From Mesonia sp. (GTDB lineage Bacteria > Bacteroidota > Bacteroidia > Flavobacteriales > Flavobacteriaceae), in the NCBI GenBank assembly GCA_012964435.1, contig DTTX01000074.1, forward strand, positions 40,765 through 90,996: a stretch of DNA of 50,232 nucleotides. The letters run 5' to 3'. Positions 1 to 50,232 of the stretch are shown one piece after another. The notes under the pieces are model-generated. The model saw only the letters and a program-made list of their open reading frames with translations. It had not been told where the DNA came from and searched no databases. Positions within the stretch are counted from its first letter, which is position 1. Each line of letters starts with the position of its first letter. Position numbers and translations under genes: made by a program.

Positions 1-1
1 A

Positions 2-778
2 AAAAAATTAGAGAAAAACAGTAATGTAGAGGTTATCGACCTTGCAAATTATTTGAAAGATCAGAGTGAGGAATTACATAGAATTAGTAAAGAGCAAGAA
101 GTTTTATTTAAAAGTTTAGAGCGTAAAAATGAAATACTTTCAGATTATGCGCATATGGTTTCTCACGACCTAAAATCGCCTCTAAGAAGTATAAATACCT
201 TAATAAATTTTATTCTTCAAGATAATAAAGATCTTAAAACCGAATCTAAAGAATATGTTGAGCTTATTTTAAAAAATCTTGAAAAAATGGATGCACTCAT
301 CAGCGGCATCTTAAATTATTCAACTTTAGAAGAAAATCAGCTTGAACGAGAAAAAGTAGATATAAATCTTTTACTACAAGAAATAATAACTTCTATTTAC
401 GTACCAGAAAATATTCAAATTAATATTGATAACCACTACCCTACAATTCTTGGAGATAAAATTAGAATACAACAACTATTTCAAAACATTCTGCAAAATG
501 CCGTTAAGAGCATAGAAAAACCTAACGGAATTATTAATGTTGAAGTAAAAAATAAAGAAACATTCTGGCAATTTTCTATTGCCGATAATGGTAAAGGAAT
601 CCCTAAACATCAATTTGAAAAAATATTTAGGATTTTTGAAAAAATAGATGATAATCAAAGTTCAACCGGGATAGGGCTTTCAATCGTAAAAAAAATAATC
701 GATTTTTATGGAGGCAAAATTTGGTTAGAAAGCGAGCTCGATAAAGGAACTACATTTTACTTCACCATACCAAAATAA
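2..778 (+). CDS. Sensor histidine kinase, C-terminal part (5' end outside window)
   Basis: The reading frame is open from the first bases of the window, so the gene begins upstream; a TTG at 53 is only an internal codon. What is visible is the transmitter module: a coiled-coil linker, a HisKA dimerisation domain with the phosphoacceptor His in VSHDLKSPLRS (nt about 164), then a HATPase_c domain with N-box (LQNAVKS), G1 box DNGKGIP, F box (FRIFEKID) and G2 box STGIGLS, ending in FYFTIPK. All motifs needed for autophosphorylation are intact. It is followed after 4 bp by an HPt gene and then a LytTR regulator, so the three probably form one signalling operon. The sensor region cannot be seen, so the stimulus is unknown and a receiver domain upstream cannot be excluded. 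Confidence 0.93.
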   Translation, partial: KKLEKNSNVEVIDLANYLKDQSEELHRISKEQEVLFKSLERKNEILSDYAHMVSHDLKSPLRSINTLINFILQDNKDLKTESKEYVELILKNLEKMDALISGILNYSTLEENQLEREKVDINLLLQEIITSIYVPENIQINIDNHYPTILGDKIRIQQLFQNILQNAVKSIEKPNGIINVEVKNKETFWQFSIADNGKGIPKHQFEKIFRIFEKIDDNQSSTGIGLSIVKKIIDFYGGKIWLESELDKGTTFYFTIPK

Positions 779-782
779 ATTT

Positions 783-1106
783 ATGAAAGAACAACCTAAC
801 CTCTCTTATATCAACCAATTGTCGGGTGGCGACAAAGAATTTGAGACCAAGTTAATAAGTATCGTAAAAAAAGAGCTTCCAGAAGAGATCTATACTTACA
901 ATCTTAACTTAAAAAACAAAAATTTTGAATTAGCCGCCGATAATGTGCATAAGCTTAAACATAAAATTAGTATTTTAGGACTAGAATTATGTTATCAACT
1001 TGCTATTGACTATGAAGATGACTTGCGTGAGCAAAATTTATCACGTAAAAATGAATTTGAAAATGTTTTGCAAGCAATGATAAATTTTATTGAAGAACTA
1101 AAATAA
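783..1106 (+). CDS. HPt (histidine phosphotransfer) domain protein
   Basis: A 107-residue, mostly helical stand-alone protein with the HPt signature: His56 in NVHKLKHKISILG is the expected phosphoacceptor, followed by the Lys and the Gly typical of the A-HxLKG-ssslG motif. HPt proteins pass phosphate between receiver domains in multistep relays. It sits 4 bp after the kinase gene and 5 bp before the LytTR regulator gene, so it is probably cotranscribed and works with both. The kinase part seen here ends without a receiver domain, so the relay partner is unclear. Codons 5-7 contain TAACCTC, complementary to the 5' end of the small RNA units downstream. Confidence 0.85.
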   Translation: MKEQPNLSYINQLSGGDKEFETKLISIVKKELPEEIYTYNLNLKNKNFELAADNVHKLKHKISILGLELCYQLAIDYEDDLREQNLSRKNEFENVLQAMINFIEELK

Positions 1107-1111
1107 AGTTT

Positions 1112-1828
1112 ATGAATTGTATAATTATCGACGATGAAGAAATGGCGAGAGCCATCATCGAACAATTTGCCTCTCAAAATAAAAATTTAAAATTAGACGC
1201 TCAATTTGAAGATGCCATTCAGGCTATAAAATACTTAAATCAGCATCACGTAGATCTTATTTTCTTAGATATACATATGCCAACATTTAGCGGTTTTGAT
1301 CTTATACAAACCCTTAAAGATCCTCCAAAAATCATTCTTACAACTTCAGATAGAAACTTTGCGATAGAAGCTTTCGAATATGAATGTATTGTAGATTATT
1401 TAGTAAAACCTATTTCTAAAGATCGTTTCGATAAAGCAGTGAATAAAGCGATTGCTTTTCAGGTTCCTAATAATGAAACTTCTTCAGCATCAAATAACGA
1501 GTCGAAAGAAGACAGCGAAAACGATTTATATGTGAACATCGATAGACGACTAATAAAAATCGATATTCCTTCTATTTATTTAATTGAAGCAAAGGGTGAT
1601 TATATTTTAATTAAAACATCTGGTCAAAACTACACGGTGCATTCAACTTTAAAAAAGATCGAAGATAAACTACCTAACGATAATTTTTTGAAGATTCATC
1701 GTTCTTATATAATCAATATTAAAAAGATTATTGATATTGAAGATAACAGCGTTTTAATTGAAAAAGATGTTATCCCGGTTAGTAGATCTAATCGCCCAGA
1801 GTTAATGAAGCGACTCAACTTATTATAG
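1112..1828 (+). CDS. LytTR-family response regulator
   Basis: A 238-residue protein with an N-terminal receiver domain (acidic pocket D7-D8-E9, phosphoacceptor D53 in FLDIHMP, T77/T78, K99 in YLVKPIS), an acidic Ser/Asn-rich linker around residues 120-138, and a C-terminal LytTR DNA-binding domain (about 139-236, with the usual sequence FLKIHRSYIINIKKI). LytTR proteins bind direct repeats of about 9 bp spaced about one or two helical turns apart. Arrays of 9-bp elements with a 21-bp period start just after this gene and recur upstream of several other genes in the window; I infer that this protein binds them. It is the third gene of the kinase-HPt-regulator cluster. The family assignment is firm, the target assignment is inference. 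Confidence 0.95.
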   Translation: MNCIIIDDEEMARAIIEQFASQNKNLKLDAQFEDAIQAIKYLNQHHVDLIFLDIHMPTFSGFDLIQTLKDPPKIILTTSDRNFAIEAFEYECIVDYLVKPISKDRFDKAVNKAIAFQVPNNETSSASNNESKEDSENDLYVNIDRRLIKIDIPSIYLIEAKGDYILIKTSGQNYTVHSTLKKIEDKLPNDNFLKIHRSYIINIKKIIDIEDNSVLIEKDVIPVSRSNRPELMKRLNLL

Positions 1829-1851
1829 CTTAACTGCAAAAACAAACCAAT

Positions 1852-1881
1852 CATCGAAACATTAATGCAATTCGGCGAAAA
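1852..1881 (+). promoter_or_regulatory. Phased 9-bp direct repeat array A (putative LytTR-type operator)
   Basis: CATCGAAAC at 1852-1860 and CGGCGAAAA at 1873-1881 are spaced exactly 21 bp start to start. A poor third match (TAACTGCAA) lies in phase at 1831. A TAAATTTG -7 box follows at 1909-1916, 27 bp after the array, and no TTTG -33 box is present. The array would lie at roughly -69 to -40 relative to a start near 1921. The binding protein is inferred, not shown. Confidence 0.6.
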
Positions 1882-1908
1882 ATAGATTAATCAATCTCTT
1901 AATTTATC

Positions 1909-1916
1909 TAAATTTG
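1909..1916 (+). promoter_or_regulatory. -7 promoter box of small RNA unit 1
   Basis: TAAATTTG matches the Bacteroidetes sigma-A -7 consensus TAnnTTTG exactly and lies 4 bp before the conserved GAGGTTAAG that opens the unit. A -33 TTTG is lacking, suggesting dependence on an activator bound at the upstream array. Confidence 0.6.
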
Positions 1917-1920
1917 AAAT

Positions 1921-1990
1921 GAGGTTAAGTAATTTATTTCATAAGTTTTTATTGGTTTAAAGCCGAGAGTGGAGACTCCCGGCTTTATTT
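1921..1990 (+). ncRNA. Small RNA-like unit 1 (tandem family of three)
   Basis: About 70 nt beginning GAGGTTAAGTAATTT and ending in an intrinsic terminator (AAGCCG-GAGT / ACTC-CGGCTT around loop GGAG, then TTTATTT). The same body is repeated at 2155 and 2368, while the spacers between units are unrelated except for the phased repeats. The terminator stems differ between copies but keep pairing (an A-C mismatch here is G-C in unit 2; unit 3 has a perfect 8-bp AT-containing stem), which supports a real RNA structure. No ORF of useful size lies inside. Size and ends are inferred from the -7 box and terminator. The function is unknown; a trans-acting RNA or a LytTR-controlled regulatory RNA is plausible. 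Confidence 0.65.
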
Positions 1991-2064
1991 ATTATGAAAA
2001 TTACCAAAATCCAATATTGAGCATTTATAAATATTTGCTCTTAAAAAGTATCAAATTAATATTT

Positions 2065-2115
2065 TAACGAAAGATAATTATCAATCACCGAAACATAACT
2101 TCCATTCATCGAAAA
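2065..2115 (+). promoter_or_regulatory. Phased 9-bp direct repeat array B (putative LytTR-type operator)
   Basis: Three elements in exact 21-bp phase: TAACGAAAG at 2065, CACCGAAAC at 2086 and CATCGAAAA at 2107. The distance from the last element to the following -7 box (GATATTTG, 2143-2150) is 27 bp, identical to array A. The elements and spacing are directly visible; the regulator is inferred. Confidence 0.65.
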
Positions 2116-2154
2116 ACCCATTAGATAAACGTTTAAGATTGCGATATTTGAAGT

Positions 2155-2230
2155 GAGGTTAAGTAATTTATTTCATAAGTTTTTATTGGTTTTTAAGCCG
2201 GGAGTGGAGACTTCCGGCTTTCTTTTTTTT
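2155..2230 (+). ncRNA. Small RNA-like unit 2
   Basis: Second copy of the unit: starts GAGGTTAAGTAATTT 4 bp after a GATATTTG -7 box, and ends with the hairpin AAGCCGGGAGT-GGAG-ACTTCCGGCTT followed by a run of T. The body is nearly identical to unit 1 over about 45 nt up to the terminator. Compensating changes in the stem (G-C and G-U pairs in place of those in unit 1) argue that the structure is maintained. No protein-coding potential is evident. Confidence 0.65.
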
Positions 2231-2278
2231 CTTTAATTTATTCAAAAAACTAAACCTAACCTCTTCACCGTTTTATTT

Positions 2279-2329
2279 AATCTATAGTAATTATACAATG
2301 GTCTATACTAATCAACCACTTACCGAAGA
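2279..2329 (+). promoter_or_regulatory. Phased 9-bp direct repeat array C (putative LytTR-type operator)
   Basis: AATCTATAG at 2279, GGTCTATAC at 2300 and TACCGAAGA at 2321, again with 21-bp spacing. The first two are a CTATA-type variant of the element (also seen in array E at 3599). The -7 box GATATTTG (2356-2363) follows 26 bp after the last element, one base less than in A and B. Confidence 0.5.
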
Positions 2330-2367
2330 ATTAAAATCCAAACAGGATAATTAGTGATATTTGTTAT

Positions 2368-2439
2368 GAGGTTAAGTAATTTTATTTCATAAGTTTTTAT
2401 TGGTTTTTTAGGCCGAGAGAATATTCTCTCGGCTTTTTT
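2368..2439 (+). ncRNA. Small RNA-like unit 3
   Basis: Third copy: starts GAGGTTAAGTAATTTT 4 bp after GATATTTG and ends with a perfect hairpin GCCGAGAGAAT/ATTCTCTCGGC and a T6 tract (2410-2439). The terminator stem has a quite different sequence from units 1 and 2 while the 5' body is conserved, so the body is what is under selection. A lipoprotein gene starts 55 bp downstream at 2495, so readthrough could feed it. Confidence 0.65.
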
Positions 2440-2494
2440 GTTTACACTCAAGCAACCATTTAAAGATAATTACATCTTAATAAAAAAAGATAAA

Positions 2495-2935
2495 ATGAAA
2501 TTATTACAGAAACTCATACTTCTAATTAGTATAGCAAACTTAATTTCTTGTACATCTTGTGATGAGAATGAGACCAATTATTTTTCTTCGTGTGATTTTG
2601 AATGTATTGTCGATCCAGATATATACGAAAATTCTGAATCTTCTAATGTGACAATCTCAAATTTAGAAATTATAGATAACTGCTTAACTATAAATTATTC
2701 ATCAAGTGGTTGCGATGGTAGTACTTGGGAAGTTCGATTAATTGCTAACGACGAAGTTCTAGAGTCTAACCCGCCTCAACGAAATTTAAAATTTGAATTA
2801 ACTAATCAAGAAGCTTGTTTAGCGGTGATTTCTAAAAGTAGTTCTTTCGACATTTTAAATTTACAAGTAGAAGGATCGACATCTGTATATTTAAACCTTG
2901 ATGGTTACGATAATTCAATTTTATATGAATACTAA
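2495..2935 (+). CDS. Small Cys-rich lipoprotein, function unknown
   Basis: I place the start at ATG 2495, giving 146 residues that begin with a lipoprotein signal peptide (MKLLQKLILLISIANLISC, lipobox Cys19). A longer frame from TTG 2438 would start inside the T tract of the terminator of small RNA unit 3 and would bury the signal peptide, so I reject it. The mature part begins TSCDENE and has several Cys residues (SSCDFECI, DNC, SGCDG, EAC) that could form disulphides, and a beta-rich composition. It has no family I recognise. It probably sits in the outer membrane or periplasm. It is downstream of the LytTR-associated small RNA units. Confidence 0.75.
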   Translation: MKLLQKLILLISIANLISCTSCDENETNYFSSCDFECIVDPDIYENSESSNVTISNLEIIDNCLTINYSSSGCDGSTWEVRLIANDEVLESNPPQRNLKFELTNQEACLAVISKSSSFDILNLQVEGSTSVYLNLDGYDNSILYEY

Positions 2936-2964
2936 AATCACTTACATATACAATTAGGTTATTT

Positions 2965-2994
2965 CGTCTAAAGATAATTTCCATTCAACGAATC
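2965..2994 (+). promoter_or_regulatory. Phased 9-bp direct repeat pair D upstream of the STAS-like gene
   Basis: CGTCTAAAG at 2965 and CAACGAATC at 2986 are 21 bp apart. The 12-bp spacer ATAATTTCCATT is 11/12 identical to the spacer in array B (ATAACTTCCATT), so the two arrays look related by descent. No clear TAnnTTTG follows at the expected position. The STAS-like gene starts 63 bp after the pair. Confidence 0.55.
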
Positions 2995-3057
2995 TTATCA
3001 TATACAACACATAATTTTTAGAAATTAGTAATATAATAACTACTAAAACTTGAAATT

Positions 3058-3363
3058 ATGGCATTTGCGATCACAAAAAACAAAGGAGAATATTGGTTAA
3101 GAGGTAATCTAACAGCAAGTAATGCTCCACTGGTAAAGAAACATTTCGAAATGATTCTTATGAACAAGCAAGAACTAACAATTCATTTAGATTTTCTAGA
3201 CAGTTTAGATACGGGAAGCATGTTTGAACTTCAACTACTAAAGAATATGGCTTATGATCGACATAAAATTATACATTTTGTAGGGCAGCATAATAAAAAA
3301 ATACAAGGAACATTTTTTAGAACCGGGATTAACTTATTTGATTATTATGAGCAAAGCGCATAA
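3058..3363 (+). CDS. STAS-like domain protein
   Basis: A 101-residue soluble protein. The pattern of an N-terminal beta-strand with a Leu-Gly turn (WLRGNLTASNA), a helix, a hydrophobic strand and the LDSLDTGSMFELQLLKNMAY segment resembles STAS domains (anti-sigma factor antagonist fold), where a Ser or Thr after the Asp is the regulatory site. The resemblance is by pattern only. It is a single gene, with phased repeat pair D upstream and a terminator directly downstream, so it is probably controlled with the small RNA units. A partner kinase or sigma factor is not encoded nearby. Confidence 0.6.
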   Translation: MAFAITKNKGEYWLRGNLTASNAPLVKKHFEMILMNKQELTIHLDFLDSLDTGSMFELQLLKNMAYDRHKIIHFVGQHNKKIQGTFFRTGINLFDYYEQSA

Positions 3364-3386
3364 AATTATAAGATTCAAAAATTATT

Positions 3387-3419
3387 AATCGTGGTAGAAG
3401 TATTTTATCACGATTTTTT
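3387..3419 (+). terminator. Intrinsic terminator after the STAS-like gene
   Basis: AATCGTG (3387-3393) pairs with CACGATT (3409-3415) and is followed by T residues. It lies 24 bp after the stop codon. The 341-bp gap to the next gene also holds array E; otherwise I see only AT-rich sequence there. Confidence 0.75.
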
Positions 3420-3577
3420 ATTCTTAAACGTTAATATTTTAACTAAATTGAAATATTTATGAATTCACATAAATTACATCATAATTTAAAATTTCAGTAA
3501 TTTAAAAAGCTTATATATGAATATATCATATTTTAATCCTTAACTAATAACTATAATTATTGATTCTTTAATTTAAA

Positions 3578-3628
3578 AATCTACAAATTTCAACTTCTCA
3601 ACTATACATAATTGCACTTCATCGAAAT
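3578..3628 (+). promoter_or_regulatory. Phased 9-bp direct repeat array E upstream of the glycosyltransferase gene
   Basis: AATCTACAA at 3578, CAACTATAC at 3599 and CATCGAAAT at 3620 with 21-bp spacing. The last element is a near-consensus match; the first two are of the CTA-type variant also seen in array C. The gene starts 76 bp later. No good -7 box is visible at the expected distance. Confidence 0.5.
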
Positions 3629-3704
3629 ATATTACAAATAAACTCTTTTATGTATGAAATTTACACTATCAAATTAGCCCTAAAAATTTTTTAATCATTT
3701 AATT

Positions 3705-4901
3705 ATGAAATTAGCTATTATTACTGCATTACCTACAAGTAATGTTCCTTTAGGGGAATATGGTTACCATTTAGCAAAAAGCTTTGCTAAGAAAGATGAA
3801 ATTGAAGAATTGGTTTTAATTACAAACAAAGCTAGAGATCCAAAAATTTTAGATTTTGACACACAAGGATGTAGAATCACCGTAAAAGAATGTTGGGATT
3901 ATAATCAAGCGATGAATGTTTTCTGTATTTACAAATCGATTCTAGAAGAGAAACCAGACGCTGTCTTGTTTAATGCCCAAATAAACATGTTCGGCAATAA
4001 AAAAATCGCTGCAGGATTAGGTTTATTGCTACCCATGATTTTTAAATTGAAAGGTTTAGTTTCTATCGTATTGTTACATCATTTAGAACATAATCTAAAA
4101 TTAGATAGCGCCGGGTTGTTCTCAAGAAACTTTAAATCAAAACTTAATAATTTTGTTGGTACAAAACTTATGAAGTCCTTGTTGCAAGCAAACTTAGCAG
4201 TAGTCACTTTAAAACAAAATGTAGTTAAGCTTAATGAACTTTACGGAGCTAAAAATGTATTACATATACCACACGGTTCTTTTGAAAATACTAATGTTAA
4301 TTTTGAAGAAAAGAAAAGCGTAAGAAAAAAAATCTTGACTTTCGGGAAGTTTGGAAATCATAAAAATATAGAAGTTTTAATTGAAGCAGTCGAACTTATA
4401 AAGACTCGAATGCAAGAAGATATAGATTTAGTCGTTGCAGGAACAGATTCGGTAAATAATGAAGGCTATTTGGCTAAAGTACAAAAGAGTTATAATAATA
4501 TTCCGAATTTAAAATTTACAGGATACATTCTTGAGAATGAAATACAAGGTTTATTTTCTGAAGCAGATCTAATCGTATTGCCATATTTAAAGACGTTAGG
4601 AAGCTCAGGAGTGCTGCATTTATCAGGTTCTCACGGCAAAGCAGTGGTTTTACCGGATCTTGAGGGTTTTAGCACTTTAGTGAGAGAACAAGGCTATAGA
4701 GGTCAGTTTTTTAAACCAAACAGTGTTTTATCTTTAGCTGAAGCCATCGAGGATGTTATTTATAATGAAGATTATAAACTAAAAATTGCAAAGGCAAATT
4801 ACAGAGCTGCATGTTCTTCACCAATTTCTAGTGTTACCGATAGCTATATATATGAATTTAAGAATTTAATTCAACAAAAATATCACCAAGTAGTAGCATA
4901 A
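3705..4901 (+). CDS. Glycosyltransferase, GT-B fold (GT4-like)
   Basis: A 398-residue cytosolic protein without signal peptide. The N-terminal half begins as a Rossmann domain (MKLAIITALPTSNVPLGEYGYHLAKSF), and the C-terminal half has the usual nucleotide-sugar binding layout: HGSFEN, then ILTFGKFGNHKNIEVLIEA, VVAGTDS, LKFTGYILENEIQGLFSEADLIVLPY, SSGVLHLSGSHGKAVVLPD. This is the pattern of GT4 retaining glycosyltransferases acting on polysaccharide or glycoconjugate. The donor and acceptor cannot be told from sequence. It stands alone, not in a polysaccharide cluster, and carries a phased repeat array in its upstream region, which suggests it is an output of the LytTR pathway. Confidence 0.85.
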   Translation: MKLAIITALPTSNVPLGEYGYHLAKSFAKKDEIEELVLITNKARDPKILDFDTQGCRITVKECWDYNQAMNVFCIYKSILEEKPDAVLFNAQINMFGNKKIAAGLGLLLPMIFKLKGLVSIVLLHHLEHNLKLDSAGLFSRNFKSKLNNFVGTKLMKSLLQANLAVVTLKQNVVKLNELYGAKNVLHIPHGSFENTNVNFEEKKSVRKKILTFGKFGNHKNIEVLIEAVELIKTRMQEDIDLVVAGTDSVNNEGYLAKVQKSYNNIPNLKFTGYILENEIQGLFSEADLIVLPYLKTLGSSGVLHLSGSHGKAVVLPDLEGFSTLVREQGYRGQFFKPNSVLSLAEAIEDVIYNEDYKLKIAKANYRAACSSPISSVTDSYIYEFKNLIQQKYHQVVA

Positions 4902-4913
4902 ATTACTGTAAAT

Positions 4914-5113
4914 CCGGCTTGTATTATTTAAAGAGTGATCTTAAACATATCTAAAATAACGACCCCACCAAGCCGGTATCTACAGTTAAAAGTAACATTA
5001 AAATTACAAATTTTATCATTAAAGAAGGGGTTTCATAATAGTTAGTTTTTAAATGTTGGTTAAGTTTGCGCCACTTGAAGAGTCGGTATCATTTTATTGA
5101 ACCGGCTTTTCTT
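4914..5113 (+). promoter_or_regulatory. Alternative hairpins upstream of the FNT gene
   Basis: CCGGCTTG at 4914-4921 pairs perfectly with CAAGCCGG at 4969-4976. AAGCCGGT at 4970-4977 also pairs perfectly with ACCGGCTT at 5101-5108, and AGTCGGT at 5081-5087 pairs with ACCGGCT at 5101-5107 with one G-U, followed by TTTTCTTG. The three pairings are mutually exclusive and the last one looks like a terminator. This could be the terminator of the glycosyltransferase transcript, a small RNA, or a leader of the next gene. No ligand motif is recognised. Confidence 0.4.
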
Positions 5114-5180
5114 GTTAAATAAATCTTTATTGTTTTTCAACTTGAGGAGTTCAGAGTAAATTTCAGAATTATTAGAAAAA

Positions 5181-6044
5181 ATGACTAAAGAAGAAGAAAA
5201 TACTCAGAAAAATATAGATTCAGAAATTCATAATTCTGCTTCAGAATCTAAGAAGAGTGCCGGCACAAAAAAATCGCACGGAGAGATTTTAAAAGATCAG
5301 ATCTGTGAAGGACAAGAGACTTATAATAAAAAGCCGGGTAGCATTATTTTGAGTTCTATGACAGCAGGATTAGAAATCGGTTTTAGTTACTTATTAATTT
5401 GTAGTTTATTTTCCTTTTTTCAAGATCAATTCACTAATCAAACATTATTTAAGCTTATTGCCTTTGTATATCCGCTAGGCTTTATTTTAGTGATTTTAGG
5501 GCAATCTATTCTATTTACAGAGCAAACATCTTTACTCACACTACCAGTTTTAAATCGCAAACGAAGTTTTGGTAGTTTATTTAGAATTTGGGGTTTGGTA
5601 ATTTTCGGTAATTTAATTGGTGGCTTTCTAATAGCGCTTACGCTAATTTGGATCGGACCCAAACTGCAACTCTTCAATTTAAAAACCATAGAAACGATTG
5701 CTCTTCACGTTATAAAACCAGACTCTTTAACCATTTTGATCAGTGCTGTTTTAGCGGGTTGGTTAATGGGGCTTTTATCTTGGTTACTTTCTTCTGCTAC
5801 CGAAACTGTAAGCAGAATAATTATAATATTTCTTATTACAGCTACGATGTCTTTTACAGGATTGCATCACAGTATTATTGGTAATGTTGAAGTTTTCTCG
5901 GGAATGATCACTTCTTCAGCCATAAATTTTACTGAATATATTAGATTTCAATCGTTAGCATTATTGGGTAACGCCATTGGCGGAGCGTTTTTCGTTGCTT
6001 TATTAAAATATAGGGCTTTCGTTTATAATGTAGATGTAAATTAA
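5181..6044 (+). CDS. Formate/nitrite transporter (FNT) family channel
   Basis: A 287-residue inner membrane protein. About 50 polar, Lys/Glu/Ser-rich residues precede six predicted membrane segments. The pattern MTAGLEIGFSYLLI, LGQSILFTEQTSLLTLPVL, WGLVIFGNLIGGFLIAL, AGWLMGLLSWLLSS, FTGLHHSIIGNVEVFSGM and LLGNAIGGAFFVALLKY is that of the YfdC branch of the FNT family (pentameric channels for formate, nitrite or related small anions). The substrate cannot be assigned; YfdC-type members are not well characterised. The stop codon overlaps the stop codon of the convergent PAP2 gene. The upstream region has alternative hairpins. Confidence 0.85.
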   Translation: MTKEEENTQKNIDSEIHNSASESKKSAGTKKSHGEILKDQICEGQETYNKKPGSIILSSMTAGLEIGFSYLLICSLFSFFQDQFTNQTLFKLIAFVYPLGFILVILGQSILFTEQTSLLTLPVLNRKRSFGSLFRIWGLVIFGNLIGGFLIALTLIWIGPKLQLFNLKTIETIALHVIKPDSLTILISAVLAGWLMGLLSWLLSSATETVSRIIIIFLITATMSFTGLHHSIIGNVEVFSGMITSSAINFTEYIRFQSLALLGNAIGGAFFVALLKYRAFVYNVDVN

Positions 6045-6895
6045 AAAGTACCCACTACTCCAATACGATTACCACCAAATTGAAGTCGCCAAGAAATTTT
6101 ATTACGCTTTTCTTTATAGGCAGGATCGCTACTCATTTCTCGGTCTAAATATTTATCTATAGAATCTACTACTACAACAGTTAATACGGTACTAAGTGCA
6201 ATATCGGTAAGCCAATGTGCCTCTGCCCAAAGTCTTGAAACAGGTGAAACCATACCGCCTGCAATTAATGCTCCTTTTACCCAAATATTGTCGAATTGTT
6301 TAGATAAAGCATAAAAGGTTGTAAAAGATAAAATGGTATGCCCTGAAGGAAATGAATGATAACCACCTTCTTTACTAAATGGTCTAAATGTGGCTTTACC
6401 ACCGGTGTTAGGTCTAGCTCTTCCTGTTGCAGTTTTACTTATCGTTTGTATTAAACCGGCAGCACTCGCAGAAGAGATCATTAAAATACCCGTTTTTCTT
6501 AACTTTTTACTTTTAGTGAATAAACCTGTTAGGTAAATCGCAGTATTTACTCCGTAGTTATTTTGAGGACTTCCAAAATACCATCCAAAATCTTTTACTA
6601 CACCTGGTATATCTTCATTTTGTTCAGCAAAATAATCGTGAGCATCTTCGTCTATAATATTTAAACCAGCTGTACCAATAGCAACACTAGCTGCAATGGC
6701 CCAATCGTCTTGATCCCACTTAAAAGGTGAAGTATAAACTTGCTTAAAACCACCCCACATAAGTCCGGCATCGTTTTTAGCGAGATCCCATGTGGTAATT
6801 TTTTCTTCTGAAGGAATTGCTAACGTATCTATTTGACAAAAAAATAAATTAACGCTAAAACAAACTAATAATAAGCTTAGGGTAATCTTATGCAT
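6041..6895 (-). CDS. PAP2-family membrane-associated phosphatase
   Basis: 284 residues with a cleavable signal peptide (MHKITLSLLLVCFSVNLFFC). The three phosphatase motifs are intact: Kx6RP (K154-P162, KTATGRARP), PSGH (183-186) and SRx5Hx3D (S220-D231). Type 2 phosphatidic acid phosphatases remove phosphate from lipid phosphates such as phosphatidate or undecaprenyl pyrophosphate; the signal peptide places the active site in the periplasm. The exact substrate is unknown. It is convergent with the FNT gene, and the two stop codons overlap by 3-4 bp, so there is no room for a terminator between them. TAGTTTTG on the minus strand at 6920-6913 could be its -7 box. Confidence 0.88.
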   Translation of the reverse strand: MHKITLSLLLVCFSVNLFFCQIDTLAIPSEEKITTWDLAKNDAGLMWGGFKQVYTSPFKWDQDDWAIAASVAIGTAGLNIIDEDAHDYFAEQNEDIPGVVKDFGWYFGSPQNNYGVNTAIYLTGLFTKSKKLRKTGILMISSASAAGLIQTISKTATGRARPNTGGKATFRPFSKEGGYHSFPSGHTILSFTTFYALSKQFDNIWVKGALIAGGMVSPVSRLWAEAHWLTDIALSTVLTVVVVDSIDKYLDREMSSDPAYKEKRNKISWRLQFGGNRIGVVGTF

Positions 6896-6912
6896 ACTTT
6901 TTTATAGCAAAA

Positions 6913-6920
6913 CAAAACTA
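6913..6920 (-). promoter_or_regulatory. Possible -7 box for the PAP2 gene
   Basis: TAGTTTTG on the minus strand matches TAnnTTTG and lies 18 bp from the start codon. No matching -33 element is seen, so the call rests on one box. Confidence 0.35.
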
Positions 6921-7018
6921 TTTAATGCTTATACCGATAAAATTTAATTAAAATTTCACATTTAAGGAAAGTTAATTTCTAATAAATTAATTTAATATTG
7001 ACTCAAAAACCTGATAAT

Positions 7019-7723
7019 ATGAACAAAATTTTATTTACCCTCGCAATCTTATTAAATTTTAGCTTAAGTTTTGGTCAAGTAGCCATTGGTACGACTAGCC
7101 CGGATGACGGATCTGCATTTCAGATCGATAGTAATGTAGGAGCATTTGTGCCTCCTAGAATGACTCAAACCGAGATTAATAATATTCCAACTCCGCTAGA
7201 AGGTGCTATCGTATTTAATACAACATTACAATCGCTTTATACCTTTAACGGTACAGAGTGGCAAACTTTTGTTAGAACTTTACCTTCTATACTTATGGAT
7301 AGAGGTCAAAATGGAGTTTTTACATTGGCAGTAGATACTTATTATCAATTTCCGGTAACTAGCTCAAACATAACTTATGTGGACAGTGATTATTTTACTT
7401 ATGTAAGTACAGGAAAAATTAGAGTTCTACAAGCTGGAATTTATAATATAACTGCAGGAATTTCTTCTAGTAATCTACCGGCAGGAGAAAGAAAATATGT
7501 AATTGGTGTTTATAAAAATAACACACTCGTTGGCTATTTAAACAGAGGTGTTGTAGACTTACCCGAAGCAGATTTTTGGGGAGTTTCTGGAGCTTTCACC
7601 GGAAGTTTTGCAGCCAACGACGAAATTGATTTGCGATATGTTTTAAATAGAGATTCAACATCTTCAACTAATCAAACTGCTCCAATCAGATTTGTAAATT
7701 TAAGTATTACAAAATTGAATTAA
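7019..7723 (+). CDS. Secreted protein, function unknown
   Basis: I use ATG 7019, giving 234 residues with a signal peptide (MNKILFTLAILLNFSLSFGQ, cleavage after SFG or FGQ). The upstream TTG at 6998 would add seven polar residues in front of the signal peptide and is unlikely. After the signal, VAIGTTSPDDGSAFQIDS and AIVFNTTLQSLYTFNGTEWQTF is the N-terminal repeat pattern common in Bacteroidetes exported adhesin- or tail-fibre-like proteins. The remainder is beta-rich (about residues 100-234) and reminiscent of C1q/TNF-like jelly rolls. There is no T9SS sorting domain, so the protein is probably periplasmic or released. It is a single gene. Confidence 0.7.
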   Translation: MNKILFTLAILLNFSLSFGQVAIGTTSPDDGSAFQIDSNVGAFVPPRMTQTEINNIPTPLEGAIVFNTTLQSLYTFNGTEWQTFVRTLPSILMDRGQNGVFTLAVDTYYQFPVTSSNITYVDSDYFTYVSTGKIRVLQAGIYNITAGISSSNLPAGERKYVIGVYKNNTLVGYLNRGVVDLPEADFWGVSGAFTGSFAANDEIDLRYVLNRDSTSSTNQTAPIRFVNLSITKLN

Positions 7724-7729
7724 CTTTTT

Positions 7730-10045
7730 CTAAAAAGGATAACCAATTGCAAAATTCAGGACCGGTGAATCATATTCGAATTCGAATGATTTAGCCGGTC
7801 TTTTTATAGGTGATGCAAGGTCAAAACGAATTACAAAACCTTGAATATCTACTCTCACTCCTATTCCACTACCGATACCTAATTCATTAGCAAAATTAGA
7901 ACTAAACTTACCTCCCGGTAAAGCATCATTTTCTCTTAATAACCAAACATTTCCCGCATCGGTAAATATTGCTCCGTTCACATAATTAAATAACGGAAAT
8001 CTATATTCTAAATTAGCTTCTAATCGTATATCTCCTGCTCTGTCAAAATAAGCATTATAACTAGTTTCATCAGTGGGTTGGTAACTTCCCGGACCTAAAC
8101 CTCTAATTCTAAAAGCACGAACACTGTAAGGACCTCCAGAAAAATATTGTTTCACAAAAGGTAAAGATTCAGAATTTCCGTAAGAATAACCTAAGCCTCC
8201 GAAAAGTCTCGCTACCAAAACTTGCCCATCGTCATTCAATTTGTAATGATAACGTACATCTATATCGCCTTTAGCATATTGAGCATATTGCAATCCTAAA
8301 AATTTATTGACAGAATTACCATCATCATCTGTACCCGATTGATCAAAAAGGCTTACTGTATTGCCGGCAATATCAAAATTAAAGTTGAAATATAATGCTC
8401 CCTGTCGGTAACTATCTACTAATTCATTATACGTAAATCCATAAGTTAAACCTGCAATAAATTGCTGATCAAAACTTCTTCTTAAAAAAGGATTATCGGT
8501 TAAAATAGCTTCAAATTCATCGGTAACATTGCCTAATTTCACATAGTTAATGTTGAGCGGATTTAGTTGATGGGTTACATAGCGATTCGCCTTCCAAATG
8601 TAACCAAACGAAGCACTATAAGAATTTAAACTGTAAAGTTGACTTCTATTTAAGTAATCTATTCCTAACTTAATTTCTGTTTGTGGAATGCTATATTTAA
8701 AACGTTTATTTACATCTACAATAGGAAATAATAATCTTGGGAATCTTACAGAAGTTTCTAAACCTAACTGTAAACTACTTAAACCGGACTGTTCTCCGGA
8801 AGAAAACTGTTTTTCGTAAGCTACACTACCTCTAATATTTAGTTGTTCACCACCTCTAAACCAGTTTCTATTGGTATAGGTTAATCCCAATCCCGGACCG
8901 GCAAAATTATTAGACTTTGTTACACCTTGCAGTTCTGCTCGTAAAGAACGCTTTCGCATGGGTGAAAGCTCTATGATCGCATCTAAATGTCGAAAACCAT
9001 TTTCATCGGGAATAGTATCATTTTCTTCATATCTTATATTTACAAATTTGTAAGTACCAATAGAAGATAATCTTCTACTGGTATATTTTGATAACATAGG
9101 ATTGTAACGTTGCCCAGGTTTTAAAAGAATATAAGGTGATAAACGTTTCGGTTTAAAAAATTCTTTTGTTTGAATAAAATCTAAACTATCTAAACTTACG
9201 GTATCTTTTTCTTGGTCTTGTGTTTCTACAGATTCGTAAGGATAAACATCTACATCATCAATAATATAAGGTACTTTAGACTTATCGGGTACATTATCTT
9301 TCAACCGAAGATATAAGTCAAATTTTCTATTTTCATAGGCGTTAGTATCTGCTTCAAACAATAAAAAATTACCATTAAAATTATAATAACCTTCCTGCTT
9401 TAAATATTCATCGATACGTTCTCTTTCAGCTTTAAAACTCGAAAGATCAAAACACATTCCTTGTTTTATATCCGAATTTTCTTCTGCGATTACTGTTTCT
9501 AATTTCTGAAGCAATTCTAAACTATCGATAGCCTTTAAACTATCTTTTTCTAACTTAAAGCTTTCTAAAACGTAAGGCTTTTTTAAAGTTACTTTATAGT
9601 TCACTTTAGCTGTTCTTGCGGAAGTATCTATACTAGAATTAGATTGTATAACACTATAAAAGAAACCGTTATTTTCTAAACGGTTATTAATTAACTCTTC
9701 GGTTTCAGAAAGTTCTACATCAGAAAAATAAACCGGCTCCTCTCCTATTTTTTTATTAAAAAACTTATTAAGTAAACCCGGCTTTTCACGTTGAGCTTTG
9801 TAATGAAAATACAAACCGGGATACATACCTAAAAATCTTGAATTTGGTTCCGGGTAAAGTACGGCTTGGGTTTCTTCTTTTACTTCTTTGTAATTTTTTT
9901 GAAGACTGGTATCTATATATTTAATGTTAGCACCACGATATAAATACTCATCTTCAGGAATATATTTTTCAACGCTGCAAGCGTAAAATAATAACGACAA
10001 TACGATAGCCGTTAAATAAGATATTATTTTTAGGTTTTTGTTCAT
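7730..10045 (-). CDS. tamL: TamL: lipoprotein form of TamA/BamA (Omp85 family)
   Basis: 771 residues. The signal peptide ends in a lipobox (LLFYAC, Cys23), the feature that separates Bacteroidetes TamL from proteobacterial TamA. Residues about 30-380 hold POTRA-like repeats, and residues about 390-771 form an Omp85 16-strand barrel with the conserved (V/I)RG-type loop motif (SVRAFRIRGLGPGSY) and a terminal strand ending AIGYPF. Omp85 proteins insert or export outer membrane proteins. The gene starts right behind tamB (no gap), so the pair is one operon; together TamL and TamB would span the envelope from outer to inner membrane. Confidence 0.9.
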   Translation of the reverse strand: MNKNLKIISYLTAIVLSLLFYACSVEKYIPEDEYLYRGANIKYIDTSLQKNYKEVKEETQAVLYPEPNSRFLGMYPGLYFHYKAQREKPGLLNKFFNKKIGEEPVYFSDVELSETEELINNRLENNGFFYSVIQSNSSIDTSARTAKVNYKVTLKKPYVLESFKLEKDSLKAIDSLELLQKLETVIAEENSDIKQGMCFDLSSFKAERERIDEYLKQEGYYNFNGNFLLFEADTNAYENRKFDLYLRLKDNVPDKSKVPYIIDDVDVYPYESVETQDQEKDTVSLDSLDFIQTKEFFKPKRLSPYILLKPGQRYNPMLSKYTSRRLSSIGTYKFVNIRYEENDTIPDENGFRHLDAIIELSPMRKRSLRAELQGVTKSNNFAGPGLGLTYTNRNWFRGGEQLNIRGSVAYEKQFSSGEQSGLSSLQLGLETSVRFPRLLFPIVDVNKRFKYSIPQTEIKLGIDYLNRSQLYSLNSYSASFGYIWKANRYVTHQLNPLNINYVKLGNVTDEFEAILTDNPFLRRSFDQQFIAGLTYGFTYNELVDSYRQGALYFNFNFDIAGNTVSLFDQSGTDDDGNSVNKFLGLQYAQYAKGDIDVRYHYKLNDDGQVLVARLFGGLGYSYGNSESLPFVKQYFSGGPYSVRAFRIRGLGPGSYQPTDETSYNAYFDRAGDIRLEANLEYRFPLFNYVNGAIFTDAGNVWLLRENDALPGGKFSSNFANELGIGSGIGVRVDIQGFVIRFDLASPIKRPAKSFEFEYDSPVLNFAIGYPF

Positions 10046-13000
10046 TTAGTTTTCTTCTTCTTCAACTGCATCTTTATTTGCCTCTTCTTCAGCTTTCTTT
10101 TTCTTTTCTTCGCGTTTGGCTTGCTTTTCTTCTTGTGCTATTTCTGAAGCTGTCTTTTTAAATAATTCATTAAACTTATTAAATTCACGCATAAAGATTA
10201 GAGCGACACCGTTTACAAATACTTGCCCGTCGATGATATTCTCATACTGACTTTTTCTGAAGCCTCTTATACGCCAACGACCATCTTCGGTAAGTAAATA
10301 TTCTATACTCACATTCCCAATGACAGGATTAGCTTCGCCCGGTCTATTTTCTCCTTGCACACCTATCTCGCTTCCCGCTTGTACCACTAAACGATCATTT
10401 AATAATTTTTTACGGGCACTAACATTTAAATCAGTTCGATCTTGTGGAGCACTACCTTGATAATCGGTATAACTGTTTAGACCAAAACTTAACTCGATAC
10501 CTGTATTTCCTGTTAAACGATCTGAAAACACATTCAATTGATCTGACAAGGCTTGATTTAAATTATCTCTGGCAACCGTAGCCGCACCACCTTGACTACC
10601 ATCTGCTCCCTGTTCTGGGTAGAATCGATTAAGTACTAATAATGAAAAAACCTGTTTGTTTAATTGATCTTCTTGTTGATTAAGTTGTCTTACTCGACCA
10701 TAAACAGTTCCGCCGATAGCGCCTTGTTCATCTTCTGGCATATCTAAACCAAAATTTAAACGCGGTTGCATTAATTCTCCATCAACATTTAAATACACTA
10801 AAAATGGTAGTTTTTGTCGATATCGCCCAACTTCGGTTGCAGAAGTTCCCGAAATTTGACTCGACATTAATGATACCGCAGAAGTTTCAACCTCATAAAT
10901 CGCGCGAACATCGAGATTTGCATTCATCGGGTCACCCGTCCACGTAATTGTACTTCCTTCAGCAATATTAAATTTACGCTTAACCAGATTATACAAATTC
11001 ATCTCATAATGACCGTCATTTACTTCATACCTACCGGTAAGAGTTGTTCTTCCATTTCTTTCAATATTAAATCTTAGATCGCCTTCACCTATTAATTGCA
11101 AATTATCACCGGTTCTTTCATTTAAAATCACATTTACCGTAGCTCCCGGTTGTACGGTTAACTTCGAGGTAAGTTCAATACCGGTTAAAATAGCAGAAGC
11201 CCCATCATTTTCATTTCTAGTTAAAATAGCATCGGAGTTTTCTTTATTTACAAAAACCACTACGCCATCTCGTTCGGTCACACCTACTTGAGAAGGTGGC
11301 ACCACGTAAGTAACATTGGTATTTTTATTGACGGTAAGATCTACATCGAGTTTTGGGAAACTTAATTTTCCGCCGAGACTGGCATTCACATCAAAAATTG
11401 CTTTACCGTAATATAGATCGTTATCTTCTTTGGTAGAATTTAAAGCTTGAAAATTGTTCGCTCTAATTTGCAGATCAAAAGCAGGATCAATCATACTTTT
11501 TTGTGTTGAAACATTTCCTTTGACCACAAACTCATTCTTATTCTCATCTAATATGGAGAATTTAGAAAAATTAATTCCGTTGTTATTAATCTTAATAGTT
11601 TCATTACTAATGGAAAATTCAGAATTTAATTTACTAACCACGAAATTGGTATTATTAAACTTAAACTCCCCTGAATATTGTGGTTCTAGAGTTGTGCCTG
11701 TGATCGAAACATTTCCGCTTAAATATCCTTTAGATTCTTCTAGTTCTTCCGGTATAAATTGCTGAATAATTGGCAATCCTAATTTTTGTAAATCTAGATT
11801 AAGATCGATGTTGGCTGCAGCTTCATCGGCTATATAATCGCCTTTTAAGGCTAAGTCTATTTCGCTACCTTGTAAACCTAAATTAAAATCGTAGTTACTG
11901 CCTCCCTTAGATTTTGCATCGATAGATAATTCACCCAAAGCAATTTCGGTGATTTTAAAATCTTGAATTTTTAGATCGGCGATCATCCCCAGATCTTCAA
12001 AAGGATTTACCAAAATAAAATCACCCTGAACGATACCCGAGGATAAATATTCATCTGGATTAAAATACCCTAATAAAGTTGAAAGCTTAAAATTTTGAAG
12101 CGTGATCCCAAAATGCTCTTCTTCTACCTTAAAATTATTATTAAACGCTACCTCTTGATTATTTCTGTTGAAAGAAAAGTTATTGAAGACAATAGTTTTA
12201 TCTTCAAATATTACTGAATTATCAATCGGTGTTTGCCAAGGATTTTTATTGAGAATTAAATCTTGTGGATCTATAGAAAATTGAACCCAATCATTATTAC
12301 TTGTAATTTTACTCGAAATATGATAAAGCTGCTGCTGATCTTTTTCTGAATTAAAATCTAATTGAAGCGTATCTCGTGTTAAATGACCTTCAAAATAGGT
12401 TTTTTCGATCGCTAAAGGTCCGGCTTCAATACCAGAAAATCCAAAAGTAAAGTCGGCTTTCTCTGCTGTAGAATTTAATTTTAGCTGTAAACTATCTAAG
12501 CTATTCTCATTATATTTTACGTAGGGTAAATTAAAATCTGCAGTAAGTTTTTCTTCAGCTTCGCTAAAATCCATTTTAATATGAATACTATCCATTTCTT
12601 CAATACCATCTACAAAAACTTCAGAAATAATAGGTCGATCGGTAATACTTGTCTCAAAAAATAAATTCACGGGTTTTTGTAGCGAATCGCGAGGTTCTGG
12701 CTCTTTGAAATAATGAGCTGCGTGGCGTTGTAAAGCTTTTATAAACTGCGTGGGATTGGCGTTAGAATGTAATTTTGCTTGAATAAAACCACCATTTAAA
12801 GTTACTGCCGTACTATCTTCTGCAATTCTGGTATGTATATCTAAATCTCCAATATAATAAGGCTGATCGTCGTAAACTGTGATCGCTTCATCAACTTTAG
12901 CATCGACACTAAACGCATCTTTTTCTCCTTGATAAGTACCATTTAGCATTAATTTACCACGAATTTGCTTTTGTGTAAATCCAAGCGCATATAGATCTAT

Positions 13001-15124
13001 CCCTTGTAGATCGAGTTTAAAATCTGCTTTGGGAGCAACACTATCTAAAGTTACTTGCGCATCTAAATTAAGATTCACATTATTATCTTTAAAGGCTGCT
13101 GTAACGTCACCGCTACCATTTTTTATATTTCCTTCAAGTTTTAGATCAGAAAGGTCGTATTCATTATAAGTAAGTTGAGAAAACTTTGTTTTAAGTTGAG
13201 CATCTAATGTATTTATAGAACTTCCGCTACCGTTGATAGAAATTTCTGCTGAAATTTTTCCTAAGCTTTCATTTTGTAATAGCGTACCTAAATCGAGTTC
13301 AACGGTGTTTACATCTGCATCGAATGTAAGTTGATCTTTATTAGAATAATTACCTACAACCGCTACCCGACCTTCAGGCATTTTTAAAGATAGATCTGCA
13401 GTGAGTTGATCTAAACCTCCTTTTGCATTACCGGTAAGTTGTAATTGCTGCGGAATCGAAATTCCTAAATCTTTTTCGTTCACAAACTGAACTAGATCTT
13501 TTTTGATCGATGAAATATTTATTTCTTGTAGATCTAATTGAAGATTATCGAGATCGATTAATTGAGCTAAATAACCTTTTGCTTTGATTTTTGTAGTGTT
13601 TCCCCAGTTTAAATTGAAATTTTGAAGCTGTAATTTTGAAGTATTACCCGTCGCATATAAATTACCGGTAATTGGTTTTTGCTGAAGCTTACGCAAATAT
13701 TCATTCTTTTTTAACTCCGGATTAAATTTAAACAGATCGTTTACTTGAAGATAAATTGAAGAAAGATTAGCTGTAAGTTGAGCGGTTTCATAATTTTCGA
13801 TCACCTCTTGTAAACTTTCGTAATTGGCAGCTATATTCCCTGCTAATTGACTACTGCCTGTTTTTAATCTTAGATGAGTTATCTCTGCAGATTGATCATT
13901 TAGTTGAAGCTCAAAGTTAAACTCATTAAGATCAAAATTGCTCACATTCTCTTGAAAGGTAAGTTCTGTAAGTTTAATTTTTGCTTTAATATCTTTAGAT
14001 AGATATACATCTTTAGCTTTAAAATTGAAATTACTTAACTGTATGTTTTGCGCATTAAATTGACTGTCAATAGGTTTTTTATTGCCTTGCTGATATAAAA
14101 TATCGTTATTTTCCAGTTCGATCTTTGCTACACGAATTTGCCAATCGGGCCAAAATTCACTAATGCTTTGTGTTGTTGAATCTTTATCGGAATCTTCAGA
14201 AATATTCGTTTCTGTTTCAGGGATTTGCAGTTGAACTAAAGAATTTTTCAAATTTATGGTCGTAAATTCTATAGTTTGTTCTTGCAGATCAAGCAATGGC
14301 ATTTCAGCATAAAAATTTTCAAGATCTCCTTTGAATGAAAGTTCTTGCGGAACAGAGGTAAAGTTTGCTTTTACCTTATTTAAAGTAAATTCATCTACAC
14401 GAAATTTTGGTAAAACTGTTTGCGTAGTATCTTCTGAAGGTACAATTTTAGTTTGAACGATATTGGCTGTGGTATTTTCTAATATAAATTCTGAGGCTTC
14501 AAAATTCATTTGCTCTAAATCAAAATTTTCTCCACTATAAAGTAGTTTCCCCAGATCAACTTCAGCATCAATACCGGTTACGGCGTCTTTGTAGTTTACC
14601 TTAAATTGTGATAAATCTATATCTCCAATGGCTATTTCCATAGGTTGGCTCTCTGCCGGTGTCTGTGTTTGCGTCGTGTCGCTAGTAGCTAAAGCGTCAA
14701 TCAAAAATTGATAATTAAAGCCTGATATAGAATCTTTTCTAACAATGTTTGCTTTTAAGCCTTGCCACTCTAAATAATCTACACTAAAAGAATTGCCTTT
14801 AATTATCGGCCAAATAGGTATATCTGCTTGCAACGCTTTCGAGTAAATTAATGTGTCTCCCTTTTGATCTTCCAGATATAAGCCCTCTAAAGATATATCT
14901 CCGGAAAACGTAATAAAAAGTTTATCGATACGTACTTCTGTATTGGTTTTGTTAGAAATGTAGTTGGTAAGTTTATTTACAATGATATTTTGCCCCCAAG
15001 GACTTCGAATAAAAAGAACAAGTAAAATAAAAATAAGAAGCAAGATGAGTATTATTCTTGCAAAGATCTTCAACACTTTTTTTAAGCGTTTTTTATTTTT
15101 ATGGGTAGTGGTTTTCTTATTCAC
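10046..15124 (-). CDS. tamB: TamB: inner membrane AsmA-like envelope-spanning protein
   Basis: 1692 residues. A Lys-rich N-terminus and one membrane helix (about residues 18-42) anchor it in the inner membrane; the long middle part is made of repeated amphipathic beta-strands as in AsmA-like lipid transfer or translocation proteins; the C-terminal TamB/DUF490 domain (about 1230-1650) includes VQPGATVNVILNERTGDNLQ and LVVQAGSEIGVQ. A charged Lys/Glu-rich tail of about 40 residues follows. TamB partners with TamA or TamL, and family members are now thought to help phospholipid transport to the outer membrane. The length is within the range of Bacteroidetes homologues. A good promoter lies 106-138 bp upstream. 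Confidence 0.92.
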   Translation of the reverse strand: MNKKTTTHKNKKRLKKVLKIFARIILILLLIFILLVLFIRSPWGQNIIVNKLTNYISNKTNTEVRIDKLFITFSGDISLEGLYLEDQKGDTLIYSKALQADIPIWPIIKGNSFSVDYLEWQGLKANIVRKDSISGFNYQFLIDALATSDTTQTQTPAESQPMEIAIGDIDLSQFKVNYKDAVTGIDAEVDLGKLLYSGENFDLEQMNFEASEFILENTTANIVQTKIVPSEDTTQTVLPKFRVDEFTLNKVKANFTSVPQELSFKGDLENFYAEMPLLDLQEQTIEFTTINLKNSLVQLQIPETETNISEDSDKDSTTQSISEFWPDWQIRVAKIELENNDILYQQGNKKPIDSQFNAQNIQLSNFNFKAKDVYLSKDIKAKIKLTELTFQENVSNFDLNEFNFELQLNDQSAEITHLRLKTGSSQLAGNIAANYESLQEVIENYETAQLTANLSSIYLQVNDLFKFNPELKKNEYLRKLQQKPITGNLYATGNTSKLQLQNFNLNWGNTTKIKAKGYLAQLIDLDNLQLDLQEINISSIKKDLVQFVNEKDLGISIPQQLQLTGNAKGGLDQLTADLSLKMPEGRVAVVGNYSNKDQLTFDADVNTVELDLGTLLQNESLGKISAEISINGSGSSINTLDAQLKTKFSQLTYNEYDLSDLKLEGNIKNGSGDVTAAFKDNNVNLNLDAQVTLDSVAPKADFKLDLQGIDLYALGFTQKQIRGKLMLNGTYQGEKDAFSVDAKVDEAITVYDDQPYYIGDLDIHTRIAEDSTAVTLNGGFIQAKLHSNANPTQFIKALQRHAAHYFKEPEPRDSLQKPVNLFFETSITDRPIISEVFVDGIEEMDSIHIKMDFSEAEEKLTADFNLPYVKYNENSLDSLQLKLNSTAEKADFTFGFSGIEAGPLAIEKTYFEGHLTRDTLQLDFNSEKDQQQLYHISSKITSNNDWVQFSIDPQDLILNKNPWQTPIDNSVIFEDKTIVFNNFSFNRNNQEVAFNNNFKVEEEHFGITLQNFKLSTLLGYFNPDEYLSSGIVQGDFILVNPFEDLGMIADLKIQDFKITEIALGELSIDAKSKGGSNYDFNLGLQGSEIDLALKGDYIADEAAANIDLNLDLQKLGLPIIQQFIPEELEESKGYLSGNVSITGTTLEPQYSGEFKFNNTNFVVSKLNSEFSISNETIKINNNGINFSKFSILDENKNEFVVKGNVSTQKSMIDPAFDLQIRANNFQALNSTKEDNDLYYGKAIFDVNASLGGKLSFPKLDVDLTVNKNTNVTYVVPPSQVGVTERDGVVVFVNKENSDAILTRNENDGASAILTGIELTSKLTVQPGATVNVILNERTGDNLQLIGEGDLRFNIERNGRTTLTGRYEVNDGHYEMNLYNLVKRKFNIAEGSTITWTGDPMNANLDVRAIYEVETSAVSLMSSQISGTSATEVGRYRQKLPFLVYLNVDGELMQPRLNFGLDMPEDEQGAIGGTVYGRVRQLNQQEDQLNKQVFSLLVLNRFYPEQGADGSQGGAATVARDNLNQALSDQLNVFSDRLTGNTGIELSFGLNSYTDYQGSAPQDRTDLNVSARKKLLNDRLVVQAGSEIGVQGENRPGEANPVIGNVSIEYLLTEDGRWRIRGFRKSQYENIIDGQVFVNGVALIFMREFNKFNELFKKTASEIAQEEKQAKREEKKKKAEEEANKDAVEEEEN

Positions 15125-15230
15125 AAATTACTTCTACTAAAACCATAGCAAGATAAAGTGAAGAACTATTGAAATGAAAGTTTTCGTGTTGAAGTTTAGT
15201 TAAAATTTAAAAATGAAAGACTGCTATAAA

Positions 15231-15262
15231 CAAATTTACCCCACGTACCTGTTTAAACCAAA
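15231..15262 (-). promoter_or_regulatory. Promoter of tamB-tamL
   Basis: On the minus strand TTTG (15262-15259) and TAAATTTG (15238-15231) are separated by 20 bp, an exact fit to the Bacteroidetes -33/-7 consensus. Transcription would start near 15225, giving a 5' leader of about 100 nt. The rest of the 309-bp gap between tamB and the regulator gene shows no further ORF; it has a short TTACGG/CCGTAA hairpin at about 15390 without a T tract. Confidence 0.65.
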
Positions 15263-15433
15263 ACAACAAATCCTGCAGCGGTTTGTTGTGAATTATACAA
15301 CCAGTATAAAACGGCTAGCAGCCTTTCAATTAAGGTTAATGTCTTAACCCAAAACCCTAAAACAAAGATATATTATGTTTGCATAGCATCCTTACGGGTT
15401 TCCGTAAAAAAGCATAATAAATTTCTTAAAATA

Positions 15434-16096
15434 CTAAATTATGCCAAGGTCTTTTGCCTTAGCTACTAGGTTGGTGGTGTTTTTTGCCTTAAAGAAATTC
15501 TTTAGATTATTTATTCTTTTTTCAACAGAACTGGTACTCGACGGACTTATATTATGTTCTTTAAAATGCTTAGAAATTTCAGATTGGTGATTACCGGCTT
15601 CTAATAATTCTAATATCTGTATATCATAAGTTGTAAGTTCGTGTTCCTGGGTATTTTCAAAAAGATCTCCTAAAGATTTTGAATAATACTTCTCATTTTT
15701 TTGAAGTGCTTTAATAGCTTTTTCAAGATCTTTTTGATCGTTTCTGCCTTTGCAAACGAAGGCATCTATATTTAAAAAATTGAAAAACTTCTTAATTTTA
15801 TCTCTTCTGTCTTCGATTGAAAATATTAAGATCTTAATCGAAATTTTATCTTCAAGAAGTTTTTTTATCAAATCTTCTCCCGATACTAATTTTACTTCTC
15901 GATGGTCTTTTGCAAAAGATAGATCTGTAATTAATAAATCATAAGGTTCTCCTCTACTTTCGGCATTCTTTATCTGTAAATAGGCATCATCACAATATTG
16001 AACAAATTCTGTTTTATCTACATTAAATTTAGATAAAACCGTTTCTAAACCCTGATGCAAACTTTTAATATCTTCAGCAATAATAATCCTATCCAT
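15434..16096 (-). CDS. Response regulator with receiver and LuxR-type HTH
   Basis: 220 residues. The N-terminal receiver domain has E8-D9 and the phosphoacceptor D58 in LLITDLS; the C-terminal part (about 150-220) starts with LTTYDIQILELLEAGNHQSEISKHF and ends NLVAKAKDLGII, a LuxR/NarL-like helix-turn-helix with an extended insert. It follows the TPR histidine kinase gene after 9 bp, so the two are almost certainly a cognate pair. Kinase-regulator pairs of this type are very common in Bacteroidetes and their stimuli are mostly unknown. No target is evident in the window. Confidence 0.88.
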   Translation of the reverse strand: MDRIIIAEDIKSLHQGLETVLSKFNVDKTEFVQYCDDAYLQIKNAESRGEPYDLLITDLSFAKDHREVKLVSGEDLIKKLLEDKISIKILIFSIEDRRDKIKKFFNFLNIDAFVCKGRNDQKDLEKAIKALQKNEKYYSKSLGDLFENTQEHELTTYDIQILELLEAGNHQSEISKHFKEHNISPSSTSSVEKRINNLKNFFKAKNTTNLVAKAKDLGII

Positions 16097-16105
16097 AATC
16101 TCTTT

Positions 16106-18085
16106 CTATTTGAGATGAAACTTGATGAAAATTTTAGACCCTTTCTCTAAATTCTCAAATACGATTTCTCCGTCTAATTCTTTAATTCTCGATTGTATGT
16201 TTTGCAAACCGTTAGCAAATGTTTCAGAATCTATATCAAAACCTTTACCATTATCTTTATAATTTATTTGTAGAGCGCTGTCTGTCTTTTCAAATGAAAT
16301 AAGCACCACGTTAGCATTGCTATGCTTCTTCATATTCGTAAGTAATTCTTGTAAAATTCTATAAATATTCAGTTTTAAATTACTTGGAAAATTTTTCCAT
16401 AATTCTTCAGAAGAATTTTGAACCAGCACATTAGCTTTATTACTTTTAAAAGAGCTTAATAAGCTCAACAAGTTATGATGAAAATTTTGAAGTAACGCAG
16501 AACTATCAAACTCTCGAGAAATATTTCTACTTCTTAGATAGATATATTCTAAATGATCTAAAGTCTCGTTAAATGATGATAGTTTTTGATGTTCAATTTT
16601 ATTCATTAGCGTATAAACTTCATTGGCAACTTCGTCGTGTACGCGTTTAGAAAGCTTATTTTCGGTATTGTAAATAGCTAGGTTTCTATTCTTTTCATTT
16701 TTCTTTTTATTAATGTAAAATCCTAGAATTGTGAGAATGATTACGAAAATTATAATGGCGATAATTATTGAATGTCGCGAATTTTCTTTCTCGATCTCAA
16801 GCTCCTTTTGCGCATTATCTTTTTCTAATTTTAAGATCTGCTGCTCTTTTAGCTCACTATCATACCTAATTTTAGCAAACTGGTTGGTTGCATTATTTCT
16901 TGCATCGATCAAACTATCGTTTAGATGAAGGTATTTCTGCAAATAGAGATCTTCATCTCGGTCTCCACTCAATGCCAAGATCTTGTACATTTCTAATCGG
17001 TCATCTACCGTAGGTACTAATTCTAAAGCTTTTTTTGCATTTTCTGCTGCCTTTACAACATTTTTATCTTGATAATAATCTGCCAAATGCAAAAATGTTG
17101 CGTAACGTTCTAGGTAATTACTTTTTTCTATAAGATCTTGAGACTGAATAATTTCATCTAAACCAGAAATATCACCCGACTTTAATTTTGCATAACCCAA
17201 ATTGTCTAAGCCTCTTGCTCTTTTGATCACGGAGCTGTTAACAATAGAATCCTGAAGTAAATTTCTAAACAGCTCGATACTCTCGTCGTACTTACCTGCT
17301 TGCAACAAAAACATTCCTTTATTATTGAGCAACGTGGGCTCTATATGATCGTAATCGTTAATTACAATAGATTTATCTATCCAGTTTAAGGCAAATGAAT
17401 AATCTTTTTGGTTTGAAGAACTTAGTGCCAATAAATTATAACCGGTTATCAAAAAACGTTCATTTTCTTCTTTATTTAAGTCTAAATAATTTAACGCTTC
17501 AATTTGTGCATTTTGGCTACCTACAAAATCACCTAATTGATTTTGTACACTTGCCATTCTTATCATCGATTTAGCGATATTTAAACTGTCGTTTAATTCT
17601 AAGTAAAGATTTTTGGCGTTGTTATAATGCAAATAGGCTTTACGAAAACCATAGCGCTTACCAAAAAAATGCATACCTATTAAGTAATTGGCTTCGGCTA
17701 AATTTTCCTTTAGAGAAGATCTTTCGGCAAAATCGTATAAAGTATCTAAATAAGGTTCTACTTCCTCTTTAGGTAAACTGTCATTTAAAATAGGATATTT
17801 ATAGTAATAAGCTTTATAAGCTTTATCGAAATCTTTACGTTGAAAAAATTTTTGAATTATAGAATCTAACTGTTCTAAAGAATAAGACTGAAAAATTGAA
17901 TCTTGTTCTACTTGAACTGTTTCTGATTTTTGAAAATTAGCAGGTTCATTTTCGCGACAACTTCCCATTAAAAAAATGAAAAGCAAAACAATAAGAAATC
18001 TAATCGAGAAAATTTTAAAAGTTGCCAAAAAAGATAAGTTTGCAGTAATTTTTGTAAAAATAACAGTAATGAATAAGAAATTCAA
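16106..18085 (-). CDS. TPR-repeat sensor histidine kinase (HisKA_3/HPK7-like)
   Basis: Up to 659 residues. The N-terminal periplasmic half carries TPR-type repeats (about residues 60-400), followed by a coiled coil rich in Lys/Glu, one membrane helix (about 437-458), a HisKA_3-like dimerisation segment with His in KRVHDEVANEVY (about 480) and a HATPase domain (LQELLTNMKKHSNA, DNGKGFD, GLQNIQSRI). The order TPR-TM-kinase is typical for Bacteroidetes hybrids paired with LuxR-type regulators. The start is uncertain: the first ATG gives a hydrophobic extension, but a lipobox-like LMGSC at about residue 43 suggests a lipoprotein signal that would fit a start near residue 20 (TTG codon). Confidence 0.88.
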   Translation of the reverse strand: MNFLFITVIFTKITANLSFLATFKIFSIRFLIVLLFIFLMGSCRENEPANFQKSETVQVEQDSIFQSYSLEQLDSIIQKFFQRKDFDKAYKAYYYKYPILNDSLPKEEVEPYLDTLYDFAERSSLKENLAEANYLIGMHFFGKRYGFRKAYLHYNNAKNLYLELNDSLNIAKSMIRMASVQNQLGDFVGSQNAQIEALNYLDLNKEENERFLITGYNLLALSSSNQKDYSFALNWIDKSIVINDYDHIEPTLLNNKGMFLLQAGKYDESIELFRNLLQDSIVNSSVIKRARGLDNLGYAKLKSGDISGLDEIIQSQDLIEKSNYLERYATFLHLADYYQDKNVVKAAENAKKALELVPTVDDRLEMYKILALSGDRDEDLYLQKYLHLNDSLIDARNNATNQFAKIRYDSELKEQQILKLEKDNAQKELEIEKENSRHSIIIAIIIFVIILTILGFYINKKKNEKNRNLAIYNTENKLSKRVHDEVANEVYTLMNKIEHQKLSSFNETLDHLEYIYLRSRNISREFDSSALLQNFHHNLLSLLSSFKSNKANVLVQNSSEELWKNFPSNLKLNIYRILQELLTNMKKHSNANVVLISFEKTDSALQINYKDNGKGFDIDSETFANGLQNIQSRIKELDGEIVFENLEKGSKIFIKFHLK

Positions 18086-18194
18086 AATTGTTTCTAAAAA
18101 ATAATGCCAAAATGTTATAATGAGTTAAAATTCAAAATACTTAATTTTTTTTTTTGAAAATTGAAACGTTAAAACTAAACCCATTTTAATTTAT

Positions 18195-21100
18195 ATGAAA
18201 AAACTACTCGGTTTTCAATGGCTATTATTATTGCTTTTTTTAGGAACTTCAATTTCTTCGGTTGCTCAAAAATCAACTAGTAAAGAAGTTTCTAAAACAT
18301 TGTTTTTCACCGCAAATACAGGTTTTAAGAAAAAATCTGCTTCCAAAGAAGTTTTAGAGGCTATTACAAAAGCATCTCAAAATTCTGAAAATGCATCCTT
18401 TATTTTAATCGGTAATCTTACTCCTAAAGGCGGTTTTGCTCAACGTGATCAAGATGAAAAAAGAGATGAAATTAAAACTTATTTAAAAGAAGAACTGTTA
18501 AATCCTTTAGCAGATTTTAATGGTAATCTAATTTTTGGTCCCGGTGTAAACGAATGGAATAAAGAAGGACACGAAAACATCGACGATATGGAGTCTTTTT
18601 TACAAGATAATAGTAATTCTGACTTTTGGCCTAATGATGGTTGCGCCAGTGAAAATGAAACTTTAAGTGATGAAGTAGAATTAATCATGGTAGATTCTGA
18701 ATGGTTTTTAGAAGATTGGAACGAGCATCCTTACATCAATAACAAATGTGATATTAAAACTCGTGAGCAATTTTTTATAGAGTTTAAAGACGATATTAAA
18801 GATGCGCAAGGTAAAACTGTAGTCGTCGTTGTACATCACCCAATTATGTCTTCTACCAAGTTAGGATTATTCGAAAAAATGGGAGGTTTTACCTCTCAGT
18901 CTTACTATAGTGTAGAACGTCAAGAATTAGCAGGCAGAATGGAAACGCTCGCCAGTCAGTTTGAAGATGTAATTTTTTGTATCGGGTCACGATAAAAATT
19001 TACAATTCTTAGAAGATGATGGTATTCCGCAAATTATCAGCGGTGCAGCGGTTACAAATACAAAAAAAGCTAAAAAAGATGAAGACGATCATATCGCTTC
19101 AACAGATATTGGATATGCAAAACTTACCGTTTTTAAAGATGGAAGCTCTAAAGTAGAATTTTATAGTGTTGCCAACGGCAATTCAACAAAAATTGGTGAG
19201 CATCAAATTAAACGAGAGCGTATTTCTGAAGATGAAGTAAGCTACCATTCTAAAAATGAATATGGTCAAACGTATAAAGCCTCGGTATATTCTAAAGAAG
19301 AAACCGATAAAAGCGGACTTTATAAATGGTTCTGGGGAGATCATTATAGAAATGTGTACAGCAAAGATATCGAAGTACCGGTTCTATTTATAGATACCTT
19401 AGCAGGTAATCCTGTTGCTGTTCGTGAAGGTGGCGGGCATCAATCCAGATCCTTAAGAATTAAAGGTGACGATGATCACGAATACACCTTACGTGAAGTA
19501 AGAAAAAGTGCCTTGCGCTTTTTACAATCATTCATTAAAGATCACTATGTACGTGATTATATGAAAGAAACAATTGCTGAAGATTTAGTTTCAGACTTTT
19601 ATACAACAGCACATCCTTACGCTCCTTTTGCGGTGAACGATCTCTTAGAAGCGATCGATATTTACCACGCAAATCCAAAGATCTACTATGTACCAAAACA
19701 AGAAAATTTAGGTATTTATAACGAAGATTATGGCGATAAACTTTATATGTTAGAAGAACACGTGGGAGATGAAAATAAAAGTTTTAAAGATTTTGGAGAT
19801 GCAGATGATATTTTAAGTACTGCAGATATGTTATTAGAACAAAGAGAGTCTAAAGACATACAAATTGATGAGGCGGTTTTTATAAGAGCTCGAATAATGG
19901 ATATGCTTTTAGGAGATTGGGATCGTCACAACGACCAATGGCGTTGGGCAGAGTTTGAGCAAGGTGACGATCAGAAAGTTTACAAGGCTATCCCTCGAGA
20001 TAGAGATCAGGCGTTTTCGAAATACGATGGTTTAGCAGTTTCTTTATTAAAATTCGGAGCTCCAGATTTTAGACCCATGCAGAGTTTTGGTCCGGACATT
20101 AAGAGCGTGAAATGGTTAAACCGCGATGGTTATGTTTTAGACAAAGCTTTTATTAATGGCGCTACTTGGGAAGAATGGAAAGAACAAGCAAAGTACATTC
20201 AAAATAACTTAACAGATAGTAAAATAGATGCTGCTTTTGCAGCTTTACCGGAAGATGTTCAGGATGAAACCATAGAGCAGATTAAAAAAGACCTAAAAGC
20301 CAGAAGAAGTAATATTGTAGATATTGCAAAACGTTACTATACCTATCAAAAAAAGTTTGAAACTGTGATCGGTACAGAAGATGATGATCAATTTGTGATC
20401 ACTAGAAAAGAAGATGGACTCACACAAATTCAAATTTTAGATGAAGATGACAAAGTGGTTTTCGATGAAACTTATACTAAAGATGAAACCAACGAGATCT
20501 GGATTTACGGTTTAGATGGTGATGATGAATTTAAAGTTGATGGTGACGGAAATAATTATATAAGATTAAACATTTTAGGAGGTGAAGAAAATGATATTTA
20601 CGATTTTCAAAACACTCGAAAAACAAAACTTTATGATTATAGATCGAAAGATAATACCATTAAAAATGCAGGTAAAAAATGGTTAGTTGACTCTTATGAA
20701 ATTAATACCTACGATCCAGATAAGAGAAAATACGATCAAAATGTTTTATTACCAAGTATTGCATTCGATCCCGATGCAGGTTTTCAAATTGGTATAAAAG
20801 ACACTTATACAAAATATGGTTTAACCAACAATCCTTTTAAGGCACAACATACTTTCGATGCAAGATATTATGCTGCAACTCAAGGGTTTTCTTTTGATTA
20901 TTATGGAGAATTTGCGAATATTTTTCATAATTGGAATTTAGGTATCGATGCGAAATTCACAAGTCCAACTTATGCTATTAACTATTTTGGTCCTGGTAAC
21001 GGTACTAATTATGATGAAGACGATGTAACGATGGATTATAACCGAGTTGGAGTAAGCCAATGGAGTGTTGCTCCATCTTTAATTTGGAGACATAATTTAG

Positions 21101-21780
21101 GTTATAATATCTACATTAAACCTTCTATAGAATCTTACGAGGTAGACTATAATGCAAATGAAGTTACGGGATTCTATTTTGATGAAGATAACGATCTCTT
21201 CGAAAATCAATTATATGCCGGTGCAGAAGTTGGTTTTCAATATAAAAATAAACCTGGGCAAATGTCGTTTATTCGTCGCGGTATGGAGTTTAAATTAATA
21301 GGTGGTTACAAAACCAATATCGATGATTATAACAACAAATTTGGTTATGTAGAACCAACCATTTCTTTCGATTATCCCTTACACGAAAGTGGTATTGCAG
21401 TGTTGGCCACAAAATTAAACGGTAAAGCAATTTTTGGAGATGAATATGAATTTTATCACGGAGCAACGATTGGTGGTAACACAAGTTTAAGAGGTTACCG
21501 TTACGAACGTTTTAATGGTAAATATGCTTACTATCAAACTACAGATTTACGTGTTGGTCTTACAAAATTCAGAACTAATTTTGTACCTATTAGATTAGGG
21601 GTAACTGTCGGATTTGACTATGGTCGTGTTTGGTTAGATAATGAAGATAATGACGAGTGGCATAATAGTTTTGGTGGTTCTGTTTTTGTAAACGGTTTTC
21701 AAGCATTTACCGGTAACTTAGGCTTATATCATAGTGAAGATGGTAATCGTGTGATCTTTACCTTAGGATTTAAGTTCTAA
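18195..21780 (+). pseudogene. Phosphoesterase-like/outer membrane barrel fusion gene with a +1 frameshift
   Basis: Read in one frame this would encode about 1194 residues: signal peptide (to about residue 25), a metallophosphoesterase-like domain (to about 330), a linker domain, and a C-terminal outer membrane beta-barrel ending FTLGFKF. The frame is broken near 18973-18978: the T run in GTAATTTTTTGTATCGGG has six T; five would read IFVSGHDKNLQFLED and continue to 21780. As given, translation stops at 18995, and the second part is open from 18996 on (its first ATG-like start is at 19354). The phosphoesterase metal motifs are also altered: GNLTP, PGVNEW and SGHDKN where active relatives have GDxxxP, PGNHDW and SGHDHN; only HHP is kept. 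It may be a sequencing error, a slippage site or a decayed gene. Confidence 0.75.
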
Positions 21781-21800
21781 TCTCAACTATAAAAATTTTC

Positions 21801-21831
21801 AAAAGCGTGAATTTAGATTCACGCTTTTTTT
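21801..21831 (+). terminator. Intrinsic terminator after the barrel gene
   Basis: AAAGCGTGAAT-TTAG-ATTCACGCTTT with a T7 tract, 20 bp after the stop codon: a strong Rho-independent terminator separating the barrel gene from the thiamine operon. Confidence 0.9.
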
Positions 21832-21891
21832 ATGCATTAACTTTCTGCGGAAATTTCAACTGAATTTTCCATCTAATCAACTCATAATCCT

Positions 21892-21899
21892 TAAATTTG
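21892..21899 (+). promoter_or_regulatory. -7 box of the thi operon
   Basis: TAAATTTG matches TAnnTTTG exactly and ends 7 bp before the TPP aptamer begins, so transcription probably starts at the aptamer's first stem. No clear -33 TTTG. Confidence 0.5.
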
Positions 21900-21905
21900 A
21901 ATTGG

Positions 21906-21979
21906 CTTTAGGGGTATTCTGTAAAGAATTGAGAGAGTCCCTTTGAACCTGATTCGGTTAACACCGTCGTAGGGAAAAG
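21906..21979 (+). ncRNA. TPP riboswitch (THI element)
   Basis: The conserved aptamer blocks are present in order: P1 CTTT/AAAG, AGGGGT, TTGAGA, CCCTTTGAACCTGATTCGG, AACACCG and CGTAGGGAA. These are the thiamine pyrophosphate binding core. It directly precedes thiM-thiE-thiD-tenA. Downstream, a hairpin TTCTTCT/AGAAGAA (21994-22013) lacks a T tract, so control is probably at translation start, as is usual in Bacteroidetes. Confidence 0.93.
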
Positions 21980-22049
21980 TTTAGAATTAAAGTTTCTTCT
22001 TGTTCTAGAAGAATTCGTCCTTCAGCCATTTATAATTTTAAAAACTTAA

Positions 22050-22856
22050 ATGATGAAAGACCTTCTTTGGAAAAATATCACGCAACTTCGAGAACAATCT
22101 CCCCTAGTTCATAGCATTACCAATTATGTGGTGATGAATAACACAGCAAACGCTCTATTAGCAGCCGGAGCCTCACCAATTATGGCGCACGCACATCCAG
22201 AAATGGAAGATATGATGAAGATCTGCCAAGCCTTAGTGGTAAACATCGGTACGCTTGATGAATATTGGGTTACTTCCATGAAAAAAGCCGCAACGCAAGC
22301 CAATCAACTTCAAAAACCTTGGGTGCTCGACCCTGTTGGCGCCGGAGCAACTCCTTATCGAGATGAAGTTTTAGCCGATTTATTAAAGCTGAAACCAACT
22401 ATTATTAGAGGGAACGCTTCAGAAATTATGGCATTAGCAAAACACAACACCACGCCAACTAAAGGTGTAGATAGTTCTGCGGAAAGTAACGAAGCTGTAG
22501 CTGCTGCCAAATTCTTAGCTGAAGAATACCAAACAACTGTTTGTATTTCTGGAGAAACCGATATTATCTTGAATGATCAAAAAGAAATTCACCTTTCTAA
22601 CGGAAATGCGTTAATGGCAAAAATCACCGGAATGGGTTGTTCTGCCACTGCATTGGTAGCGGCGTTTTCAGCATTTATTAAAGATAAAGCTGAAGCAGTA
22701 ACTTCTGCAATGGCTTTACTTGGCATTGTGGGAGAATTAGCTGCAAAAGAAAGTAATGGACCGGGAAGTTTACAATTAAATATCTTAGATAAACTCTATA
22801 ACCTCACTCAAGCTGAATTTTCAACTACTTTAAAAATTGAAGTAAAACGTGGTTAA
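22050..22856 (+). CDS. thiM: Hydroxyethylthiazole kinase
   Basis: 268 residues with the ThiM pattern: SPLVHSITNYVVMNNTANALLAAGASPIMAH (thiazole binding), WVLDPVGAGATP, RGNASEIMAL and the C-terminal ATP/anion-hole motif ITGMGCSATALVAAF. The enzyme phosphorylates the thiazole moiety for salvage into thiamine. It is the first gene after the TPP riboswitch. Two ATG codons in tandem (22050 and 22053) can serve as start. Its end overlaps the thiE start by 8 bp, indicating translational coupling. Confidence 0.95.
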   Translation: MMKDLLWKNITQLREQSPLVHSITNYVVMNNTANALLAAGASPIMAHAHPEMEDMMKICQALVVNIGTLDEYWVTSMKKAATQANQLQKPWVLDPVGAGATPYRDEVLADLLKLKPTIIRGNASEIMALAKHNTTPTKGVDSSAESNEAVAAAKFLAEEYQTTVCISGETDIILNDQKEIHLSNGNALMAKITGMGCSATALVAAFSAFIKDKAEAVTSAMALLGIVGELAAKESNGPGSLQLNILDKLYNLTQAEFSTTLKIEVKRG

Positions 22857-23478
22857 TTCATTTCCCTATAAATTATACTTGGTCATTTCTGAAGAAGCCT
22901 GCAAACACGGTCACTTTCTAAAAGTAGCTGAACAAGCGGTAAAAGGCGGCGTAGATCTAGTTCAATTACGAGAGAAAAATGCTTCCACAGAGAAATTTCA
23001 GCAGAAAGCTTTTCAGTTGAAAGAAATTTTAGATCGTTATCAAGTTCCGCTAATTATCAATGATAATCTAGAAGTTGCTAGGCAAGTTGAAGCATTTGGG
23101 ATTCACGTTGGGACATCAGATATTCCTCCAACTCAAATTCGAAAACGCTGGGAAAACGTACAATGTTTAGGATATTCAATTGAAGATTTACAACAATTAA
23201 ACTCTTTAGAAACCAAAACTGCCGATTATCTAGGTGTGAGTCCGGTTTTTAAAACCGATACCAAAACCGATACAATTATAGAATGGGGATTGTCGGGCAT
23301 AGAAAAAATACGTTCGTTAACCGATAAACCCTTAGTAGCTATTGGAAATATGAATGTTGAAAATGCAAATGAAGTCATAAAAGCGGGAGCCGATTGTATT
23401 GCGGTGGTTTCAGCTATTTGCGCTGCTCAAAACCCTGCAAAAGCGGCAGAAAAATTAAGAAACGAAATTGAAAAATAA
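22849..23478 (+). CDS. thiE: Thiamine-phosphate synthase
   Basis: 209 residues, TIM barrel. Motifs: GGVDLVQLREKN, LIINDNLEVARQVEAFGIHVG, YLGVSPVFKTDTKTD (phosphate/pyrophosphate loop) and PLVAIGNMNVENANEVIKAGADCIAVVSAI. It joins hydroxymethylpyrimidine diphosphate and thiazole phosphate to thiamine phosphate. The start is a GTG (22849) inside the end of thiM; the first good ATG is far too late, so the GTG is required. Its stop overlaps the thiD ATG (TAATG). Confidence 0.95.
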   Translation: MVNSFPYKLYLVISEEACKHGHFLKVAEQAVKGGVDLVQLREKNASTEKFQQKAFQLKEILDRYQVPLIINDNLEVARQVEAFGIHVGTSDIPPTQIRKRWENVQCLGYSIEDLQQLNSLETKTADYLGVSPVFKTDTKTDTIIEWGLSGIEKIRSLTDKPLVAIGNMNVENANEVIKAGADCIAVVSAICAAQNPAKAAEKLRNEIEK

Positions 23479-24320
23479 TGAATTCTAAAAAATATACATA
23501 TCCATCCGTTTTGACTATTGCAGGATTTGACGGAAGCGGCGGCGCAGGTATTCAGGCCGATATGAAAACCATTTCGGCTTTGGGTTGCTACGCTACTTCT
23601 GCCCTAACCGTCTTGCCGGTACAAAACACGACAGGAGTAAAGTCTATTTTCAGTATTCCGGAGAACGTAGTAGGTGAACAAATCGAAACGATCTTAGAAG
23701 ATATTTTTCCAGATGCTGTAAAAATCGGGATGGTACATACTTCTGCATTAGTAAAAACTATTGTTGAAAAATTAAGCCACTACCCTAACCTACCAATCGT
23801 TTTCGATCCGGTAATGTTGGCAACAAGTGGTGATCATTTAATTGAAGATGAAACGATACAAAGTATTGTTCAGCAATTATTTCCTATAGCAAATGTGATC
23901 ACGCCTAATCTTGATGAAGCTGCAATTTTAGCCGATATGAAAATTGAAACGGTGGAAGAAATGAAAATTGCAGGTAAAAAAATTATGGAACTAGGTTGTC
24001 AATCTGTTTTGCTGAAAGGCGGACATTTAAAATCTAAAAAATTAACCTCTTTATATTTTTCACCTAACGGAAACATCGAAAGTTTCGAATTCCCTAAATA
24101 TGAAACCAACAACACGCACGGTTCGGGTTGTACACTTTCATCGGCAATTGCCTCGTATATAGCACAAGGAAAATCCTTATTGGAAGCAGTAAGTTTGGGA
24201 CAAGAATATATTCATCAAGCCATTTACCACGGAAAAGATGTTGCCATAGGAAAAGGTAACGGACCGGTAAATCACTTTTTTAATCCGCAAAAACTCATCA
24301 AAAATGAAATGGACAGATAA
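23478..24320 (+). CDS. thiD: Hydroxymethylpyrimidine (phosphate) kinase
   Basis: 280 residues, ribokinase fold. Motifs: VLTIAGFDGSGGAGIQADMKTISALGCYATSALTVLPVQNT, VFDPVMLATSGDHL, VITPNLDEAAIL, VLLKGGHLKS and the anion hole NTHGSGCTLSSAIASYIA. It phosphorylates HMP to HMP-P and on to HMP-PP, the substrate of ThiE. The start overlaps the thiE stop by one base and its end overlaps tenA by 17 bp, so all four genes are translationally linked. Confidence 0.95.
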   Translation: MNSKKYTYPSVLTIAGFDGSGGAGIQADMKTISALGCYATSALTVLPVQNTTGVKSIFSIPENVVGEQIETILEDIFPDAVKIGMVHTSALVKTIVEKLSHYPNLPIVFDPVMLATSGDHLIEDETIQSIVQQLFPIANVITPNLDEAAILADMKIETVEEMKIAGKKIMELGCQSVLLKGGHLKSKKLTSLYFSPNGNIESFEFPKYETNNTHGSGCTLSSAIASYIAQGKSLLEAVSLGQEYIHQAIYHGKDVAIGKGNGPVNHFFNPQKLIKNEMDR

Positions 24321-24957
24321 ATCTTGGAAATCTATTGAACCCATTTACCAAAAAATAATTGAAATGCCTTTTATAAAAGAGCTCCAAAACGGAACACTTC
24401 CGCTAGAAAAATTTCAATTTTATATGGGGCAAGATTCCTTTTACTTAGAAAATTTTGCCCGAAGCTTAGCCTTAATCGGTGCTCGAGCAGAACGCATAGA
24501 TCACGCTTTAGATTTTATTCGATTTGCTGAAGGAGCGATAGTGGTTGAAAAAGCCTTACACGATTCTTATTTTCAGGAATTTGGTTTAGCGAATAGAGGA
24601 AATATTGAGCCGACAACGCATCATTATATTAATTTTCTGAAAAGTACTTCAGCTTTAGATCAGGTTGAGGTTGCAATGGCAGCAGTCTTACCTTGTTTTT
24701 GGATTTATCAAGAAGTGGGCGATTATATTTATAAAAATCAGTTGAAGGGAAATAATCCCTATCAAAAATGGATCGACACTTATGCCGGAGAAGAATTTGA
24801 AACTTTAGTGATCAAAGCAAAAGAAATTTGCGATTTGGTAGCAGAAAATTGCACCGAAACTCAACAACAAAAAATGACGTATGCATTTGTTGCTGCAAGC
24901 AGATTAGAATTTATGTTTTGGGATAGCGCTTATCGATTAAAGTATTGGGAAGTATAA
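24304..24957 (+). CDS. tenA: TenA-family aminopyrimidine aminohydrolase (thiaminase II)
   Basis: 217 residues, all-helical. Catalytic residues of the TenA family are present: D44 (MGQDSFYL), C131 (VLPCFWIYQEVG) and E202 (SRLEFMFWDSAY). In thiamine salvage TenA hydrolyses base-degraded pyrimidines such as aminomethyl-HMP to HMP, which ThiD then uses. Together with ThiM this marks the operon as one for salvage of both halves of thiamine; no thiC or thiG is seen here. It is the last gene of the operon and ends 1 bp before a strong terminator. Confidence 0.93.
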   Translation: MKWTDKSWKSIEPIYQKIIEMPFIKELQNGTLPLEKFQFYMGQDSFYLENFARSLALIGARAERIDHALDFIRFAEGAIVVEKALHDSYFQEFGLANRGNIEPTTHHYINFLKSTSALDQVEVAMAAVLPCFWIYQEVGDYIYKNQLKGNNPYQKWIDTYAGEEFETLVIKAKEICDLVAENCTETQQQKMTYAFVAASRLEFMFWDSAYRLKYWEV

Positions 24958-24988
24958 AAAAAGGGAAGCAAAATTTGTTTCCCTTTCT
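24956..24988. terminator. Bidirectional terminator between tenA and wrbA
   Basis: AAAGGGAA-G-CAAA-ATT-TTTG-T-TTCCCTTT forms a long hairpin with A runs before and T residues after, in the 39 bp between the convergent tenA and wrbA genes. It can stop transcription from both sides. Confidence 0.8.
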
Positions 24989-24996
24989 CATAATAA

Positions 24997-25596
24997 TTAC
25001 TTATTAATTTTTTCGGTTATTTCCAAGGCTCGTTTTACTTGAGCGGCAATGGCTTGTTTTTGTTTCCCATCGAGGTCGCTTCCTCCTACTATACTAAATC
25101 CGTAAGGATTTCCTCCCGTTTCAAAAACTACAGGATCAGCATAACCCGGAGCAGCAATAATTGCTCCCCAATGCATCATCGTTTTATATAAAGATAGTAA
25201 AGTACCTTCTTGACCTCCGTGCGGATTAGCTGCACTCGTCATTCCTGTAACCACTTTATTTACTAATTTTCCGTTTTGCCAAAGTCCGCCGGTAGAATCT
25301 ATTAAACTTTTAAATTGTGAAGGAGCATCACCATAGCGAGTAGGATAACTAAAAACAATCGCATCTGCCCAATCTAGATCGTCTACTTTCGCTGTTTCAA
25401 TATCCTTTGTTTCTTGGTAATGATTATGCCAGTCTTCATTTTCTTTAATCACTTCTTCAGGAACTGTTTCTTCAACTCTTTTAAACCGAATATTTTCGAC
25501 GCCTAGATCTTTAGCAGCAGTTTCTGCTTCTCGAGCTAATTTATAGTTTGTTCCTGTAGAACTGTAATAAATGATTGTTAGTTTTAAATTTTCCAT
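24997..25596 (-). CDS. wrbA: WrbA-like flavodoxin-fold NAD(P)H:quinone oxidoreductase
   Basis: 199 residues, cytosolic. The N-terminal FMN phosphate loop YYSSTGTNYKLA, the FSYPTRYGDAPSQFKSLIDSTGGLW segment and ANPHGGQEGTLLSLYKTMMHWGAII are hallmarks of the WrbA family, which reduces quinones by two electrons and protects from redox stress. Length is normal for the family. It is a single minus-strand gene, convergent with tenA. No promoter with both boxes is apparent. Confidence 0.88.
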   Translation of the reverse strand: MENLKLTIIYYSSTGTNYKLAREAETAAKDLGVENIRFKRVEETVPEEVIKENEDWHNHYQETKDIETAKVDDLDWADAIVFSYPTRYGDAPSQFKSLIDSTGGLWQNGKLVNKVVTGMTSAANPHGGQEGTLLSLYKTMMHWGAIIAAPGYADPVVFETGGNPYGFSIVGGSDLDGKQKQAIAAQVKRALEITEKINK

Positions 25597-25670
25597 AGTT
25601 AATTTTTATTTAAAGATATTTAAAACCAACTAATTAGAAATACTAACAACCTTTAAGGTTATGATAAAAT

Positions 25671-25805
25671 TTAAAAGAGCTTACCTTTAAATTTATCAAT
25701 AACATCTTTTCTTTTTTTTAAAGTTTCAGAAAGACTCTCTTTAAATTCTGAAGATACATTTTGTGATAGTAGATGTTCTATTTTGTTAACCTCATCTTCT
25801 AACAT
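25671..25805 (-). CDS. Small hypothetical protein (44 aa)
   Basis: On the minus strand an ATG at 25805 opens a 44-codon frame beginning MLEDEVNKIEHLLSQNVSSE and ending VIDKFKGKLF. It is highly charged with a heptad-like pattern of L/V/I, so probably one or two helices. The frame can be extended upstream to a TTG at 25838 (55 residues, starting with SEQYIHKLIK). It has no family I know. Codon use and amphipathic pattern look like real coding sequence, but with this length chance cannot be excluded. It lies 74 bp upstream of wrbA in the same direction. Confidence 0.45.
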   Translation of the reverse strand: MLEDEVNKIEHLLSQNVSSEFKESLSETLKKRKDVIDKFKGKLF

Positions 25806-25904
25806 TTTAATTAATTTATGTATGTACTGTTCTGACAATGTTAGAAATTTTGGTTAATTAAAAGTTAATTTATAAAATTATATCAAAAACGACCATAATA
25901 GTAT

Positions 25905-25976
25905 CGGTGAGATGCAATTATCTTTCGACGAATAGCATATTTCTTTCTATGAAACATTACATATTAATGTCGAACA
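25905..25976 (+). promoter_or_regulatory. Phased 9-bp repeat array F, no obvious target
   Basis: Four elements in exact 21-bp phase on the plus strand: CGGTGAGAT (25905), CGACGAATA (25926), CTATGAAAC (25947) and TGTCGAACA (25968). A weak -7-like GATATGTA lies at 26005-26012, 37 bp from the last element start (36 in the small RNA units), and is followed only by the hairpin at 26015-26045. No plus-strand gene follows for almost 5 kb. The array may serve an unseen short RNA, be a remnant, or act on the minus-strand small ORF. Confidence 0.4.
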
Positions 25977-26014
25977 TTAATTAATTTAAAAATTGCTGAA
26001 CCAGGATATGTAAA

Positions 26015-26045
26015 CAAAAAAACCCTCTGGAAAATCAGAGGGTTT
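26015..26045 (-). terminator. Intrinsic terminator after the T9SS protein operon
   Basis: AAACCCTCTG/CAGAGGGTTT hairpin with loop ATTTTC and, on the minus strand, a T7 tract. It ends the transcript of the two minus-strand genes at 26070-29037. A near-identical hairpin occurs at 29150-29179. Confidence 0.85.
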
Positions 26046-26069
26046 GAAATACTTATAAAATTTCTAAAA

Positions 26070-26255
26070 TCACTTTTTATTCCTAATACCAAGTATACTT
26101 CCTAAAACTAATCCAACAAGCAGATATTCAGCTATTGGAGCAGCTGCAGCTTCGTCATTAATATCATCTTCAAAACTCGGTAATCCTTGAGCAAAACCAC
26201 TATTTAAAATTCCAAATAAACAGATCACAGCTAAGGTTAATGCAAATTTTTTCAT
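26070..26255 (-). CDS. Exported miniprotein with a PI-motif, membrane helix and basic tail (PID-CTERM-like)
   Basis: 61 residues: signal peptide MKKFALTLAVICLFGILNSGFAQ, a short acidic mature part (LPSFEDDINDEAAA), then a tripartite C-terminus: APIAEY, a hydrophobic helix LLVGLVLGSILG and the basic tail IRNKK. This short motif-helix-Lys/Arg layout resembles the PEP-CTERM/PID-CTERM sorting signals recognised by exosortase-like enzymes in Bacteroidetes; the exact Asp of PID is replaced here (PIAE). With almost nothing between both signals the mature product would be about 15-35 residues. It starts 1 bp after the stop of the T9SS protein gene and shares its promoter and terminator. Role unknown. 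Confidence 0.6.
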   Translation of the reverse strand: MKKFALTLAVICLFGILNSGFAQGLPSFEDDINDEAAAAPIAEYLLVGLVLGSILGIRNKK

Positions 26256-26256
26256 A

Positions 26257-29037
26257 TTATCTCTTTATAAATTTAGATTGAAATTTTTTACCATCTTTTG
26301 CCGTTAGACTTAGAACATAAACTCCGTTTGCAAATGAAGATGTATTAATGGAAACTTGATTTATAGCATTTTCAAAATCTTTCTGATAAACTGTTTGTCC
26401 CAAAATATTTACAACTTTTATATTCATTTCATTTTGGATATCTTCAGGTAATACTACTTGTAATTGGTTTTCAACAGGATTAGGATATAGCTTAATACTT
26501 TGTGAAATATTAAAATCTTTATTATTTAAATTTTGCTCACCAAATACAATACTAAAGCGGTTGTAATCAATACTTGCATCAATTGATTCATCTACCTGAA
26601 AAAAGATTTGATTTGTTCCGCTAGTTAATAATACTTGAGTTTCTAAATAATTATCTTTTAGATAAACCTCTGTATTATCTAAATTTTGAACCTCAACTTC
26701 AAATACATAATTTGAGTATTTATAATTACTAGTAAACAACTGTAATTCTTCATCTTGTTGTGGTTCAGCTCTATATTCGATAGACAAATAGTTATCATCT
26801 TGTATTCTCGCTAAATTTTCATCTAAATTTCCCGGTTTAGTTGCATCGTGAATATCTACTTCAGAATTAAATTCGCTACCAAAATTTATTTTTAAACCGT
26901 CACTTGCTGTTTCTGCATTTGCAAATGCATCTTGAGTATATAATTTTATATGGATAGATTTGGAAGTATTTGCAGATCTAAATAAACTGGTAAATGAAGT
27001 AGGATCGGTTTCTTTTAAAGTTTCATTAAAAACAAGTTCGGGTGTGATCCCTTCTGTACCAGTTCTTACGAAAATTCCCTGCCAAGGTTGAATAAATCCA
27101 TTTGCATCAGATCCGGATGTATTGCTTCCATCAGATAGATCTACGGTAACAAAGGCTCCTCTACCTCCCGGTTGACCTACTGTTGGACTACCTCCTAAAA
27201 ATGGATCCCAAACATAATAGAAACCTGTATCGATATTAGTAGAATTTCTTAATAATAAGTCTACATTTACCGGACATTGGTAAGGATTACCTATAAAATT
27301 ATAATCACCCGCAGTTGTTGTAAAATCTGTAAAAGTTAATTCTCCAACTCCTAATACTCCTTTTGCTCTTAATGTCGTAATTGTTGGTGGTGTAGCATTA
27401 CTAGTTACGTCTATATCTCTACCTCCTCTAACCATTAATCTCCAAGGTTCTCCTATAGTAAGAGTGTTTGAGTTCGTATTTGTAATTGTAAACCAAGATT
27501 TAGTTTGGTTATCAAAACCGTACATAGATGGATTTCCTGAAGGTGAAAAGTCAAAACCATTTGTACCATCAGGGTCATCTATTACACCTGTAATATGTGT
27601 ACCATAGCCCGGACTAGGATTATTATTGTAAGCTGAAGGATTTTCTTGCCAGTTCTCTCTAATAGATGTAGTCGTTTCTACAGGGCTACTTACAAATCTA
27701 AAAGCTCTACGAGGTTGAATATATCTTTCTACAGTTGCTTCACCGGTAACTATAGACCAATTTGGTAACGGACCTAAAACCCCGGTATTTGTTGCATCAC
27801 TTACAAAAACTAGATCTCCATTAATAGTTAGATCACCATCTAATTGTAAAACGTTCTCTACATTTAGTGTAGCACCATTATCGATCGTTAAGTTATGTGC
27901 ATCTAAATCTCCGGTTAAGGTCGTTGTTCCATTTACAATTGAAACATTATCTGTTAAGGTTGAAACACCTACCGGATTTTGTGGACTCCAACTTCCGTTT
28001 TCGTAAATATAAGCTAGACCTGTTGTAAAACTTACAGATACCCAATCACTAAAATTACCGTTACCACAATTTCGTCTTACGTAAAAATCATACGTTGTAT
28101 TTGGAGTAAGACCTGTACCAGTTAAAACAGTAGTTGTCGGGCCAAAAGCAAAACCACTTGTTGATGCGTTTGGAGGGGTATCACCGTCGTTATATAGTAA
28201 AGCTTCCCACCCTGCTGGTTCATTTTCAAAATCCCAAGTAAATGATGCCTCGGTAGGACCAATATCAAAAGTAGTTACATCGTACGGGTTAGCACAATCT
28301 CCAATTCTACCGCTTATAGCATATAAATTAAATACTGCCTCGTCACCACTTGGTGATGTTCTTTCAATAATAATATTATCGACTACTTTACCCTCATTTG
28401 TGATAGAGATATTAAGATCAACTCTATAAAACCTAGGATTATTAGCAGGAGTTTCAACAAAATCTGTAGCTCGTTGTACACGACCAAACCCACCTTCAAC
28501 AAACGGAGTACCATTAAACCAATCAGGAACTGTACCCGAAATTACTTCTGAAGTTCCATCGGTAAAATTGAATGTTACATCGATAGTAGGATTACCATTA
28601 CCACCATTTACCAATAAATATAAATCTGAATAGGTAAAACTATCATTAAAAGTTATAGTTGCCGTTTGTGTATCAAACTCTCCAATTCTCAAAGAATTAT
28701 TTTGATCAAACGGTTTTAATTGAAATTGAATATTAGTATTATTCTGATCTATTATAATACCATCTGAAGGTAAACCTACACCCGTAGCAGGATCACTAGA
28801 GTTAGCTTTCCAGTCTTCAGACATAAATACATAAGCTGCACTTGCATCTACCGTAGCTGTAGTAGAGTTTGCTGCCGGGCCAATACCATTAGCAATAACA
28901 TCAGAATTGAAACCATTAAAATCTACTGTTACATAATCTCCTGTAACCTGAGCACTCGTATTTAAATACCCAAAAAAAGAAAAGACTAAAATAAAACTTA
29001 ATTGTTTTAGATTAATGTGTGAAGTAATTTTTCCCAT
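26257..29037 (-). CDS. Large secreted protein with fibronectin III domain and T9SS type A sorting domain
   Basis: 926 residues. A signal peptide (residues 1-29) precedes a region of beta-sandwich sequence, a fibronectin type III domain at about 252-340 (FTWDFENEPAGWEALLYNDGD to VSVSFTTG), a beta-helix or G8-like stretch with repeated NGTTTLTGDLDAHNLTIDNGATLN and LQLDGDLTINGDL, and a C-terminal type IX secretion sorting domain (SIKLYPNPVENQLQV to FQSKFIKR). T9SS carries such proteins across the outer membrane and anchors them to the surface or releases them. Adhesion or polymer binding is likely, but no catalytic domain is visible. A TAGATTTG -7 box with three phased 9-bp elements lies upstream, so it may belong to the LytTR regulon. 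Confidence 0.87.
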   Translation of the reverse strand: MGKITSHINLKQLSFILVFSFFGYLNTSAQVTGDYVTVDFNGFNSDVIANGIGPAANSTTATVDASAAYVFMSEDWKANSSDPATGVGLPSDGIIIDQNNTNIQFQLKPFDQNNSLRIGEFDTQTATITFNDSFTYSDLYLLVNGGNGNPTIDVTFNFTDGTSEVISGTVPDWFNGTPFVEGGFGRVQRATDFVETPANNPRFYRVDLNISITNEGKVVDNIIIERTSPSGDEAVFNLYAISGRIGDCANPYDVTTFDIGPTEASFTWDFENEPAGWEALLYNDGDTPPNASTSGFAFGPTTTVLTGTGLTPNTTYDFYVRRNCGNGNFSDWVSVSFTTGLAYIYENGSWSPQNPVGVSTLTDNVSIVNGTTTLTGDLDAHNLTIDNGATLNVENVLQLDGDLTINGDLVFVSDATNTGVLGPLPNWSIVTGEATVERYIQPRRAFRFVSSPVETTTSIRENWQENPSAYNNNPSPGYGTHITGVIDDPDGTNGFDFSPSGNPSMYGFDNQTKSWFTITNTNSNTLTIGEPWRLMVRGGRDIDVTSNATPPTITTLRAKGVLGVGELTFTDFTTTAGDYNFIGNPYQCPVNVDLLLRNSTNIDTGFYYVWDPFLGGSPTVGQPGGRGAFVTVDLSDGSNTSGSDANGFIQPWQGIFVRTGTEGITPELVFNETLKETDPTSFTSLFRSANTSKSIHIKLYTQDAFANAETASDGLKINFGSEFNSEVDIHDATKPGNLDENLARIQDDNYLSIEYRAEPQQDEELQLFTSNYKYSNYVFEVEVQNLDNTEVYLKDNYLETQVLLTSGTNQIFFQVDESIDASIDYNRFSIVFGEQNLNNKDFNISQSIKLYPNPVENQLQVVLPEDIQNEMNIKVVNILGQTVYQKDFENAINQVSINTSSFANGVYVLSLTAKDGKKFQSKFIKR

Positions 29038-29072
29038 ATTATAAATTTTTATTACAAAATTATTATGGGCGG

Positions 29073-29080
29073 CAAATCTA
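29073..29080 (-). promoter_or_regulatory. -7 box of the T9SS protein operon
   Basis: TAGATTTG on the minus strand, exact match to TAnnTTTG, giving a start near 29068 and a leader of about 30 nt. The -33 position shows no TTTG but lies within array G. Confidence 0.6.
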
Positions 29081-29088
29081 AATTTTTT

Positions 29089-29139
29089 TATTCGATAAAC
29101 GGTAGGTAACCTTCGATAAATTGCAATTAAATATCGATA
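29089..29139 (-). promoter_or_regulatory. Phased 9-bp repeat array G upstream of the T9SS protein gene
   Basis: On the minus strand TATCGATAT (29139-29131), TATCGAAGG (29118-29110) and TATCGAATA (29097-29089) repeat every 21 bp; the core TTTATCGA is identical in all three. Their places relative to a start near 29068 are about -71, -50 and -29. The first two agree within 2 bp with the operator positions of the small RNA units (-69, -48), and they point toward the gene in the same orientation. Confidence 0.65.
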
Positions 29140-29149
29140 AATAAGTATA

Positions 29150-29179
29150 AAAAAAACCCTCTGAAAATCAGAGGGTTTG
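29150..29179 (-). terminator. Intrinsic terminator after tRNA-Arg
   Basis: AAACCCTCTG-ATTTT-CAGAGGGTTT plus a T8 tract on the minus strand, 13 bp after the tRNA. Similarity to the hairpin at 26015-26045 extends into the flank (ACTTATAAA), so one is a copy of the other. Confidence 0.85.
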
Positions 29180-29191
29180 TAACTTATAAAG

Positions 29192-29265
<74 letters not shown>

Positions 29266-29285
29266 TTTTGCTTTGTAAGCGGTTG

Positions 29286-29315
29286 CAAATATATTAATAC
29301 TTCTGAATAAAACAA
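29286..29315 (-). promoter_or_regulatory. Promoter of tRNA-Arg
   Basis: TTG (29315-29313) and TATATTTG (29293-29286) on the minus strand, 19 bp apart, about 15-20 bp upstream of the mature tRNA end. Good match to the Bacteroidetes consensus. Confidence 0.55.
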
Positions 29316-29384
29316 CACTAATTTCTTCAAAAAATAATGTTGATTTATTAATCAACTCATATTCAGAAAGAAAAAATTTAAAAT

Positions 29385-30746
29385 TTATTTATATTTATTA
29401 ATGTACACCGTTTTTCGATTTAAAAACTCTTTAATTCCGTAAGAAGATAGTTCTCTACCGTAGCCAGATTCTTTTGTACCTCCAAAAGGTAATCTAGGGT
29501 CGCTTTTTACCAAATCGTTCACAAAAACTGCTCCATCTTCAAACTGCGGAATTAAAGCTTTTGCACGCTCATAATCTTCCGTAAAAATGGAAACCCCTAA
29601 CCCAAATACAGATCTATTTACCAAATCGATCGCTTCCATATCAGAATTAAATCGAGTAACCGCAATTAGAGGTCCAAAAGTTTCTTCTTTGAAAATAGGT
29701 GATTTTTTATCGACATTAATAACGATCGTCGGTTCAAAGTATGCTTTGTTTCTTTTACCCCCTAATACAACTTTAGCACCTTTTTTCTTCGATTTTTTTA
29801 ACTGCTCTTCTAATTCTATCGCAAGGTCTTCACGAGCTAAAACACCAATATAAGTATCTTCATCCATCGGATCACCACTTTTTAATTCACGTACTTGAGT
29901 GATAAATTCTTCAACAAATTCTTCATAAATCGATTCTTGCACAATAAGACGTTTTCCAGCAATACAACTTTGTCCCGTATTTTGAAATCTTGCTTGCACG
30001 CAGGTTTTTACCGTTTCAGAAATGTTTGCATCTTCAAAAACCACTAAAGCATTACTTCCGCCTAATTCTAACACAGATTTTTTAATTTCTTCTCCGGCAA
30101 TTGATGCTACAGAACTTCCTGCCGGTTTACTGCCGGTTAGCGTAACCGCTTTTACACGTTTATCTCGAATTACTTGCTCTACTTTTTTACTACCAATTAT
30201 TAAATTTTGAAAACAGCCTTCAGGAAAACCTGCATTTAAGATTGCTTTTTCAATATTTTCTGCACAACGCATCACATTACTTGCGTGTTTTAATAAACCT
30301 ACGTTACCGGCCATTAATGCGGGAGCAATAAAACGAAATACTTGCCAGAAAGGATAATTCCAAGGCATTACTGCTAAAATTACACCTAACGGATCGTAAC
30401 GTACGTAAGATTCTTGAGCGTCTGTCTCGATTATTTCTTTTTGAAGCTGATCTTCAGCATTTTCTGCATAATATTTACATACCCAGGCACATTTTTCTAT
30501 TTCTGCAATAGCTTGCGTAATGGGCTTTCCCATTTCTTTTGTAATGGCCGTGGCGTAATCTTTTTTATTGTTTTTAAGTTCGTCTGCTAATTTTAGCATG
30601 AGCTCCTTTCTTCTGCTGAATGAAGTATGCTTCCAATCTTGAAAAGTCTTATCTGCTTTCTTTATTTTTTTTGAAACATCTGATTTTGAATGAACTTTAA
30701 ATTTTTCAATTTTTTCTCCGTTATATGGGTTAATCGATGTGAGCAT
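29385..30746 (-). CDS. NAD(P)-dependent aldehyde dehydrogenase (succinate-semialdehyde dehydrogenase type)
   Basis: 453 residues, soluble. Conserved features: VMPWNYPFWQ with N130, Rossmann loop TLTGSKPAGSSVA, catalytic base E227 (LELGGSN), catalytic C261 (NTGQSCIAGKRL) and EETFGPL and GLGVSIFT near the C-terminus. Length and the MLTSINPYNGEKI start fit the short SSADH group (GabD/Sad-like), which oxidises succinate semialdehyde to succinate. Substrate preference cannot be told from these residues, so no symbol is given. A single gene with 181 bp of divergent upstream sequence, without clear promoter boxes. Confidence 0.85.
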   Translation of the reverse strand: MLTSINPYNGEKIEKFKVHSKSDVSKKIKKADKTFQDWKHTSFSRRKELMLKLADELKNNKKDYATAITKEMGKPITQAIAEIEKCAWVCKYYAENAEDQLQKEIIETDAQESYVRYDPLGVILAVMPWNYPFWQVFRFIAPALMAGNVGLLKHASNVMRCAENIEKAILNAGFPEGCFQNLIIGSKKVEQVIRDKRVKAVTLTGSKPAGSSVASIAGEEIKKSVLELGGSNALVVFEDANISETVKTCVQARFQNTGQSCIAGKRLIVQESIYEEFVEEFITQVRELKSGDPMDEDTYIGVLAREDLAIELEEQLKKSKKKGAKVVLGGKRNKAYFEPTIVINVDKKSPIFKEETFGPLIAVTRFNSDMEAIDLVNRSVFGLGVSIFTEDYERAKALIPQFEDGAVFVNDLVKSDPRLPFGGTKESGYGRELSSYGIKEFLNRKTVYINKYK

Positions 30747-30927
30747 ATTATGTAGTATTTTCTTTGTATTAATTTCAACTATTCAAGATATAAAACCTAC
30801 GAACGATAGTATTTTCAATTAAGACATATTTAACGAAGCCTACTGTTAACAACTAAGTGTATAAGTTTAAGACTATGGAAACTAAAGATGAATAGGATTA
30901 CGTAAATTTATTAAAAATCACATACTT

Positions 30928-31335
30928 ATGGATGTTCGAGATGAATACTTATTACAGATTAGACCGGAAATCCCTTCAGCAAAAATTTCAGCAAATATGT
31001 CGGCTGAAGAACATTTTCAAAATGCTACCCTACGACCGGTAATTAAGCTACAACACCACTTATTAATAGAAGCATTTAAAAATTATGCAAAGAAACATAA
31101 AAATGTGTTTTTTGAACTTTCTTTAGAAAGAAGATTAATTTATATCGATAACGCGATACATAAAGATCAAAAATTCAGAAATAGTCTTAAAGGAATGATC
31201 ATTGGGCAATTTACTGTTAATGAATATCTTGAATACATAGAAAATTCTTCAGCATTAAATAAAAGAATGATGAATTTGGTTACGCAAAGAATCCAAGACA
31301 GCATTCAACTTTTAGAGCAAGATTATGTTTATTAA
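30928..31335 (+). CDS. Conserved protein of unknown function
   Basis: 135 residues, predicted helical and cytosolic, with no signal peptide or metal motif. It begins MDVRDEYLLQIRPEIPSAKI and has a conserved-looking core EEHFQNATLRPVIKLQHHLLIEAFKNYAKKH. I recall similar proteins in other Flavobacteriaceae but know no function. It lies 21 bp before corA in the same direction, so it is probably cotranscribed with it. The start at ATG 30928 has no better competitor. Confidence 0.7.
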   Translation: MDVRDEYLLQIRPEIPSAKISANMSAEEHFQNATLRPVIKLQHHLLIEAFKNYAKKHKNVFFELSLERRLIYIDNAIHKDQKFRNSLKGMIIGQFTVNEYLEYIENSSALNKRMMNLVTQRIQDSIQLLEQDYVY

Positions 31336-31356
31336 AAATGTACTATTTTTACTTTT

Positions 31357-32439
31357 ATGAGAGTGAGAAGAAAGTATAAAAAGAAGCAGAAGGTTAAAAA
31401 TACCTCTATAAATCAAATCCCGGGTCAGGTAACTTATGTTGGTAATAAAGTTACTGAAAATCCTACGGTTGAGATTATTAATTTTGATAAAGAAAAAGTT
31501 AATCGAGAAAACAGCAATCAAGTTGCCGATGCTTTTCATTACAAGAATAAAGATAGTATCACTTGGATCAATATTAATGGGTTAAACCATACCAATGAAA
31601 TTGAAGAGTTGGGTAAACACTACAACCTTCACCCATTAATTATCGAAGATATCGTAAACACCCAACAACGACCAAAATTTGACGATTTTGATGATTATAT
31701 TTTTGTGGTCGTTAAAATGCTATATCACGATGCTCAAAATGAATTTATAAGCGAACATCTAAGCATTGTTGCCGGTGAAGGATTTGTTCTTACCTTTCAA
31801 GAAGCCGACGGTGATGTTTTTGATGGAGTTCGTGAGCGAATTAATAACGCTAAAGGAAGAATGCGCAATAGCGGTTCAGATTATTTAATGTACGCTTTAA
31901 TAGATGCGATCGTAGATAATTACTTTATTGTTATTGAAAATTTAAGCGATAAAATAGAATCTCTAGAAGATACCTTATTTACACAGGCTGTTGAAGATGA
32001 TATGACGCACGAAATTCAAGATCTTAAACGCGAGGTGTTACGTATTAGAAAAGCAATTTATCCGCTTCGTGAAGTAATTAATCGTCTTGAAAATAGTGAA
32101 CACCAGCTTATCGATGAAAAAACTCATAACTATCTGCGAGATCTTCAAGACCATATTACCCAAATTTCAGAAAATATTGAGATCTATCGAGAAATGATCT
32201 GGGGACTTATGGATATGTATATGACGACTATAAGTAATAAAATGAATGAGGTAATGAAAGTATTAACCATTATGGCAAGTATTTTTATACCGCTAACATT
32301 TATGGCCGGTATTTATGGAATGAATTTTGAATATATTCCTGAGCTTCAATTTAAATACGGGTACTTCTATCTCTGGGGAGCAATGCTTATTGTATTCTTC
32401 TTAATGATCTGGTATTTTAGAAGAAAAAAGTGGCTTTAA
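31357..32439 (+). CDS. corA: CorA-family magnesium/cobalt transporter
   Basis: 360 residues. A large cytosolic alpha/beta domain (containing ITWININGLNHTNEIEELGKHYNLHPLIIEDIVNTQQRPK) is followed by a long helix and two C-terminal membrane helices; the pore signature YGMNF (residues 320-324) closes the first one and the basic tail RRKKWL ends the protein. CorA pentamers carry Mg2+ (also Co2+ or Ni2+) into the cell. It follows the small conserved gene by 21 bp and ends 1 bp before a perfect bidirectional terminator. Confidence 0.95.
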   Translation: MRVRRKYKKKQKVKNTSINQIPGQVTYVGNKVTENPTVEIINFDKEKVNRENSNQVADAFHYKNKDSITWININGLNHTNEIEELGKHYNLHPLIIEDIVNTQQRPKFDDFDDYIFVVVKMLYHDAQNEFISEHLSIVAGEGFVLTFQEADGDVFDGVRERINNAKGRMRNSGSDYLMYALIDAIVDNYFIVIENLSDKIESLEDTLFTQAVEDDMTHEIQDLKREVLRIRKAIYPLREVINRLENSEHQLIDEKTHNYLRDLQDHITQISENIEIYREMIWGLMDMYMTTISNKMNEVMKVLTIMASIFIPLTFMAGIYGMNFEYIPELQFKYGYFYLWGAMLIVFFLMIWYFRRKKWL

Positions 32440-32440
32440 C

Positions 32441-32471
32441 AAAAAAGTGAGGTTAGTAACCTCACTTTTTT
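32441..32471. terminator. Perfect bidirectional terminator between corA and lipoprotein gene
   Basis: A perfect 14-bp palindrome-type hairpin, AAAAAAGTGAGGTTA-G-TAACCTCACTTTTTT, between two convergent genes, with T tracts in both directions. Confidence 0.92.
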
Positions 32472-32494
32472 GTTATTATTTAAAATTTAAATAT

Positions 32495-32983
32495 TTAATT
32501 CTTTTCAAAAGTTAAGTAATCTGTACCGCCATTACCACCGCTAATATCGATTAACTCGATTTTTGAAGATGAATAAGAAAGAATATCCCAATCATCATTC
32601 AAATCTTCAAAATTATTAGATTCAGCAACATTAAAAAAGATATTAAAATCGAGATCACTATCATCCGGGCTATCGTCATCGCTATTACTATCGTTGGTTA
32701 CACTCCAAGTTCCGGTTAATGTAGTTTCACTGTTTGTTGCGATTAAATCTCCGTTACTCGAAAACGTAAAGGTATAACCGGTAAAATGATTGATTTCATT
32801 TTCTCCGGAATCTATAAATTCTGTAATGATCCAATCTCCAGATTGAACATTATTAACAATTTCGTTAATAGTTTCAGAAGAATTACTGGAGCTAGAATCA
32901 TCGTCTTCACTAGAACAAGCTGAAAAAACAATGAAACCAATAAAAATAATCGAAATTCTTAAGGAGGTACGTAAATTCATCAT
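32495..32983 (-). CDS. Lipocalin-like surface lipoprotein
   Basis: 162 residues. Lipoprotein signal with lipobox FSAC (Cys23), followed by CSSEDDDSSSS: a negatively charged stretch right after the Cys is the type of export signal that sends Bacteroidetes lipoproteins to the outer face of the outer membrane. The mature part (SGDWIITEFIDSGENEINHFTGYTFTFSSNGDLIATNSETTLTGTWSV) looks like the lipocalin-like beta-barrel family found in many Flavobacteria. Ligand unknown. Single gene. Confidence 0.78.
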   Translation of the reverse strand: MMNLRTSLRISIIFIGFIVFSACSSEDDDSSSSNSSETINEIVNNVQSGDWIITEFIDSGENEINHFTGYTFTFSSNGDLIATNSETTLTGTWSVTNDSNSDDDSPDDSDLDFNIFFNVAESNNFEDLNDDWDILSYSSSKIELIDISGGNGGTDYLTFEKN

Positions 32984-33018
32984 AATTTAATTTGAAGTTA
33001 ATGATTAAATATAATGAA

Positions 33019-33714
33019 TTATTTGTTTTTCTTTCTTTTTTGATGATCGATATAAATAAAAACTACGTAGATCACAATTCCTGCGCCGCCAATCCAATAT
33101 AGACCGGTTTTGAGTGTTTCAATATTTTCAGCAAACAAGGCAATAGCAGTGGCTAGCGGAACGATACCTAACATTGTTGCGCTAATAAATTTTAGGTATT
33201 TCATTTTCACGCCACCGGCTAAAACACTAATGGCATCGTTCGATAAAAACGGAGAAATCCTGAATAAAACAATACTCCAAAACCCATAATTGCCAACCCA
33301 ATATTTAAGTTTATCGAATGCCTTGTCGCTTATAAATTTATGCAGCGCTTTTTCACTCACGCCAATCCCTATCGAATAACCAATGGTTGAAGCTAAAAAA
33401 ACTCCCGCTGAAGAAATTAAAATTGAAGGAATAGTACCATAAACCAAAGCAGCGGCGATCATAGGTAACCACGATGGGAAAATCACCAAGAACATTTGCA
33501 GTACAATAATTAAAATAATAGCGGCAATTCCCCAGCCTCCAAAACTTTTTATGGTAGAAGAAATTTGCTCTTGTTCTCCAGAAGTTAAGGCTTGCCATAA
33601 ATCATTCATCGCATCTTGAAAATCGGGGTAAACAAAATATAAAATCACTAAACTAACGACTAACGTAAGTGTAAAATATAAAGAACTGTTTTTGGCAATA
33701 TTGGCTGCTTTCAA
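33019..33714 (-). CDS. TVP38/TMEM64-family (VTT/DedA-like) membrane protein
   Basis: 231 residues with about five hydrophobic segments. The VTT domain is clear: AAALVYGTIPSILISSAGVFLASTIGYSIG, FWSIVLFRISPF and LAGGVKMKYLKFISATMLGIVPLATAIALFAE, including the GG and FR motifs. DedA/TMEM64 proteins act as lipid scramblases or flippases, some for undecaprenyl phosphate. The specific lipid is unknown. The basic tail DHQKRKKNK faces the cytosol. It is between truA and the lipoprotein gene on the same strand. Confidence 0.87.
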   Translation of the reverse strand: MKAANIAKNSSLYFTLTLVVSLVILYFVYPDFQDAMNDLWQALTSGEQEQISSTIKSFGGWGIAAIILIIVLQMFLVIFPSWLPMIAAALVYGTIPSILISSAGVFLASTIGYSIGIGVSEKALHKFISDKAFDKLKYWVGNYGFWSIVLFRISPFLSNDAISVLAGGVKMKYLKFISATMLGIVPLATAIALFAENIETLKTGLYWIGGAGIVIYVVFIYIDHQKRKKNK

Positions 33715-33777
33715 TTTTTGTTGAATTTTCTCGAAATTAACAAACCAAAAACGAAAATTTCCTAAATAAATATCAAA

Positions 33778-34563
33778 TTAATCTTCTAATTGCACTTCAT
33801 TTAAAATTAATCCCGAAGGTTGCGCAATGTGTTCGAGTTTAATTCTATTTTCTGCGTTTAGGGTTTGTTTGATAAAATCGAGATCGACCTCTCCTCTGCC
33901 CAAATCAAACAAAGCGCCCATCATTAACCTAATTTGGTATCGCTTAAAACCTTTTCCTTTAATTTTTAAAACGTAGCTTTTCTCAGGGAAAAAATTTGCG
34001 GTGTAAATATCATTTTCGCTAAGTTCACAAAAATCTATTTTTCCCTGCGTTATCGTTTCGGGTTTAGGTCGAAAGGCATACGACCAAAAATCGTGTTCTC
34101 CTTCAAACAATTTAGCGCCTTGCTGCATTAATTCAATATTTAATTCGTGCTTAAAATACGTCATAAACGGCGCAGCAAACGGATGAAACTTTTCATTAAA
34201 AGCGAAAAAATATAAATATTCTTTTTGCTTAGGATGATTAATAATGTTGAAATCTTTATTGGTTTCAGCAATACTCAAAGCACGAATATCTGGCGGAAGA
34301 TTTTTATTGAAAAGCGGTAAAAATTCATCCAGATCAAGCGGACTTTCATCTACAAAAAGTTCTACATAAGTTTGGTTTACAGATACTTTTGCATCGGTTC
34401 TACCGGAAGCTAATAACTTAAAATTCTTTCTTCCCAAAACAAAAGCTACCGTACGTTCAACCATACGTTCGACGGTGATTACATCGGGCTGCTTTTGCCA
34501 ACCGTGAAAACGAAAACCTAAATATTGAAGTTTAATAAGGTAATAATACCGGATGCGCTGCAT
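33778..34563 (-). CDS. truA: tRNA pseudouridine synthase A
   Basis: I use the ATG at 34563 (MQRIRYYYLIKLQYLGFRFHGWQ), which matches the usual TruA N-terminus; an ATG 24 bp upstream would add eight residues. That gives 261 residues. The catalytic Asp is in LLASGRTDAKVSV (D57), and LYFFAF, FEGEHDFWSYAF and FKRYQIRLMMGALFDLGRGEV are conserved family blocks. The enzyme makes pseudouridine at positions 38-40 of tRNA. The C-terminus IAQPSGLILNEVQ is complete. Confidence 0.92.
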   Translation of the reverse strand: MQRIRYYYLIKLQYLGFRFHGWQKQPDVITVERMVERTVAFVLGRKNFKLLASGRTDAKVSVNQTYVELFVDESPLDLDEFLPLFNKNLPPDIRALSIAETNKDFNIINHPKQKEYLYFFAFNEKFHPFAAPFMTYFKHELNIELMQQGAKLFEGEHDFWSYAFRPKPETITQGKIDFCELSENDIYTANFFPEKSYVLKIKGKGFKRYQIRLMMGALFDLGRGEVDLDFIKQTLNAENRIKLEHIAQPSGLILNEVQLED

Positions 34564-34715
34564 TTCTTTTCTTTCAAAAATAAACACAATTTAAAAACTG
34601 TCAAGAAAATGAAAGTATTTCGTCTAAAACAATTCAATCAACACATTTTGTTGCTTCCATATTAAACGATGCAACAGAATTATTTTTAACTTTGAGTTGC
34701 TAGAATTTTCAATAG

Positions 34716-35504
34716 ATGAATAAAAACGACATCATTGCTCAAATACAAAACCAGAAACAACATCCGCATCTTAAATTTCGGCTAAAAACCGCTACAGAAA
34801 ACTTTACCAATAAGTTATTTCATACGCTTTTTGATGCTGAAATTCCTGTTGAAAAAAATCTGGAAGAATTAGAAAAAGATTTTGAAGAACTGGTCGATTT
34901 AGCCTGTTGGGAGCACGATAAACCTTGTTGTAAATTGTGGCAAAATTATATCACCAAATTGCCAGAACTACTTTGTAAACTCACCAAAGATGCAGAAGCG
35001 ATCCATACCAACGATCCAGCTTCTAATTCTATCGAAGAAGTTTATTTGTGTTATCCCGGTTTTTTTGCAGTGGCGATCTATCGTTTTGCGCACGAGTTTT
35101 ATAATTTCGGTTTTCCATTGGTACCAAGGTTAATGACGGAGTATGCGCATCGTTTAACAGGTGTCGATATTCATCCGGGAGCAAAAATAGGGACTTCCTT
35201 TTTTATTGATCACGCTACAGGAATCGTGATTGGCGAAACTGCTATTATTAAAAATGAAGTAAAAATTTATCAAGGGGTAACTTTAGGAGCTTTGTATGTC
35301 GAAAAAGATTTAAAAAACACTAAACGACATCCAACAGTTGAAGATCGAGTTACGATCTATGCCAACGCAACTATTTTAGGCGGCGAAACTACCGTAGGTG
35401 AAAATAGTATTATTGGTGGTAATGTTTGGTTGACCGCTTCTATTCCAGAAAATTCGATCGTAACACACAGCCCCGAAATTAAAATTAGACAAAACCATGA
35501 ATAG
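34716..35504 (+). CDS. cysE: Serine O-acetyltransferase
   Basis: 262 residues. An N-terminal helical domain (EVYLCYPGFFAVAIYRFAH) is followed by a left-handed beta-helix of hexapeptide repeats with catalytic D151/H153 (GVDIHPGAKIG) and D165-H166 (FIDHATGIVIGETA). It makes O-acetylserine from serine and acetyl-CoA, the first step of cysteine synthesis. The length and long N-terminus are as in the EpsC/SAT group common in Bacteroidetes. Its end overlaps the next gene, cysM, by 8 bp. Confidence 0.92.
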   Translation: MNKNDIIAQIQNQKQHPHLKFRLKTATENFTNKLFHTLFDAEIPVEKNLEELEKDFEELVDLACWEHDKPCCKLWQNYITKLPELLCKLTKDAEAIHTNDPASNSIEEVYLCYPGFFAVAIYRFAHEFYNFGFPLVPRLMTEYAHRLTGVDIHPGAKIGTSFFIDHATGIVIGETAIIKNEVKIYQGVTLGALYVEKDLKNTKRHPTVEDRVTIYANATILGGETTVGENSIIGGNVWLTASIPENSIVTHSPEIKIRQNHE

Positions 35505-36381
35505 TATATTAGATTTAATAGGGAACACACCTTTAGTTGAAGCACAACAACTGAATAAAAGTAAAAATGTCAAACTATTTTTTAAGTTAGAAGGAAACAA
35601 TCCCGGCGGAAGCGTTAAAGATCGTCCTGCTTACAACATGATTAAAAGTGCAGTTGAACGTGGCGATATCGATAAAAACACCAAGCTTATTGAAGCTACC
35701 AGCGGAAATACAGGAATTGCTCTGGCACTTATCGCTAATCTCTACAATTTAAATATTGAATTGGTAATGCCCGAAAATTCTACCAAAGAACGTGTGCAAA
35801 CCATGCGTGCCTATGGAGCTAAAGTTACCTTGACATCTAGCGATCGTGGTATTGAAGGCGCTCGAGATTATGCTGAAAATAAAGTGGCTAACGAAGGTTT
35901 TGTAGGATTGAATCAGTTTGCGAACGATGATAATTGGAAAGCACATTATAAAACCACCGGACCAGAAATTTGGCGTGATACCGACCAAAAGGTGACACAT
36001 TTCGTTTCTTCTATGGGAACCACCGGAACCATTATGGGAACTTCTACATTTTTAAAAGAACAAAACTCGGCCATTCAAATTGTAGGCGTGCAACCTACCG
36101 ATGATTCTCGAATTCCCGGAATTAGAAAATGGCCTCAAGAATATTTGCCTAAAATTTTTAATCCAAAAAAAGTAGATCAAGTAATTGAAGTTAGTGAAGA
36201 TGAAGCCCGTGCAATGACAAAACGTTTGGCGAAAGAAGAAGGTATTTTTGCAGGTATGAGTAGCGGCGGAGCCACAGCTGCAGCCTTAAAATTAATCGAA
36301 ACACTAGATGAAGGTATCGTAGTTTCTATCGTTTGTGATCGTGGTGATCGTTACCTTTCTTCAGATTTATTTGAAGAATAA
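35497..36381 (+). CDS. cysM: Cysteine synthase (O-acetylserine sulfhydrylase B type)
   Basis: 294 residues, PLP-dependent. The Schiff-base lysine is K41 in NPGGSVKDRPA; TSGNTGIALA binds the substrate carboxylate and SSMGTTGTIMGTS holds the PLP phosphate. It makes cysteine from O-acetylserine and sulphide. Length and the KDRPA form fit CysM rather than CysK. The ATG lies within the last codons of cysE, so the two are translationally coupled and form a complete two-step pathway. A hairpin terminator follows 30 bp after the stop. Confidence 0.92.
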   Translation: MNSILDLIGNTPLVEAQQLNKSKNVKLFFKLEGNNPGGSVKDRPAYNMIKSAVERGDIDKNTKLIEATSGNTGIALALIANLYNLNIELVMPENSTKERVQTMRAYGAKVTLTSSDRGIEGARDYAENKVANEGFVGLNQFANDDNWKAHYKTTGPEIWRDTDQKVTHFVSSMGTTGTIMGTSTFLKEQNSAIQIVGVQPTDDSRIPGIRKWPQEYLPKIFNPKKVDQVIEVSEDEARAMTKRLAKEEGIFAGMSSGGATAAALKLIETLDEGIVVSIVCDRGDRYLSSDLFEE

Positions 36382-36411
36382 ATTTCTTCAATTGATAAGA
36401 TTTTAAAAATT

Positions 36412-36449
36412 CGTCATTCTGAAATAAATTCAAAATGACGTTTTTTTTT
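36412..36449 (+). terminator. Terminator after cysE-cysM built on a dispersed palindrome
   Basis: CGTCATTCTGAA (36412-36423) pairs with TTCAAAATGACG (36429-36440) apart from one mismatch, followed by T9. The CGTCAT/ATGACG ends are those of the dispersed repeats found in the his region, so a repeat copy seems to act as terminator here. Confidence 0.8.
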
Positions 36450-36462
36450 AGATATAATTAAA

Positions 36463-36482
36463 GCTCTCGACTACGTTCGAGC
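36463..36482. repeat. Dispersed repeat fragment
   Basis: GCTCTCGACTACGTTCGAGC is an imperfect palindrome of the CTCGACTNCGCTCGAG repeat type seen at 40014, 40256, 42750 and 45195. Confidence 0.5.
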
Positions 36483-36489
36483 AAACAAC

Positions 36490-37167
36490 TCAATCAATCA
36501 ACGAAACACCATTTAAATCGGTTGTTAAAACGCTGCTCATATAATCAAAAAACGGTCTAATGGCCTGAAAATATTTGTCTATGGTTTCAGCAAAATCTGC
36601 GGCGACCACTTCTTTATCGGTAAATTTTTGAGTGAAGGTCCATTGTTTTAAATTCAACAGATCAATCGCAGGATGTTCTTTACCAAAGCCTTTTGGTGAG
36701 GTCTTTAAGCGTTCGCCTTCCACTTCTCCCCAATATTTTTTTAGCTCTTTTTGCTGAAGAATCTCATTTACTTCATCTGCATCCATTTCAACCTCTTTTC
36801 GAATTCGATACAGATCATCTTTATGCGGATTCCAAAAACCAACCGCAATAAACGATTTGTTTTCCGGTTGAATATGCACATAATAACCGCCACGTAATTC
36901 TGGTTTTCTTCGAGTAAAACTTGCTCCAAAATTAGTTTTATAAGGCGTTTTATCTTTTGAAAAACGGATATCTCGATAAATTCTGAATGCCTTTGTTTTC
37001 TCGATCTTATCGTGAAGCTGAAGTTTTAATTCAACTTCTTTATAGAAATCTTTCATCTCACTTTCGATCGATTTAAACTCGGCTTTATGGTCGTTAAACC
37101 AATCACGATCGTTGTTTTGTTTCAGCTGAAGTAAAAATGAGAGTGCTTCTTTGGGTACAGATTTCAT
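36490..37167 (-). CDS. DUF2461 family protein
   Basis: 225 residues, soluble. The family pattern is clear: FLLQLKQNNDRDWFNDHKAEF, FRIYRDIRFSKDKTPYKTNFGA, GGYYVHIQPENKSFIAVGFWNP and a C-terminal helical part. This family (TIGR02453) is widespread in bacteria and fungi, but its biochemical role is unknown. It is a single minus-strand gene between clusters of dispersed repeats. Confidence 0.85.
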   Translation of the reverse strand: MKSVPKEALSFLLQLKQNNDRDWFNDHKAEFKSIESEMKDFYKEVELKLQLHDKIEKTKAFRIYRDIRFSKDKTPYKTNFGASFTRRKPELRGGYYVHIQPENKSFIAVGFWNPHKDDLYRIRKEVEMDADEVNEILQQKELKKYWGEVEGERLKTSPKGFGKEHPAIDLLNLKQWTFTQKFTDKEVVAADFAETIDKYFQAIRPFFDYMSSVLTTDLNGVSLID

Positions 37168-37256
37168 GACAAGTCTTTTTCTTCAAAGTTATTAAACATC
37201 TTCCTACTAAATTGCTAGCTTAACATTTCTGAAATATTAATGAGCTTTTATTAAAA

Positions 37257-37387
37257 CGTCATCCCAAACTTGATTTGGGATCTCATACAGATTTTTACGA
37301 ACAATTTTTATTATGTTTATGTGATGCTGAATCAAGTTCAGCATGACGTTTTAGTATCGTCATCCCGGACTTGATTTGGGATCTCAT
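37257..37387. repeat. Dispersed palindromic repeat cluster downstream of the GIY-YIG gene
   Basis: Three units: CGTCATCCCAAACTTGATTT-type at 37257-37286, GATGCTGAATCAAGTTCAGC-type at 37323-37348, and CGTCATCCCGGACTTGATTT-type at 37358-37387. Each is palindromic (for example TGCTGAA/TTCAGCA). Translated, the middle unit reads HAELDSAS. The 224-bp intergenic region is almost all repeat. Confidence 0.8.
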
Positions 37388-37391
37388 CAAG

Positions 37392-37673
37392 TTAAGTAAA
37401 TTCAATAGTTTTTAATTCAGGGTTTTTCTTTTTAACTAGATCAATTTTCCAATCTTTGTTCCAATTCTTTAATTGTTTTTCTCTTTTAATCGCTTGTTGA
37501 ATATCTAAGAATTCTTCAAAATAAATTAAATATTTCAAATTGTACTTAGCTGTGAAAGAAGAACCTTTTCCTAATTGATGTTCTGTTATTCGCTTAGTCA
37601 ATTCACTTGTAATTCCAATATAAAATGTAGTTCTATATTTATTGGTTAAAATATAAACATATGAAGTTTTCAT
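37392..37673 (-). CDS. GIY-YIG domain nuclease-like protein
   Basis: I use the ATG at 37673, giving 93 residues starting MKTSYVYILTNKYRTTFYIGIT. A longer frame from 37751 would add a segment containing HRHAELDSASHH, which is only the translated dispersed repeat at 37702-37727. The protein is a minimal GIY-YIG domain (YVYILTN, FYIGITSELTKRITEHQ, YLIYFEEFLDIQQAIKREKQLKNW), with catalytic-type Tyr, Arg and Glu. Single-domain proteins of this type are common in Bacteroidetes with unknown role. The gene is flanked on both sides by similar repeat clusters. Confidence 0.85.
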   Translation of the reverse strand: MKTSYVYILTNKYRTTFYIGITSELTKRITEHQLGKGSSFTAKYNLKYLIYFEEFLDIQQAIKREKQLKNWNKDWKIDLVKKKNPELKTIEFT

Positions 37674-37701
37674 TCTAAATTGTTTTAAATATATATGATG
37701 C

Positions 37702-37890
37702 GATGCTGAATCAAGTTCAGCATGACGATGAGAGTTTACTTTATCTTCCAAGTATCGTCATCCCAAACTTGATTTGGGATCTCATCCACATTTTTACGCA
37801 ACCACTTTTATTATTTTAATTCGATACTGAAATAAATTTCAGTATGATTATTTTGTTCATTCTTGCGTCATCTCAGACTTGATCCGGGAT
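37702..37890. repeat. Dispersed palindromic repeat cluster upstream of the GIY-YIG gene
   Basis: Units at 37702-37727 (GATGCTGAATCAAGTTCAGC type), 37756-37785 (CGTCATCCCAAACTTGATTT type), 37824-37845 (ATACTGAAATAAATTTCAGT palindrome) and 37866-37890 (CGTCATCTCAGACTTGATCC type). The order and some spacer sequence (CATTTTTACGNAAC and TTTTATTAT) resemble those of the cluster at 37257-37387, so the gene sits between two copies of a compound element. Confidence 0.8.
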
Positions 37891-37904
37891 TATTAAGTAA
37901 ATTG

Positions 37905-38546
37905 TTACAACCGATCTTGAATAAATAACAACAAATCACCCTCTTGAAAACTTACGGTTGCTCGATTTTCTGTGATCGTATTTCTGGTTCCTATTCGGGA
38001 AATAATGCTGAGATTCTCATTTGCTAACGGATATTTGACTCCGCTAGAAGTGATGTTTTTCGATTCCGGAAAAGGATATAAAGAGAAAATTTCATGTTGA
38101 AATCCTATAATTTCGGTTTCATTTTCAGCAAAGAAGTAAACCCCAAAATCGTCGAAACAGCGAATTTCGATTTCATTTTTATGCTTGAGCATCGAGGTTA
38201 AATTTCCTAGAAAATGATCTTGCTCTAAACCGCTACAACCAAAGACTGAAACACTTTTAAAACCTTCGTCAATAATAATTCGTAAAGCTTTTTCGAAATC
38301 AGTCGCATTTTGATCTGGAGTTTCGATAATTTTTACTTCCGAAGAAATTTCAGACATAGAAATTGAATCAAAATCACCGGAAACCACATCGGGTTGAATA
38401 TCTACATCTACTAAATTTTGGTAAGCGCCATCGGTACAAAATACTTTTTGAAATTGAGCTACATCGGGAATTTTCAGCGGAAACTGACCATTGATAAATA
38501 ATACTACTTCACTTTCAAACTTATAATTTTCTCGATGTATTTGCAT
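37905..38546 (-). CDS. Thiamine pyrophosphokinase
   Basis: 213 residues. Motifs of the TPK family: GDFDS (57-61), TPDQNATDFEKAL (76-88) with the Asp/Asn ligands for Mg-ATP and thiamine, VFGCSGLEQDHFLGNL, and SSGVKYPL and TRNTITENRATVSFQEGDLLLF of the C-terminal thiamine-binding domain. It converts thiamine to TPP, the riboswitch ligand, and so completes salvage. It starts in the stop codon of hisIE (TAATG), so it is the last gene of the his operon, apart from the thi operon at 22-25 kb. Confidence 0.85.
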   Translation of the reverse strand: MQIHRENYKFESEVVLFINGQFPLKIPDVAQFQKVFCTDGAYQNLVDVDIQPDVVSGDFDSISMSEISSEVKIIETPDQNATDFEKALRIIIDEGFKSVSVFGCSGLEQDHFLGNLTSMLKHKNEIEIRCFDDFGVYFFAENETEIIGFQHEIFSLYPFPESKNITSSGVKYPLANENLSIISRIGTRNTITENRATVSFQEGDLLLFIQDRL

Positions 38547-39142
38547 TAATTTCTGTTTTCTAACACCTTAACGATATCATTGAGTTGATATCCCTTAGCA
38601 TTCAGCAAAATTAAATAATGAAACAACAAATCTGCAGATTCATTTAAAAATAAATCTTCGTTATCATCTTTGGCCTCAATTACAACTTCCACCGCTTCTT
38701 CACCTACTTTTTGCGCTATTTTATTGATTCCTTTTTCAAAAAGAGAAGCGACATAACTTTTCTCTGCCGTTGATTGATTTTTGCGATTTTCAATGATCTG
38801 TTCTAATTCAGAGATAAAGCCATAATCTTTTTTATTTTCTTCTTGCCAACACGTGTCGGTACCTTTATGACAAACGGGACCTTCGGGATTTACGTGAATT
38901 AAAAGCGTGTCGTTATCGCAATCTAATTTAATATCGACCAAGTTTAGAAAATTGCCACTCTCCTCGCCTTTTGTCCATAAACGTTGCTTACTTCGGCTAT
39001 AAAAGGTGACTTTTTTGGTTTGATTAGTTTTGAAAAAAGCTTCTTCATTCATATATCCCAACATGAGAACTTTCATCGTTTTCGCATCCTGAATAATCGC
39101 AGGTACGAGTCCGTCATTGTTTTTACTAAAATCTATGTTCAT
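38546..39142 (-). CDS. hisI: Bifunctional phosphoribosyl-AMP cyclohydrolase / phosphoribosyl-ATP pyrophosphatase
   Basis: 198 residues with two domains. N-terminal cyclohydrolase (about 1-105): MNEEAFFKTNQTKKVTFYSRSKQRLWTKGE, LDCDNDTLLIHVNPEGPVCHKGTDTCW, with zinc-binding Cys and metal-binding DCDND. C-terminal pyrophosphatase (about 112-198): EKSYVASLFEKGINKIAQKVGEEAVEVVIEAK, with the EExxE cluster. It catalyses steps 2 and 3 of histidine synthesis. It is the penultimate gene of the his operon and overlaps thiamine pyrophosphokinase by one base. Confidence 0.95.
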   Translation of the reverse strand: MNIDFSKNNDGLVPAIIQDAKTMKVLMLGYMNEEAFFKTNQTKKVTFYSRSKQRLWTKGEESGNFLNLVDIKLDCDNDTLLIHVNPEGPVCHKGTDTCWQEENKKDYGFISELEQIIENRKNQSTAEKSYVASLFEKGINKIAQKVGEEAVEVVIEAKDDNEDLFLNESADLLFHYLILLNAKGYQLNDIVKVLENRN

Positions 39143-39186
39143 CGTTTATAGGTTTAATTATCTCAAAGTTGATCTGAGATAAAATG

Positions 39187-39942
39187 TTATCTTCTCACTA
39201 AAATACCGTCTTCATTTAAAAATTCTTTCAGCTCTGGAATAGCTATTTCTTTAAAATGAAAAACACTTGCTGCCAAGGCTGCATCGGCTTGACCTTTTTT
39301 AAACGTGTCTGCAAAATGTTGCATCGTTCCCGCTCCACCTGAAGCGATGATCGGAATATTTAAATCTGTGGAAAGTTTTGCTAAAGCTTCATTGGCAAAA
39401 CCATTTTTAGTGCCGTCATTATTCATCGACGTAAATAAAATTTCTCCGGCGCCACGCTTTTCAACCTCTTTTGCCCAATCGAATAAATTAAGTTCTGTCA
39501 CAACTTTACCACCAACCAAATGCACTTTCCATTCGCCATCAACTTGTTTAGCATCGATCGCAACCACTACACACTGACTTCCAAATTTAGCTGAAAGTTC
39601 ATTAATAAGTTCAGGTCTTTTTACTGCAGAAGAATTTATCGAAACCTTATCGGCACCGCATTGTAAAAGAACATCTACATCTTCTACGGAAGAAATTCCG
39701 CCGCCAACGGTAAACGGAATATTTACTTTTTCAGCAACGCGAAGTACTAAATCTACTAAGGTTTTACGCTTTTCTTCGGTGGCGGAAATATCTAGAAAAA
39801 CCAATTCATCAGCACCATTCTCAGCATAGAACTGAGCCAATTCTACAGGATTGCCGGCATCACGTAAATCTAAAAAATTCACGCCTTTTACGGTTCGCCC
39901 ATTTTTAATATCTAAACAAGGTATAATTCTTTTGGTAAGCAT
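39187..39942 (-). CDS. hisF: Imidazole glycerol phosphate synthase, cyclase subunit
   Basis: 251 residues, TIM barrel. Motifs: [19 protein letters not shown] with D11, [44 protein letters not shown] with D130, [14 protein letters not shown] and [11 protein letters not shown]. With HisH it makes imidazole glycerol phosphate and AICAR from PRFAR and ammonia. Length is normal. It lies 44 bp upstream of hisI and 158 bp downstream of hisA; the larger gap is repeat sequence. Confidence 0.96.
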
Positions 39943-40013
39943 TTTTATAGTTTACAGTTTACTGCTTTCAGCGACTAGCTTTTAGCGCTTTTGTTTCAAT
40001 TTTTATCAAGAAA

Positions 40014-40090
40014 CCTCTCGACTTCGCTTGAGGTGCCATCTTTTTTTATACTGAAATAACACTTCGACAAGCTCAGGGTGACAATACAGT
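40014..40090. repeat. Dispersed repeats between hisA and hisF
   Basis: CCTCTCGACTTCGCTTGAGG at 40014-40033 is a near copy of the CTCGACTCCGCTCGAG repeat; the sequence ACTTCGACAAGCTCAGGGTG at 40061-40080 followed by ACAAT is a second repeat type. They fill the 158-bp gap between the two genes. Confidence 0.75.
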
Positions 40091-40100
40091 TTTTTTCTAA

Positions 40101-40847
40101 TTAATGACTTTCTAAAATATAGTTTTCTAATTGTTTTAAACTAATTCTGTTTTCATAAATCGCTTTACCAATGATGGTTCCTTCACACCCCATTTCTGCG
40201 AGTCTTGGAAGTTCATCAAACGTTGAAATACCTCCGGAAGCGATCAATTTTATCTTCTCGACTCCGCTCGAAGTGACAGTTTCTGTCAAAATCTTTTTAT
40301 ACAATTCAAAAGAAGGGCCTTCTAACATTCCGTCTTTACTGATATCGGTGCAAATCACATATTGAATTCCTTTTTCTTGATACTGCTGAATGAACGGAAT
40401 CAATTCTTCTTCTGAGTCTTCTTGCCAACCCGAAACCACTATTTTTTCATCATTTGCATCGGCGCCTAAAATGATTTTTTCACTTCCGTATTCTTGTATC
40501 CAATTACTAAAAAGTGGTTTGTCTTTTACAGCGATGCTTCCTCCGGTAATATGCTGCGCTCCGCTTTCAAAAGCGATACGAAGATCATCGTTAGATTTGA
40601 GTCCGCCACCAAAATCGATCTTTAAACTTGTTTTAAAAGCGATTTCTTCTAAGATTTTATAGTTGACAATATGTTTGCTTTTCGCTCCATCTAAATCGAC
40701 TAAATGTAAATATTGAATTCCGTGGCCTTCAAATTTTTTAGCCACTTCAAGCGGATTTTCATTATAAATTTTCTTTGTATTGTAATCGCCTTTAGATAGT
40801 CGAACACATTTACCGTCTATAATATCTATGGCTGGGATGATTCTCAT
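40101..40847 (-). CDS. hisA: HisA isomerase with an in-frame dispersed-repeat insertion
   Basis: 248 residues. The (beta-alpha)8 barrel motifs are intact: [22 protein letters not shown] with D8, [32 protein letters not shown] with D168 and [10 protein letters not shown]. The enzyme opens the ring of ProFAR to PRFAR, step 4 of the pathway. Residues about 190-198 (TVTSSGVEK) correspond to a dispersed repeat at 40254-40280; typical HisA proteins have a shorter loop between the YKKIL helix and the IKLIASGG strand. The frame is kept and the position is a surface loop, so function is probably retained. Confidence 0.93.
40254..40280. repeat. Dispersed repeat inside hisA
   Basis: CTCGACTCCGCTCGAAGTGA (40258-40277) is a near copy of the repeats at 42752 (CTCGACTCCGCTCGGGATGA) and 45198 (TTGACTCCGCTCGAGGTGA), located within the coding sequence of hisA in frame. 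Confidence 0.75.
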
Positions 40848-40872
40848 TTTTTAAGCTTTTAGTAATTAGCAT

Positions 40873-41454
40873 TTAAAGTTTCAAAAAGTTTTCTAAAATT
40901 CTCTCTCCGGCTTGGCTGCTTTTTTCAGGGTGAAATTGTACTCCGAAAAAGTTATTTTTTTTCAAAGCGGAAGCATAAGCGACATCATAACTAGTTTCTG
41001 CAATCATCTCATCACATTTTTCAGCATAAAAACTATGTACGAGGTACATAAATTCTTGTTCTTTTACACCTTGAAATAATTCTGTTTGCAACTTTGAAAT
41101 TTGATTCCACCCAATTTGTGGAACTTTCACTTGATTAGAGAAGCGTTTGACTTCTACATCAAAAATCCCGAGCCCTTTTGTATCGCCTTCTTCAGAATGT
41201 TTACACATTAATTGCATCCCTAAACAAATACCCAGAACCGGTTTTGTTAACTGCGGAATTAGTTGATCTAATTCAGTAGCTTTTAATTTTTTCATCGCAC
41301 TACTCGCCTCGCCTACACCGGGAAAAATTACTTTATCGGCTTGCTGAATTTCTTCTACATCATCAGAAAGTTTAGCTTCAAAACCCAATCGCTGAATCGC
41401 AAATTTGATGCTCTGAATATTTCCTGCGCCGTAATTGATAATAACTATTTTCAT
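40873..41454 (-). CDS. hisH: Imidazole glycerol phosphate synthase, glutaminase subunit
   Basis: 193 residues, class I glutamine amidotransferase. MKIVIINYGAGNIQSIKFAIQRLG, DKVIFPGVGEASSAM, the nucleophile Cys in VLGICLGMQLMCKHSEEG, and VQFHPEKSS with the catalytic His/Glu. It supplies ammonia to HisF. The spacing to hisA is 25 bp; the gap to hisB upstream is 127 bp and contains a repeat. Confidence 0.95.
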   Translation of the reverse strand: MKIVIINYGAGNIQSIKFAIQRLGFEAKLSDDVEEIQQADKVIFPGVGEASSAMKKLKATELDQLIPQLTKPVLGICLGMQLMCKHSEEGDTKGLGIFDVEVKRFSNQVKVPQIGWNQISKLQTELFQGVKEQEFMYLVHSFYAEKCDEMIAETSYDVAYASALKKNNFFGVQFHPEKSSQAGERILENFLKL

Positions 41455-41515
41455 TTGCTAATTAGTAATTAGTAGTAAGAATTGAGTATTGATTTATTTT
41501 AAAACTTATTCCAAT

Positions 41516-41543
41516 GAGATACTGAATCAAGTTCAGTATGACG
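41516..41543. repeat. Dispersed palindromic repeat between hisB and hisH
   Basis: GATACTGAATCAAGTTCAGT with ATGACG at the end, a copy of the repeat around the GIY-YIG gene with one changed base pair (GATGCTGAA to GATACTGAA, kept paired by TTCAGTA). Confidence 0.75.
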
Positions 41544-41581
41544 AATTCTCATCACTCATCTCTAAAAATCTCAATTCTATT

Positions 41582-42724
41582 TTATAACATTCCTTTGGTA
41601 CTTGGTAAAATCATTTTTTCGGTATCACGCTTTACTGCGGCTTTGATGGCTTTGGCAAAGGCTTTAAAAATGGCTTCAATTTTATGATGTTCATTTTTAC
41701 CTTCAGCTTTAATATTTAGATTGGCTTTTGCTCCATCTGAAAAAGATTTAAAAAAGTGAAAAAACATTTCAGTGGGCATTTTACCGATCATTTCACGTTG
41801 AAAATTAGCTTCCCAAATCAACCAATTTCTTCCACCAAAATCGATGACAACTTGCGCTAAACAATCGTCCATTGGTAAGCAAAAACCGTAACGTTCAATC
41901 CCTAATTTATTTCCTAAAGCTTTATGAAAAACTTCACCCAAGGCAATTGCTGTATCTTCGATCGTGTGGTGTTCATCGACTTCTAGATCGCCTTTTACAC
42001 AAATCTTTAAATCCATTTGACCGTGACGCGAAAGCTGATCTAACATATGATCGAAAAATGCTATTCCTGTATCGATCTCGCTTTTTCCGGTTCCATCTAA
42101 ATTTAACTCGATGTCAATATCGGTTTCGTTGGTTTTTCTTTTAATGCTTGACGTTCGATCTTTCAGCTTTAAAAATTCGTAAATATCCTTCCAAGAATCG
42201 GTTTGCAAAGCGATCGCATTTTCAACTTCTTCTTTTTTATTCTGAATTTCATCGGCACCTAAATCTACGTGGGTATTAATAAAAATTCCTCTGCCGCCAA
42301 AATTATAAGCAAATTCAACATCGGTTAAACGATCACCAACCATAAAAGAGTTTTTTAAATCGTATTTTCCCTCTTCTAAATAACCTTGCTGTTTTAGTAA
42401 ACCGATATTTGGCTTTCGTGTTTCAGCATTATCTTTTGCGTAGGTCTTATCGATCAAGCTTTCTTTAAATTTTGCACCTTCATTCGCAAAAACTTTTTCT
42501 ATAAAATTCTGAATAGGCCAAAAATCTTTTTCAGGAAATTCTTCCGTTCCCAAGCCATCTTGATTAGTGACCATCACCAATTCATAATCAAGTTCTTTGG
42601 CTATTTTAGAAAGATAGAAAATCACTTCAGGATAAAATTCAAGCTTTTCTAAGCTATCGATTTGATAATCTTCCGGTTCGTGAATTAACGTACCGTCGCG
42701 ATCTATAAATAAGACTTTTTTCAT
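41582..42724 (-). CDS. hisB: Bifunctional histidinol-phosphatase / imidazoleglycerol-phosphate dehydratase
   Basis: I use the ATG at 42724 ([21 protein letters not shown]), giving 380 residues. A longer frame from 42787 would begin in a dispersed repeat (VIPSGVEG). N-terminal HAD phosphatase: [24 protein letters not shown] (about 1-165). C-terminal dehydratase (about 190-380): [81 protein letters not shown]. It catalyses steps 6 and 8. The fusion order is that of enterobacterial HisB. Confidence 0.95.
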
Positions 42725-42749
42725 ATTTTTAATTTGGATGAGATGCTTT

Positions 42750-42834
42750 CCCTCGACTCCGCTCGGGATGACCAAGAAGTTCAGCATGACAGATATTTGA
42801 TAGTCGTCATTCCGGGCTTGACTCGGAATCTCAT
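42750..42834. repeat. Dispersed repeats between hisC and hisB
   Basis: CCCTCGACTCCGCTCGGGAT (42750), then GTTCAGCATGACA (42779) and CGTCATTCCGGGCTTGACTC with GGAATCTCAT (42805-42834): three repeat types side by side in the 117-bp gap. Confidence 0.8.
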
Positions 42835-42841
42835 TATATAT

Positions 42842-43891
42842 TTAATTATCAATTTCTTTTAAAGCTTCTACTAGCGTTTTATTTTCTTCTGAAGTACCAA
42901 TGGTAAAACGTAAAGTGTTTTCGCAAAGCGGTTGTGTGGTTCGGTTGCGAATCACAATCCCTTTTTCAATTAATTCTTGGTAACGTTTGCTCGCATCGTC
43001 AACCTTTACCAACACAAAATTGGCATCGGTCGGATAAATCTCTTTGATAAATTTAACTTCTTGTAAAGCAATCATCAATCGGGTTCTTTCTTCTAAAATA
43101 CTTTCTACTTCATCAAAGACTTCATCTACCGCTAAAATGCGCTCTAAAGCTTTTTGCTGCGTCAATTCATTCACATTATAAGGCGGTTTGATCTTATTGA
43201 GAACTGAAATAATTGCTGCGGAAGCATAACAAACTCCCAATCGAATTCCCGCCATTCCATAGGCTTTAGAAAGCGTTTGGGTGACGATTAAATTAGGATA
43301 AAGATCTAGAAATCCAATCCAAGTTTCGTAAGATGAAAAATCGATATACGCTTCATCGATGACTACAATTCCGTTGAAATTTTCTAAAATGGTTTTAATA
43401 GCTCGAGCATCAAAAGCGTTACCTGTCGGATTATTGGGCGAACAAATAAAAAGTAATTTTGTTTGCTCATCGACCGATTTTAATATCAATTTTACGTCTA
43501 ATTGAAATTCTTCTGTGAGTAAAATTTCCCGATTTTCAATATTATTAATTTCGGATAACACTTTGTACATTCCGTAAGTTGGCGGAAGGGTAATCACATT
43601 ATCAACACCGGGTTCGCAAAAAGCACGGAAAATTAAATCTAAAACTTCATCACTGCCGTTACCTAATAAAATTTGTTCTTTTTTTACGTTTTTTAATTCT
43701 GCTAAAGCGGATTTTAAGTCACGTTGTTGCGGATCCGGATAACGATTTACACCATTTTCAAAAGGATTTTCATTAGCATCAAGAAAAATCATTTCTGTAC
43801 CAGAAGCTTTATATTCATCACGGGCTGAAGAATATGGCTGTAATTTTTGAACGTTGGCTCGTACTAAATTTTGTAAATTAAATTCGCTCAT
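42842..43891 (-). CDS. hisC: Histidinol-phosphate aminotransferase
   Basis: 349 residues, PLP-dependent fold type I. FLDANENPFENGVNRYPDPQQ, ILLGNGSDEVLDLIFRAF, CSPNNPTGNAF, VVIDEAYIDF and the Schiff-base Lys in TQTLSKAYGMAGIRLG. It transaminates imidazole acetol phosphate with glutamate, step 7. Length is normal. The stop of hisD lies 1 bp upstream of its start. Confidence 0.95.
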   Translation of the reverse strand: MSEFNLQNLVRANVQKLQPYSSARDEYKASGTEMIFLDANENPFENGVNRYPDPQQRDLKSALAELKNVKKEQILLGNGSDEVLDLIFRAFCEPGVDNVITLPPTYGMYKVLSEINNIENREILLTEEFQLDVKLILKSVDEQTKLLFICSPNNPTGNAFDARAIKTILENFNGIVVIDEAYIDFSSYETWIGFLDLYPNLIVTQTLSKAYGMAGIRLGVCYASAAIISVLNKIKPPYNVNELTQQKALERILAVDEVFDEVESILEERTRLMIALQEVKFIKEIYPTDANFVLVKVDDASKRYQELIEKGIVIRNRTTQPLCENTLRFTIGTSEENKTLVEALKEIDN

Positions 43892-43892
43892 A

Positions 43893-45179
43893 TTATTCTT
43901 CTAAACTTTTTAATCTTAAGGTTACAGCATTTTTATGTGCTTGTAAACCTTCTGCCTCTGCCATTAATTCTATAGCTTTTCCTATAGTTTTAATTCCGTT
44001 TTCATCTATTTTTTGAAAAGTCATACTCTTTTGAAAGCTATCTAAATTTACTCCGCTATATTGTTTTGCATAAGCATTTGTAGGCAACGTATGATTGGTA
44101 CCTGAAGCGTAATCTCCTGCACTTTCTGGCGTATAATTACCAATAAAAACCGAACCCGCATTTAGAATACCGTCTACAAAAAATTCTTCATTTTCTGCAA
44201 TTACAATAAAATGTTCTGGAGCATATTGATTGATTAATTGTAAAGCGATTTCTTCATTTTCAATCAAAATCAATTTTGAATTTTCAATAGCCTTTTCTGC
44301 AATAGCTTTTCTCGGTAAGTCTTTTAGTTGCTGCTGAATATCTTCTTCAACTTCTTGTAGAATCTCTTCAGAAGTAGTGACCAAAATCACCTGACTATCG
44401 ATGCCGTGCTCTGCTTGCGAAAGTAAATCTGAGGCTACAAAGCTCGGTTTGGCAGTTTCATCTGCAAATACCAATAATTCTGAAGGTCCTGCCGGCATAT
44501 CGATAGCGACGTTAAATCTCGTGGCTAGTTGTTTGGCAACAGTTACAAATTGATTACCCGGACCAAAAATTTTATAAACCTGCGGAATGCTTTCTGTTCC
44601 AAAAGTTAATCCGGCAATGGCTTGAATACCACCAACTTTAAAGATTTTGGTGACTCCGCATAAATTTGCGGTGTACAAAATAGCCGGATGAATATTACCT
44701 TTTTTATCAGGTGGCGAACACAAAATAATTTCTTGACAACCTGCTAATTGCGCTGGAACTGCCAACATTAATATAGTTGAAAACAAAGGTGCAGAACCAC
44801 CGGGAATATATAATCCCACTTTTTGAATCGGGCGTTTTTCTTGCCAGCATTTTACTCCGTTTTGAGTTTCAACTTCAACTCGATCGGTTTTTTGAGCAGC
44901 GTGAAATTTAGTGATATTCTCTTTCGCTAATTGAATAGCTTCTTTTAATTCTGCTGAAATTTCTTTTTCTGCTTGCTGAATTTCTTCCGGAGAAACTTCT
45001 ATGTTTTTAATCGCGATCCCATCAAATAAACTTGTGTATTTTTCAATAGCTTGATCGCCTTTCGATCTTACTTCTGCAAAAATTTCGTTTACCGTTGCTT
45101 CAATATCATCTACCGTTTGCGTGGGGCGTTTTAAAACTTCTTCCCAGTTTTTTGATGATGGATTTTTTATGATTTTCAT
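43893..45179 (-). CDS. hisD: Histidinol dehydrogenase
   Basis: I use the ATG at 45179 (MKIIKNPSSKNWEEVLKRP), giving 428 residues; a longer frame from 45251 would run through a dispersed repeat (VTSSGVKRKK) and overlap hisG. Motifs: KVGLYIPGGSAPLFSTILMLAVPA, GGIQAIAGLTFGTESIPQVYKIFGPGNQFVTVAK, DMPAGPSELLVFAD, SQAEHGIDSQ, AGSVFIGNYTPESAGDYASGTNHTLPT. The enzyme oxidises histidinol to histidine (last two steps) with zinc and NAD. Confidence 0.95.
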   Translation of the reverse strand: MKIIKNPSSKNWEEVLKRPTQTVDDIEATVNEIFAEVRSKGDQAIEKYTSLFDGIAIKNIEVSPEEIQQAEKEISAELKEAIQLAKENITKFHAAQKTDRVEVETQNGVKCWQEKRPIQKVGLYIPGGSAPLFSTILMLAVPAQLAGCQEIILCSPPDKKGNIHPAILYTANLCGVTKIFKVGGIQAIAGLTFGTESIPQVYKIFGPGNQFVTVAKQLATRFNVAIDMPAGPSELLVFADETAKPSFVASDLLSQAEHGIDSQVILVTTSEEILQEVEEDIQQQLKDLPRKAIAEKAIENSKLILIENEEIALQLINQYAPEHFIVIAENEEFFVDGILNAGSVFIGNYTPESAGDYASGTNHTLPTNAYAKQYSGVNLDSFQKSMTFQKIDENGIKTIGKAIELMAEAEGLQAHKNAVTLRLKSLEE

Positions 45180-45194
45180 ACTTATGTTTTTTTT

Positions 45195-45219
45195 CCTCTT
45201 GACTCCGCTCGAGGTGACA
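45195..45219. repeat. Dispersed repeat between hisG and hisD
   Basis: CCTCTTGACTCCGCTCGAGG at 45195-45214 followed by TGACA; fills the gap between hisG and the true hisD start. Confidence 0.75.
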
Positions 45220-45223
45220 AATT

Positions 45224-46075
45224 TTACAATACCATTTTTTCTATTGGGCAAATAAGGATTCCTTCAGCACCATTTTTTTTTAACTCGTCGATTACATCCC
45301 AAAAAGTTTCTTCGTTAATTACAGAATGTAACGAACTCCAACCTTCTTTTGCTAATGGCAACACCGTTGGACTCTTCATTCCCGGTAAAATATCGATGAT
45401 CTTATCAAGCTTATCGTTAGGAGCATTCAGCAACACATATTTTGAAGTTCTCGCTTTCAAAACCGACTGGATCCTGAATAAAAGCTTATCTAAGACTTTA
45501 TTTGCTTCCGTAGAAATTTGTGGCGAAACCGCTAAAACTGCTTCACTTTTTAAAATTTGCTCGACTTCTTTTAAATTGTTTTTGAATAAGGTACTTCCGC
45601 TGGAAACGATATCGACAATTGCATCTGCCAAGCCTATATTCGGAGCGATTTCTACCGAACCGGAAATTTTGTGTAATTCTGCGTTGATTCCTTTTTCAGC
45701 TAAAAAATTCTTGACGGTATTTGGATAAGAAGTGGCTATTTTCTTTCCTTCTAGATCTTGTAAACTATTAAAATCATTTTCTTTAGGAACCGCCACCGAA
45801 ACCCGACATTTAGAAAACCCCAACTTCTCTACGATTTTTAGATCTTCGCCTTTTTCAACTAAAAGATTTTCTCCTAAAATAGCTATATCTACCACACCAT
45901 CTCTTAAATACTGCGGAATATCGCCGTTTCTTAAGTATAAAACTTCTAATGGAAAATTACGAGAAGTCGTTTTTAACTGATCTTTTCCGTTATCGATATA
46001 AATACCGGCTTCTTTTAAAATTTTAATAGAATCGTCGTGTAGACGTCCCGATTTTTGAATAGCAATTTTTAACAT
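45224..46075 (-). CDS. hisG: ATP phosphoribosyltransferase (long form, HisG_L)
   Basis: 283 residues. The N-terminal catalytic domains show LKIAIQKSGRLHDDSIKILKEAGI, DGVVDIAILGENLL and DAIVDIVSSGSTLFKNNLKEVE (PRPP loop); the C-terminal regulatory domain (about 210-283, DKIIDILPGMKSPTVLPLAKEGWSSLHSVINEETFWDVIDELKKNGAEGILICPIEKM) binds histidine for feedback inhibition. It is therefore the long form that needs no HisZ. First step of the pathway and first gene behind the attenuator. Confidence 0.96.
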   Translation of the reverse strand: MLKIAIQKSGRLHDDSIKILKEAGIYIDNGKDQLKTTSRNFPLEVLYLRNGDIPQYLRDGVVDIAILGENLLVEKGEDLKIVEKLGFSKCRVSVAVPKENDFNSLQDLEGKKIATSYPNTVKNFLAEKGINAELHKISGSVEIAPNIGLADAIVDIVSSGSTLFKNNLKEVEQILKSEAVLAVSPQISTEANKVLDKLLFRIQSVLKARTSKYVLLNAPNDKLDKIIDILPGMKSPTVLPLAKEGWSSLHSVINEETFWDVIDELKKNGAEGILICPIEKMVL

Positions 46076-46114
46076 TTTTGTTTTAAAATAAAGTTTGAGC
46101 AGTTAAGTTTAGGC

Positions 46115-46152
46115 AACAAAAAACCCGTTTGAAACTACTCAAACGGGTTTGT
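46115..46152 (-). terminator. Attenuator terminator of the his operon
   Basis: On the minus strand AAACCCGTTTGA (46150-46139) pairs with TCAAACGGGTTT (46132-46121) around a short loop, followed by T6. It lies 34 bp after the leader peptide stop and 40 bp before hisG, so it would stop transcription before the operon. Confidence 0.9.
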
Positions 46153-46183
46153 AAATTATCTTTGAATTTCATCAAATACATAA

Positions 46184-46240
46184 TCACCTCGCTTGAGCGT
46201 GGAAGTGAATATGATGGTGATGTAAATTAATTTGTCTCAT
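46184..46240 (-). CDS. hisL: his operon leader peptide
   Basis: An 18-codon minus-strand ORF, MRQINLHHHHIHFHAQAR, stop TGA. Six of 18 residues are His, including four in a row (CAT CAC CAT CAT), which is the mark of a his leader peptide. The codons for QAR and the stop (TCAAGCGAGGT, 46196-46186) can pair with the 5' arm of the terminator (ACC and CGTTTGA, with one bulged A and one G-U), a classic antiterminator. Ribosome stalling at His codons would free this segment and allow readthrough into hisG. The ATG starts only a few bases after the predicted transcription start. Confidence 0.88.
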   Translation of the reverse strand: MRQINLHHHHIHFHAQAR

Positions 46241-46247
46241 TGTTTTA

Positions 46248-46255
46248 CAAACATA
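46248..46255 (-). promoter_or_regulatory. -7 box of the his operon
   Basis: TATGTTTG on the minus strand (46255-46248), exact fit to TAnnTTTG, 7 bp before the hisL ATG. A -33 TTTG is not clear. If used, the leader RNA begins within about 5 bases of the start codon. Confidence 0.6.
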
Positions 46256-46303
46256 TAAATTATTCAGAAGAAAAAATGAATTTTAGAAAAATTTAATATT
46301 CGT

Positions 46304-47122
46304 CTAATTATTACCTAAAATTATTGGCAACCCTTCATCACCGCTTCCTACTACGATTACTTTAGCATTATTCGATTTTGAGAGTTCGACGGTTGCCTGG
46401 ATTCCTTTTTCTTTTAATACTTTATCGGTTAACGACTGACTCAAAATTGTATTTGCTCTCGCTTTACCTTCGGCTTCAATTTTTTGTCGTTCAGCTTCTT
46501 TTTGTGCTTTGGTCAATCTAAATTCGTACTCTAAAGATTCTTGCTCTTGACGAAGTTTACGCTCAATCGCGTCTTTGATAGTCGTTGGCAAAGAAACATC
46601 TCTTACTAAAATTTCATTGACTTGCACGTATTGATTTTTAAGTAAAAGCTGTGTTTCTTCTAAAATTTCTTTTTGAATAGCTTCTCGCTTACTGGCATAT
46701 AATTGCTCAGGACTGTAACGACCAACTACTGCTCTAGCGGCAGATCTTACTGCAGGTTTTAATAATCGTTCGATGTATTCTTCTCCTTTTTCTTTATGAA
46801 GTTTTCCTAAATCGTCATATTTAGGCTGAAACCAAGTAGATGCATCCAATTTAATTTCTAGTCCGTTAGAACTTAACACCTGCATTTTCTCTTCTAAAGA
46901 TTGTTGCCTTACTTCGTAAACAAAAACACTGTTCCACGGAGCAACAAAATGAAAACCTTCGCCCATTGGTGGTTCGTCGGTCACAACACCACCATCGAGT
47001 GTTCTATATAAAACGCCGCCTTCACCAGAACCAATGGTTACTGTTGCTTTAAATAAGATAATTAAAAATACGATCCCGATGATGATCACGGGAATTAATG
47101 CTTTTGGAAATTTGTTGTTCAT
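46304..47122 (-). CDS. Prohibitin/SPFH (band 7) family membrane protein
   Basis: 272 residues. A single N-terminal membrane helix (about 11-28, LIPVIIIGIVFLIILF) is followed by the band-7 domain (SGEGGVLYRTLDGGVV, GEGFHFVAPWNSVFVYEVRQQ, YSPEQLYASKREAIQ) and a long coiled coil rich in Glu/Lys/Ala (about 185-240). Prohibitins form ring-shaped membrane scaffolds and often partner with FtsH protease; no partner is encoded here. The gene lies 9 bp after the next one upstream (VWA-like), so they share a transcript. Confidence 0.88.
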   Translation of the reverse strand: MNNKFPKALIPVIIIGIVFLIILFKATVTIGSGEGGVLYRTLDGGVVTDEPPMGEGFHFVAPWNSVFVYEVRQQSLEEKMQVLSSNGLEIKLDASTWFQPKYDDLGKLHKEKGEEYIERLLKPAVRSAARAVVGRYSPEQLYASKREAIQKEILEETQLLLKNQYVQVNEILVRDVSLPTTIKDAIERKLRQEQESLEYEFRLTKAQKEAERQKIEAEGKARANTILSQSLTDKVLKEKGIQATVELSKSNNAKVIVVGSGDEGLPIILGNN

Positions 47123-47131
47123 TATATTAAA

Positions 47132-49153
47132 TTAAATGAGTCCGTAATATTTTCTTAGAAACCATTCGGAAGATAGGCAAAAAACAATGATTGCCAATAA
47201 ATAAACCCAATCGATTAAAGGAGAAACTTCTTGTTTACTTTTTTGAATAGGTTTGAATTCCGGCGATTGTAGCAATTGTTGTTTAATTTCTTCAAACTGA
47301 TTAGGAAAATAAATTTCATCGCTTAACTGCTGAAAAGCACTTAGATTAGCATTTAAAAATTGCTTTTCAACCTCAAAATCAACAATCGTGAAACTTCCAG
47401 ATTTTGAAAGTTGCTCCCCTTCTACGTTTACTATAAAATTATAGTTTCCTGCCGGTAAATTACTTAAATCGACTTCATATTGATTATTCCGCAGTAAAAA
47501 AGGAAATATCTGTGAAGCATCAGTTTCTTTATTTTTTACGGTAAGATTTAATTTTCCACGCGCATCGAACTCGTAATTCTTATCAAAATATTGGGCTTGC
47601 AACACAATATCTTCACCTGAATTGTAGAACGAATTATAGTCTAAACGTAGTCGTTCTCGACGTTTATTAGAAGCTAAATATTGAATAAGTTTCCCGAAAA
47701 ATTCATCGTAAGTCGTAAAACTTTCTTCGTCTAAAAAGCTTTTAGCTCTCCATTGCCAAGCATTTTCTCCGAATAAAAATCCGTGACGCTGACTTCCACT
47801 TTCGAAAGTGGCTAATAAAGGTGTTTCTGTTTCGTAACCGGCGATCGATTGAAAAAGTAAAGCATTTACTTCTGTAGAAAAACTTAGATCGCCAAACTTA
47901 TCTTTCAATGGCGGAAAATCGTCAAAACCAATATCTTCAAACTGAAATGAAGAATAATTTTCGTTATAGGCTGCTAAATAATCTTCTTCTTGATTGGTGG
48001 TTTGCTTGGTAAAAACTTGTTGATTTCTATTGAGAAATTGATAGTTGGTTTTGGTTCCTGTGACGGTTAAGGTATTCAACCTTAAACGCTCAATTTGTTC
48101 GTAAGCACGTGCAAAATTTTCATCGGGTTGATAAAGCACGACCAATTGATATTCACCAAAATCGATATCGTCTTCGATATTTTTAATCGTTGCAGCCCGT
48201 TGCTGGTTATGTTCTATACTTTTTTTGAAGGCTCCCAAATCGGGATGTAAAATAGAAGAAAGTAACAGCACATTCGTTTTTTCATCGATCACTTCTACCG
48301 CAAAATTCTTGGTATTATTCTCGATATTTTTCTCGTTTTCTAGTGGTTGAATAGCAACTGAATAGGTTTTTACACCAACACTATTTGCAGGAAGTGTTGC
48401 ATTAATAACTGCGGAAGTTTTATTGCTACTGAAGGAAATCGTTTCTGAATATAAAGTCTGATTGCCTTGCTTGATTTCGAAACGCCTAGAAATTGCTGAA
48501 TTCCCTGAATAATTTACAAATACTTCTACCGGAAATTTGTTGTTGAGAAATGCGTAACGATTGGCATTTAACTGACCGATTTTTAGATCTTCATATTGTG
48601 TGGTATCGCCCACCACCACTGGAAAAATTGGTTGCTTGAGTTGTTTGGCAGAATAAGTAAAATCTTGCCCGTAAGTTTGGTTACCATCTGAAATAAAAAC
48701 AACCGGAGCTGTTTTGTTTTTATAAAGTTGTTGAAGGTTTGAAAACGCCTGATGCAAATTACTTTGCGACGCTGAAAAACTTAACGAATCTGCGTTTGTA
48801 AAATTAGTACCGAAACTATAAGCTTCAATAGAAAAAGCTTCCGTTAACTCTTCGTCTTGCTGTAATTGATTCAGCAAATTTAAAACTTTATCTTTTTCTC
48901 CTAAATAATTGATCGATGAAGAATTATCGACAGCAATCGCCAAAGATGGTTTTTCTAATGTATAACTGGTATTCGTGAATTTCGGGTTAATCAAGAGCAA
49001 AAAAACCGAAAAATAGGTGATAAAACGCAAAGCACTGAACAGTATCCAGTGCTTTGAACGTTTATTTTTCTTCGTAAAATAATATTGTACCAACACCAAT
49101 GCTAATGCGATAATCGCTGCTAGAATGATAAAAAGGATGTTGGTTACTGTCAT
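47132..49153 (-). CDS. VWA-like membrane protein (BatA/BatB-like)
   Basis: 673 residues. Two N-terminal membrane helices (about 6-28 and 37-60) precede a von Willebrand A-like domain starting SLAIAVDNSSSINYLGE (MIDAS DxSxS: D75-N-S-S-S) and continuing VFISDGNQTYGQDF; a long beta-rich periplasmic region follows and a last helix near the C-terminus (VYLLAIIVFCLSSEWFLRKYYGLI). The topology is that of the Bacteroidetes membrane proteins with a periplasmic VWA and glutamine amidotransferase-like fold. The function is not known; a role in envelope stress or assembly is guessed from related Bat proteins only. Confidence 0.8.
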   Translation of the reverse strand: MTVTNILFIILAAIIALALVLVQYYFTKKNKRSKHWILFSALRFITYFSVFLLLINPKFTNTSYTLEKPSLAIAVDNSSSINYLGEKDKVLNLLNQLQQDEELTEAFSIEAYSFGTNFTNADSLSFSASQSNLHQAFSNLQQLYKNKTAPVVFISDGNQTYGQDFTYSAKQLKQPIFPVVVGDTTQYEDLKIGQLNANRYAFLNNKFPVEVFVNYSGNSAISRRFEIKQGNQTLYSETISFSSNKTSAVINATLPANSVGVKTYSVAIQPLENEKNIENNTKNFAVEVIDEKTNVLLLSSILHPDLGAFKKSIEHNQQRAATIKNIEDDIDFGEYQLVVLYQPDENFARAYEQIERLRLNTLTVTGTKTNYQFLNRNQQVFTKQTTNQEEDYLAAYNENYSSFQFEDIGFDDFPPLKDKFGDLSFSTEVNALLFQSIAGYETETPLLATFESGSQRHGFLFGENAWQWRAKSFLDEESFTTYDEFFGKLIQYLASNKRRERLRLDYNSFYNSGEDIVLQAQYFDKNYEFDARGKLNLTVKNKETDASQIFPFLLRNNQYEVDLSNLPAGNYNFIVNVEGEQLSKSGSFTIVDFEVEKQFLNANLSAFQQLSDEIYFPNQFEEIKQQLLQSPEFKPIQKSKQEVSPLIDWVYLLAIIVFCLSSEWFLRKYYGLI

Positions 49154-49192
49154 TAAATTAGGTTAGAATTTTTTCAATTAAATAATTACTTC

Positions 49193-49290
49193 TCTACTTT
49201 GCTTGAAGTGATTACAATTCGAGTAAAAAGTTAGTTCTCGATACAATTTTGTTTTTGCTTCACTAAACAAAATCACTCGAACTGACTAAA
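49193..49290. repeat. Degenerate dispersed repeat remnant
   Basis: CTCTACTTTGCTTGAAGTGA (49193-49212) resembles the CTCGACTCCGCTCGAAGTGA repeat in hisA with several changes, and an inverted match TTCACTAAACAAAATCACTC lies at 49260-49279. It is the weakest repeat call. Confidence 0.35.
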
Positions 49291-49292
49291 TT

Positions 49293-50039
49293 TTAAGTTA
49301 GCATTCCACCGTCAACGTTAATTACCTGTCCGGTTACGTAGCTACTTAGATCGCTACCTAAATACACACAGGCATTGGCGATATCTTCAGGACTTCCGCC
49401 ACGTTTTAATGGAATATTATCTCTCCAACCTTGCACGGTTTTTTCATCTAATTTAGCCGTCATTTCTGTTTCAATAAAACCTGGAGCGATCACGTTCGTT
49501 CTAATATTTCTAGAACCTAACTCTAAGGCCATCGATTTAGAGAAACCTATAATTCCTGCTTTTGAAGCGGCATAATTAGATTGACCAGCGTTACCTTTTA
49601 CACCAACTACAGAACTCATATTAATAATGCTTCCGTGGCGCTGCTTTAACATCGTACGTTGTACGGCTTTGGTCATATTAAAAATTGACTTTAAGTTCAC
49701 CTCAATTACTTTATCGAAGTCTTCTTCGCTCATACGCATTAACAGGTTATCTTTTGTGATTCCTGCGTTATTGATTAAAATATCGATGCTGCTAAAATCT
49801 TTAGATACTTGTGCAATTAAATCTTGCGCTTCTTCGAAACTTGCAGCATTACTTTTATAGGCTTTTGCTTTAACGCCCATATTGGTTAATTCTTTTTCTA
49901 ATTCTTCGGCTGCTTCTACCGATGAGCTATAGGTAAATGCCACGTTTGCTCCGTGTTGAGCAAAAACTTGTGCGATACCTCTACCAATACCACGACTGGC
50001 TCCGGTAATGATGGCATTTTTTCCTTCTAATATTTTCAT
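49293..50039 (-). CDS. fabG: 3-oxoacyl-[acyl-carrier-protein] reductase
   Basis: 248 residues, short-chain dehydrogenase. NADPH loop TGASRGIG (12-19), NNAG (90-93), and the tetrad N115, S143, Y156, K160 (INMSSVVGVKGNAGQSNYAASKAG), plus NVIAPGFIETEMT and SSYVTGQVINVDGGM at the C-terminus. It reduces 3-oxoacyl-ACP in fatty acid elongation. Length and motifs fit FabG rather than other SDRs. It is a single gene; a TATATTTG -7 box lies 30-37 bp upstream of its start. Confidence 0.93.
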   Translation of the reverse strand: MKILEGKNAIITGASRGIGRGIAQVFAQHGANVAFTYSSSVEAAEELEKELTNMGVKAKAYKSNAASFEEAQDLIAQVSKDFSSIDILINNAGITKDNLLMRMSEEDFDKVIEVNLKSIFNMTKAVQRTMLKQRHGSIINMSSVVGVKGNAGQSNYAASKAGIIGFSKSMALELGSRNIRTNVIAPGFIETEMTAKLDEKTVQGWRDNIPLKRGGSPEDIANACVYLGSDLSSYVTGQVINVDGGMLT

Positions 50040-50068
50040 AATTTGAATTGATTTAATAATAGCAAAGC

Positions 50069-50076
50069 CAAATATA
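50069..50076 (-). promoter_or_regulatory. -7 box of fabG
   Basis: TATATTTG on the minus strand (50076-50069) matches TAnnTTTG; start expected near 50063, leader about 24 nt. No TTTG at -33. Confidence 0.5.
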
Positions 50077-50100
50077 ATAATTCGCTTAGAGTTTTGGCAT

Positions 50101-50134
50101 AAAAAAACCTCTCGAAATCTCGAGAGGTTTTCTT
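50101..50134 (-). terminator. Intrinsic terminator between fabG and the gene upstream
   Basis: AACCTCTCGA/TCGAGAGGTT hairpin with T7 on the minus strand and a T-rich plus-strand end. It lies 17 bp after the stop codon of the minus-strand gene that enters from the right edge. Confidence 0.88.
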
Positions 50135-50151
50135 TTAAGTTGAAGTAAAAC

Positions 50152-50232
50152 TTAGAGTTTTAAATCTTCTGAAGAATTTTCGTAATTAAATAAATAATCG
50201 ATGTCTAATTCTTCTACTTCCCCTAGTTTAGA
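50152..50232 (-). CDS. C-terminal end of an unidentified gene (cut by window edge)
   Basis: The minus strand reads an open frame from the window edge to TAA (50154-50152): it ends LGEVEELDIDYLFNYENSSE and a final DLKL. The acidic composition and codon use look genuine, and a strong terminator follows. With only 26 residues it cannot be named. Confidence 0.6.
   Translation of the reverse strand, partial: SKLGEVEELDIDYLFNYENSSEDLKL

Follow-up and report, generated by a model that had tools for sequence, protein, structure and literature searches.

Seven direct-repeat arrays with a 21-bp period as putative sites of a LytTR regulator encoded by a predicted H-NOX/FIST phosphorelay operon of Flavobacteriaceae

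The stretch of Mesonia sp. DNA analysed here (50,232 nucleotides, further called the window) contains seven arrays of short direct repeats, most of them close to a gene encoding a LytTR response regulator, and it raises the question of whether these arrays are the sites of that regulator and, if so, which signal they convey to which genes. Our motif model is a matrix of 40 columns, trained by EM on the intergenic stretches of loci from 80 relatives of the family Flavobacteriaceae, with the window outside the training set. The scan of the window with this matrix resulted in ten positions above 12 bits, every one of them inside the seven arrays, with the best score per array between 17.2 and 29.3 bits, while 20 second-order Markov copies of the window gave a mean of 0.2 such positions (four of the 20 copies passed 12 bits, with a top score of 16.5). 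Thus, the seven arrays listed in an earlier note on this DNA are real, as a matrix trained on relatives recovers all of them without a single additional position above the 12-bit level. Array C, the lowest-scoring at 17.2 bits, lies barely above the shuffled maximum of 16.5. A genome search with R1, in which 150 of 2619 candidates were scored, listed arrays A and C at E values of 0.03 and 0.13 and did not list array B.

Four arrays agree in phase with promoter-like boxes of the -7 type, and a fifth does so in a degenerate form. Array A (1846..1885, plus strand, two units with the 21-bp period, 29.0 bits) is followed at offset 35 by the box TAAATTTG (1909-1916). Arrays B and C, also on the plus strand, comprise three units each (B, 2059..2119, with 21.1 and 27.2 bits at 2059 and 2080; C, 2273..2333, with 8.5 and 17.2 bits at 2273 and 2294), and both are followed by GATATTTG, at 2143-2150 (offset 35) and 2356-2363 (offset 34), respectively. 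Array E (3593..3632, plus strand, 25.6 bits) has the degenerate box GAAATTTA at offset 35, and array G (29085..29145, minus strand, three units, 22.8 and 22.4 bits at 29124 and 29145) has TAATTTTG at offset 34. No recognisable -7 box is present at the usual phase behind array D (2959..2998, plus strand, 27.4 bits), nor a canonical one behind array F (25897..25957, minus strand, 29.3 and 14.7 bits at 25936 and 25957). The matrix starts 6 bp ahead of the element starts used previously; with this shift counted, the starts given earlier as 1852, 2065, 2279, 2965 and 29139 agree exactly with ours. The array placed at 3578 stands, without its first unit, which has no matrix support (the supported pair begins at 3599), and the array near 25905 also stands, with its orientation corrected to the minus strand. 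Likewise, the 11 of 12 spacer bases said to be common to arrays B and D are indeed found, namely in the second spacer of B.

The behaviour of the motif in the loci of relatives is that of a promoter-associated site. Matches above 12 bits number 301 in 117.8 kb of intergenic DNA and four in 850.3 kb of coding DNA, and the excess is kept when the scan is done on held-out halves (272 matches in 131.9 kb vs. four in 850.3 kb); the outcome that the earlier note had named as fatal to its reading, paired matches no more frequent between genes than in shuffled sequence, was not observed. The regulator gene and the motif share their strand in 296 of 297 matches above 14 bits. An open count of half-site offsets behind the regulator gave 23 cases at 21 bp, 14 at 22 bp and 0-8 at any other offset, and dimer matches no more than 70 bp apart are spaced by 21 bp in 87 of 89 cases, the matrix itself fixing 21 bp within one dimer. 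The period, given as exactly 21 bp for the window in the earlier note, is not constant in relatives, where some spacings are of 22 bp. Behind 208 terminal dimers, 114 TAnnTTTG boxes were found, 109 of them at offset 34, 35, 55 or 56, compared with eight boxes in equal-length upstream stretches. An array lies at most 220 bp ahead of the REC gene in all 61 testable loci and at most 700 bp behind the regulator gene in 69 of 80; two of the 80 (L039 and L042) contain no array. All of these features, namely the sites with their period and strand, the phase with the promoter and the link to the regulator, are read directly from sequence. Tandem copies could suggest that the arrays are repeats of a structural or mobile nature with no regulatory role, as could genome G071, where three near-identical 238-bp units are accompanied by a further copy beyond a transposase-like gene. 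The fixed phase of the -7 box, the strand bias, the restriction to intergenic DNA and the divergence of the copies of one motif make such an explanation extremely improbable.

The proposed binder of the arrays is encoded at 1112..1828 on the plus strand and comprises a REC domain (PF00072, 1.4e-18) and a LytTR domain (PF04397, 4e-22). Domain content establishes the make-up of the operon that it closes: REC, H-NOX, PAS kinase, FIST protein (NosP-like), second kinase, Hpt and LytTR regulator, with the operon start upstream of the window. The window itself includes the C-terminal part of the second histidine kinase, HK2 (2..778, plus strand, HisKA and HATPase_c; the gene is present in full in locus L085, where it starts at 6464), and the gene of the putative Hpt phosphotransfer protein, hpt (783..1106, plus strand), whose Pfam Hpt match (E 4.6e-5) reaches 24.0 bits against a cut-off of 24.6 and whose homologues are present in all 80 loci of relatives. 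Since the operon is preceded by an array, the regulator probably controls its own synthesis, as far as gene order indicates.

Across 199 genomes of the family, the motif occurs in 86 and the LytTR regulator in 84, with both in 77, neither in 106 and 16 discordant (Fisher p = 4e-36), although the 72 arrays used for training may come from genomes among those surveyed, which favours positives. G053, the only further member of the window's genus among the 199, has neither. In a class-wide sample of 198 genomes, the motif was found in two only, both of Flavobacteriaceae and both with the regulator. Motif and regulator travel together, as the earlier note had expected of a regulator and its sites. 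Seven genomes have the regulator and no motif match at E 0.01; G003 counts as regulator-positive solely by a protein of 41% identity. Nine genomes have the motif and no regulator orthologue, seven of them by one marginal match (E 0.003-0.009) and two, G049 and G158, at E below 1e-4.

These exceptions bear on the possibility that another regulator binds the arrays, which merely travel with the gene cluster. G049 retains strong arrays together with a portion of the H-NOX operon, and no regulator orthologue was found there. Moreover, of the 16 single-contig genomes with the regulator and listed matches, 13 have all their listed matches no more than 15 kb away from the regulator, so that the association could in part be due to linkage. 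We nevertheless consider a different binder quite improbable. Among the seven operon proteins, Pfam detects no DNA-binding domain apart from LytTR, and remote sites exist in the window's genome (C93, C24, C26 and C61) and in G100, G118 and G123, all of them regulator-bearing. Furthermore, the motif is missing in 106 of 115 genomes without a regulator orthologue, contrary to the conservation of arrays in the absence of the regulator that would speak against the earlier reading, and in eleven genomes examined closely (the nine with the motif only, G003 and G053) identity does not go beyond 36-42% for the best LytTR proteins.

Because the LytTR regulator closes an H-NOX/FIST operon headed by an array of its own, its input is likely to be nitric oxide. 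The H-NOX protein is full-length (HNOB 5.7e-36), and its closest solved chains, 6bde and 6bdd (E ~1e-58, residues 1-179 aligned), align with it in the stretches that we take to be the proximal histidine and the YxSxR motif. The kinase gene adjoining the H-NOX gene lies at 2962-5334 of L085. The FIST protein (FIST_N 2.8e-41, FIST_C 2.9e-36) scores 62.3 bits with the NCBIfam NosP model, far under its cut-off of 450, and is therefore named NosP-like only. Among the 80 loci of relatives, H-NOX is encoded in 63 and FIST (counted at above 40% identity) in 47, with both in 35; within the locus DNA examined, H-NOX is absent from 17 and such a FIST homologue from 33. Neither is present in five (L005, L021, L040, L069 and L076), which suggests that nitric oxide sensing may not be universal. 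These five loci and the low NosP score of the FIST protein, along with the existence of oxygen-binding H-NOX proteins, would fit an ordinary LytTR regulon with another input, in which H-NOX and FIST detect some other ligand or a redox state, or do no more than modulate the response. We regard this as unlikely, albeit a serious contender, given the intact H-NOX with its aligned histidine and YxSxR stretch, the frequency of both sensors in the loci, and the nitric oxide sensing described elsewhere for NosP and H-NOX proteins acting on adjacent kinases.

Array D precedes a gene of a small STAS-like protein (3058..3363, plus strand), itself without a Pfam match, and array E precedes a group 1 glycosyltransferase gene (3705..4901, plus strand, Glycos_transf_1 9.6e-19). 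Their assignment as array-linked outputs, made in the earlier note, holds in relatives: all three STAS-like homologues (L046, L055 and L060; 26-31% identity) start 104-112 bp behind an array, and all four glycosyltransferase homologues (L027, L031, L071 and L076) lie 93-470 bp behind one. A further small array-linked protein (L189:10721-11023) matches STAS at E 3.4e-5. Array G precedes a large secreted protein with a T9SS sorting tail (26257..29037, minus strand, Por_Secre_tail 1.2e-13). Behind array F, the first open reading frame of note encodes 44 residues (25671..25805, minus strand), which weakens the case for the WrbA-like gene beyond it (24997-25596) as a direct target. In relatives, genes for secreted proteins, STAS proteins and glycosyltransferases are array-linked, as are candidate RNAs of about 70 nt.

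Such short RNAs are predicted in the window behind arrays A, B and C (1921..1990, 2155..2230 and 2368..2439, respectively, all on the plus strand), the first with a 5' stem-loop, a conserved core and a terminator. In 26 of 82 loci, 34 candidates of about 70 nt were found, compared with 0 of 170 in the shuffled control, and seven loci, including the window with its three, contain at least two. It is also conceivable that these units are 5' leaders, decayed copies of each other or short peptides: in units A and B, the core is spanned by an open frame of at least 13 codons, and Rfam at gathering scores gave no match to the window's predicted RNAs. However, unit C interrupts the frame and a start codon is missing at that place from the Mesonia unit, yet the core is kept, on which grounds a coding role was judged unlikely; moreover, the succession of array, box and terminator without an open reading frame recurs in those 26 loci, and tandem copies are seen again in G071. 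Taken as a whole, a non-regulatory origin of the units appears rather improbable.

Prediction of pairing partners placed hpt first among 43 genes of the window. The same gene is top-ranked among the genes of its own locus for seven of the 34 candidates, three of the seven being the window's own. Over all 34, pairing is no stronger with hpt (p 0.46; z 0.2-0.4 in Mesonia) or with the regulator mRNA (p 0.50) than with other genes, and that with hpt is not conserved; on these values, the idea of a general feedback of the RNAs on either of the two was abandoned, and it is retained as a lead for the window's genome only. In that genome, the seed TTACTTAACCTCA with up to two mismatches has 124 sites, the three RNA genes included, vs. 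120 for its reverse, i.e., no enrichment, and the core antisense CCAATAAAAAYTTATGAAA with up to three mismatches has 29, again including the RNA genes, vs. 26 in the control. One two-mismatch site of CCAATAAAAAYTTATGAAA coincides with the hpt start. Other core-antisense sites lie at start codons in L208 (z -4.6) and L224 (z -3.9), and the pairing at a site in L218, where no open reading frame starts, surpasses that of hpt (-30.7 kcal/mol, z -7.0). These other sites pair well too; as they were picked by complementarity, hpt is not shown to stand out across the genome.

In the regulon that we propose, each regulator subunit would presumably bind one array unit, with neighbouring units separated by two helical turns and the arrays placed so that the regulator may contact the sigma-A polymerase at TAnnTTTG promoters. 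Nitric oxide would bind H-NOX and the FIST protein and alter kinase activity, probably by inhibition if the kinase partners of NosP are a valid model, and phosphate would pass from kinase to REC, Hpt and the LytTR regulator. The phosphorylated regulator may then activate secreted proteins, a STAS-flippase-glycosyltransferase cluster and the short RNAs encoded beside it. In the weakest step, these RNAs would feed back on the relay, here by covering the hpt start codon. We assign a probability of about 0.8 to the reading of the arrays as activator sites through which a nitric oxide-responsive phosphorelay, ending in the LytTR regulator, controls genes of the surface and matrix along with small RNAs; the regulon and the putative binder suggested in the earlier note are thus supported at the level of sequence. 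More tentative, and in our opinion somewhat doubtful, is the view that Flavobacteriaceae possess their own Vibrio-type nitric oxide/quorum relay, running from H-NOX and a NosP-like protein through two kinases, REC and Hpt to a LytTR activator, whose arrays would drive surface and matrix genes as well as fast-evolving, often multicopy small RNAs, the latter pairing over the hpt start codon in the window's genome.

Flavobacteriaceae are major degraders of marine polysaccharide, and we know of few regulators with known sites in this family. The motif makes it possible to search DNA for one signalling pathway, present in 84 of 199 sampled genomes, that connects surface proteins, polysaccharide genes and predicted small RNAs with likely nitric oxide sensors. 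Within the open-licence literature searched, neither this motif nor any Flavobacteriaceae system joining H-NOX to LytTR was found to be described.

LytTR response regulators are described as binding to imperfect direct repeats that lie about 12 bp from each other, which amounts to a 21-bp period (PMC4064291). Judging by sequence features, the system presented here resembles those of the LytTR/AlgR/AgrA type in its REC-LytTR protein and in direct repeats of about 21-bp period upstream of target promoters. It differs from them in its CCATTCRTCKACACT-like site, often in three tandem units and phased with TAnnTTTG, as well as in the H-NOX/FIST relay as input and predicted small RNAs among the targets. 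In the H-NOX/NosP two-component systems of Vibrio, Pseudomonas and Burkholderia, a haem nitric oxide sensor adjoins a histidine kinase (PMC6769237, PMC8738867, PMC12570481). A comparable gene pair, with a predicted sensor of this kind beside a kinase gene, is found here, although both sensor kinds and two kinases share one operon and, unlike the systems linked to c-di-GMP, the output is LytTR, with no c-di-GMP enzyme domain among the seven operon proteins (Pfam, E 1e-3). Shewanella also has a system of the H-NOX/NosP type. The closest solved chains to the operon's H-NOX, 6bdd and 6bde, are presumably those of Kordia algicida H-NOX (the structure listing gives the title "aldolase"), of which, to our knowledge, only the structure is available; the literature searched gave no account of an associated regulon or binding site. 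In Vibrio, a nitric oxide sensor acts through a kinase on the phosphotransfer protein LuxU. The output of that relay is the response regulator LuxO with several homologous Qrr RNAs. By analogy, the whole arrangement of a putative nitric oxide sensor relay leading to a response regulator and several homologous predicted RNAs recalls LuxU-LuxO-Qrr, with the differences that the feedback pairing of the RNAs is not conserved here and that the output domain is LytTR, whereas LuxO is a sigma-54 regulator.

Seven arrays (A-G) of tandem 9-bp elements had been described in the window by the earlier note and interpreted as a LytTR regulon with an exact 21-bp period. A 40-bp matrix covering a pair of units (a dimer) in the 21-bp form of the site was trained on intergenic DNA of 80 Flavobacteriaceae loci, with the window left out of the training. 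These loci, from named genomes, are the best 80 of 561 confirmed with the LytTR regulator of the window (1112-1828, +) as query, and their regulators are 68-80% identical. The matrix (consensus aCCATTCGTCGACACttAa..gCcatTcA.CGAaa, 28 bits) gave 301 intergenic matches above 12 bits (117.8 kb) vs. 4 in coding DNA (850.3 kb) of the 80 loci. When halves of the set were held out and swapped, 135+137 intergenic vs. 2+2 coding matches above 14 bits were found, in 78 of 80 loci; the lack of an intergenic excess that the note had named as a refutation was not seen. In the window, the sole matches above 12 bits are the seven reported arrays, the weakest at 17.2 bits, while 4 of 20 shuffled windows exceed 12 bits (top score 16.5). 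The observation of the arrays is thereby confirmed, and the LytTR regulon interpretation is supported and extended.

As to the period, an open count of half-site offsets in the relatives indicates that the 21-bp spacing is dominant, not absolute: 21 bp is the commonest (23 cases) and 22 bp the second (14 cases), so the exactness noted for the window does not extend to all relatives. Among dimer-to-dimer distances of up to 70 bp, 87 of 89 equal 21. Nearly all matches above 14 bits in the relatives' loci share the strand of the regulator (296/297) and are intergenic (293/297). Within 92 bp behind 208 terminal dimers, 114 TAnnTTTG boxes are present, as compared to a total of 8 in upstream stretches of equal length; for 109 of the 114, the offset relative to the second unit is 34, 35, 55 or 56, which makes two positions one period apart (34/35 and 55/56). 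TAnnTTTG is given as the sigma-A -7 box in a report on a flavobacterial transcriptome (PMC9723704). In the window, such boxes follow arrays A (TAAATTTG, offset 35), B (GATATTTG, offset 35), C (GATATTTG, offset 34) and G (TAATTTTG, offset 34), and a degenerate one follows array E (GAAATTTA, offset 35); arrays D and F have no -7 box at the usual offset. The array-to-box geometry is that of an activator site near polymerase. A tRNA-Arg(TCT) gene (29191-29265, -) lies directly upstream of array G.

The co-occurrence of motif and regulator, which the note had proposed as a check, was found in a survey of 199 family genomes drawn by the search tool, with a model (R1) built from 72 relatives' arrays. 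The motif (E 0.01) is present in 86 and a regulator orthologue (E 1e-50) in 84 of them: 77 have both, 9 the motif only, 7 the regulator only and 106 neither (p 4e-36), where a possible overlap of survey and training genomes would favour the positives and not the many double negatives. A stricter count (motif E <=1e-3, the 41%-identity protein of genome G003 dropped) gave 69, 3, 14 and 113, respectively (p 3e-35). The best-matching LytTR proteins of the nine motif-only genomes reach at most 36-42% identity; seven of these genomes have one marginal match each, and two (G049 and G158) have matches below 1e-4. In G049, a partial H-NOX operon with arrays and a shortened FIST gene (L188:1970-7176) is not accompanied by a second kinase, an Hpt or a regulator gene within this locus, and the system may be decaying, rearranged or misassembled. 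When E is relaxed to 1, six of the seven regulator-only genomes have weak sites no more than about 15 kb away from the regulator, on the opposite strand in G197; in the seventh, G170, no site was found on the regulator's contig even at E 1. In a class survey of 198 genomes, the motif occurs in 2, both Flavobacteriaceae, and the regulator (E 1e-60) in 3, one of which, outside the family, has 46% identity and lacks the motif.

The window starts inside an operon. From the DNA upstream of it (L085) onward, an array is followed by the genes for REC, H-NOX, a PAS kinase, the FIST protein and a further kinase, after which come Hpt and the LytTR regulator, both encoded in the window. The operon array (L085:1894, 34.8 bits) has a box, CATATTTG, at 55, assigned by eye. 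The H-NOX protein is nearest to the solved chains 6bde/6bdd (E about 1e-58), and its histidine stretch NHIHIQVKKIYP and its YKSER align with theirs; we take the histidine to be the haem ligand and YKSER the YxSxR motif. The FIST protein matches NCBIfam NosP with E 4e-17, far under the cut-off, and is therefore called NosP-like; in NosP proteins, as described in PMC12570481, NO is sensed by a haem-bearing FIST domain. Within the locus DNA compared, Hpt is encoded in 80/80, REC in 71/80 and H-NOX in 63/80 relatives' loci; FIST proteins of >40% identity occur in 47/80, H-NOX with FIST in 35/80 and neither in 5/80. An array precedes the REC gene by at most 220 bp in all 61 testable loci, i.e., those with a REC gene and >220 bp before it, and lies within 700 bp behind the regulator in 69/80; two of the 80 loci scanned (L039 and L042) have no array. 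The free REC, Hpt, REC-LytTR protein and two kinases would form a complete His-Asp-His-Asp chain, for which we infer the order of phosphotransfer.

To survey targets in the 80 loci, the longest ORF with a start no more than 450 bp behind the dimer was taken for each of 176 terminal dimers scoring above 18 bits, and these ORFs were grouped; 14 of the dimers had none. The groups were REC proteins, mostly the operon's first gene (60 ORFs, 58 loci), large proteins of which most look secreted, forming a broad group (59 ORFs, 53 loci), STAS-like proteins (5 loci), glycosyltransferases (4 loci) and small flippase-, UDP-sugar dehydrogenase- and chain-length-like groups named by eye. Homologues of the window STAS-like protein and glycosyltransferase are behind an array in 3/3 and 4/4 loci, respectively. 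Seven of nine array-linked or neighbouring proteins matched Pfam families (DUF6923 with or without a T9SS tail, Polysacc_synt_3, STAS, REC-glycosyltransferase, glycosyltransferase and CHU_C), and two had no match. In G191 and in G196, what is probably a surface-polysaccharide cluster has several genes with an array of their own. Among the 150 of 2619 candidates scored in this genome, at least nine sites reach E 0.01, arrays A and C have E 0.03 and 0.13, and array B is absent from the matches listed. Four of the nine sites are remote (contigs C93, C24, C26 and C61), three preceding secreted-looking proteins and one a small protein. C93 (L194:2799-3635) and C24 (L195:1524-5566) encode secreted-looking QVGINTTNP-type proteins, one behind an array and without Pfam match on C93, and three in a row, one of them behind an array, on C24. 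The secreted proteins and the surface-polysaccharide cluster point to surface and matrix control, from which we infer a role in biofilm. A 44-residue ORF (25671-25805, -) behind array F, ahead of a WrbA-like gene, is a possible small-protein target. A formate/nitrite transporter gene follows the regulon genes (5181-6044, +) and in a Mesonia relative (L005:7224) adjoins array-driven candidate RNAs, possibly a nitrogen-oxide link. Elsewhere in the window, a TPP riboswitch precedes a hydroxyethylthiazole kinase gene (21900-22856, +), an ordinary arrangement.

Each of the three small-RNA units predicted in the window combines a 5' stem-loop and a terminator with the core TTTCATAAGTTTTTATTGGTTT. 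If up to 3 mismatches are allowed, this core is present three times in the genome, and it is found exactly once behind the regulator of the Mesonia relative; a shorter core with 4 mismatches allowed also matches L005:8535. A search behind the regulator for array, box and terminator without an ORF yielded 34 candidate small RNAs (median 70 nt, 64-205) in 26 of 82 loci, namely, 24 of the 80 relatives, the window and the distant relative G071, with at least two in seven loci; in shuffled downstream DNA, a terminator that near occurred in 0/170. The candidates change fast in sequence. TTAATAGC, with at most 1 mismatch, precedes the terminator in 10 of the 34, which are related and not 34 independent cases (single-base shuffles: mean 1.0, maximum 6). 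G071 carries three near-identical 238-bp array and small-RNA units (L186:9862-12100) and a fourth copy set apart by a transposase-like gene (10160-11356). For RNA A and the start of hpt (783), the predicted pairing energy is -25.9 kcal/mol, with a z of -6.1 relative to single-base shuffles, and hpt ranks first of 43 window genes, followed by the array-controlled secreted protein (z -2.7). In the Mesonia relative, z is 0.2-0.4, across the candidate RNAs the pairing is not conserved (overall p 0.46), and the hpt pairing is equalled or surpassed at some other sites of the genome. RNA feedback on hpt may thus serve as a lead, limited to this genome.

The direct repeats to which LytTR regulators bind are described in PMC4064291 as imperfect and separated by about 12 bp; therefore, the site geometry and the regulator are of a known kind. 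Likewise known are H-NOX/NosP kinase systems, with c-di-GMP or quorum sensing as outputs in the accounts cited (PMC6769237, PMC8738867, PMC12570481). Searches of openly licensed papers showed no description of this combination, nor of the site sequence, the phasing to the promoter or small RNAs as output. The Vibrio relay to Qrr RNAs resembles the flavobacterial system in the way the latter would work; however, the regulator of that relay is LuxO, and the flavobacterial system, with its LytTR regulator, is therefore not a member of it.
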